Part shown: positions 1 to 64,000 of the stretch, piece after piece | How positions within the stretch are numbered: the first letter of the stretch is position 1 | Layout: each line of letters begins with the position of its first letter | Source of the DNA: Piscicola geometra | Taxonomy: Eukaryota; Annelida; Clitellata; Hirudinida; Piscicolidae | Direction of reading: 5' to 3' | Assembly: GCA_943735955.1 (NCBI GenBank) | Contig: OX030955.1 | Span: forward strand, 12,551,383-12,615,382 | DNA length: 64,000 bases | The notes under the pieces: model-generated | What the model saw: only the letters and a program-made list of their open reading frames with translations | Told to the model about the DNA's origin: nothing | The model's database searches: none | Position numbers and translations under genes: made by a program

Positions 1-3000
1 ACTACTGCATCGACAACAGTGCCGACCACTGCATCGACAACAGTGCCGACTAGTGCATCAACAGCAGTGATGACTACTGCATCGACAACAGTGCCGACTA
101 CTGCATCAACAACAGTGCCGACTACTGCATCAACAACAGTGCCGACAACTGCATCAACAACAGTGCCGACTACTGCATCGACAACAGTGCCGACAACTGC
201 ATCAACAACAGTGCCGACTACTGCATCGACAACAGTGCCGACTACTGCATCGACAACAGTGCCGACTATTGCATCAACTACAGTGCCGACTCCTGCATCG
301 ACAACAGTGCTGACTACTGCATCAACAACAGTGCCGACTACTGCATCGACAACAGTGCCGATCACTGCATCGACAGAAGTGCCGACTAGTGCATCAACAG
401 CAGTGACGACTACTGCATCGACAACAGTGCCGACTACTGCATCAACAACAGTGCTGACTACTGCATCAACAACAGTGCCGACTACTGCATCGACAACAGT
501 GCCGACCACTGCATTAACAACAGTGCCGACTACTGCATCGACAACAGTGCCGACTACTGTATCAACAACAGTGCCGACTACTGCATCGACAACAGTGCCG
601 ACCACTGCATTAACAACAGTGCCGACTACTGCATCGACAACAGTGCCGACTACTGCATCGACAACAGTGCCGACTACTGCATCGACAACAGTGCCGACTA
701 TTGCATCAACTACAGGGCCGACTCCTGCATCGACAACAGTGCTGACTACTGCATCAACAACAGTGCCGACTACTGCATCGACAACAGTGCTGACTACTGC
801 ATCAACAACAGTGCCGACTACTGCATCGACAACAGTGCCGATCACTGCATCGACAGAAGTGCCGACTAGTGCATCAACAGCAGTGACGACTACTGCATCG
901 ACAACAGTGCCGACTACTGCATCAACAACAGTGCCGACTACTGCATCAACAACAGTGCCGACTACTGCATCGACAACAGTGCCGACCACTGCATTAACAA
1001 CAGTGCCGACTACTGCATCGACAACAGTGCCGACTACTGCATCGACAACAGTGCCGACTACTGCATCGACAACAGTGCCGACTATTGCATCAACTACAGG
1101 GCCGACTCCTGCATCGACAACAGTGCTGACTACTGCATCAACAACAGTGCCGACTACTGCATCGACAACAGTGCCGACTATTGCATCAACTACAGAGCCG
1201 ACTCCTGCATCGACAACAGTGCTGACTACTGCATCAACAACAGTGCCGACTACTGCATCGACAACAGTGCCGACCACTGCATCGACAACAGTGCCGACTA
1301 TTGCATCAACAACAGTGCCGACAACTGCATCAACAACAGTGCCGACTACTGCATCGACAACAGTGCCGACCACTGCATCGACAACAGTGCCGACTACTGC
1401 ATCAACAACAGTGCCGACAACTGCATCAACAACAGTGCCGACTACTGCATCGACAACAGTGCCGACCACTGCATTAACAACATTGCCGACTACTGCATCG
1501 ACAACAGTGCCGACTACTGCATCAACAACAGTGCCGACTACTGCATCGACAACAGTGCCGACCACTGCATTAACAACAGTGCCGACTACTGCATCGACAA
1601 CAGTGCCGACTACTGCATCGACAACAGTGCCGACTACTGCATCGACAACAGTGCCGACTATTGCATCAACTACAGGGCCGACTCCTGCATCGACAACAGT
1701 GCTGACTACTGCATCAACAACAGTGCCGACTACTGCATCGACAACAGTGCCGACCACTGCATCGACAACAGTGCCGACTAGTGCATCAACAGCAGTGATG
1801 ACTACTGCATCGACAACAGTGCCGACTACTGCATCAACAACAGTGCCGACTAGTGCATCAACAACAGTGCCGATAACTGCATCGACAACAGTGCCGACTT
1901 CTGCATCGACAACAGTGCCGACTATTGCATCAACAACAGTGCCGACAACTGCTTCAACAACAGTGCCGACTACTGCATCGACAACAGTGCCGACCAGTGC
2001 ATCGACAACAGTGCCGACTACTGCATCAACAACAGTGCCGACTACTGCATCGACAACAGTGCCGACTATTGCATCAACTACAGTTCCGACTACTGCATCG
2101 ACAACAGTGCCGACTACTGCATCGACAACAGTGCCGACTACTGCATCGACAACAGTGCCGACTATTGCATCAACTACAGGGCCGACTCCTGCATCGACAA
2201 CAGTGCTGACTACTGCATCAACAACAGTGCCGACTACTGCATCGACAACAGTGCTGACTACTGCATCAACAACAGTGCCGACTACTGCATCGACAACAGT
2301 GCCGATCACTGCATCGACAGAAGTGCCGACTAGTGCATCAACAGCAGTGACGACTACTGCATCGACAACAGTGCCGACTACTGCATCAACAACAGTGCCG
2401 ACTACTGCATCAACAACAGTGCCGACTACTGCATCGACAACAGTGCCGACCACTGCATTAACAACAGTGCCGACTACTGCATCGACAACAGTGCCGACTA
2501 CTGCATCGACAACAGTGCCGACTACTGCATCGACAACAGTGCCGACTATTGCATCAACTACAGGGCCGACTCCTGCATCGACAACAGTGCTGACTACTGC
2601 ATCAACAACAGTGCCGACTACTGCATCGACAACAGTGCCGACTATTGCATCAACTACAGAGCCGACTCCTGCATCGACAACAGTGCTGACTACTGCATCA
2701 ACAACAGTGCCGACTACTGCATCGACAACAGTGCCGACCACTGCATCGACAACAGTGCCGACTATTGCATCAACAACAGTGCCGACAACTGCATCAACAA
2801 CAGTGCCGACTACTGCATCGACAACAGTGCCGACCACTGCATCGACAACAGTGCCGACTACTGCATCAACAACAGTGCCGACAACTGCATCAACAACAGT
2901 GCCGACTACTGCATCGACAACAGTGCCGACCACTGCATTAACAACATTGCCGACTACTGCATCGACAACAGTGCCGACTACTGCATCAACAACAGTGCCG

Positions 3001-6000
3001 ACTACTGCATCGACAACAGTGCCGACCACTGCATTAACAACAGTGCCGACTACTGCATCGACAACAGTGCCGACTACTGCATCGACAACAGTGCCGACTA
3101 CTGCATCGACAACAGTGCCGACTATTGCATCAACTACAGGGCCGACTCCTGCATCGACAACAGTGCTGACTACTGCATCAACAACAGTGCCGACTACTGC
3201 ATCGACAACAGTGCCGACCACTGCATCGACAACAGTGCCGACTAGTGCATCAACAGCAGTGATGACTACTGCATCGACAACAGTGCCGACTACTGCATCA
3301 ACAACAGTGCCGACTAGTGCATCAACAACAGTGCCGATAACTGCATCGACAACAGTGCCGACTTCTGCATCGACAACAGTGCCGACTATTGCATCAACAA
3401 CAGTGCCGACAACTGCTTCAACAACAGTGCCGACTACTGCATCGACAACAGTGCCGACCAGTGCATCGACAACAGTGCCGACTACTGCATCAACAACAGT
3501 GCCGACTACTGCATCGACAACAGTGCCGACTATTGCATCAACTACAGTTCCGACTACTGCATCAACAACAGTGCCGACTACTGCATCGACAACAGTGCCG
3601 ACTATTGCATCAACAACAGAGCCGACAACTGCTTCAACAACAGTGCCGACTACTGCATCGACAACAGTGCCGACCACTGCATCGACAACAGTGCCGACCA
3701 CTGCATCGACAACAGTGCCGACAACTGCTTCAACAACAGTGCCGACTACTGCATCGACAACAGTGCCGACCACTGCATCGACAACAGTGCCGACTACTGC
3801 ATCAACAACAGTGCCGACTACTGCATCAACAACAGTGCCGACTACTGCATCGACAACAGTGCCGACCACTGCATCGACAACAGTGCCGACCACTGCATCG
3901 ACAACAGTGCCGACAACTGCTTCAACAACAGTGCCGACTACTGCATCGACAACAGTGCCGACCACTGCATCGACAACAGTGCCGACTACTGCATCAACAA
4001 CAGTGCCGACTACTGCATCGACAACAGTGCCGACTACTGCATTAACAACAGTGCCGATAACTGCATCAACAACAGTGCCGACTACTGCATCGACAACAGT
4101 GCCGACTACTGCATCAACAACAGTGTCGACTATTGCATCAACTACAGGGCCGACTCCTGCATCGACAACAGTGCTGACTACTGCATCAACAACAGTGCCG
4201 ACTACTGCATCGACAACAGTGCCGACCACTGCATCGACAACAGTGCCGACTAGTGCATCAACAGCAGTGATGACTACTGCATCGACAACAGTGCCGACTA
4301 CTGCATCAACAACAGTGCCGACTAGTGCATCAACAACAGTGCCGATAACTGCATCGACAACAGTGCCGACTTCTGCATCGACAACAGTGCCGACTATTGC
4401 ATCAACAACAGTGCCGACAACTGCTTCAACAACAGTGCCGACTACTGCATCGACAACAGTGCCGACCAGTGCATCGACAACAGTGCCGACTACTGCATCA
4501 ACAACAGTGCCGACTACTGCATCGACAACAGTGCCGACTATTGCATCAACTACAGTTCCGACTACTGCATCAACAACAGTGCCGACTACTGCATCGACAA
4601 CAGTGCCGACTATTGCATCAACAACAGAGCCGACAACTGCTTCAACAACAGTGCCGACTACTGCATCGACAACAGTGCCGACCACTGCATCGACAACAGT
4701 GCCGACCACTGCATCGACAACAGTGCCGACAACTGCTTCAACAACAGTGCCGACTACTGCATCGACAACAGTGCCGACCACTGCATCGACAACAGTGCCG
4801 ACTACTGCATCAACAACAGTGCCGACTACTGCATCAACAACAGTGCCGACTACTGCATCGACAACAGTGCCGACCACTGCATCGACAACAGTGCCGACCA
4901 CTGCATCGACAACAGTGCCGACAACTGCTTCAACAACAGTGCCGACTACTGCATCGACAACAGTGCCGACCACTGCATCGACAACAGTGCCGACTACTGC
5001 ATCAACAACAGTGCCGACTACTGCATCGACAACAGTGCCGACTACTGCATTAACAACAGTGCCGATAACTGCATCAACAACAGTGCCGACTACTGCATCG
5101 ACAACAGTGCCGACTACTGCATCAACAACAGTGTCGACTATTGCATCAACAACAGTGCCGAGTACTGCATCAACAACAGTGCCGACAACTGCTTCAACAA
5201 CAGTGCCGACTATTGCATCAACAACAGTGCCGACAACTGCTTCAACAACAGTGCCGACTACTGCATCGACAACAGTGCCGACTATTGCATCAACTACAGG
5301 GCCGACTCCTGCATCGACAACAGTGCTGACTACTGCATCAACAACAGTGCCGACTACTGCATCGACAACAGTGCCGACTATTGCATCAACTACAGGGCCG
5401 ACTCCTGCATCGACAACAGTGCTGACTACTGCATCAACAACAGTGCCGACTACTGCATCGACAACAGTGCCGACCACTGCATCGACAACAGTGCCGACTA
5501 TTGCATCAACAACAGTGCCGACAACTGCATCAACAACAGTGCCGACTACTGCATCGACAACAGTGCCGACCACTGCATCGACAACAGTGCCGACTACTGC
5601 ATTAACAACAGTGCCGACAACTGCATCAACAACAGTGCCGACTACTGCATCGACAACAGTGCCGACCACTGCATTAACAACAGTGCCGACTACTGCATCG
5701 ACAACAGTGACGACTACTGCATCAACAACAGTGCCGACTACTGCATCGACAACAGTGCCGACCACTGCATTAACAACAGTGCCGACTACTGCATCGACAA
5801 CAGTGCCGACTACTGCATCGACAACAGTGCCGACTACTGCATCGACAACAGTGCCGACTATTGCATCAACTACAGGGCCGACTCCTGCATCGACAACAGT
5901 GCTGACTACTGCATCAACAACAGTGCCGACTACTGCATCGACAACAGTGCCGACCACTGCATCGACAACAGTGCCGACTAGTGCATCAACAGCAGTGATG

Positions 6001-9000
6001 ACTACTGCATCGACAACAGTGCCGACTACTGCATCAACAACAGTGCCGACTAGTGCATCAACAACAGTGCCGATAACTGCATCGACAACAGTGCCGACTT
6101 CTGCATCGACAACAGTGCCGACTATTGCATCAACAACAGTGCCGACAACTGCTTCAACAACAGTGCCGACTACTGCATCGACAACAGTGCCGACCAGTGC
6201 ATCGACAACAGTGCCGACTACTGCATCAACAACAGTGCCGACTACTGCATCGACAACAGTGCCGACTATTGCATCAACTACAGTGCCGACTACTGCATCA
6301 ACAACAGTGCCGACTACTGCATCGACAACAGTGCCGACTATTGCATCAACAACAGAGCCGACAACTGCTTCAACAACAGTGCCGACTACTGCATCGACAA
6401 CAGTGCCGACCACTGCATCGACAACAGTGCCGACCACTGCATCGACAACAGTGCCGACAACTGCTTCAACAACAGTGCCGACTACTGCATCGACAACAGT
6501 GCCGACCACTGCATCGACAACAGTGCCGACTACTGCATCAACAACAGTGCCGACTACTGCATCAACAACAGTGCCGACTACTGCATCGACAACAGTGCCG
6601 ACCACTGCATCGACAACAGTGCCGACCACTGCATCGACAACAGTGCCGACAACTGCTTCAACAACAGTGCCGACTACTGCATCGACAACAGTGCCGACCA
6701 CTGCATCGACAACAGTGCCGACTACTGCATCAACAACAGTGCCGACTACTGCATCGACAACAGTGCCGACTACTGCATTGACAACAGTGCCGATTACTGC
6801 ATCAACAACAGTGCCGACTACTGCATCGACAACAGTGCCGACTACTGCATCAACAACAGTGTCGACTATTGCATCAACAACAGTGCCGAGTACTGCATCA
6901 ACAACAGTGCCGACAACTGCTTCAACAACAGTGCCGACTATTGCATCAACAACAGTGCCGACAACTGCTTCAACAACAGTGCCGACTACTGCATCGACAA
7001 CAGTGCCGACTATTGCATCAACTACAGGGCCGACTCCTGCATCGACAACAGTGCTGACTACTGCATCAACAACAGTGCCGACTACTGCATCGACAACAGT
7101 GCCGACTATTGCATCAACTACAGGGCCGACTCCTGCATCGACAACAGTGCTGACTACTGCATCAACAACAGTGCCGACTACTGCATCGACAACAGTGCCG
7201 ACCACTGCATCGACAACAGTGCCGACTATTGCATCAACAACAGTGCCGACAACTGCTTCAACAACAGTGCCGACTACTGCATCGACAACAGTGCCGACCA
7301 CTGCATCGACAACAGTGCCGACTACTGCATCAACAACAGTGCCGACAACTGCATCAACAACAGTGCCGACTACTGCATCGACAACAGTGCCGACCACTGC
7401 ATTAACAACAGTGCCGACTACTGCATCCACAACAGTGCCGACTACTGCATCAACAACAGTGCCGACTACTGCATCGACAACAGTGCCGACTACTGCATCG
7501 ACAACAGTGCCGACTACTGCATCGACAACAGTGCCGACTATTGCATCAACTACAGGGCCGACTCCTGCATCGACAACAGTGCTGACTACTGCATCAACAA
7601 CAGTGCCGACTACTGCATCGACAACAGTGCCGACCACTGCATCGACAACATTGCCGACTAGTGCATCAACAGCAGTGATGACTACTGCATCGACAACAGT
7701 GCCGACAACTGCATCAACAACAGTGCCGACTACTGCATCGACAACAGTGCCGACTATTGCATCAACTACAGGGCCGACTCCTGCATCGACAACAGTGCTG
7801 ACTACTGCATCAACTACAGTGCCGACTACTGCATCGACAACAGTGCCGACCACTGCATCGACAACAGTGCCGACTAGTGCATCAACAGCAGTGATGACTA
7901 CTGCATCGACAACAGTGCCGACTACTGCATCAACAACAGTGCCGACTACTGCATCAACAACAGTGCCGACAACTGCATCAACAACAGTGCCGACTACTGC
8001 ATCGACAACTGTGCCGACAACTGCATCAACAACAGTGCCGACTACTGCATCGACAACAGTGCCGACTACTGCATCGACAACAGTGCCGACTATTGCATCA
8101 ACTACAGTGCCGACTCCTGCATCGACAACAGTGCTGACTACTGCATCAACAACAGTGCCGACTACTGCATCGACAACAGTGCCGATCACTGCATCGACAG
8201 AAGTGCCGACTAGTGCATCAACAGCAGTGACGACTACTGCATCGACAACAGTGCCGACTACTGCATCAACAACAGTGCCGACTACTGCATCAACAACAGT
8301 GCCGACTACTGCATCGACAACAGTGCCGACCACTGCATTAACAACAGTGCCGACTACTGCATCGACAACAGTGCCGACTACTGCATCGACAACAGTGCCG
8401 ACTACTGCATCGACAACAGTGCCGACTATTGCATCAACTACAGGGCCGACTCCTGCATCGACAACAGTGCTGACTACTGCATCAACAACAGTGCCGACTA
8501 CTGCATCGACAACAGTGCCGACTATTGCATCAACTACAGAGCCGACTCCTGCATCGACAACAGTGCTGACTACTGCATCAACAACAGTGCCGACTACTGC
8601 ATCGACAACAGTGCCGACCACTGCATCGACAACAGTGCCGACTATTGCATCAACAACAGTGCCGACAACTGCATCAACAACAGTGCCGACTACTGCATCG
8701 ACAACAGTGCCGACCACTGCATCGACAACAGTGCCGACTACTGCATCAACAACAGTGCCGACAACTGCATCAACAACAGTGCCGACTACTGCATCGACAA
8801 CAGTGCCGACCACTGCATTAACAACAGTGCCGACTACTGCATCGACAACAGTGCCGACTACTGCATCAACAACAGTGCCGACTACTGCATCGACAACAGT
8901 GCCGACCACTGCATTAACAACAGTGCCGACTACTGCATCGACAACAGTGCCGACTACTGCATCGACAACAGTGCCGACTACTGCATCGACAACAGTGCCG

Positions 9001-12000
9001 ACTATTGCATCAACTACAGGGCCGACTCCTGCATCGACAACAGTGCTGACTACTGCATCAACAACAGTGCCGACTACTGCATCGACAACAGTGCCGACCA
9101 CTGCATCGACAACAGTGCCGACTAGTGCATCAACAGCAGTGATGACTACTGCATCGACAACAGTGCCGACTACTGCATCAACTACAGTGCCGACTACTGC
9201 ATCAACAACAGTGCCGACTACTGCATCGACAACAGTGCCGACTATTGCATCAACAACAGAGCCGACAACTGCTTCAACAACAGTGCCGACTACTGCATCG
9301 ACAACAGTGCCGACCACTGCATCGACAACAGTGCCGACCACTGCATCGACAACAGTGCCGACAACTGCTTCAACAACAGTGCCGACTACTGCATCGACAA
9401 CAGTGCCGACCACTGCATCGACAACAGTGCCGACTACTGCATCAACAACAGTGCCGACTACTGCATCAACAACAGTGCCGACTACTGCATCGACAACAGT
9501 GCCGACCACTGCATCGACAACAGTGCCGACCACTGCATCGACAACAGTGCCGACAACTGCTTCAACAACAGTGCCGACTACTGCATCGACAACAGTGCCG
9601 ACCACTGCATCGACAACAGTGCCGACTACTGCATCAACAACAGTGCCGACTACTGCATCGACAACAGTGCCGACTACTGCATTGACAACAGTGCCGATTA
9701 CTGCATCAACAACAGTGCCGACTACTGCATCGACAACAGTGCCGACTACTGCATCAACAACAGTGTCGACTATTGCATCAACAACAGTGCCGAGTACTGC
9801 ATCAACAACAGTGCCGACAACTGCTTCAACAACAGTGCCGACTATTGCATCAACAACAGTGCCGACAACTGCTTCAACAACAGTGCCGACTACTGCATCG
9901 ACAACAGTGCCGACTATTGCATCAACTACAGGGCCGACTCCTGCATCGACAACAGTGCTGACTACTGCATCAACAACAGTGCCGACTACTGCATCGACAA
10001 CAGTGCCGACTATTGCATCAACTACAGGGCCGACTCCTGCATCGACAACAGTGCTGACTACTGCATCAACAACAGTGCCGACTACTGCATCGACAACAGT
10101 GCCGACCACTGCATCGACAACAGTGCCGACTATTGCATCAACAACAGTGCCGACAACTGCTTCAACAACAGTGCCGACTACTGCATCGACAACAGTGCCG
10201 ACCACTGCATCGACAACAGTGCCGACTACTGCATCAACAACAGTGCCGACAACTGCATCAACAACAGTGCCGACTACTGCATCGACAACAGTGCCGACCA
10301 CTGCATTAACAACAGTGCCGACTACTGCATCCACAACAGTGCCGACTACTGCATCAACAACAGTGCCGACTACTGCATCGACAACAGTGCCGACCACTGC
10401 ATTAACAACAGTGCCGACTACTGCATCGACAACAGTGCCGACTACTGCATCGACAACAGTGCCGACTACTGCATCGACAACAGTGCCGACTATTGCATCA
10501 ACTACAGGGCCGACTCCTGCATCGACAACAGTGCTGACTACTGCATCAACAACAGTGCCGACTACTGCATCGACAACAGTGCCGACCACTGCATCGACAA
10601 CATTGCCGACTAGTGCATCAACAGCAGTGATGACTACTGCATCGACAACAGTGCTGACTACTGCATCAACAACAGTGCCGACTACTGCATCAACAACAGT
10701 GCCGACAACTGCATCAACAACAGTGCCGACTACTGCATCGACAACAGTGCCGACAACTGCATCAACAACAGTGCCGACTACTGCATCGACAACAGTGCCG
10801 ACTACTGCATCGACAACAGTGCCGACTATTGCATCAACTACAGTGCCGACTCCTGCATCGACAACAGTGCTGACTACTGCATTAACAACAGTGCCGACTA
10901 CTGCATCGACAACAGTGCCGATCACTGCATCGACAGAAGTGCCGACTAGTGCATCAACAGCAGTGACGACTACTGCATCGACAACAGTGCCGACTACTGC
11001 ATCAACAACAGTGCCGACTACTGCATCAACAACAGTGCCGACAACTGCATCGACAACAGTGCCGACTTCTGCATCGACAACAGTGCCGACTATTGCATCA
11101 ACAACAGTGCCGACAACTGCTTCAACAACAGTGCCGACTACTGCATCAACAACAGTGCCGACTACTGCATCGACAACAGTGCCGACCACTGCATTAACAA
11201 CAGTGCCGACTACTGCATCGACAACAGTGCCGACTACTGCATCGACAACAGTGCCGACATCTGCATCGACAACAGTGCCGACTATTGCATCAACTACAGG
11301 GCCGACTCCTGCATCGACAACAGTGCTGACTACTGCATCAACAACAGTGCCGACTACTGCATCGACAACAGTGCCGACTATTGCATCAACTACAGGGCCG
11401 ACTCCTGCATCGACAACAGTGCTGACTACTGCATCAACAACAGTGCCGACTACTGCATCGACAACAGTGCCGACCACTGCATCGACAACAGTGCCGACTA
11501 TTGCATCAACAACAGTGCCGACAACTGCTTCAACAACAGTGCCGACTACTGCATCGACAACAGTGCCGACCACTGCATCGACAACAGTGCCGACTACTGC
11601 ATCAACAACAGTGCCGACAACTGCATCAACAACAGTGCCGACTACTGCATCGACAACAGTGCCGACCACTGCATTAACAACAGTGCCGACTACTGCATCG
11701 ACAACAGTGCCGACTACTGCATCAACAACAGTGCTGACTACTGCATCGACAACAGTGCCGACCACTGCATTAACAACAGTGCCGACTACTGCATCGACAA
11801 CAGTGCCGACTACTGCATCGACAACAGTGCCGACTACTGCATCGACAACAGTGCCGACTATTGCATCAACTACAGGGCCGACTTCTGCATCGACAACAGT
11901 GCTGACTACTGCATCAACAACAGTGCCAACTACTGCATCGACAACAGTGCCGACCACTGCATCGACAACAGTGCCGACTAGTGCATCAACAGCAGTGATG

Positions 12001-15000
12001 ACTACTGCATCGACAACAGTGCCGACTACTGCATCAACAACAGTGCCGACTACTGCATCAACAACAGTGCCGATAACTGCATCGACAACAGTGCCGACTT
12101 CTGCATCGACAACAGTGCCGACTATTGCATCAACAACAGTGCCGACAACTGCTTCAACAACAGTGCCGACTACTGCATCGACAACAGTGCCGACCAGTGC
12201 ATCGACAACAGTGCCGACTACTGCATCAACAACAGTGCCGACTACTGCATCGACAACAGTGCCGACTATTGCATCAACTACAGTGCCGACTACTGCATCA
12301 ACAACAGTGCCGACTACTGCATCGACAACAGTGCCGACTATTGCATCAACAACAGAGCCGACAACTGCTTCAACAACAGTGCCGACTATTGCATCAACAA
12401 CATTGCCGACAACTGCTTCAACAACAGTGCCGACTACTGCATCGACAACAGTGCCGACCAGTGCATCGACAACAGTGCCGACTACTGCATCAACAACAGT
12501 GCCGACTACTGCATCGACAACAGTGCCGACTATTGCATCAACTACAGTGCCGACTACTGCATCAACAACAGTGCCGACTACTGCATCGACAACAGTGCCG
12601 ACCACTGCATTAACAACAGTGCCGACTACTGCATCGACAACAGTGCCGACTACTGCATCGACAACAGTGCCGACATCTGCATCGACAACAGTGCCGACTA
12701 TTGCATCAACTACAGGGCCGACTCCTGCATCGACAACAGTGCTGACTACTGCATCAACAACAGTGCCGACTACTGCATCGACAACAGTGCCGACTATTGC
12801 ATCAACTACAGGGCCGACTCCTGCATCGACAACAGTGCTGACTACTGCATCAACAACAGTGCCGACTACTGCATCGACAACAGTGCCGACCACTGCATCG
12901 ACAACAGTGCCGACTATTGCATCAACAACAGTGCCGACAACTGCTTCAACAACAGTGCCGACTACTGCATCGACAACAGTGCCGACCACTGCATCGACAA
13001 CAGTGCCGACTACTGCATCAACAACAGTGCCGACAACTGCATCAACAACAGTGCCGACTACTGCATCGACAACAGTGCCGACCACTGCATTAACAACAGT
13101 GCCGACTACTGCATCGACAACAGTGCCGACTACTGCATCAACAACAGTGCTGACTACTGCATCGACAACAGTGCCGACCACTGCATTAACAACAGTGCCG
13201 ACTACTGCATCGACAACAGTGCCGACTACTGCATCGACAACAGTGCCGACTACTGCATCGACAACAGTGCCGACTATTGCATCAACTACAGGGCCGACTC
13301 CTGCATCGACAACAGTGCTGACTACTGCATCAACAACAGTGCCAACTACTGCATCGACAACAGTGCCGACCACTGCATCGACAACAGTGCCGACTAGTGC
13401 ATCAACAGCAGTGATGACTACTGCATCGACAACAGTGCCGACTACTGCATCAACAACAGTGCCGACTACTGCATCAACAACAGTGCCGATAACTGCATCG
13501 ACAACAGTGCCGACTTCTGCATCGACAACAGTGCCGACTATTGCATCAACAACAGTGCCGACAACTGCTTCAACAACAGTGCCGACTACTGCATCGACAA
13601 CAGTGCCGACCAGTGCATCGACAACAGTGCCGACTACTGCATCAACAACAGTGCCGACTACTGCATCGACAACAGTGCCGACTATTGCATCAACTACAGT
13701 GCCGACTACTGCATCAACAACAGTGCCGACTACTGCATCGACAACAGTGCCGACTATTGCATCAACAACAGAGCCGACAACTGCTTCAACAACAGTGCCG
13801 ACTATTGCATCAACAACATTGCCGACAACTGCTTCAACAACAGTGCCGACTACTGCATCGACAACAGTGCCGACCAGTGCATCGACAACAGTGCCGACTA
13901 CTGCATCAACAACAGTGCCGACTACTGCATCGACAACAGTGCCGACTATTGCATCAACTACAGTGCCGACTACTGCATCAACAACAGTGTCGACTATTGC
14001 ATCAACAACAGTGCCGAGTACTGCATCAACAACAGTGCCGACAACTGCTTCAACAACAGTGCCGACTATTGCATCAACAACATTGCCGACAACTGCTTCA
14101 ACAACAGTGCCGACTACTGCATCGACAACAGTGCCGACCACTGCATCGACAACAGTGCCGACTTCTGCATCGACAACAGTGCCGACTATTGCATCAACAA
14201 CAGTGCCGACAACTGCTTCAACAACAGTGCCGACTACTGCATCAACAACAGTGCCGACCACTGCATTAACAACAGTGCCGACTACTGCATCGACAACAGT
14301 GCCGACTACTGCATCGACAACAGTGTCGACTATTGCATCAACAACAGTGCCGAGTACTGCATCAACAACAGTGCCGACAACTGCTTCAACAACAGTGCCG
14401 ACTACTGCATCGACAACAGTGCCGACCACTGCATCGACAACAGTGCCGACTACTGCATCAACAGCAGTGACGACTACTGCATCGACAACAGTGCCGACTA
14501 CTGCATCAACAACAGTGCCGACTACTGCATCGACAACAGTGCCGACCACTGCATTAACAACAGTGCCGACTACTGCATCGACAACAGTGCCGACCACTGC
14601 ATCGACAACAGTGCCGACTACTGCATCAACAACAGTGCCGACTACTGCATCGACAACAGTGCCGACTATTGCATCAACTACAGTGCCGACTACTGCATCA
14701 ACAACAGTGCCGACTACTGCATCGACAACAGTGCCGACTATTGCATCAACAACAGAGCCGACAACTGCTTCAACAAAAGTGCCGACTACTGCATCGACAA
14801 CAGTGCCGACCACTGCATCGACAACAGTGCCGACTATTGCATCAACTACAGTGCCGACTACTGCTTCAACAACAGTGCCGACAACTGTTTCAACAACAGT
14901 GCCGACTAATGCATCGACAACAGTGCCGACCACTGCATCGACAACAGTGCCGACTACTGCATCAACAACAGTGCCGACTACTGCATCGACAACAGTGCCG

Positions 15001-18000
15001 ACTACTGCATTGACAACAGTGCCGACTACTGCATCAACAACAGTGCCGACTACTGCATCAACAACAGTGTCGACTATTGCATCAACAACAGTGCCGAGTA
15101 CTGCATCAACAACAGTGCCGACAACTGCTTCAACAACAGTGCCGACTATTGCATCAACAACAGTGCCGACAACTGCTTCAACAACAGTGCCGACTACTGC
15201 ATCGACAACAGTGCCGACCACTGCATCGACAACAGTGCCGACTTCTGCATCGACAACAGTGCCGACTATTGCATCAACAACAGTGCCGACAACTGCTTCA
15301 ACAACAGTGCCGACTACTGCATCGACAACATTGCCGACAACTGCTTCAACAACAGTGCCGACTACTGCATCGACAACAGTGCCGACCAGTGCATCGACAA
15401 CAGTGCCGACTACTGCATCAACAACAGTGCCGACTACTGCATCGACAACAGTGCCGACTATTGCATCGACAACAGTGCCGACTACTGCATCAACAACAGT
15501 GTCGACTATTGCATCAACAACAGTGCCGAGTACTGCATCAACAACAGTGCCGACAACTGCTTCAACAACAGTGCCGACTATTGCATCAACAACATTGCCG
15601 ACAACTGCTTCAACAACAGTGCCGACTACTGCATCGACAACAGTGCCGACCACTGCATCGACAACAGTGCCGACTTCTGCATCGACAACAGTGCCGACTA
15701 TTGCATCAACAACAGTGCCGACAACTGCTTCAACAACAGTGCCGACTACTGCATCAACAACAGTGCCGACCACTGCATTAACAACAGTGCCGACTACTGC
15801 ATCGACAACAGTGCCGACTACTGCATCGACAACAGTGTCGACCACTGCATCGACAACAGTGCCGACTAGTGCATCAACAGCAGTGATGACTACTGCATCG
15901 ACAACAGTGCCGACTACTGCATCAACAACAGTGCCGACTACTGCATCAACAACAGTGCCGACTATTGCATCAACTACAGTGCCGACTACTGCATCAACAA
16001 CAGTGCCGACTACTGCATCGACAACAGTGCCGACTATTGCATCAACAAAAGAGCAGACAACTGCTTCAACAAAAGTGCCGACTACTGCATCGACAACAGT
16101 GCCGACCACTGCATCGACAACAGTGCCGACTATTGCATCAACTACAGTGCCGACTACTGCTTCAACAACAGTGCCGACAACTGTTTCAACAACAGTGCCG
16201 ACTAATGCATCGACAACAGTGCCGACCACTGCATCGACAACAGTGCCGACTACTGCATCAACAACAGTGCCGACTACTGCATCGACAACAGTGCCGACTA
16301 CTGCATTGACAACAGTGCCGACTACTGCATCAACAACAGTGCCGACTACTGCATCAACAACAGTGTCGACTATTGCATCAACAACAGTGCCGAGTACTGC
16401 ATCAACAACAGTGCCGACAACTGCTTCAACAACAGTGCCGACTATTGCATCAACAACAGTGCCGACAACTGCTTCAACAACAGTGCCGACTACTGCATCG
16501 ACAACAGTGCCGACCACTGCATCGACAACAGTGCCGACTTCTGCATCGACAACAGTGCCGACTATTGCATCAACAACAGTGCCGACAACTGCTTCAACAA
16601 CAGTGCCGACTACTGCATCGACAACATTGCCGACAACTGCTTCAACAACAGTGCCGACTACTGCATCGACAACAGTGCCGACCAGTGCATCGACAACAGT
16701 GCCGACTACTGCATCAACAACAGTGCCGACTACTGCATCGACAACAGTGCCGACTATTGCATCGACAACAGTGCCGACTACTGCATCAACAACAGTGTCG
16801 ACTATTGCATCAACAACAGTGCCGAGTACTGCATCAACAACAGTGCCGACAACTGCTTCAACAACAGTGCCGACTATTGCATCAACAACATTGCCGACAA
16901 CTGCTTCAACAACAGTGCCGACTACTGCATCGACAACAGTGCCGACCACTGCATCGACAACAGTGCCGACTTCTGCATCGACAACAGTGCCGACTATTGC
17001 ATCAACAACAGTGCCGACAACTGCTTCAACAACAGTGCCGACTACTGCATCAACAACAGTGCCGACCACTGCATTAACAACAGTGCCGACTACTGCATCG
17101 ACAACAGTGCCGACTACTGCATCGACAACAGTGTCGACCACTGCATCGACAACAGTGCCGACTAGTGCATCAACAGCAGTGATGACTACTGCATCGACAA
17201 CAGTGCCGACTACTGCATCAACAACAGTGCCGACTACTGCATCAACAACAGTGCCGATAACTGCATCGACAACAGTGCCGACTTCTGCATCGACAACAGT
17301 GCCGACTATTGCATCAACAACAGTGCCGACAACTGCTTCAACAACAGTGCCGACTACTGCATCGACAACAGTGCCGACCAGTGCATCGACAACAGTGCCG
17401 ACTACTGCATCAACAACAGTGCCGACTACTGCATCGACAACAGTGCCGACTATTGCATCAACTACAGTGCCGACTACTGCATCAACAACAGTGCCGACTA
17501 CTGCATCGACAACAGTGCCGACTATTGCATCAACAACAGAGCCGACAACTGCTTCAACAACAGTGCCGACTATTGCATCAACAACATTGTCGACAACTGC
17601 TTCAACAACAGTGCCGACTACTGCATCGACAACAGTGCCGACCAGTGCATCGACAACAGTGCCGACTACTGCATCAACAACAGTGCCGACTACTGCATCC
17701 ACAACAGTGCCGACTATTGCATCAACTACAGTGCCGACTACTGCATCAACAACAGTGTCGACTATTGCATCAACAACAGTGCCGAGTACTGCATCAACAA
17801 CAGTGCCGACAACTGCTTCAACAACAGTGCCGACTATTGCATCAACAACATTGCCGACAACTGCTTCAACAACAGTGCCGACTACTGCATCGACAACAGT
17901 GCCGACCACTGCATCGACAACAGTGCCGACTTCTGCATCGACAACAGTGCCGACTATTGCATCAACAACAGTGCCGACAACTGCTTCAACAACAGTGCCG

Positions 18001-21000
18001 ACTACTGCATCAACAACAGTGCCGACCACTGCATTAACAACAGTGCCGAGTACTGCATCGACAACAGTGCCGACTACTGCATCGACAACAGTGTCGACTA
18101 TTGCATCAACAACAGTGCCGAGTACTGCATCAACAACAGTGCCGACACCTGCTTCAACAACAGTGCCGACTACTGCATCGACAACAGTGCCGACCACTGC
18201 ATCGACAACAGTGCCGACTACTGCATCAACAGCAGTGACGACTACTGCATCGACAACAGTGCCGACTACTGCATCAACAACAGTGCCGACTACTGCATCG
18301 ACAACAGTGCCGACCACTGCATTAACAACAGTGCCGACTACTGCATCGACAACAGTGCCGACCACTGCATCGACAACAGTGCCGACTACTGCATCAACAA
18401 CAGTGCCGACTACTGCATCGACAACAGTGCCGACTATTGCATCAACTACAGTGCCGACTACTGCATCAACAACAGTGCCGACTACTGCATCGACAACAGT
18501 GCCGACTATTGCATCAACAACAGAGCCGACAACTGCTTCAACAAAAGTGCCGACTACTGCATCGACAACAGTGCCGACCACTGCATCGACAACAGTGCCG
18601 ACTATTGCATCAACTACAGTGCCGACTACTGCTTCAACAACAGTGCCGACAACTGTTTCAACAACAGTGCCGACTAATGCATCGACAACAGTGCCGACCA
18701 CTGCATCGACAACAGTGCCGACTACTGCATCAACAACAGTGCCGACTACTGCATCGACAACAGTGCCGACTACTGCATTGACAACAGTGCCGACTACTGC
18801 ATCAACAACAGTGCCGACTACTGCATCAACAACAGTGCCGACTACTGCATCGACAACAGTGCCGACCACTGCATCGACAACAGTGCCGACTTCTGCATCG
18901 ACAACAGTGCCGACTATTGCATCAACAACAGTGCCGAGTACTGCATCGACAACATTGCCGACAACTGCTTCAACAACAGTGCCGACTACTGCATCGACAA
19001 CAGTGCCGACCAGTGCATCGACAACAGTGCCGACTACTGCATCAACAACAGTGCCGACTACTGCATCGACAACAGTGCCGACTATTGCATCAACTACAGT
19101 GCCGACTACTGCATCAACAACAGTGTCGACTATTGCATCAACAACAGTGCCGAGTACTGCATCAACAACAGTGCCGACAACTGCTTCAACAACAGTGCCG
19201 ACTATTGCATCAACAACATTGCCGACAACTGCTTCAACAACAGTGCCGACTACTGCATCGACAACAGTGCCGACCACTGCATCGACAACAGTGCCGACTT
19301 CTGCATCGACAACAGTGCCGACTATTGCATCAACAACAGTGCCGACAACTGCTTCAACAACAGTGCCGACTACTGCATCAACAACAGTGCCGACCACTGC
19401 ATTAACAACAGTGCCGACTACTGCATCGACAACAGTGCCGACTACTGCATCGACAACAGTGTCGACTATTGCATCAACAACAGTGCCGAGTACTGCATCA
19501 ACAACAGTGCCGACAACTGCTTCAACAACAGTGCCGACTACTGCATCGACAACAGTGCCGACCACTGCATCGACAACAGTGCCGACTACTGCATCAACAG
19601 CAGTGACGACTACTGAATCGACAACAGTGCCGACTACTGCATCAACAGCAGTGACGACTACTGCATCGACAACAGTGCCGACTACTGCATCAACAACAGT
19701 GCCGACTACTGCATCGACAACAGTGCCGACCACTGCATTAACAACAGTGCCGACTACTGCATCGACAACAGTGCCGACCACTGCATCGACAACAGTGCCG
19801 ACTACTGCATCAACAACAGTGCCGACTACTGCATCGACAACAGTGCCGACTATTGCATCAACTACAGTGCCGACTACTGCATCAACAACAGTGCCGACTA
19901 CTGCATCGACAACAGTGCCGACTATTGCATCAACAACAGAGCCGACAACTGCTTCAACAAAAGTGCCGACTACTGCATCGACAACAGTGCCGACCACTGC
20001 ATCGACAACAGTGCCGACTATTGCATCAACTACAGTGCCGACTACTGCTTCAACAACAGTGCCGACAACTGTTTCAACAACAGTGCCGACTAATGCATCG
20101 ACAACAGTGCCGACCACTGCATCGACAACAGTGCCGACTACTGCATCAACAACAGTGCCGACTACTGCATCGACAACAGTGCCGACTACTGCATTGACAA
20201 CAGTGCCGACTACTGCATCAACAACAGTGCCGACTACTGCATCAACAACAGTGTCGACTATTGCATCAACAACAGTGCCGAGTACTGCATCAACAACAGT
20301 GCCGACAACTGCTTCAACAACAGTGCCGACTATTGCATCAACAACAGTGCCGACAACTGCTTCAACAACAGTGCCGACTACTGCATCGACAACAGTGCCG
20401 ACCACTGCATCGACAACAGTGCCGACTTCTGCATCGACAACAGTGCCGACTATTGCATCAACAACAGTGCCGACAACTGCTTCAACAACAGTGCCGACTA
20501 CTGCATCAACAACAGTGCTGACCACTGCATTAACAACAGTGCCGACTACTGCATCGACAACAGTGCCGACTACTGCATCGACAACAGTGTCGACTATTGC
20601 ATCAACAACAGTGCCGAGTACTGCATCAACAACAGTGCCGACAACTGCTTCAACAACAGTGCCGACTACTGCATCGACAACAGTGCCGACCACTGCATCG
20701 ACAACAGTGCCGACTACTGCATCAACAGCAGTGACGACTACTGAATCGACAACAGTGCCGACTACTGCATCAACAGCAGTGACGACTACTGCATCGACAA
20801 CAGTGCCGACTACTGCATCAACAATAGTGCCGACTACTGCATCGACAACAGTGCCGACCACTGCATTAACAACAGTGCCGACTACTGCATCGACAACAGT
20901 GCCGACCACTGCATCGACAACAGTGCCGACTACTGCATCAACAACAGTGCCGACTACTGCATCGACAACAGTGCCGACTATTGCATCAACTACAGTGCCG

Positions 21001-24000
21001 ACTACTGCATCAACAACAGTGCCGACTACTGCATCGACAACAGTGCCGACTATTGCATCAACAACAGTGCCGACAACTGCTTCAACAACAGTGCCGACTA
21101 CTGCATCGACAACAGTGCCGACTATTGCATCAACAACAGTGCCGACTACTGCATCGACAACAGTGCCGACCACTGCATCGACAACAGTGCCGACTACTGC
21201 ATCAACAACAGTGCCGACTACTGCATCGACAACAGTGCCGACTATTGCATCAACTACTGTGCCGACTACTGCATCAACAACAGTGCCGACTACTGCATCG
21301 ACAACAGTGCCGACTATTGCATCAACAACAGTGCCGACTATTGCATCAACAACAGTGCCGACTACTGCATCGACAACAGTGCCGACTACTGCTTCAACAA
21401 CAGTGCCGACAACTGCTTCAACAACAGTGCCGACTACTGCATCGACAACAGTGCCGACCACTGCATCAACTACAGTGCCGACTACTGCATCAACAACAGT
21501 GCCGACTACTGCATCGACAACAGTGCCGACCACTGCATCGACAACAGTGCCGACTACTGCATCAACAGCAGTGACGACTACTGCATCGACAACAGTGCCG
21601 ACTACTGCATCAACAACAGTGCCGACTACTGCATCGACAACAGTGCCGACCACTGCATTAACAACAGTGCCGACTACTGCATCGACAACAGTGCCGACTA
21701 CTGCATCAACAACAGTGCCGACTACTGCATCGACAACAGTGCCGACTACTGCATCGACAACAGTGCCGACTATTGCATCAACTACAGGGCCGACTCCTGC
21801 ATCGACAACAGTGCTGACTACTGCATCAACAACAGTGCCGACTACTGCATCGACAACAGTGCCGACTATTGCATCAACTACAGTGCCGACTACTGCATCA
21901 ACAACAGTGCCGACTACTGCATCGACAACAGTGCCGACTATTGCATCAACAACAGTGCCGACAACTGCTTCAACAACAGTGCCGACTACTGCATCGACAA
22001 CAGTGCCGACTATTGCATCAACAACAGTGCCGACTACTGCATCGACAACAGTGCCGACCACTGCATCGACAACAGTGCCGACTACTGCATCAACAACAGT
22101 GCCGACTACTGCATCGACAACAGTGCCGACTATTGCATCAACTACTGTGCCGACTACTGCATCAACAACAGTGCCGACTACTGCATCGACAACAGTGCCG
22201 ACTATTGCATCAACAACAGTGCCGACTATTGCATCAACAACAGTGCCGACTACTGCATCGACAACAGTGCCGACTACTGCTTCAACAACAGTGCCGACAA
22301 CTGCTTCAACAACAGTGCCGACTACTGCATCGACAACAGTGCCGACCACTGCATCAACTACAGTGCCGACTACTGCATCAACAACAGTGCCGACTACTGC
22401 ATCGACAACAGTGCCGACCACTGCATCGACAACAGTGCCGACTACTGCATCAACAGCAGTGACGACTACTGCATCGACAACAGTGCCGACTACTGCATCA
22501 ACAACAGTGCCGACTACTGCATCGACAACAGTGCCGACCACTGCATTAACAACAGTGCCGACTACTGCATCGACAACAGTGCCGACTACTGCATCAACAA
22601 CAGTGCCGACTACTGCATCGACAACAGTGCCGACTACTGCATCGACAACAGTGCCGACTATTGCATCAACTACAGGGCCGACTCCTGCATCGACAACAGT
22701 GCTGACTACTGCATCAACAACAGTGCCGACTACTGCATCGACAACAGTGCCGACCACTGCATCGACAACAGTGCCGACTAGTGCATCAACAGCAGTGATG
22801 ACTACTTCATCGACAACAGTGCCGACTACTGCATCAACAACAGTGCCGACTACTGCATCAACAACAGTGCCGACTACTGCTTCAACAACAGTGCCGACAA
22901 CTGCTTCAACAACAGTGCCGACTACTGCATCGACAACAGTGCCGACCACTGCATCGACAACAGTGCCGATTACTGCATCAACAACAGTGCCGACTACTGC
23001 ATCGACAACAGTGCCGACTACTGCATTGACAACAGTGCCGACTACTGCATCAACAACAGTGCCGACTACTGCATCGACAACAGTGCCGACTACTGCATCA
23101 ACAACAGTGTCGACTATTGCATCAACAACAGTGCCGACTATTGCATCAACAACAGTGCCGACAACTGCTTCAACAACAGTGCCGACTACTGCATCGACAA
23201 CAGTGCCGACCACTGCATCGACAACAGTGCCGACTATTGCATCAACTACAGTGCCGACTACTGCTTCAACAACAGTGCCGACAACTGCTTCAACAACAGT
23301 GCCGACTACTGCATCGACAACAGTGCCGACCACTGCATCAACTACAGTGCCGACTACTGCATCAACAACAGTGCCGACTACTGCATCGACAACAGTGCCG
23401 ACCACTGCATCGACAACAGTGCCGACTACTGCATCAACAGCAGTGACGACTACTGCATCGACAACAGTGCCGACTACTGCATCAACAACAGTGCCGACTA
23501 CTGCATCGACAACAGTGCCGACCACTGCATTAACAACAGTGCCGACTACTGCATCGACAACAGTGCCGACTACTGCATCGACAACAGTGCTGACTACTGC
23601 ATCAACAACAGTGCCGACTACTGCATCGACAACAGTGCCGACCACTGCATCGACAACAGTGCCGACTAGTGCATCAACAGCAGTGATGACTACTGCATCG
23701 ACAACAGTGCCGACTACTGCATCAACAACAGTGCCGACTACTGCATCAACAACAGTGCCGATAACTGCATCGACAACAGTGCCGACTTCTGCATCGACAA
23801 CAGTGCCGACTACTGCATCAACAACAGTGCCGACTACTGCATCGACAACAGTGCCGACTATTGCATCAACTACAGTGCCGACTACTGCATCAACAACAGT
23901 GCCGACTACTGCATCGACAACAGTGCCGACTATTGCATCAACAACAGAGCCGACAACTGCTTCAACAACAGTGCCGACTACTGCATCGACAACAGTGCCG

Positions 24001-27000
24001 ACCACTGCATCGACAACAGTGCCGACTATTGCATCAACTACAGTGCCGACTCCTGCATCGACAACAGTGCCGATTACTGCATCAACAACAGTGCCGACTA
24101 CTGCATCGACAACAGTGCCGACTACTGCATTGACAACAGTGCCGACTACTGCATCAACAACAGTGCCGACTACTGCATCGACAACAGTGCCGAGTACTGC
24201 ATCAACAACAGTGCCGACAACTGCTTCAACAACAGTGCCGACTATTGCATCAACAACAGTGCCGACAACTGCATCGACAACAGTGCCGATTACTGCATCA
24301 ACAATAGTGCCGACTACTGCATCGACAACAGTGCCGACTACTGCATCAACAACAGTGCCGACAACTGCTTCAACAACAGTGCCGACTACTGCATCGACAA
24401 CAGTGCCGACTATTGCATCAACAACAGTGCCGACTATTGCATCAACTACTGTGCCGACTACTGCATCAACAACAGTGCCGACTACTGCATCGACAACAGT
24501 GCCGACTATTGCATCAACAACAGTGCCGACTATTGCATCAACAACAGTGCCGACTACTGCATCGACAACAGTGCCGACTACTGCTTCAACAACAGTGCCG
24601 ACAACTGCTTCAACAACAGTGCCGACTACTGCATCGACAACAGTGCCGACCACTGCATCAACTACAGTGCCGACTACTGCATCAACAACAGTGCCGACTA
24701 CTGCATCGACAACAGTGCCGACCACTGCATCGACAACAGTGCCGACTACTGCATCAACAGCAGTGACGACTACTGCATCGACAACAGTGCCGACTACTGC
24801 ATCAACAACAGTGCCGACTACTGCATCGACAACAGTGCCGACCACTGCATTAACAACAGTGCCGACTACTGCATCGACAACAGTGCCGACTACTGCATCA
24901 ACAACAGTGCCGACTACTGCATCGACAACAGTGCCGACTACTGCATCGACAACAGTGCCGACTATTGCATCAACTACAGGGCCGACTCCTGCATCGACAA
25001 CAGTGCTGACTACTGCATCAACAACAGTGCCGACTACTGCATCGACAACAGTGCCGACCACTGCATCGACAACAGTGCCGACTAGTGCATCAACAGCAGT
25101 GATGACTACTTCATCGACAACAGTGCCGACTACTGCATCAACAACAGTGCCGACTACTGCATCAACAACAGTGCCGACTACTGCTTCAACAACAGTGCCG
25201 ACAACTGCTTCAACAACAGTGCCGACTACTGCATCGACAACAGTGCCGACCACTGCATCGACAACAGTGCCGATTACTGCATCAACAACAGTGCCGACTA
25301 CTGCATCGACAACAGTGCCGACTACTGCATTGACAACAGTGCCGACTACTGCATCAACAACAGTGCCGACTACTGCATCGACAACAGTGCCGACTACTGC
25401 ATCAACAACAGTGTCGACTATTGCATCAACAACAGTGCCGACTATTGCATCAACAACAGTGCCGACAACTGCTTCAACAACAGTGCCGACTACTGCATCG
25501 ACAACAGTGCCGACCACTGCATCGACAACAGTGCCGACTATTGCATCAACTACAGTGCCGACTACTGCTTCAACAACAGTGCCGACAACTGCTTCAACAA
25601 CAGTGCCGACTACTGCATCGACAACAGTGCCGACCACTGCATCAACTACAGTGCCGACTACTGCATCAACAACAGTGCCGACTACTGCATCGACAACAGT
25701 GCCGACCACTGCATCGACAACAGTGCCGACTACTGCATCAACAGCAGTGACGACTACTGCATCGACAACAGTGCCGACTACTGCATCAACAACAGTGCCG
25801 ACTACTGCATCGACAACAGTGCCGACCACTGCATTAACAACAGTGCCGACTACTGCATCGACAACAGTGCCGACTACTGCATCGACAACAGTGCTGACTA
25901 CTGCATCAACAACAGTGCCGACTACTGCATCGACAACAGTGCCGACCACTGCATCGACAACAGTGCCGACTAGTGCATCAACAGCAGTGATGACTACTGC
26001 ATCGACAACAGTGCCGACTACTGCATCAACAACAGTGCCGACTACTGCATCAACAACAGTGCCGATAACTGCATCGACAACAGTGCCGACTTCTGCATCG
26101 ACAACAGTGCCGACTACTGCATCAACAACAGTGCCGACTACTGCATCGACAACAGTGCCGACTATTGCATCAACTACAGTGCCGACTACTGCATCAACAA
26201 CAGTGCCGACTACTGCATCGACAACAGTGCCGACTATTGCATCAACAACAGAGCCGACAACTGCTTCAACAACAGTGCCGACTACTGCATCGACAACAGT
26301 GCCGACCACTGCATCGACAACAGTGCCGACTATTGCATCAACTACAGTGCCGACTCCTGCATCGACAACAGTGCCGATTACTGCATCAACAACAGTGCCG
26401 ACTACTGCATCGACAACAGTGCCGACTACTGCATTGACAACAGTGCCGACTACTGCATCAACAACAGTGCCGACTACTGCATCGACAACAGTGCCGAGTA
26501 CTGCATCAACAACAGTGCCGACAACTGCTTCAACAACAGTGCCGACTATTGCATCAACAACAGTGCCGACAACTGCATCGACAACAGTGCCGATTACTGC
26601 ATCAACAATAGTGCCGACTACTGCATCGACAACAGTGCCGACTACTGCATCGACAACAGTGCCGACTACTGCATTGACAACAGTGCCGACTACTGCATCA
26701 ACAACAGTGCCGACAACTGCTTCAACAACAGTGCCGACTACTGCATCGACAACAGTGCCGACCACTGCATCAACTACAGTGCCGACTACTGCATCAACAA
26801 CAGTGCCGACTACTGCATCGACAACAGTGCCGACCACTGCATCGACAACAGTGCCGACTACTGCATCAACAGCAGTGCTGACTACTGCATCAACAACAGT
26901 GCCGACTACTGCATCGACAACAGTGCCGACCACTGCATCGACAACAGTGCCGACTAGTGCATCAACAGCAGTGATGACTACTTCATCGACAACAGTGCCG

Positions 27001-30000
27001 ACTACTGCATCAACAACAGTGCCGACTACTGCATCAACAACAGTGCCGACCACTGCATCGACAACAGTGCCGACAACTGCTTCAACAACAGTGCCGACTA
27101 CTGCATCAACAACAGTGCCGACTACTGCTTCAACAACAGTGCCGACAACTGCTTCAACAACAGTGCCGACTACTGCATCGACAACAGTGCCGACCACTGC
27201 ATCGACAACAGTGCCGATTACTGCATCAACAACAGTGCCGACCACTGCATCGACAACAGTGCCGACTATTGCATCAACTACAGTGCCGACTCCTGCATCG
27301 ACAACAGTGCCGATTACTGCATCAACAACAGTGCCGACTACTGCATCGACAACAGTGCCGACTACTGCATTGACAACAGTGCCGACTACTGCATCAACAA
27401 CAGTGCCGACTACTGCATCGACAACAGTGCCGAGTACTGCATCAACAACAGTGCCGACAACTGCTTCAACAACAGTGCCGACTATTGCATCAACAACAGT
27501 GCCGACAACTGCATCGACAACAGTGCCGATTACTGCATCAACAATAGTGCCGACTACTGCATCGACAACAGTGCCGACTACTGCATCGACAACAGTGCCG
27601 ACTACTGCATTGACAACAGTGCCGACTACTGCATCAACAACAGTGCCGACAACTGCTTCAACAACAGTGCCGACTACTGCATCGACAACAGTGCCGACCA
27701 CTGCATCAACTACAGTGCCGACTACTGCATCAACAACAGTGCCGACTACTGCATCGACAACAGTGCCGACCACTGCATCGACAACAGTGCCGACTACTGC
27801 ATCAACAGCAGTGCTGACTACTGCATCAACAACAGTGCCGACTACTGCATCGACAACAGTGCCGACCACTGCATCGACAACAGTGCCGACTATTGCATCA
27901 ACAGCAGTGATGACTACTTCATCGACAACAGTGCCGACTACTGCATCAACAACAGTGCCGACTACTGCATCAACAACAGTGCCGACCACTGCATCGACAA
28001 CAGTGCCGACAACTGCTTCAACAACAGTGCCGACTACTGCATCAACAACAGTGCCGACTACTGCTTCAACAACAGTGCCGACAACTGCTTCAACAACAGT
28101 GCCGACTACTGCATCGACAACAGTGCCGACCACTGCATCGACAACAGTGCCGATTACTGCATCAACAACAGTGCCGACTACTGCATCGACAACAGTGCCG
28201 ACTACTGCATTGACAACAGTGCCGACTACTGCATCAACAACAGTGCCGACTACTGCATCGACAACAGTGCCGACTACTGCATCAACAACAGTGTCGACTA
28301 TTGCATCAACAACAGTGCCGACTATTGCATCAACAACAGTGCCGACAACTGCTTCAACAACAGTGCCGACTACTGCATCAACAACAGTGCCGACTACTGC
28401 ATCGACAACAGTGCCGACCACTGCATCGACAACAGTGCCGACTACTGCATCAACAGCAGTGCTGACTACTGCATCAACAACAGTGCCGACTACTGCATCG
28501 ACAACAGTGCCGACCACTGCATCGACAACAGTGCCGACTATTGCATCAACAGCAGTGATGACTACTTCATCGACAACAGTGCCGACTACTGCATCGACAA
28601 CAGTGCCGACCACTGCATCGACAACAGTGCCGACTATTGCATCAACTACAGTGCCGACTCCTGCATCGACAACAGTGCCGATTACTGCATCAACAACAGT
28701 GCCGACTACTGCATCGACAACAGTGCCGACTACTGCATTGACAACAGTGCCGACTACTGCATCAACAACAGTGCCGACTACTGCATCGACAACAGTGCCG
28801 AGTACTGCATCAACAACAGTGCCGACAACTGCTTCAACAACAGTGCCGACTATTGCATCAACAACAGTGCCGACAACTGCATCGACAACAGTGCCGATTA
28901 CTGCATCAACAATAGTGCCGACTACTGCATCGACAACAGTGCCGACTACTGCATCGACAACAGTGCCGACTACTGCATTGACAACAGTGCCGACTACTGC
29001 ATCAACAACAGTGCCGACAACTGCTTCAACAACAGTGCCGACTACTGCATCGACAACAGTGCCGACCACTGCATCAACTACAGTGCCGACTACTGCATCA
29101 ACAACAGTGCCGACTACTGCATCGACAACAGTGCCGACCACTGCATCGACAACAGTGCCGACTACTGCATCAACAGCAGTGCTGACTACTGCATCAACAA
29201 CAGTGCCGACTACTGCATCGACAACAGTGCCGACCACTGCATCGACAACAGTGCCGACTATTGCATCAACAGCAGTGATGACTACTTCATCGACAACAGT
29301 GCCGACTACTGCATCAACAACAGTGCCGACTACTGCATCAACAACAGTGCCGACCACTGCATCGACAACAGTGCCGACAACTGCTTCAACAACAGTGCCG
29401 ACTACTGCATCAACAACAGTGCCGACTACTGCTTCAACAACAGTGCCGACAACTGCTTCAACAACAGTGCCGACTACTGCATCGACAACAGTGCCGACCA
29501 CTGCATCGACAACAGTGCCGATTACTGCATCAACAACAGTGCCGACTACTGCATCGACAACAGTGCCGACTACTGCATTGACAACAGTGCCGACTACTGC
29601 ATCAACAACAGTGCCGACTACTGCATCGACAACAGTGCCGACTACTGCATCAACAACAGTGTCGACTATTGCATCAACAACAGTGCCGACTATTGCATCA
29701 ACAACAGTGCCGACAACTGCTTCAACAACAGTGCCGACTACTGCATCAACAACAGTGCCGACTACTGCATCGACAACAGTGCCGACCACTGCATCGACAA
29801 CAGTGCCGACTACTGCATCAACAGCAGTGCTGACTACTGCATCAACAACAGTGCCGACTACTGCATCGACAACAGTGCCGACCACTGCATCGACAACAGT
29901 GCCGACTATTGCATCAACAGCAGTGATGACTACTTCATCGACAACAGTGCCGACTACTGCATCAACAACAGTGCCGACTACTGCATCAACAACAGTGCCG

Positions 30001-33000
30001 ACCACTGCATCGACAACAGTGCCGACAACTGCTTCAACAACAGTGCCGACTACTGCATCGACAACAGTGCCGACCACTGCATCGACAACAGTGCCGATTA
30101 CTGCATCAACAACAGTGCCGACTACTGCATCGACAACAGTGCCGACTACTGCATTGACAACAGTGCCGACTACTGCATCAACAACAGTGCCGACTACTGC
30201 ATCGACAACAGTGCCGACTACTGCATCAACAACAGTGTCGACTATTGCATCAACAACAGTGCCGACTATTGCATCAACAACAGTGCCGACAACTGCTTCA
30301 ACAACAGTGCCGACTACTGCATCGACAACAGTGCCGACCACTGCATCAACTACAGTGCCGACTACTGCATCAACAACAGTGCCGACTACTGCATCGACAA
30401 CAGTGCCGACCACTGCATCGACAACAGTGCCGACTACTGCATCAACAGCAGTGCTGACTACTGCATCAACAACAGTGCCGACTACTGCATCGACAACAGT
30501 GCCGACCACTGCATCGACAACAGTGCCGACTATTGCATCAACAGCAGTGATGACTACTTCATCGACAACAGTGCCGACTACTGCATCAACAACAGTGCCG
30601 ACTACTGCATCAACAACAGTGCCGACCACTGCATCGACAACAGTGCCGACAACTGCTTCAACAACAGTGCCGACTACTGCATCGACAACAGTGCCGACCA
30701 CTGCATCGACAACAGTGCCGATTACTGCATCAACAACAGTGCCGACTACTGCATCGACAACAGTGCCGACTACTGCATTGACAACAGTGCCGACTACTGC
30801 ATCAACAACAGTGCCGACTACTGCATCGACAACAGTGCCGACTACTGCATCAACAACAGTGTCGACTATTGCATCAACAACAGTGCCGACTATTGCATCA
30901 ACAACAGTGCCGACAACTGCTTCAACAACAGTGCCGACTACTGCATCGACAACAGTGCCGACCACTGCATCGACAACAGTGCTGACTATTGCATCAACTA
31001 CAGTGCCGACTACTGCTTCAACAACAGTGCCGACAACTGCTTCAACAACAGTGCCGACTACTGCATCGACAACAGTGCCGACCACTGCATCAACTACAGT
31101 GCCGACTACTGCATCAACAACAGTGCCGACTACTGCATCGACAACAGTGCTGACCACTGCATCGACAACAGTGCCGACTACTGCATCAACAGCAGTGACG
31201 ACTACTGCATCGACAACAGTGCCGACTACTGCATCAACAACAGTGCCGACTACTGCATCGACAACAGTGCCGACCACTGCATTAACAACAGTGCCGACTA
31301 CTGCATCGACAACAGTGCCGACTACTGCATCAACAACAGTGCCGACTACTGCATCGACAACAGTGCCGACTACTGCATCGACAACAGTGCCGACTATTGC
31401 ATCAACTACAGGGCCGACTCCTGCATCGACAACAGTGCTGACTACTGCATCAACAACAGTGCCGACTACTGCATCGACAACAGTGCCGACCACTGCATCG
31501 ACAACAGTGCCGACTAGTGCATCAACAGCAGTGATGACTACTGCATCGACAACAGTGCCGACTACTGCATCAACAACAGTGCCGACTACTGCATCAACAA
31601 CAGTGCCGATAACTGCATCAACTACAGTGCCGACTACTGCATCAACAACAGTGCCGACTACTGCATCGACAACAGTGCCGACCACTGCATCGACAACAGT
31701 GCCGACTACTGCATCAACAGCAGTGCTGACTACTGCATCAACAACAGTGCCGACTACTGCATCGACAACAGTGCCGACCACTGCATCGACAACAGTGCCG
31801 ACTAGTGCATCAACAGCAGTGATGACTACTTCATCGACAACAGTGCCGACTACTGCATCAACAACAGTGCCGACTACTGCATCAACAACAGTGCCGACCA
31901 CTGCATCGACAACAGTGCCGACAACTGCTTCAACAACAGTGCCGACTACTGCATCAACAACAGTGCCGACTACTGCTTCAACAACAGTGCCGACAACTGC
32001 TTCAACAACAGTGCCGACTACTGCATCGACAACAGTGCCGACCACTGCATCGACAACAGTGCCGATTACTGCATCAACAACAGTGCCGACTACTGCATCG
32101 ACAACAGTGCCGACTACTGCATTGACAACAGTGCCGACTACTGCATCAACAACAGTGCCGACTACTGCATCGACAACAGTGCCGACTACTGCATCAACAA
32201 CAGTGTCGACTATTGCATCAACAACAGTGCCGACTATTGCATCAACAACAGTGCCGACAACTGCTTCAACAACAGTGCCGACTACTGCATCGACAACAGT
32301 GCCGACCACTGCATCGACAACAGTGCTGACTATTGCATCAACTACAGTGCCGACTACTGCTTCAACAACAGTGCCGACAACTGCTTCAACAACAGTGCCG
32401 ACTACTGCATCGACAACAGTGCCGACCACTGCATCAACTACAGTGCCGACTACTGCATCAACAACAGTGCCGACTACTGCATCGACAACAGTGCTGACCA
32501 CTGCATCGACAACAGTGCCGACTACTGCATCAACAGCAGTGACGACTACTGCATCGACAACAGTGCCGACTACTGCATCAACAACAGTGCCGACTACTGC
32601 ATCGACAACAGTGCCGACCACTGCATTAACAACAGTGCCGACTACTGCATCGACAACAGTGCCGACTACTGCATCAACAACAGTGCCGACTACTGCATCG
32701 ACAACAGTGCCGACTACTGCATCGACAACAGTGCCGACTATTGCATCAACTACAGGGCCGACTCCTGCATCGACAACAGTGCTGACTACTGCATCAACAA
32801 CAGTGCCGACTACTGCATCGACAACAGTGCCGACCACTGCATCGACAACAGTGCCGACTAGTGCATCAACAGCAGTGATGACTACTGCATCGACAACAGT
32901 GCCGACTACTGCATCAACAACAGTGCCGACTACTGCATCAACAACAGTGCCGATAACTGCATCGACAACAGTGCCGACTTCTGCATCGACAACAGTGCCG

Positions 33001-36000
33001 ACTACTGCATCAACAACAGTGCCGACTACTGCATCGACAACAGTGCCGACTATTGCATCAACTACAGTGCCGACTACTGCATCAACAGCAGTGACGACTA
33101 CTGCATCGACAACAGTGCCGACTACTGCATCAACAACAGTGCCGACTACTGCATCGACAACAGTGCCGACCACTGCATTAACAACAGTGCCGACTACTGC
33201 ATCGACAACAGTGCCGACTACTGCATCAACAACAGTGCCGACTACTGCATCGACAACAGTGCCGACTACTGCATCGACAACAGTGCCGACTATTGCATCA
33301 ACTACAGGGCCGACTCCTGCATCGACAACAGTGCTGACTACTGCATCAACAACAGTGCCGACTACTGCATCGACAACAGTGCCGACCACTTCATCGACAA
33401 CAGTGCCGACTAGTGCATCAACAGCAGTGATGACTACTTCATCGACAACAGTGCCGACTACTGCATCAACAACAGTGCCGACTACTGCATCAACAACAGT
33501 GCCGACTACTGCTTCAACAACAGTGCCGACAACTGCTTCAACAACAGTGCCGACTACTGCATCGACAACAGTGCCGACCACTGCATCGACAACAGTGCCG
33601 ATTACTGCATCAACAACAGTGCCGACTACTGCATCGACAACAGTGCCGACTACTGCATTGACAACAGTGCCGACTACTGCATCAACAACAGTGCCGACTA
33701 CTGCATCGACAACAGTGCCGACTACTGCATCAACAACAGTGTCGACTATTGCATCAACAACAGTGCCGACTATTGCATCAACAACAGTGCCGACAACTGC
33801 TTCAACAACAGTGCCGACTACTGCATCGACAACAGTGCCGACCACTGCATCGACAACAGTGCCGACTATTGCATCAACTACAGTGCCGACTACTGCTTCA
33901 ACAACAGTGCCGACAACTGCTTCAACAACAGTGCCGACTACTGCATCGACAACAGTGCCGACCACTGCATCAACTACAGTGCCGACTACTGCATCAACAA
34001 CAGTGCCGACTACTGCATCGACAACAGTGCCGACCACTGCATCGACAACAGTGCCGACTACTGCATCAACAGCAGTGACGACTACTGCATCGACAACAGT
34101 GCCGACTACTGCATCAACAACAGTGCCGACTACTGCATCGACAACAGTGCCGACCACTGCATTAACAACAGTGCCGACTACTGCATCGACAACAGTGCCG
34201 ACTACTGCATCAACAACAGTGCCGACTACTGCATCGACAACAGTGCCGACTACTGCATCGACAACAGTGCCGACTATTGCATCAACTACAGGGCCGACTC
34301 CTGCATCGACAACAGTGCTGACTACTGCATCAACAACAGTGCCGACTACTGCATCGACAACAGTGCCGACCACTGCATCGACAACAGTGCCGACTAGTGC
34401 ATCAACAGCAGTGATGACTACTGCATCGACAACAGTGCCGACTACTGCATCAACAACAGTGCCGACTACTGCATCAACAACAGTGCCGATAACTGCATCG
34501 ACAACAGTGCCGACTTCTGCATCGACAACAGTGCCGACTACTGCATCAACAACAGTGCCGACTACTGCATCGACAACAGTGCCGACTATTGCATCAACTA
34601 CAGTGCCGACTACTGCATCAACAACAGTGCCGACTACTGCATCGACAACAGTGCCGACTATTGCATCAACAACAGAGCCGACAACTGCTTCAACAACAGT
34701 GCCGACTACTGCATCGACAACAGTGCCGACCACTGCATCGACAACAGTGCCGACTATTGCATCAACTACAGTGCCGACTCCTGCATCGACAACAGTGCCG
34801 ATTACTGCATCAACAACAGTGCCGACTACTGCATCGACAACAGTGCCGACTACTGCATTTACAACAGTGCCGACTACTGCATCAACAACAGTGCCGACTA
34901 CTGCATCGACAACAGTGCCGAGTACTGCATTAACAACAGTGCCGACAACTGCTTCAACAACAGTGCCGACTATTGCATCAACAACAGTGCCGACAACTGC
35001 ATCGACAACAGTGCCGATTACTGCATCAACAACAGTGCCGACTACTGCATCGACAACAGTGCCGACTACTGCATCGACAACAGTGCCGACTACTGCATTG
35101 ACAACAGTGCCGACTACTGCATCAACAACAGTGCCGACAACTGCTTCAACAACAGTGCCGACTACTGCATCGACAACAGTGCCGACCACTGCATCAACTA
35201 CAGTGCCGACTACTGCATCAACAACAGTGCCGACTACTGCATCGACAACAGTGCCGACCACTGCATCGACAACAGTGCCGACTACTGCATCAACAGCAGT
35301 GCTGACTACTGCATCAACAACAGTGCCGACTACTGCATCGACAACAGTGCCGACCACTGCATCGACAACAGTGCCGACTAGTGCATCAACAGCAGTGATG
35401 ACTACTTCATCGACAACAGTGCCGACTACTGCATCAACAACAGTGCCGACTACTGCATCAACAACAGTGCCGACCACTGCATCGACAACAGTGCCGACAA
35501 CTGCTTCAACAACAGTGCCGACTACTGCATCAACAACAGTGCCGACTACTGCTTCAACAACAGTGCCGACAACTGCTTCAACAACAGTGCCGACTACTGC
35601 ATCGACAACAGTGCCGACCACTGCATCGACAACAGTGCCGATTACTGCATCAACAACAGTGCCGACTACTGCATCGACAACAGTGCCGACTACTGCATTG
35701 ACAACAGTGCCGACTACTGCATCAACAACAGTGCCGACTACTGCATCGACAACAGTGCCGACTACTGCATCAACAACAGTGTCGACTATTGCATCAACAA
35801 CAGTGCCGACTATTGCATCAACAACAGTGCCGACAACTGCTTCAACAACAGTGCCGACTACTGCATCGACAACAGTGCCGACCACTGCATCGACAACAGT
35901 GCTGACTATTGCATCAACTACAGTGCCGACTACTGCTTCAACAACAGTGCCGACAACTGCTTCAACAACAGTGCCGACTACTGCATCGACAACAGTGCCG

Positions 36001-39000
36001 ACCACTGCATCAACTACAGTGCCGACTACTGCATCAACAAAAGTGCCAACTACTGCATCGACAACAGTGCTGACCACTGCATCGACAACAGTGCCGACTA
36101 CTGCATCAACAGCAGTGACGACTACTGCATCGACAACAGTGCCGACTACTGCATCAACAACAGTGCCGACTACTGCATCGACAACAGTGCCGACTACTGC
36201 ATCAACAACAGTGCCGACTACTGCATCGACAACAGTGCCGACTACTGCATCGACAACAGTGCCGACTATTGCATCAACTACAGGGCCGACTCCTGCATCG
36301 AAAACAGTGCTGACTACTGCATCAACAACAGTGCCGACTACTGCATCGACAACAGTGCCGACCACTGCATCGACAACAGTGCCGACTAGTGCATCAACAG
36401 CAGTGATGACTACTGCATCGACAACAGTGCCGACTACTGCATCAACAACAGTGCCGACTACTGCATCAACAACAGTGCCGATAACTGCATCGACAACAGT
36501 GCCGACTTCTGCATCGACAACAGTGCCGACTACTGCATCAACAACAGTGCCGACTACTGCATCGACAACAGTGCCGACTATTGCATCAACTACAGTGCCG
36601 ACTACTGCATCAACAACAGTGCCGACTACTGCATCGACAACAGTGCCGACTATTGCATCAACAACAGAGACGACAACTGCTTCAACAACAGTGCCGACTA
36701 CTGCATCGACAACAGTGCCGACCACTGCATCGACAACAGTGCCGACTATTGCATCAACTACAGTGCCGACTCCTGCATCGACAACAGTGCCGATTACTGC
36801 ATCAACAACAGTGCCGACTACTGCATCGACAACAGTGCCGACTACTGCATTGACAACAGTGCCGACTACTGCATCAACAACAGTGCCGACTACTGCATCG
36901 ACAACAGTGCCGAGTACTGCATCAACAACAGTGCCGACAACTGCTTCAACAACAGTGCCGACTATTGCATCAACAACAGTGCCGACAACTGCATCGACAA
37001 CAGTGCCGATTACTGCATCAACAACAGTGCCGACTACTGCATCAACAACAGTGCCGACTACTGCATCGACAACAGTGCCGACTACTGCATTGACAACAGT
37101 GCCGACTACTGCATCAACAACAGTGCCGACAACTGCTTCAACAACAGTGCCGACTACTGCATCGACAACAGTGCCGACCACTGCATCAACTACAGTGCCG
37201 ACTACTGCATCAACAACAGTGCCGACTACTGCATCGACAACAGTGCCGACCACTGCATCGACAACAGTGCCGACTACTGCATCAACAGCAGTGCTGACTA
37301 CTGCATCAACAACAGTGCCGACTACTGCATCGACAACAGTGCCGACCACTGCATCGACAACAGTGCCGACTAGTGCATCAACAGCAGTGATGACTACTTC
37401 ATCGACAACAGTGCCGACTACTGCATCAACAACAGTGCCGACTACTGCATCAACAACAGTGCCGACCACTGCATCGACAACAGTGCCGACAACTGCTTCA
37501 ACAACAGTGCCGACTACTGCATCAACAACAGTGCCGACTACTGCTTCAACAACAGTGCCGACAACTGCTTCAACAACAGTGCCGGCTACTGCATCGACAA
37601 CAGTGCCGACCACTGCATCGACAACAGTGCCGATTACTGCATCAACAACAGTGCCGACTACTGCATCGACAACAGTGCCGACTACTGCATTGACAACAGT
37701 GCCGACTACTGCATCAACAACAGTGCCGACTACTGCATCGACAACAGTGCCGACTACTGCATCAACAACAGTGTCGACTATTGCATCAACAACAGTGCCG
37801 ACTATTGCATCAACAACAGTGCCGACAACTGCTTCAACAACAGTGCCGACTACTGCATCGACAACAGTGCCGACCACTGCATCGACAACAGTGCTGACTA
37901 TTGCATCAACTACAGTGCCGACTACTGCTTCAACAACAGTGCCGACAACTGCTTCAACAACAGTGCCGACTACTGCATCGACAACAGTGCCGACCACTGC
38001 ATCAACTACAGTGCCGACTACTGCATCAACAAAAGTGCCAACTACTGCATCGACAACAGTGCTGACCACTGCATCGACAACAGTGCCGACTACTGCATCA
38101 ACAGCAGTGACGACTACTGCATCGACAACAGTGCCGACTACTGCATCAACAACAGTGCCGACTACTGCATCGACAACAGTGCCGACCACTGCATTAACAA
38201 CAGTGCCGACTACTGCATCGACAACAGTGCCGACTACTGCATCAACAACAGTGCCGACTACTGCATCGACAACAGTGCCGACTACTGCATCGACAACAGT
38301 GCCGACTATTGCATCAACTACAGGGCCGACTCCTGCATCGACAACAGTGCTGACTACTGCATCAACAACAGTGCCGACTACTGCATCGACAACAGTGCCG
38401 ACCACTGCATCGACAACAGTGCCGACTAGTGCATCAACAGCAGTGATGACTACTGCATCGACAACAGTGCCGACTACTGCATCAACAACAGTGCCGACTA
38501 CTGCATCGACAACAGTGCCGACCACTGCATCGACAACAGTGCCGACTATTGCATCAACTACAGTGCCGACTCCTGCATCGACAACAGTGCCGATTACTGC
38601 ATCAACAACAGTGCCGACTACTGCATCGACAACAGTGCCGACTACTGCATTGACAACAGTGCCGACTACTGCATCAACAACAGTGCCGACTACTGCATCG
38701 ACAACAGTGCCGACTACTGCATCGACAACAGTGCCGACTTCTGCATCGACAACAGTGCCGACTACTGCATCAACAACAGTGCCGACTACTGCATCGACAA
38801 CAGTGCCGACTATTGCATCAACTCTAGTGCCGACTACTGCATCAACAACAGTGCCGACTACTGCATCGACAACAGTGCCGACTATTGCATCAACAACAGA
38901 GCCGACAACTGCTTCAACAACAGTGCCGACTACTGCATCGACAACAGTGCCGACCACTGCATCGACAACAGTGCCGACTATTGCATCAACTACAGTGCCG

Positions 39001-42000
39001 ACTCCTGCATCGACAACAGTGCCGATTACTGCATCAACAACAGTGCCGACTACTGCATCGACAACAGTGCCGACTACTGCATTGACAACAGTGCCGACTA
39101 CTGCATCAACAACAGTGCCGACTACTGCATCGACAACAGTGCCGACTACTGCATCAACAACAGTGTCGACTATTGCATCAACAACAGTGCCGACCACTGC
39201 ATCGACAACAGTGCCGACTAGTGCATCAACAGCAGTGATGACTAATGCATCGACAACAGTGCCGACTACTGCATCAACAACAGTGCCGACTACTGCATCA
39301 ACAACAGTGCCGATAACTGCATCGACAACAGTGCCGACTTCTGCATCGACAACAGTGCCGACTACTGCATCAACAACAGTGCCGACTACTGCATCGACAA
39401 CAGTGCCGACTATTGCATCAACTACAGTGCCGACTACTGCATCAACAACAGTGCCGACTACTGCATCGACAACAGTGCCGACTATTGCATCAACAACAGA
39501 ACCGACAACTGCTTCAACAACAGTGCCGACTACTGCATCGACAACAGTGCCGACCACTGCATCAACTACAGTGCCGACTCCTGCATCGACAACAGTGCCG
39601 ATTACTGCATCAACAACAGTGCCGACTACTGCATCGACAACAGTGCCGACCACTGCATCGACAACAGTGCCGACTAGTGCATCAACAGCAGTGATGACTA
39701 CTGCATCGACAACAGTGCCGACTACTGCATCAACAACAGTGCCGACTACTGCATCAACAACAGTGCCGATAACTGCATCGACAACAGTGCCGACTTCTGC
39801 ATCGACAACAGTGCCGACTACTGCATCAACAACAGTGCAGACTACTGCATCGACAACAGTGCCGACTATTGCATCAACTACAGTGCCGACTACTGCATCA
39901 ACAACAGTGCCGACTACTGCATCGACAACAGTGCCGACTATTGCATCAACAACAGAGCCGACAACTGCTTCAACAACAGTGCCGACTACTGCATCGACAA
40001 CAGTGCCGACCACTGCATCGACAACAGTGCCGACTATTGCATCAACTACAGTGCCGACTCCTGCATCGACAACAGTGCCAATTACTGCATCAACAACAGT
40101 GCCGACTACTGCATCGACAACAGTGCCGACTACTGCATTGACAACAGTGCCGACTACTGCATCAACAACAGTGCCGACTACTGCATCGACAACAGTGCCG
40201 ACTACTGCATCAACAACAGTGTCGACTATTGCATCAACAACAGTGCCGACCACTGCATCGACAACAGTGCCGACTAGTGCATCAACAGCAGTGATGACTA
40301 CTGCATCGACAACAGTGCCGACTACTGCATCAACAACAGTGCCGACTACTGCATCAACAACAGTGCCGATAACTGCATCGACAACAGTGCCGACTTCTGC
40401 ATCGACAACAGTGCCGACTACTGCATCAACAACAGTGCCGACTACTGCATCGACAACAGTGCCGACTATTGCATCAACTACAGTGCCGACTACTGCATCA
40501 ACAACAGTGCCGACTACTGCATCAACAACAGTGCCGACTATTGCATCAACAACAGAACCGACAACTGCTTTAACAACAGTGCCGACTACTGCATCGACAA
40601 CAGTGCCGACCACTGCATCGACAACAGTGCCGACTATTGCATCAACTACAGTGCCGACTCCTGCATCGACAACAGTGCCGATTACTGCATCAACAACAGT
40701 GCCGACTACTGCATCGACAACAGTGCCGACTACTGCATTGACAACAGTGCCGACTACTGCATCAACAACAGTGCCGACTACTGCATCGACAACAGTGCCG
40801 ACTACTGCATCAACAACAGTGTCGACTATTGCATCAACAACAGTGCCGACCACTGCATCGACAACAGTGCCGACTAGTGCATCAACAGCAGTGATGACTA
40901 CTGCATCGACAACAGTGCCGACTACTGCATCAACAACAGTGCCGACTACTGCATCAACAACAGTGCTGATAACTGCATCGACAACAGTGCCGACTTCTGC
41001 ATCGACAACAGTGCCGACTACTGCATCAACAACAGTGCCGACTACTGCATCGACAACAGTGCCGACTATTGCATCAACTACAGTGCCGACTACTGCATCA
41101 ACAACAGTGCCGACTACTGCATCGACAACAGTGCCGACTATTGCATCAACAACAGAGCCGACAACTGCTTCAACAACAGTGCCGACTACTGCATCGACAA
41201 CAGTGCCGACCACTGCATCGACAACAGTGCCGACTATTGCATCAACTACAGTGCCGACTCCTGCATCGACAACAGTGCCGATTACTGCATCAACAACAGT
41301 GCCGACTACTGCATCGACAACAGTGCCGACTACTGCATTGACAACAGTGCCGACTACTGCATCAACAACAGTGCCGACTACTGCATCGACAACAGTGCCG
41401 ACTACTGCATCAACAACAGTGTCGACTATTGAATCAACAACAGTGCCGAGTACTGCATCAACAACAGTGCCGACAACTGCTTCAACAACAGTGCCGACTA
41501 TTGCATCAACAACAGTGCCGACAACTGCATCGACAACAGTGCCGATTACTGCATCAACAACAGTGCCGACTACTGCATCGACAACAGTGCCGACTACTGC
41601 ATCGACAACAGTGCCGACTACTGCATTGACAACAGTGCCGACTACTGCATCAACAACAGTGCCGACAACTGCTTCAACAACAGTGCCGACTACTGCATCG
41701 ACAACAGTGCCGACCACTGCATCAACTACAGTGCCGACTACTGCATCAACAACAGTGCCGACTACTGCATCGACAACAGTGCCGACCACTGCATCGACAA
41801 CAGTGCCGACTACTGCATCAACAGCAGTGCTGACTACTGCATCAACAACAGTGCCGACTACTGCATCGACAACAGTGCCGAACACTGCATCGACAACAGT
41901 GCCGACTAGTGCATCAACAGCAGTGATGACTACTTCATCGACAACAGTGCCGACTACTGCATCAACAACAGTGCCGACTACTGCATCAACAACAGTGCCG

Positions 42001-45000
42001 ACCACTGCATCGACAACAGTGCCGACAACTGCTTCAACAACAGTGCCGACTACTGCATCAACAACAGTGCCGACTACTGCTTCAACAACAGTGCCGACAA
42101 CTGCTTCAACAACAGTGCCGACTACTGCATCGACAACAGTGCCGACCACTGCATCGACAACAGTGCCGATTACTGCATCAACAACAGTGCCGACTACTGC
42201 ATCGACAACAGTGCCGACTACTGCATTGACAACAGTGCCGACTACTGCATCAACAACAGTGCCGACTACTGCATCGACAACAGTGCCGACTACTGCATCA
42301 ACAACAGTGTCGACTATTGCATCAACAACAGTGCCAACTATCGCATCAACAACAGTGCCGACAACTGCTTCAACAACAGTGCCGACTACTGCATCGACAA
42401 CAGTGCCGACCACTGCATCGACAACAGTGCCGACTATTGCATCAACTACAGTGCCGACTACTGCTTCAACAACAGTGCCGACTACTGCATCGACAACAGT
42501 GCCGACCACTGCATCAACTACAGTGCCGACTACTGCATCAACAACAGTGCCGACTACTGCATCGACAACAGTGCCGACCACTGCATCGACAACAGTGCCG
42601 ACTACTGCATCAACAGCAGTGACGACTACTGCATCGACAACAGTGCCGACTACTGCATCAACAACAGTGCCGACTACTGCATCGACAACAGTGCCGACCA
42701 CTGCATTAACAACAGTGCCGACTACTGCATCGACAACAGTGCCGACTACTGCATCAACAACAGTGCCGACTACTGCATCGACAACAGTGCCGACTACTGC
42801 ATCGACAACAGTGCCGACTATTGCATCAACTACAGGGCCGACTCCTGCATCGACAACAGTGCTGACTACTGCATCAACAACAGTGCCGACTACTGCATCG
42901 ACAACAGTGCCGACCACTGCATCGACAACAGTGCCGACTAGTGCATCAACAGCAGTGATGACTACTGCATCGACAACAGTGCCGTCTACTGCATCAACAA
43001 CAGTGCCGACTACTGCATCAACAACAGTGCCGATAACTGCATCGACAACAGTGCCGACTTCTGCATCGACAACAGTGCCGACTACTGCATCAACAACAGT
43101 GCCGACTACTGCATCGACAACAGTGCCGACTATTGCATCAACTACAGTGCCGACTACTGCATCAACAACAGTGCCGACTACTGCATCGACAACAGTGCCG
43201 ACTATTGCATCAACAACAGAGCCGACAACTGCTTCAACAACAGTGCCGACTATTGCATCAACAATAGTGCCGACAACTGCATCGACAACAGTGCCGATTA
43301 CTGCATCAACAACAGTGCCGACTACTGCATCGACAACAGTGCCGACTACTGCATCGACAACAGTGCCGACTACTGCATTGACAACAGTGCCGACTACTGC
43401 ATCAACAACAGTGCCGACAACTGCTTCAACAACAGTGCCGACTACTGCATCGACAACAGTGCCGACCACTGCATCAACTACAGTGCCGACTACTGCATCA
43501 ACAACAGTGCCGACTACTGCATCGACAACAGTGCCGACAACTGCATCGACAACAGTGCCGACTACTGCATCAACAGCAGTGACGACTACTGCATCGACAA
43601 CAGTGCCGACTACTGCATCAACAACAGTGCCGACTACTGCATCGACAACAGTGCCGACCACTGCATTAACAACAGTGCCGACTACTGCATCGACAACAGT
43701 GCCGACTACTGCATCAACAACAGTGCCGACTACTGCATCGACAACAGTGCCGACTACTGCATCGACAACAGTGCCGACTATTGCATCAACTACAGGGCCG
43801 ACTCCTGCATCGACAACAGTGCTGACTACTGCATCAACAACAGTGCCGACTACTGCATCGACAACAGTGCCGACCACTGCATCGACAACAGTGCCGACTA
43901 GTGCATCAACAGCAGTGATGACTACTGCATCGACAACAGTGCCGACTACTGCATCAACAACAGTGCCGACTACTGCATCAACAACAGTGCCGATAACTGC
44001 ATCGACAACAGTGCCGACTTCTGCATCGACAACAGTGCCGACTATTGCATCAACAACAGTGCCGACAACTGCTTCAACAACAGTGCCGACTACTGCATCG
44101 ACAACAGTGCCGACCACTGCATCGACAACAGTGCCGACTACTGCATCAACAACAGTGCCGACTACTGCATCGACAACAGTGCCGACTACTGCATCGACAA
44201 CAGTGCCGACTACTGCATCAACAACAGTGCCAACTACTGCATCGACAACAGTGCCGACTACTGCATCTACAACAGTGTCGACTATTGCATCAACAACAGT
44301 GCCGAGTACTGCATCAACAACAGTGCCGACAACTGCTTCAACAACAGTGCCGACTACTGCATCGACAACAGTGCCGACCACTGCATCGACAACAGTGCCG
44401 ACTATTGCATCAACTACAGTGCCGACTACTGCTTCAACAACAGTGCCGACAACTGCTTCAACAACAGTGCCGACTACTGCATCGACAACAGTGCCGACCA
44501 CTGCATTAACAACAGTGCCGAATACTGCATCGACAACAGTGCCGACTACTGCATCAACAACAGTGCCGACTACTGCATCGACAACAGTGCCGACTACTAC
44601 ATCGACAACAGTGCCGACTATTGCATCAACTACAGGGCCGACTCCTGCATCGACAACAGTGCTGACTACTGCATCAACAACAGTTCCGACTACTGCATCG
44701 ACAACAGTGCCGACCACTGCATTGACAACAGTGCCGACTAGTGCATCAACAGCAGTGATGACTACTGCATCGACAACAGTGCCGACTACTGCATCAACAA
44801 CAGTGTCGACTATTGCATCAACAACAGTGCCGAGTACTGCATCAACAACAGTGCCGACAACTGCTTCAACAACAGTGCCGACTATTGCATCAACAACAGT
44901 GCCGACAACTGCATCGACAACAGTGCCGATTACTGCATCAACAACAGTGCCGACTACTGCATCGACAACAGTGCCGACTACTGCATCGACAACAGTGCCG

Positions 45001-48000
45001 ACTACTGCATTGACAACAGTGCCGACTACTGCATCAACAACAGTGCCGACAACTGCTTCAACAACAGTGCCGACTACTGCATCGACAACAGTGCCGACCA
45101 CTGCATCAACTACAGTGCCGACTACTGCATCAACAACAGTGCCGACTACTGCATCGACAACAGTGCCGACCACTGCATCGACAACAGTGCCGACTACTGC
45201 ATCAACAGCAGTGACGACTACTGCATCGACAACAGTGCCGACTACTGCATCAACAACAGTGCCGACTACTGCATCGACAACAGTGCCGACCACTGCATTA
45301 ACAACAGTGCCGACTACTGCATCGACAACAGTGCCGACTACTGCATCAACAACAGTGCCGACTACTGCATCGACAACAGTGCCGACTACTGCATCGACAA
45401 CAGTGCCGACTATTGCATCAACTACAGGGCCGACTCCTGCATCGACAACAGTGCTGACTACTGCATCAACAACAGTGCCGACTACTGCATCGACAACAGT
45501 GCCGACCACTGCATCGACAACAGTGCCGACTAGTGCATCAACAGCAGTGATGACTACTGCATCGACAACAGTGCCGACTACTGCATCAACAACAGTGCCG
45601 ACTACTGCATCAACAACAGTGCCGACAACTGCATCAACAACAGTGCCGACTACTGCATCGACAACAGTGCCGACTACTGCATCTACAACAGTGTCGACTA
45701 TTGCATCAACAACAGTGCCGAGTACTGCATCAACAACAGTGCCGACAACTGCTTCAACAACAGTGCCGACTACTGCATCGACAACAGTGCCGACCACTGC
45801 ATCGACAACAGTGCCGACTAGTGCATCAACAGCAGTGATGACTACTGCATCAACAACAGTGCCGACAACTGCTTCAACAACAGTGCCGACTACTGCATCG
45901 ACAACAGTGCCGACCACTGCATCAACTACAGTGCCGACTACTGCATCAACAACAGTGCCGACTACTGCATCAACAACAGTGCCGACTACTGCATCAACAA
46001 CAGTGCCGACAACTGCATCGACAACAGTGCCGATTACTGCATCAACAACAGTGCCGACTACTGCATCGACAACAGTGCCGACTACTGCATCGACAACAGT
46101 GCCGACTACTGCATTGACAACAGTGCCGACTACTGCATCAACAACAGTGCCGACAACTGCTTCAACAACAGTGCCGACTACTGCATCGACAACAGTGCCG
46201 ACCACTGCATCAACTACAGTGCCGACTACTGCATCAACAACAGTGCCGACTACTGCATCGACAACAGTGCCGACCACTGCATCGACAACAGTGCCGACTA
46301 CTGCATCAACAGCAGTGACGACTACTGCATCGACAACAGTGCCGACTACTGCATCAACAACAGTGCCGACTACTGCATCGACAACAGTGCCGACCACTGC
46401 ATTAACAACAGTGCCGACTACTGCATCGACAACAGTGCCGACTACTGCATCAACAACAGTGCCGACTACTGCATCGACAACAGTGCCGACTACTGCATCG
46501 ACAACAGTGCCGACTATTGCATCAACTACAGGGCCGACTCCTGCATCGACAACAGTGCTGACTACTGCATCAACAACAGTGCCGACTACTGCATCGACAA
46601 CAGTGCCGACCACTGCATCGACAACAGTGCCGACTAGTGCATCAACAGCAGTGATGACTACTGCATCGACAACAGTGCCGACTACTGCATCAACAACAGT
46701 GCCGACTACTGCATCAACAACAGTGCCGATAACTGCATCGACAACAGTGCCGACTTCTGCATCGACAACAGTGCCGACTATTGCATCAACAACAGTGCCG
46801 ACAACTGCTTCAACAACAGTGCCGACTACTGCATCGACAACAGTGCCGACCACTGCATCGACAACAGTGCCGACTACTGCATCAACAACAGTGCCGACTA
46901 CTGCATCGACAACAGTGCCGACTACTGCATCGACAACAGTGCCGACTACTGCATCAACAACAGTGCCGACTACTGCATCGACAACAGTGCCGACTACTGC
47001 ATCAACAACAGTGTCGACTATTGCATCAACAACAGTGCCGAGTACTGCATCAACAACAGTGCCGACTACTGCATCAACAACAGTGTCGACTATTGCATCA
47101 ACAACAGTGCCGAGTACTGCTTCAACAACAGTGCCGACAACTGCTTCAACAACAGTGCCGACTACTGCATCGACAACAGTGCCGACCACTGCATTAACAA
47201 CAGTGCCGACTACTGCATCGACAACAGTGCCGACTACTGCATCAACAACAGTGCCGACTACTGCATCGACAACAGTGCCGACTACTACATCGACAACAGT
47301 GCCGACTATTGCATCAACTACAGGGCCGACTCCTGCATCGACAACAGTGCTGACTACTGCATCAACAACAGTTCCGACTACTGCATCGACAACAGTGCCG
47401 ACCACTGCATCGACAACAGTGCCGACTAGTGCATCAACAGCAGTGATGACTACTGCATCGACAACAGTGCCGACTACTGCATCAACAACAGTGCCGACTA
47501 CTGCATCAACAACAGTGCCGATAACTGCATCGACAGCAGTGCCGACTTCTGCATCGACAACAGTGCCGACTACTGCATCAACAACAGCGCCGACTACTGC
47601 ATCGACAACAGTGCCGACTATTGCATCAACTACAGTGCCGACTACTGCATCAACAACAGTGCCGACTACTGCATCGACAACAGTGCCGACTATTGCATCA
47701 ACAACAGAGCCGACAACTGCTTCAACAACAGTGCCGACTACTGCATCAACAACAGTGCCGACCACTGCATCGACAACAGTGCCGATTACTGCATCAACAA
47801 CAGTGCCGACTACTGCATCGACAACAGTGCCGACTACTGCATCAACAACAGTGTCGACTATTGCATCAACAACAGTGCCGAGTACTGCATCAACAACAGT
47901 GCCGACAACTGCTTCAACAACAGTGCCGACTACTGCATCGACAACAGTGCCGACCACTGCATCGACAACAGTGCCGACTACTGCATCAACAACAGTGCCG

Positions 48001-51000
48001 ACTACTGCATCGACAACAGTGCCGACTATTGCATCAACTACAGGGCCGACTCCTGCATCGACAACAGTGCTGACTACTGCATCAACAACAGTTCCGACTA
48101 CTGCATCGACAACAGTGCCGACAACTGCATCAACAGCAGTGACGACTACTGCATCGACAACAGTGCCGACTACTGCATCAACAACAGTGCCGACTACTGC
48201 ATCGACAACAGTGCCGACCACTGCAATAACAACAGTGCCGACTACTGCATCGACAACAGTGCCGACTACTGCATCAACAACAGTGCCGACTACTGCATTG
48301 ACAACAGTGCCGACTACTGCATCGACAACAGTGCCGACTATTGCATCAACTACAGGGCCGACTCCTGCATCGACAACAGTGCTGACTACTGCATCAACAA
48401 CAGTGCCGACTACTGCATCGACAACAGTGCCGACCACTGCATCGACAACAGTGCCGACTAGTGCATCAACAGCAGTGATGACTACTGCATCGACAACAGT
48501 GCCGACTACTGCATCAACAACAGTGCCGACTACTGCATCAACAACAGTGCCGATAACTGCATCGACAACAGTGCCGACTTCTGCATCGACAACAGTGCCG
48601 ACTATTGCATCAACAACAGTGCCGACAACTGCTTCAACAACAGTGCCGACTACTGCATCGACAACAGTGCCGACCACTGCATCGACAACAGTGCCGACTA
48701 CTGCATCAACAACAGTGCCGACTACTGCATCGACAACAGTGCCGACTATTGCATCAACTACAGTGCCGACTACTGCATCAACAACAGTGCCGACTACTGC
48801 ATCGACAACAGTGCCGACTATTGCATCAACAACAGAGCCGACAACTGCTTCAACAACAGTGCCGACAACTGCTTCAACAACAGTGCCGACTACTGCATCG
48901 ACAACAGTGCCGACCACTGCATCGACAACAGTGCCAACTATTGCATCAACAACAGTGCCGACAACTGCTTCAACAACAGTGCCGACTACTGCATCGACAA
49001 CAGTGCCGACCACTGCATCGACAACAGTGCCGACTAATGCATCAACTACAGTGCCGACTACTGCTTCAACAACAGTGCCGACAACTGCTTCAACAACAGT
49101 GCCGACTACTGCATCGACAACGCCGACCACTGCATCAACTACAGTGCCGACTACTGCATCATCAACAGTGCCGACTACTGCATCGACAACAGTGCCGACT
49201 ATTGCATCAACAACAGTGCCGACAACTGCTTCAACAACAGTGCCGACTACTGCATCGACAACAGTGCCGACCACTGCATCGACAACAGTGCCGACTATTG
49301 CATCAACTACAGTGCCGACTACTGCTTCAACAACAGTGCCGACAACTGCTTCAACTACAGTGCCGACTACTGCATCAACAACAGTGCCGACTACTGCATC
49401 GACAACAGTGCCGACTATTGCATCAACAACAGTGCCGACAACTGCTTCAACAACAGTGCCGACTACTGCATCGACAACAGTGCCGACCGCTGCATCGACA
49501 ACAGTGCCGACTATTGCATCAACTACAGTGCCGACTACTGCTTCAACAACAGTGCCGACAACTGCTTCAACAACAGTGCCGACTACTGCATCGACAACAA
49601 TGCCGACCACTGCATCGACAACAGTGCCGACTACTGCATCAACAACAGTGCCGACTACTGCATTGACAACAGTGCCGACTACTGCATTGACAACAGTGCC
49701 GACTACTGCATCAACAACAGTGCCGACTACTGCATCGACAACAGTGCCGACTACTGCATCAACAACAGTGTCGACTATTGCATCAACAACAGTGCCGAGT
49801 ACTGCATCAACAACAGTGCCGACAACTGCTTCAACAACAGTGCCGACTACTGCATCGACAACAGTGCCGATCACTGCATCGACAACAGTGCCGACCACTG
49901 CATCGACAACAGTGCCGACTACTGCATCAACAGCAGTGACGACTACTGCATCGACAACAGTACCGACTACTGCATCAACAACAGTGCCGACAACTGCTTC
50001 TACAACAGTGCCGACTACTGCATCGACAACAGTGCCGACCACTGCATCGACAACAGTGCCGACTACTGCATCAACAACAGTGCAGACTACTGCATCGACA
50101 ACAGTGCCGACTACTGCATCAACAACAGTGCCGACTACTGCATCGACAACAGTGCCGACTACTGCATCGACAACAGTGCCGACTACTGCATTGACAACAG
50201 TGCCGACAACTGCATCAACAACAGTCCCGACTACTGCATCGACAACAGTGCCGACTACTGCATCGACAACAGTGTCGACTATTGCATCAACAACAGTGCC
50301 GAGTACTGCATCAACAACAGTGCCGACAACTGCTTCAACAACAGTGCCGACCACTGCATCGACAACAGTGCCGACTATTGCATCAACAACAGTGCCGACA
50401 ACTGCTTCAACAACAGTGCCGACTACTGCATCGACAACAGTGCCGACCACTGCATCGACAACAGTGCCGACTATTGCATCAACTACAGTGCCGACTACTG
50501 CTTCAACAACAGTGCCGACAACTGCTTCAACTACAGTGCCGACTACTGCATCAACAACAGTGCCGACTACTGCATCGACAACAGTGCCGACTATTGCATC
50601 AACAACAGTGCCGACAACTGCTTCAACAACAGTGCCGACTACTGCATCGACAACAGTGCCGACCGCTGCATCGACAACAGTGCCGACTATTGCATCAACT
50701 ACAGTGCCGACTACTGCTTCAACAACAGTGCCGACAACTGCTTCAACAACAGTGCCGACTACTGCATCGACAACAGTGCCGACCACTGCATCGACAACAG
50801 TGCCGACTACTGCATCGACAACAATGCCGACCACTGCATCGACAACAGTGCCGACTACTGCATCAACAACAGTGCCGACTACTGCATTGACAACAGTGCC
50901 GACTACTGCATTGACAACAGTGCCGACTACTGCATCAACAACAGTGCCGACTACTGCATCGACAACAGTGCCGACTACTGCATCAACAACAGTGTCGACT

Positions 51001-54000
51001 ATTGCATCAACAACAGTGCCGAGTACTGCATCAACAACAGTGCCGACAACTGCTTCAACAACAGTGCCGACGACTGCATCGACAACAGTGCCGATCACTG
51101 CATCGACAACAGTGCCGACCACTGCATCGACAACAGTGCCGACTACTGCATCAACAGCAGTGACGACTACTGCATCGACAACAGTGCCGACTACTGCATC
51201 AACAACAGTGCCGACAACTGCTTCTACAACAGTGCCGACTACTGCATCGACAACAGTGCCGACCACTGCATCGACAACAGTGCCGACTACTGCATCAACA
51301 ACAGTGCAGACTACTGCATCGACAACAGTGCCGACTACTGCATCAACAACAGTGCCGACTACTGCATCGACAACAGTGCCGACTACTGCATCGACAACAG
51401 TGCCGACTACTGCATTGACAACAGTGCCGACAACTGCATCAACAACATTCCCGACTACTGCATCAACAACAGTGCCGACAACTGCTTCAACAACAGTGCC
51501 GACTACTGCATCGACAACAGTGCCGACCACTGCATCGACAACAGTGCCGACCACTGCATCGACAACAGTGCCGACTACTGCATCAACAGCAGTGACGACT
51601 ACTGCATCGACAACAGTGCCGACTACTGCATCAACAACAGTGCCGACTACTGCATCGACAACAGTGCCGACCACTGCATTAACAACAGTGCCGACTACTG
51701 CATCGACAACAGTGCCGACTACTGCATCAACAACAGTGCCGACTACTGCATCGACAACAGTGCCGACTACTGCATCGACAACAGTGCCGACTATTGCATC
51801 AACTACAGGGCCGACTCCTGCATCGACAACAGTGCTGACTACTGCATCAACAACAGTGCCGACTACTGCATCGACAACAGTGCCGACTACTGCATCGACA
51901 ACAGTGCCGACTAGTGCATCAACAGCAGTGATGACTACTGCATCGACAACAGTGCCGACCACTGCATCGACAACAGTGCCGACTATTGCATCAACTACAG
52001 TGCCGACTACTGCTTCAACAACAGTGCCGACAACTGCTTCAACTACAGTGCCGACTACTGCATCAACAACAGTGCCGACTACTGCATCGACAACAGTGCC
52101 GACTATTGCATCAACAACAGTGCCGACAACTGCTTCAACAACAGTGCCGACTACTGCATCGACAACAGTGCCGACCGCTGCATCGACAACAGTGCCGACT
52201 ATTGCATCAACTACAGTGCCGACTACTGCTTCAACAACAGTGCCGACAACTGCTTCAACAACAGTGCCGACTACTGCATCGACAACAGTGCCGACCACTG
52301 CATCGACAACAGTGCCGACTACTGCATCGACAACAATGCCGACCACTGCATCGACAACAGTGCCGACTACTGCATCAACAACAGTGCCGACTACTGCATT
52401 GACAACAGTGCCGACTACTGCATTGACAACAGTGCCGACTACTGCATCAACAACAGTGCCGACTACTGCATCGACAACAGTGCCGACTACTGCATCAACA
52501 ACAGTGTCGACTATTGCATCAACAACAGTGCCGAGTACTGCATCAACAACAGTGCCGACAACTGCTTCAACAACAGTGCCGACTACTGCATCGACAACAG
52601 TGCCGATCACTGCATCGACAACAGTGCCGACCACTGCATCGACAACAGTGCCGACTACTGCATCAACAGCAGTGACGACTACTGCATCGACAACAGTGCC
52701 GACTACTGCATCAACAACAGTGCCGAGTACTGCATCAACAACAGTGCCGACAACTGCTTCAATAACAGTGCCGACTACTGCATCGACAACAGTGCCGACT
52801 ACTGCATCGACAACAGTGTCGACTATTGCATCAACAACAGTGCCGAGTACTGCATCAACAACAGTGCCGACAACTGCTTCAACAACAGTGCCGACTACTG
52901 CATCGACAACAGTGCCGACCACTGCATCGACAACAGTGCCGACCACTGCATCGACAACAGTGCCGACTACTGCATCAACAGCAGTGACGACTACTGCATC
53001 GACAACAGTGCCGACTACTGCATCAACAACAGTGCCGACTACTGCATCGACAACAGTGCCGACCACTGCATTAACAACAGTGCCGACTACTGCATCGACA
53101 ACAGTGCCGACTACAGCATCAACAACAGTGCCGACTACTGCATCGACAACAGTGCCGACTACTGCATCGACAACAGTGCCGACTATTGCATCAACTACAG
53201 GGCCGACTCCTGCATCGACAACAGTGCTGACTACTGCATCAACAACAGTGCCGACTACTGCATCGACAACAGTGCCGACTACTGCATCGACAACAGTGCC
53301 GACTAGTGCATCAACAGCAGTGATGACTACTGCATCGACAACAGTGCCGACTACTGCATCAACAACAGTGCCGACTACTGCATCAACAACAGTGCCGATA
53401 ACTGCATCGACAACAGCGCTGACTTCTGCATCGACAACAGTGCCGACTATTGCATCAACAACAGTGCCGACAACTGCATCGACAACAGTGCCGACCACTG
53501 CATCGACAACAGTGCCGACTACTGCATCAACAACAGTGCCGACTACTGCATCGACAACAGTGCCGACTATTGCATCAACTACAGTGCCGACTACTGCATC
53601 AACAACAGTGCCGACTACTGCATCGACAACAGTGCCGACTATTGCATCAACAACAGAGCCGACAACTGCTTCAACAACAGTGCCGACTACTGCATCGACA
53701 ACTGTGCCGAACACGGCATCGACAACAGTGCCGACTACTGCATCGACAACAGTGCCGACCACTGCATCGACAACAGTGCCGACTACTGCATCAACAACAG
53801 TGCCGATTATTGCATCGACAACAGTGCCAACTACTGCATCGACAACAGTGCCGACAACTGCATCAACAACAGTGCCGACTACTGCATCGACAACAGTGCC
53901 GACAACTGCATCGACAACAGTGTCGACTATTGCATCAACAACAGTGCCGACAACTGCTTCAACAACAGTGCCGACTACTGCATCGACAACAGTGCCGAAC

Positions 54001-57000
54001 ACTGCATCGACAACAGTGCCGACTACTGCATCGACAACAGTGCCGACCACTGCATCGACAACAGTGCCGACTACTGCATCAACAACAGTGCCGACTATTG
54101 CATCGACAACAGTGCCGACTACTGCATCGACAACAGTGCCGACTACTGCATCGACAACAGTGTCGACTATTGCATCAACAACAGTGCCGAGTACTGCATC
54201 AACAACAGTGCCGACAACTGCTTCAACAACAGTGCCGACTACTGCATCGACAACAGTGCCGACCACTGCATCGACAACAGTGCCGACTATTGCATCAACT
54301 ACAGTGCCGACTACTGCTTCAACAACAGTGCCGACAACTGCTTCAACAACAGTGCCGACTACTGCATCGACAACAATGCCGACCACTGCATCGACAACAG
54401 TGCCGACTACTGCATCAACAACAGTGCCGACTACTGCATTGACAACAGTGCCGACTACTGCATTGACAACAGTGCCGACTACTGCATCAACAACAGTGCC
54501 GACTACTGCATCGACAACAGTGCCGACTACTGCATCAACAACAGTGTCGACTATTGCATCAACAACAGTGCCGAGTACTGCATCAACAACAGTGCCGACA
54601 ACTGCTTCAACAACAGTGCCGACTACTGCATCGACAACAGTGCCGATCACTGCATCGACAACAGTGCCGACCACTGCATCGACAACAGTGCCGACTACTG
54701 CATCAACAGCAGTGACGACTACTGCATCGACAACAGTACCGACTACTGCATCAACAACAGTGCCGACAACTGCTTCTACAACAGTGCCGACTACTGCATC
54801 GACAACAGTGCCGACCACTGCATCGACAACAGTGCCGACTACTGCATCAACAACAGTGCAGACTACTGCATCGACAACAGTGCCGACTACTGCATCAACA
54901 ACAGTGCCGACTACTGCATCGACAACAGTGCCGACTACTGCATCGACAACAGTGCCGACTACTGCATTGACAACAGTGCCGACAACTGCATCAACAACAG
55001 TCCCGACTACTGCATCGACAACAGTGCCGACTACTGCATCGACAACAGTGTCGACTATTGCATCAACAACAGTGCCGAGTACTGCATCAACAACAGTGCC
55101 GACAACTGCTTCAACAACAGTGCCGACCACTGCATCGACAACAGTGCCGACTATTGCATCAACAACAGTGCCGACAACTGCTTCAACAACAGTGCCGACT
55201 ACTGCATCGACAACAGTGCCGACCACTGCATCGACAACAGTGCCGACTATTGCATCAACTACAGTGCCGACTACTGCTTCAACAACAGTGCCGACAACTG
55301 CTTCAACTACAGTGCCGACTACTGCATCAACAACAGTGCCGACTACTGCATCGACAACAGTGCCGACTATTGCATCAACAACAGTGCCGACAACTGCTTC
55401 AACAACAGTGCCGACTACTGCATCGACAACAGTGCTGACCGCTGCATCGACAACAGTGCCGACTATTGCATCAACTACAGTGCCGACTACTGCTTCAACA
55501 ACAGTGCCGACAACTGCTTCAACAACAGTGCCGACTACTGCATCGACAACAGTGCCGACCACTGCATCGACAACAGTGCCGACTACTGCATCGACAACAA
55601 TGCCGACCACTGCATCGACAACAGTGCCGACTACTGCATCAACAACATTGCCGACTACTGCATTGACAACAGTGCCGACTACTGCATTGACAACAGTGCC
55701 GACTACTGCATCAACAACAGTGCCGACTACTGCATCGACAACAGTGCCGACTACTGCATCAACAACAGTGTCGACTATTGCATCAACAACAGTGCCGAGT
55801 ACTGCATCAACAACAGTGCCGACAACTGCTTCAACAACAGTGCCGACGACTGCATCGACAACAGTGCCGATCACTGCATCGACAACAGTGCCGACCACTG
55901 CATCGACAACAGTGCCGACTACTGCATCAACAGCAGTGACGACTACTGCATCGACAACAGTGCCGACTACTGCATCAACAACAGTGCCGACAACTGCTTC
56001 TACAACAGTGCCGACTACTGCATCGACAACAGTGCCGACCACTGCATCGACAACAGTGCCGACTACTGCATCAACAACAGTGCAGACTACTGCATCGACA
56101 ACAGTGCCGACTACTGCATCAACAACAGTGCCGACTACTGCATCGACAACAGTGCCGACTACTGCATCGACAACAGTGCCGACTACTGCATTGACAACAG
56201 TGCCGACAACTGCATCAACAACATTCCCGACTACTGCATCAACAACAGTGCCGACAACTGCTTCAACAACAGTGCCGACTACTGCATCGACAACAGTGCC
56301 GACCACTGCATCGACAACAGTGCCGACCACTGCATCGACAACAGTGCCGACTACTGCATCAACAGCAGTGACGACTACTGCATCGACAACAGTGCCGACT
56401 ACTGCATCAACAACAGTGCCGACTACTGCATCGACAACAGTGCCGACCACTGCATTAACAACAGTGCCGACTACTGCATCGACAACAGTGCCGACTACTG
56501 CATCAACAACAGTGCCGACTACTGCATCGACAACAGTGCCGACTACTGCATCGACAACAGTGCCGACTATTGCATCAACTACAGGGCCGACTCCTGCATC
56601 GACAACAGTGCTGACTACTGCATCAACAACAGTGCCGACTACTGCATCGACAACAGTGCCGACTACTGCATCGACAACAGTGCCGACTAGTGCATCAACA
56701 GCAGTGATGACTACTGCATCGACAACAGTGCCGACCACTGCATCGACAACAGTGCCGACTATTGCATCAACTACAGTGCCGACTACTGCTTCAACAACAG
56801 TGCCGACAACTGCTTCAACTACAGTGCCGACTACTGCATCAACAACAGTGCCGACTACTGCATCGACAACAGTGCCGACTATTGCATCAACAACAGTGCC
56901 GACAACTGCTTCAACAACAGTGCCGACTACTGCATCGACAACAGTGCCGACCGCTGCATCGACAACAGTGCCGACTATTGCATCAACTACAGTGCCGACT

Positions 57001-60000
57001 ACTGCTTCAACAACAGTGCCGACAACTGCTTCAACAACAGTGCCGACTACTGCATCGACAACAGTGCCGACCACTGCATCGACAACAGTGCCGACTACTG
57101 CATCGACAACAATGCCGACCACTGCATCGACAACAGTGCCGACTACTGCATCAACAACAGTGCCGACTACTGCATTGACAACAGTGCCGACTACTGCATT
57201 GACAACAGTGCCGACTACTGCATCAACAACAGTGCCGACTACTGCATCGACAACAGTGCCGACTACTGCATCAACAACAGTGTCGACTATTGCATCAACA
57301 ACAGTGCCGAGTACTGCATCAACAACAGTGCCGACAACTGCTTCAACAACAGTGCCGACTACTGCATCGACAACAGTGCCGATCACTGCATCGACAACAG
57401 TGCCGACCACTGCATCGACAACAGTGCCGACTACTGCATCAACAGCAGTGACGACTACTGCATCGACAACAGTGCCGACTACTGCATCAACAACAGTGCC
57501 GAGTACTGCATCAACAACAGTGCCGACAACTGCTTCAACAACAGTGCCGACTACTGCATCGACAACAGTGCCGACTACTGCATCGACAACAGTGTCGACT
57601 ATTGCATCAACAACAGTGCCGAGTACTGCATCAACAACAGTGCCGACAACTGCTTCAACAACAGTGCCGACTACTGCATCGACAACAGTGCCGACCACTG
57701 CATCGACAACAGTGCCGACCACTGCATCGACAACAGTGCCGACTACTGCATCAACAGCAGTGACGACTACTGCATCGACAACAGTGCCGACTACTGCATC
57801 AACAACAGTGCCGACTACTGCATCGACAACAGTGCCGACCACTGCATTAACAACAGTGCCGACTACTGCATCGACAACAGTGCCGACTACAGCATCAACA
57901 ACAGTGCCGACTACTGCATCGACAACAGTGCCGACTACTGCATCGACAACAGTGCCGACTATTGCATCAACTACAGGGCCGACTCCTGCATCGACAACAG
58001 TGCTGACTACTGCATCAACAACAGTGCCGACTACTGCATCGACAACAGTGCCGACTACTGCATCGACAACAGTGCCGACTAGTGCATCAACAGCAGTGAT
58101 GACTACTGCATCGACAACAGTGCCGACTACTGCATCAACAACAGTGCCGACTACTGCATCAACAACAGTGCCGATAACTGCATCGACAACAGCGCTGACT
58201 TCTGCATCGACAACAGTGCCGACTATTGCATCAACAACAGTGCCGACAACTGCATCGACAACAGTGCCGACCACTGCATCGACAACAGTGCCGACTACTG
58301 CATCAACAACAGTGCCGACTACTGCATCGACAACAGTGCCGACTATTGCATCAACTACAGTGCCGACTACTGCATCAACAACAGTGCCGACTACTGCATC
58401 GACAACAGTGCCGACTATTGCATCAACAACAGAGCCGACAACTGCTTCAACAACAGTGCCGACTACTGCATCGACAACTGTGCCGAACACGGCATCGACA
58501 ACAGTGCCGACTACTGCATCGACAACAGTGCCGACCACTGCATCGACAACAGTGCCGACTACTGCATCAACAACAGTGCCGATTATTGCATCGACAACAG
58601 TGCCAACTACTGCATCGACAACAGTGCCGACAACTGCATCAACAACAGTGCCGACTACTGCATCGACAACAGTGCCGACAACTGCATCGACAACAGTGTC
58701 GACTATTGCATCAACAACAGTGCCGACAACTGCTTCAACAACAGTGCCGACTACTGCATCGACAACAGTGCCGAACACTGCATCGACAACAGTGCCGACT
58801 ACTGCATCGACAACAGTGCCGACCACTGCATCGACAACAGTGCCGACTACTGCATCAACAACAGTGCCGACTATTGCATCGACAACAGTGCCGACTACTG
58901 CATCGACAACAGTGCCGACTACTGCATCGACAACAGTGTCGACTATTGCATCAACAACAGTGCCGAGTACTGCATCAACAACAGTGCCGACAACTGCTTC
59001 AACAACAGTGCCGACTACTGCATCGACAACAGTGCCGACCACTGCATCGACAACAGTGCCGACCACTGCATCGACAACAGTGCCGACTACTGCATCAACA
59101 GCAGTGACGACTATTGCATCGACAACAGTGCCGACTACTGCATCAACAACAGTGCCGACTACTGCATCGACAACAGTGCCGACCACTGCATTAACAACAG
59201 TGCCGACTACTGCATCGACAACAGTGCCGACTACTGCATCAACAACAGTGCCAACTACTGCATCGACAACAGTGCCGACTACTGCATCGACAACAGTGCC
59301 GACTATTGCATCAACTACAGGGCCGACTCCTGCATCGACAACAGTGCTGGCTACTGCATCAACAACAGTGCCGACTACTGCATCGACAACAGTGCCGACT
59401 ACTGCATCGACAACAGTGCCGACTAGTGCATCAACAGCAGTGCCGACTACTGCATTGACAACAGTGCCGACAACTGCATCAACAACAGTCCCGACTACTG
59501 CATCAACAACAGTGCCGACAACTGCTTCTACAACAGTGCCGACTACTGCATCGACAACAGTGCCGACCACTGCATCGACAACAGTGCCGACTACTGCATC
59601 ATCAACAGTGCAGACTACTGCATCGACAACAGTGCCGACTACTGCATCAACAACAGTGCCGACTACTGCATCGACAACAGTGCCGACTACTGCATCGACA
59701 ACAGTGCCGACTACTGCATTGACAACAGTGCCGACAACTGCATCAACAACAGTCCCGACTACTGCATCGACAACAGTGCCGACTACTGCATCGACAACAG
59801 TGTCGACTATTGCATCAACAACAGTGCCGAGTACTGCATCAACAACAGTGCCGACAACTGCTTCAACAACAGTGCCGACTACTGCATCGACAACAGTGCC
59901 GACCACTGCATCGACAACAGTGCCGACCACTGCATCGACAACAGTGCCGACTACTGCATCAACAGCAGTGACGACTACTGCATCGACAACAGTGCCGACT

Positions 60001-63000
60001 ACTGCATCAACAACAGTGCCGACTACTGCATCGACAACAGTGCCGACCACTGCATTAACAACAGTGCCGACTACTGCATCGACAACAGTGCCGACTACTG
60101 CATCAACAACAGTGCCGACTACTGCATCGACAACAGTGCCGACTACTGCATCGACAACAGTGCCGACTATTGCATCAACTACAGGGCCGACTCCTGCATC
60201 GACAACAGTGCTGACTACTGCATCAACAACAGTGCCGACTACTGCATCGACAACAGTGCCGACTACTGCATCGACAACAGTGCCGACTAGTGCATCAACA
60301 GCAGTGATGACTACTGCATCGACAACAGTGCCGACTACTGCATCAACAACAGTGCCGACTATTGCATCGACAACAGTGCCGACTACTGCATCGACAACAG
60401 TGCCGACTACTGCATCGACAACAGTGTCGACTATTGCATCAACAACAGTGCCGAGTACTGCATCAACAACAGTGCCGACAACTGCTTCAACAACAGTGCC
60501 GACTACTGCATCGACAACAGTGCCGACCACTGCATCGACAACAGTGCCGACCACTGCATCGACAACAGTGCCGACTACTGCATCAACAGCAGTGACGACT
60601 ACTGCATCGACAACAGTGCCGACTACTGCATCAACAACAGTGCCGACTACTGCATCGACAACAGTGCCGACCACTGCATTAACAACAGTGCCGACTACTG
60701 CATCGACAACAGTGCCGACTACTGCATCAACAACAGTGCCAACTACTGCATCGACAACAGTGCCGACTACTGCATCGACAACAGTGCCGACTATTGCATC
60801 AACTACAGGGCCGACTCCTGCATCGACAACAGTGCTGGCTACTGCATCAACAACAGTGCCGACTACTGCATCGACAACAGTGCCGACTACTGCATCGACA
60901 ACAGTGCCGACTAGTGCATCAACAGCAGTGCCGACTACTGCATTGACAACAGTGCCGAAAACTGCATCAACAACAGTCCCGACTACTGCATCAACAACAG
61001 TGCCGACAACTGCTTCTACAACAGTGCCGACTACTGCATCGACAACAGTGCCGACCACTGCATCGACAACAGTGCCGACTACTGCATCATCAACAGTGCA
61101 GACTACTGCATCGACAACAGTGCCGACTACTGCATCAACAACAGTGCCGACTACTGCATCGACAACAGTGCCGACTACTGCATCGACAACAGTGCCGACT
61201 ACTGCATTGACAACAGTGCCGACAACTGCATCAACAACAGTCCCGACTACTGCATCGACAACAGTGCCGACTACTGCATCGACAACAGTGTCGACTATTG
61301 CATCAACAACAGTGCCGAGTACTGCATCAACAACAGTGCCGACAACTGCTTCAACAACAGTGCCGACTACTGCATCGACAACAGTGCCGACCACTGCATC
61401 GACAACAGTGCCGACCACTGCATCGACAACAGTGCCGACTACTGCATCAACAGCAGTGACGACTACTGCATCGACAACAGTGCCGACTACTGCATCAACA
61501 ACAGTGCCGACTACTGCATCGACAACAGTGCCGACCACTGCATTAACAACAGTGCCGACTACTGCATCGACAACAGTGCCGACTACTGCATCAACAACAG
61601 TGCCGACTACTGCATCGACAACAGTGCCGACTACTGCATCGACAACAGTGCCGACTATTGCATCAACTACAGGGCCGACTCCTGCATCGACAACAGTGCT
61701 GACTACTGCATCAACAACAGTGCCGACTACTGCATCGACAACAGTGCCGACTACTGCATCGACAACAGTGCCGACTAGTGCATCAACAGCAGTGATGACT
61801 ACTGCATCGACAACAGTGCCGACTACTGCATCAACAACAGTGCCGACTACTGCATCAACAACAGTGCCGATAACTGCATCGACAACAGTGCTGACTTCTG
61901 CATCGACAACAGTGCCGACTATTGCATCAACAACAGTGCCGACAACTGCATCGACAACAGTGCCGACCACTGCATCGACAACAGTGCCGACTACTGCATC
62001 AACAACAGTGCCGACTATTGCATCGACAACAGTGCCGACTATTGCATCAACTACAGTGCCGACTACTGCATCAACAACAGTGCCGACTACTGCATCGACA
62101 ACAGTGCCGACTATTGCATCAACAACAGAGCCGACAACTGCTTCAACAACAGTGCCGACTACTGCATCGACAACTGTGCCGAACACTGCATCGACAACAG
62201 TGCCGACTACTGCATCGACAACAGTGCCGACCACTGCATCGACAACAGTGCCGACTACTGCATCAACAACAGTGCCGACTATTGCATCGACAACAGTGCC
62301 GACTACTGCATCGACAACAGTGCCGACTACTGCATCGACAACAGTGCCGACTACTGCATCGACAACAGTGCCGACAACTGCATCAACAACAGTGCCGACT
62401 ACTGCATCGACAACAGTGCCGACTACTGCATCGACAACAGTGTCGACTATTGCATCAACAACAGTGCCGACAACTGCTTCAACAACAGTGCCGACTACTG
62501 CATCGACAACAGTGCCGAACACTGCATCGACAACAGTGCCGACTACTGCATCGACAACAGTGCCGACCACTGCATCGACAACAGTGCCGACTACTGCATC
62601 AACAACAGTGCCGACTATTGCATCGACAACAGTGCCGACTACTGCATCGACAACAGTGCCGACTACTGCATCGACAACAGTGTCGACTATTGCATCAACA
62701 ACAGTGCCGAGTACTGCATCAACAACAGTGCCGACAACTGCTTCAACAACAGTGCCGACTACTGCATCGACAACAGTGCCGACCACTGCATCGACAACAG
62801 TGCCGACCACTGCATCGACAACAGTGCCGACTACTGCATCAACAGCAGTGACGACTACTGCATCGACAACAGTGCCGACTACTGCATCAACAACAGTGCC
62901 GACTACTGCATCGACAACAGTGCCGACCACTGCATTAACAACAGTGCCGACTACTGCATCGACAACAGTGCCGACTACTGCATCAACAACAGTGCCGACT

Positions 63001-64000
63001 ACTGCATCGACAACAGTGCCGACTACTGCATCGACAACAGTGCCGACTATTGCATCAACTACAGGGCCGACTCCTGCATCGACAACAGTGCTGACTACTG
63101 CATCGACAACAGTGCCGACTACTGCATCAACAACAGTGCCGACTACTGCATCGACAACAGTGCCGACCACTGCATTAACAACAGTGCCGACTACTGCATC
63201 GACAACAGTGCCGACTACTGCATCAACAACAGTGCCGACTACTGCATCGACAACAGTGCCGACCACTGCATCGACAACAGTGCCGACTACTGCATCAACA
63301 ACAGTGCCGACTATTGCATCGACAACAGTGCCGACTATTGCATCAACTACAGTGCCGACTACTGCATCAACAACAGTGCCGACTACTGCATCGACAACAG
63401 TGCCGACTATTGCATCAACAACAGAGCCGACAACTGCTTCAACAACAGTGCCGACTACTGCATCGACAACTGTGCCGAACACTGCATCGACAACAGTGCC
63501 GACTACTGCATCGACAACAGTGCCGACCACTGCATCGACAACAGTGCCGACTACTGCATCAACAACAGTGCCGACTATTGCATCGACAACAGTGCCGACT
63601 ACTGCATCGACAACAGTGCCGACCACTGCATCGACAACAGTGCCGACTACTGCATCAACAACAGTGCCGACTATTGCATCGACAACAGTGCCGACTACTG
63701 CATCGACAACAGTGCCGACTACTGCATCGACAACAGTGCCGACTACTGCATCGACAACAGTGCCGAACACTGCATCGACAACAGTGCCGACTACTGCATC
63801 GACAACAGTGCCGACCACTGCATCGACAACAGTGCCGACTACTGCATCGACAACAGTGCCGACCACTGCATCGACAACAGTGCCGACTACTGCATCGACA
63901 ACAGTGCCGACTACTGCATCAACAACAGTGCCGACTACTGCATCGACAACAGTGCCGACTACTGCATCGACAACAGTGCCGACTATAACATCAACTACAG
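1..64000 (+). CDS. Internal part of a giant TTASTTVP-repeat, mucin-like Ser/Thr/Pro-rich protein (both ends missing)
   Basis: Frame +1 (first codon at base 1) is open through all 21,333 complete codons; I found no in-frame TAA, TAG or TGA. It encodes about 2,666 copies of the octapeptide TTASTTVP, so about 62% of residues are Ser or Thr and one in eight is Pro. That composition is typical of PTS domains in mucins and other secreted or wall glycoproteins, where Thr and Ser carry O-glycans; a lubricating, adhesive or coat role is inference. I found no Cys, Trp, Tyr, His, Arg or Asp, and only nine Lys, so there is no folded domain, disulfide, membrane segment or signal peptide here. Common variants are T2 to I, S or P; T1 to I; S4 to L; V7 to E or G; and P8 to L, S, T or M. 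Many other differences are silent. The only length change is an in-frame codon loss. Start, stop, promoter and splice sites must lie outside. Alternatives are a satellite open by chance, or a product from the other strand. I do not recognise the gene. Confidence 0.72.
625..3552. repeat. Tandem duplication of a 1,464-bp block (61 units): 625-2088 and 2089-3552
   Basis: Unit-by-unit comparison at an offset of 1,464 bp matches from 625, where the preceding units differ (ACC...TTA against ATT), up to 2088/3552. Rare shared markers confirm it: the ATC...GAA unit at 841 and 2305, the ATT...GAG unit at 1177 and 2641, and the V7-to-L unit (TTA...TTG) at 1465 and 2929. The breakpoints fall on whole units, so the coding frame is kept. 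Confidence 0.9.
3121..5136. repeat. Tandem duplication of a 1,008-bp block (42 units): 3121-4128 and 4129-5136
   Basis: At an offset of 1,008 bp the units match from the ATT...GGG unit at 3121/4129, through the Met-bearing unit at 3241/4249, to the TCG-ending (P8 to S) unit at 4105/5113. They diverge immediately outside. The left copy overlaps the end of the 1,464-bp duplication, so this event came after or was nested with it. Confidence 0.9.
11137..13968. repeat. Tandem duplication of a 1,416-bp block (59 units): 11137-12552 and 12553-13968
   Basis: Units match at an offset of 1,416 bp. Shared rare variants include ACA-TCT at the start of the units at 11257 and 12673, CCA in place of CCG near 11932 and 13348, and Met-bearing units at 11977 and 13393. 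Both edges fall on unit boundaries: the unit before (11113 against 12529) and the unit after (12553 against 13969) differ. The same 59-unit spacing recurs at 18437/19853. Confidence 0.88.
14665..17256. repeat. Tandem duplication of a 1,296-bp block (54 units): 14665-15960 and 15961-17256
   Basis: Units match at an offset of 1,296 bp, including the rare ACT-AAT unit (T2 to N) near 14905/16201, the GTT (A3 to V) unit just before it, and the Lys-bearing unit at 14761/16057. The right copy has two private C-to-A changes at 16049 and 16055, giving T6 to K and P8 to Q in one unit. The near-identity suggests a recent event. Confidence 0.9.
20929..22752. repeat. Tandem duplication of an 888-bp block (37 units): 20929-21816 and 21817-22704, homology to 22752
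   Basis: At an offset of 888 bp the units match, including the rare ATT-GCA-TCA-ACT-ACT unit at 21241 and 22129 (codon 6 ACT instead of ACA, silent). Match starts at 20929/21817 and continues two units past the second copy, so the exact junction is ambiguous by about 48 bp. Confidence 0.85.
22129..26640. repeat. Duplication with 2,304-bp (96-unit) period: about 22129-24336 and 24433-26640
   Basis: Shared rare units define it: Met-bearing unit followed by a TCA-TCG unit (A3 to S) at 22777/25081, and the T6-to-I (ATA) unit at 24289/26593. The last units of the interval between the copies differ, so roughly four units at the junction have been replaced or converted. Confidence 0.8.
27241..29952. 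repeat. Tandem duplication of a 1,368-bp block (57 units): 27241-28608 and 28609 to about 29952
   Basis: Met-bearing units preceded by ATT rather than AGT, and followed by a TCA-TCG unit, occur at 27889/29257 and 28537/29905, each pair 1,368 bp apart. The opening ACC unit matches at 27241/28609 and the units before it differ. Partial further copies of the same cassette lie at 30529. Confidence 0.82.
34177..38160. repeat. Tandem duplication of a 1,992-bp block (83 units): 34177-36168 and 36169-38160
   Basis: Met-bearing units at 34393/36385 and 35377/37369 and the rare Lys-plus-CCA unit at 36025/38017 all sit 1,992 bp apart. Near 36169 a pair of units (ACC...TTA and the next) present at the equivalent place after 38161 is missing, a 48-bp in-frame difference. 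Private changes include TTT (S4 to F) at 34858 and AAA (T5 to K) at 36301. Confidence 0.83.
39649..41448. repeat. Three tandem copies of a 600-bp block (25 units), plus a truncated fourth upstream
   Basis: Copies are 39649-40248, 40249-40848 and 40849-41448, each opening with an ACC unit followed by a Met-bearing unit (39673, 40273, 40873). A related copy of 456 bp (19 units) lies at 39193-39648 and lacks six units. Private substitutions are few: CAG (P8 to Q) at 39838, CCA at 40078, GAA-CCG and GCT-TTA around 40555-40572, and GAA (A3 to E) near 41431. Confidence 0.9.
49105..49125 (+). other. Unique 21-bp unit: the only length variant, an in-frame loss of one codon
   Basis: Here the unit reads ACT-ACT-GCA-TCG then ACA-ACG-CCG, so three bases spanning codons 6 and 7 are missing. 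The peptide becomes TTASTTP, with Val lost. All later units are shifted by 3 bp relative to the first 49 kb, but the codon frame continues unbroken. I saw no other departure from 24-bp spacing by following the line-to-line phase of the array. The unit is not copied in any of the duplicated blocks and makes a natural unique landmark in the array. Confidence 0.96.
49438..59061. repeat. Tandem duplication of a 4,776-bp block (199 units): about 49438-54213 and 54214-58989
   Basis: This is the largest duplication seen. Units match at an offset of 4,776 bp over almost the whole length, including rare shared markers: GTA at codon 7 near 49962/54738, TTC (V7 to F) near 51447/56223, ACG at codon 1 near 51070/55846, and the AAC-ACG unit near 53709/58485. 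Met-bearing units pair at 51910/56686 and 53302/58078. Differences are few, for example GCT against ACT at 49489/54265 and CTG in only one copy near 55434. The homology runs to 59061. Confidence 0.93.
58846..61821. repeat. Tandem duplication of a 1,488-bp block (62 units): 58846-60333 and 60334-61821
   Basis: Shared markers are the CTG-GCT junction (P8 to L followed by T1 to A) near 59346/60834, the AGT...GCA unit ending in CCG rather than ATG at 59422/60910, the T5-to-S unit (TCA-TCA) near 59600/61088, and Met-bearing units at 60286/61774. The left edge overlaps the end of the 4,776-bp duplication. A private change, AAA (T1 to K) at 60958, marks the right copy. Confidence 0.88.
63982..64000 (+). 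other. Last, cut-off unit with a private double change (codons 2-3 ATA-ACA)
   Basis: The partial unit reads ACT-ATA-ACA then TCA-ACT-ACA, giving T-I-T-S-T-T. Compared with the common ATT-GCA-TCA-ACT form it has two adjacent substitutions (T to A and G to A) that I did not see elsewhere. The codon frame is still open at the window edge. It may be an ordinary private variant or the first sign of more diverged repeats beyond. Confidence 0.8.

Follow-up and report, generated by a model that had tools for sequence, protein, structure and literature searches.

An open frame spanning a mega-base repeat array in the leech Piscicola geometra: a predicted giant membrane-tethered mucin

The 64,000-nucleotide stretch of Piscicola geometra DNA analysed here (the window, contig positions 12551383-12615382) belongs to a reading frame that is open both before and after a single assembly gap, and that probably forms one giant exon encoding a predicted membrane-tethered mucin of ~391,800 amino acids. 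As judged from the DNA sequence, the plan would be that of a tethered mucin, with in-frame Thr/Ser/Pro tandem repeats followed by a predicted transmembrane helix and a short tail. The original prediction, that the window is an internal piece of one of the largest predicted proteins, has held up well, the whole open stretch being ~18 times as long as the window. The fuller claim is that a single exon of ~1.18 Mb yields one continuous mucin of at least 390,000 residues, ~38 MDa before sugars and ~0.1 mm long, which RNA polymerase and ribosomes would take most of a day to read; exon and protein would then be the largest of any organism. We regard that claim as evenly poised.

Results

Read from its first base, the window contains no stop in 21,333 codons, just as had been claimed; the other two frames of the plus strand contain 391 and 66. 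The array of TTASTTVP octapeptides described in the original prediction is also there: cut in register, the window yields 2,663 units of 24 bp, of which 1,721 encode exactly TTASTTVP, and there are 116 distinct DNA sequences among the units. The only register change between exact units is a 21-bp unit lacking the Val codon, which keeps the frame. The earlier estimate of ~2 MDa for the window compares with a computed 2.03 MDa before glycosylation, and Thr and Ser make up 59.6% of the residues. TRF returned three overlapping rows that amount to one array from end to end of the window; all periods are multiples of 24 bp, with 90-91% matches and 0% indels, and adjacent units differ by ~10%.

Searches of the genome (171,024,195 bases in 66 contigs) place the window within a Thr/Ser/Pro repeat array of ~1.17 Mb that consists of two blocks, one with a 24-bp (8-residue) and the other with a 66-bp (22-residue) unit (Table 1; contig coordinates minus 12551382 give window coordinates). 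COX1 is carried by a 15,135-bp contig; among the candidates scored, which were those with the most shared words, its 447-residue piece has 97% identity to Codonobdella sp., 91% to Notostomum cyclostomum, 90% to Pterobdella and 84-86% to the glossiphoniid leeches listed. The exact 24-bp motif has 14,902 matches in the genome, all in the forward direction and beginning at 12514687, and the places among the matches listed are all within this locus. The 66-bp unit, SMMTTESTSVPTAVSTTVPTTV, has 6,382 exact matches, again all forward, and its block begins near 13158.4k. When 20 probes were taken between 13250k and 13751k, the 17 lying up to 13686.2k fell inside the 66-bp block, all open in one phase, and the last three fell beyond it; further probes at 13687.2k and 13688.2k again fell within the array, and the sequence is unique from 13689180. 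The switch between the two units (13158100-13158450) is direct and in frame. In the window exact repeats are up to 2.2 kb long, and in one piece of the 66-bp block, with the N run removed, up to 2.6 kb.

Table 1. Features of the locus, in contig coordinates unless marked as window positions
Feature	Position	Strand	Basis or remark
Predicted exon 1, signal-peptide-like start MTLTRGILLLAGLLSLLSA	12512291-12512348	+	donor in phase with acceptor at 12513830
Lys/Glu-rich unique part	12513253-12514617	+	open in array frame
24-bp block	12514687 to ~13158100	+	exact motif search
Internal piece of 24-bp-unit (TTASTTVP) block, giant exon	window 1..64000	+	0 stops, frame +1
One unit in register, ACTACTGCATCGACAACAGTGCCG = TTASTTVP	window 1..24	+	first window bases
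21-bp unit TTASTTP, Val codon missing	window 49105..49125	+	units cut in register
66-bp block	13158385-13689179	+	exact motif search and probes
Assembly gap, 200 N, inside 66-bp block	13184383-13184582		
Stalk and transmembrane helix	13689180-13689438	+	same frame, hydropathy
Predicted exon 3, tail ARETLEAEE	13689566-13689594	+	splice prediction; stop 13689592-13689594

The array DNA that was fetched amounts to 270,072 bases, or 90,024 codons, and contains no stop. The rest of the array was judged from the length of open frame that the genome search gives around each match; this length was read as running from stop to stop, with N read through, and on that reading both of the numbers obtained fit exactly. 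A query from the N-terminal part gave an open frame of 223,780 amino acids, which is exactly how far 12513253 lies from 13184593, where the first out-of-phase stop beyond the gap is found; 12513253-13184382 (223,710 codons) is therefore free of stops. A C-terminal query gave 173,346 amino acids, which leads back through the gap to a phase-0 stop at 13169445, and therefore 13184583-13689485 (168,301 codons) is also stop-free. The frame lengths differ from the codon counts because the frames run through the N gap. Among the matches listed, of the 382 along the array, each gives one or the other of these two lengths. Beyond the window, where stops or frame breaks had been the thing to look for, the frame stays open as far as the array extends in either direction, giving 392,011 codons in all without a stop.

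The open phase changes once, the coordinate modulo 3 being 1 before the N gap and 0 after it. A frameshift within the array was considered and rejected as the cause, since the change is located at the 200-N gap. Nor are two adjacent genes needed, as it is at the gap that the phase switches, and each end region matches the genome at a single place. Across the gap, the join of the two halves is a presumed one.

Upstream of the repeats, the frame runs through an A-rich head of unique sequence, 1.4 kb long, which encodes a Lys/Glu-rich chain that by eye ends in a coiled-coil-like manner. In this region the array frame has no stop and the other two plus-strand frames have 42 and 48; none of 1,000 first-order and none of 1,000 second-order Markov sequences reached 460 codons. 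The head has one match in the genome and is without a hydrophobic start; it contains no Pfam domain, and no relative of the N-terminal part was found among 7,989 scored candidates. A candidate first exon with a signal-peptide-like start lies further upstream (Table 1). Its donor, CAT/GTATGT at 12512349, is in phase with an acceptor at 12513830 that has the most preceding pyrimidines in the region (10 of 16), and the predicted junction between exons 1 and 2 reads ...SLLSA-SKKIMGKSILMQ. A 26-base degenerate pattern for the signal-peptide start has a single match in the genome. With a donor threshold of 7/9 over 43,260 bp, this is the only candidate on the plus strand, compared with 19 on the minus strand, where 9 of the 10 listed are overlapping starts in one run of Met; relaxing the threshold to 6/9 gives 14 candidates on the plus strand and 23 on the minus. 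The signal-peptide exon, with its 7-of-9 donor, is put forward as a candidate. A further 192 codons upstream of the acceptor (12513253-12513829) are open in the array frame, and may be explained by an alternative first exon, by use of a different acceptor, or by the A-rich composition leaving a frame open by chance. A signal-peptide exon had been anticipated on this side, and what lies there is an in-frame unique region and, at 12512291-12512348, the candidate exon.

Beyond the repeats at the other end, the same frame reads TGSSTHMMTTAMTFVQSRSTKPVLKDLPTIVSQNVSTTSPKFLPTTESTTVLISEVKLTTPLLLWYVGFVFCLLLLLLLLFITRQY. The predicted transmembrane helix has a mean Kyte-Doolittle hydropathy of 2.93 over 19 residues, with basic residues after it. 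The codon that follows is split by a donor, ATG/GTGAGT, and an acceptor, CTCTAG/, lies 127 bp further on; AATAAA overlaps the stop codon of the exon 3 predicted from it. Unspliced, the frame would end at a stop at 13689486. At E 0.001 the genome contains a single match to the 86-residue C-terminal piece. A SEA domain was sought beside the membrane, and the stalk piece matched no Pfam family at E 0.01. The downstream C-terminal domain foreseen in the original prediction takes the form of a unique stalk, a transmembrane helix, a donor and a predicted tail, all in frame.

The resulting gene model has exon 1 at 12512291-12512348, exon 2 at 12513830-13689438 (1,175,609 bp with the gap) and exon 3 from 13689566, and its predicted coding bases outside the gap number 1,175,496, corresponding to the ~391,800 amino acids given above. 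The mass of the whole open stretch comes to ~38.2 MDa before sugars when composition is extrapolated from the window and one piece of the 66-bp block, and in the latter Thr and Ser account for 53.4% of residues. The chain would offer some 223,000 candidate Thr/Ser sites for O-glycans. Mucin chains measure ~0.25 nm per residue, from which the predicted chain would be ~0.1 mm long.

Two Pfam matches were set aside as low-complexity matches. One was to phage Gp5; the other was to Cornifin (SPRR; PF02389), at 175.1 bits on a piece of the window. Cornifins are cornified-envelope repeats rich in Cys, Pro and Gln, and the 90,024 array residues include no Cys. Lys and Arg together number 275 among these residues, so few that trypsin would barely digest the repeats.

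Openness alone is weak evidence for coding, because one antisense frame is almost open too. In the window this antisense frame is stop-free, a point absent from the original prediction; over 18 array pieces including the window (77,989 codons) it has 6 stops, and the sense frame none. It reads GTVVDAVV-type repeats, is open as a consequence of the codons used in the sense frame, and serves as an internal control.

Rare variants, taken as codon variants seen no more than twice in common contexts, were compared with an expectation whose spectrum came from the same variants. Across 90,024 codons there were 187 missense, 70 synonymous and no nonsense changes, where 171, 80 and 6.0 respectively were expected; the Poisson chance of seeing no nonsense change is ~0.003. 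Scaled to the whole array, and given even mutation and independent events, ~26 nonsense changes would be expected. Missense changes look nearly neutral, which would fit with the frame and the Thr/Ser/Pro character mattering above the exact sequence. A genome-wide search for the repeat's Ser codon changed to the pattern TRR, which catches only units with their flanking bases kept and in which the DNA search skips common words, returned 8 matches, all of them TGG (Trp) and none a stop. These 8 sites fall in three groups within the 66-bp block, at 13567896-13640965.

Length changes that depart from the repeat unit are, away from the gap, multiples of 3. The fetched pieces of the 24-bp block hold nine such events, with five distinct junctions between exact units; one fetched piece of the 66-bp block has an internal change of 42 bp, and the pieces fetched after the gap have unit phases of 33, 57, 15, 39, 9, 27 and 63 modulo 66. 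The single departure from multiples of 3 is a shift of 2 that spans the N gap. What selection appears to maintain is the frame and the Thr/Ser/Pro character, rather than the exact residues.

Discussion

Satellites typically form long homogeneous arrays, and where the unit happens to contain no stop codon an open frame comes at no cost, as the antisense frame with its few stops illustrates. It is nevertheless very improbable that the array is a non-coding satellite of this kind, lying between or inside genes. Unique sequence continues the frame at either end, and includes a predicted transmembrane helix and splice signals; none of the 392,011 codons of the open stretch is a stop; and the 14,902 motif matches all point forward, with those listed all placed at this locus. 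We rejected the satellite explanation on the lack of nonsense changes against the 6.0 expected, the length changes in multiples of 3 and a frame open as far as the unique ends. The gene could be a real mucin gene with a much shorter product, the array being mostly spliced out or the chain broken in translation or processing. We know of no protein that matches the predicted size, and this lack of precedent speaks for a shorter product, as does the time that synthesis would need, since transcription and translation would together take most of a day. The 192 further open codons upstream of the chosen acceptor point the same way in that they leave the splicing at the 5′ end unsettled. We still think a shorter product unlikely, as the frame is kept, without stops, across both blocks to both ends, and a mostly untranslated array would need neither.

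Misassembly is compatible with the explanation that we prefer in everything except size: a real mucin gene would be present, its array length distorted because repeats had been collapsed or falsely expanded, or misjoined at the gap. The 200-N gap within the 66-bp block favours this, as do the exact repeats of 2.2 and 2.6 kb and the contig N50 of 1.4 Mb that an excerpt of the published assembly report gives (PMC11134150). The same excerpt, however, cites 76-fold HiFi reads and a QV of 51.3 (PMC11134150), no N occurs in the pieces fetched from before the gap, and units adjacent in the window are ~10% divergent. A misstated array length is something that we doubt.

If the array is translated through, as we favour, the signal peptide of exon 1 would bring the chain into the ER, and the Thr/Ser sites of the repeats, roughly 223,000 in number, would be O-glycosylated. 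The molecule might then be anchored in the apical epithelial membrane as an extended, hydrated bristle of up to ~0.1 mm, or be shed, and the fish leech may use the product as a surface glycocalyx or as mucus. Unequal exchange of units would expand the array; neighbouring units are ~90% alike and exact repeats reach 2.2 and 2.6 kb, so that such exchange would explain its growth.

The vertebrate membrane-tethered mucins MUC4, MUC12, MUC16 and MUC17 share the predicted plan, namely a signal peptide (in the leech, a candidate one), one large exon with the Thr/Ser/Pro repeats, a single transmembrane helix and a short tail. There are differences: the stalk piece is without a SEA domain as judged by Pfam, unlike the SEA-domain mucins (MUC1, 12, 13, 16, 17 type), and the leech head is Lys/Glu-rich and without a Pfam match. 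The leech protein is predicted to be a tethered mucin by function and plan only, and its likeness to named mucin families is one of plan, not of sequence kinship. The repeat itself has 14 matches among possible relatives, and none of the five that carry an organism name is from a leech. In the snail Physella acuta, a mucin-2-like protein (P0122) also has Thr/Ser/Pro repeats and shows 57% identity over 41% of a 500-residue piece of the window; P0122 is only 526 residues long, and the likeness is compositional.

Titin has ~35,000 residues, PKZILLA-1 has 45,212 and giant bacterial surface proteins have ~85,800. All of these have folded domains, and titin is encoded by many exons. They resemble the predicted leech chain in extreme length and in being built of repeats or modules, whereas the leech chain would be ~4 to 11 times longer, of low complexity and encoded essentially by one exon. 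Coding satellites and VNTR exons likewise consist of short head-to-tail units that grow by unequal exchange; the leech array differs in being of mega-base size with its frame kept, and in having two different units fused in frame. Human MUC12 reaches 23,080 amino acids and has the largest human exon, according to an extract of the relevant paper (PMC13345508), and the predicted leech chain is ~17 times longer than that MUC12 allele. Searches of open-access papers in PMC turned up neither this gene nor a mucin comparable to it; the word 'mucin' is absent from the main text of a survey of huge proteins (PMC11573180), and a further paper, again in extract, names the PKZILLAs (PMC12300183). The predicted protein is likely to be far larger than any described so far.

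If the protein is made at full length, the upper limit of both protein and exon size would move several fold, to ~4 to 11 times that of the known record holders, and the predicted mucin would test the size limit of a single gene product. Questions would then follow about the export of an mRNA with more than one million coding bases, its protection from decay and its error-free reading, about the passage of a ~0.1 mm chain through the ER and Golgi, and about how an array of this size is spared frameshifts. Stretches of finished genomes that look like satellites can conceal giant coding exons, and may be passed over by gene finders dependent on a start or a unique anchor.

Neighbourhood of the locus

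Upstream of the gene, two open reading frames on the minus strand (12494579-12497016) belong to a rhodopsin-family GPCR, one matching Pfam 7tm_1 at 51.9 bits against a cut-off of 30.5 and the other falling below it at 20.7. Very long microsatellites are also found upstream, at 12479131-12480263, 12481569-12482542 and 12485145-12486500; one is a dinucleotide run coding for HTHT/CVCV, and two are runs of four-base repeats coding for PSIH. Downstream, 13692201-13692340 translates as SFFAIQLDESSDLINIAVHLRHIR, a stretch that we take to resemble hAT-type transposases.
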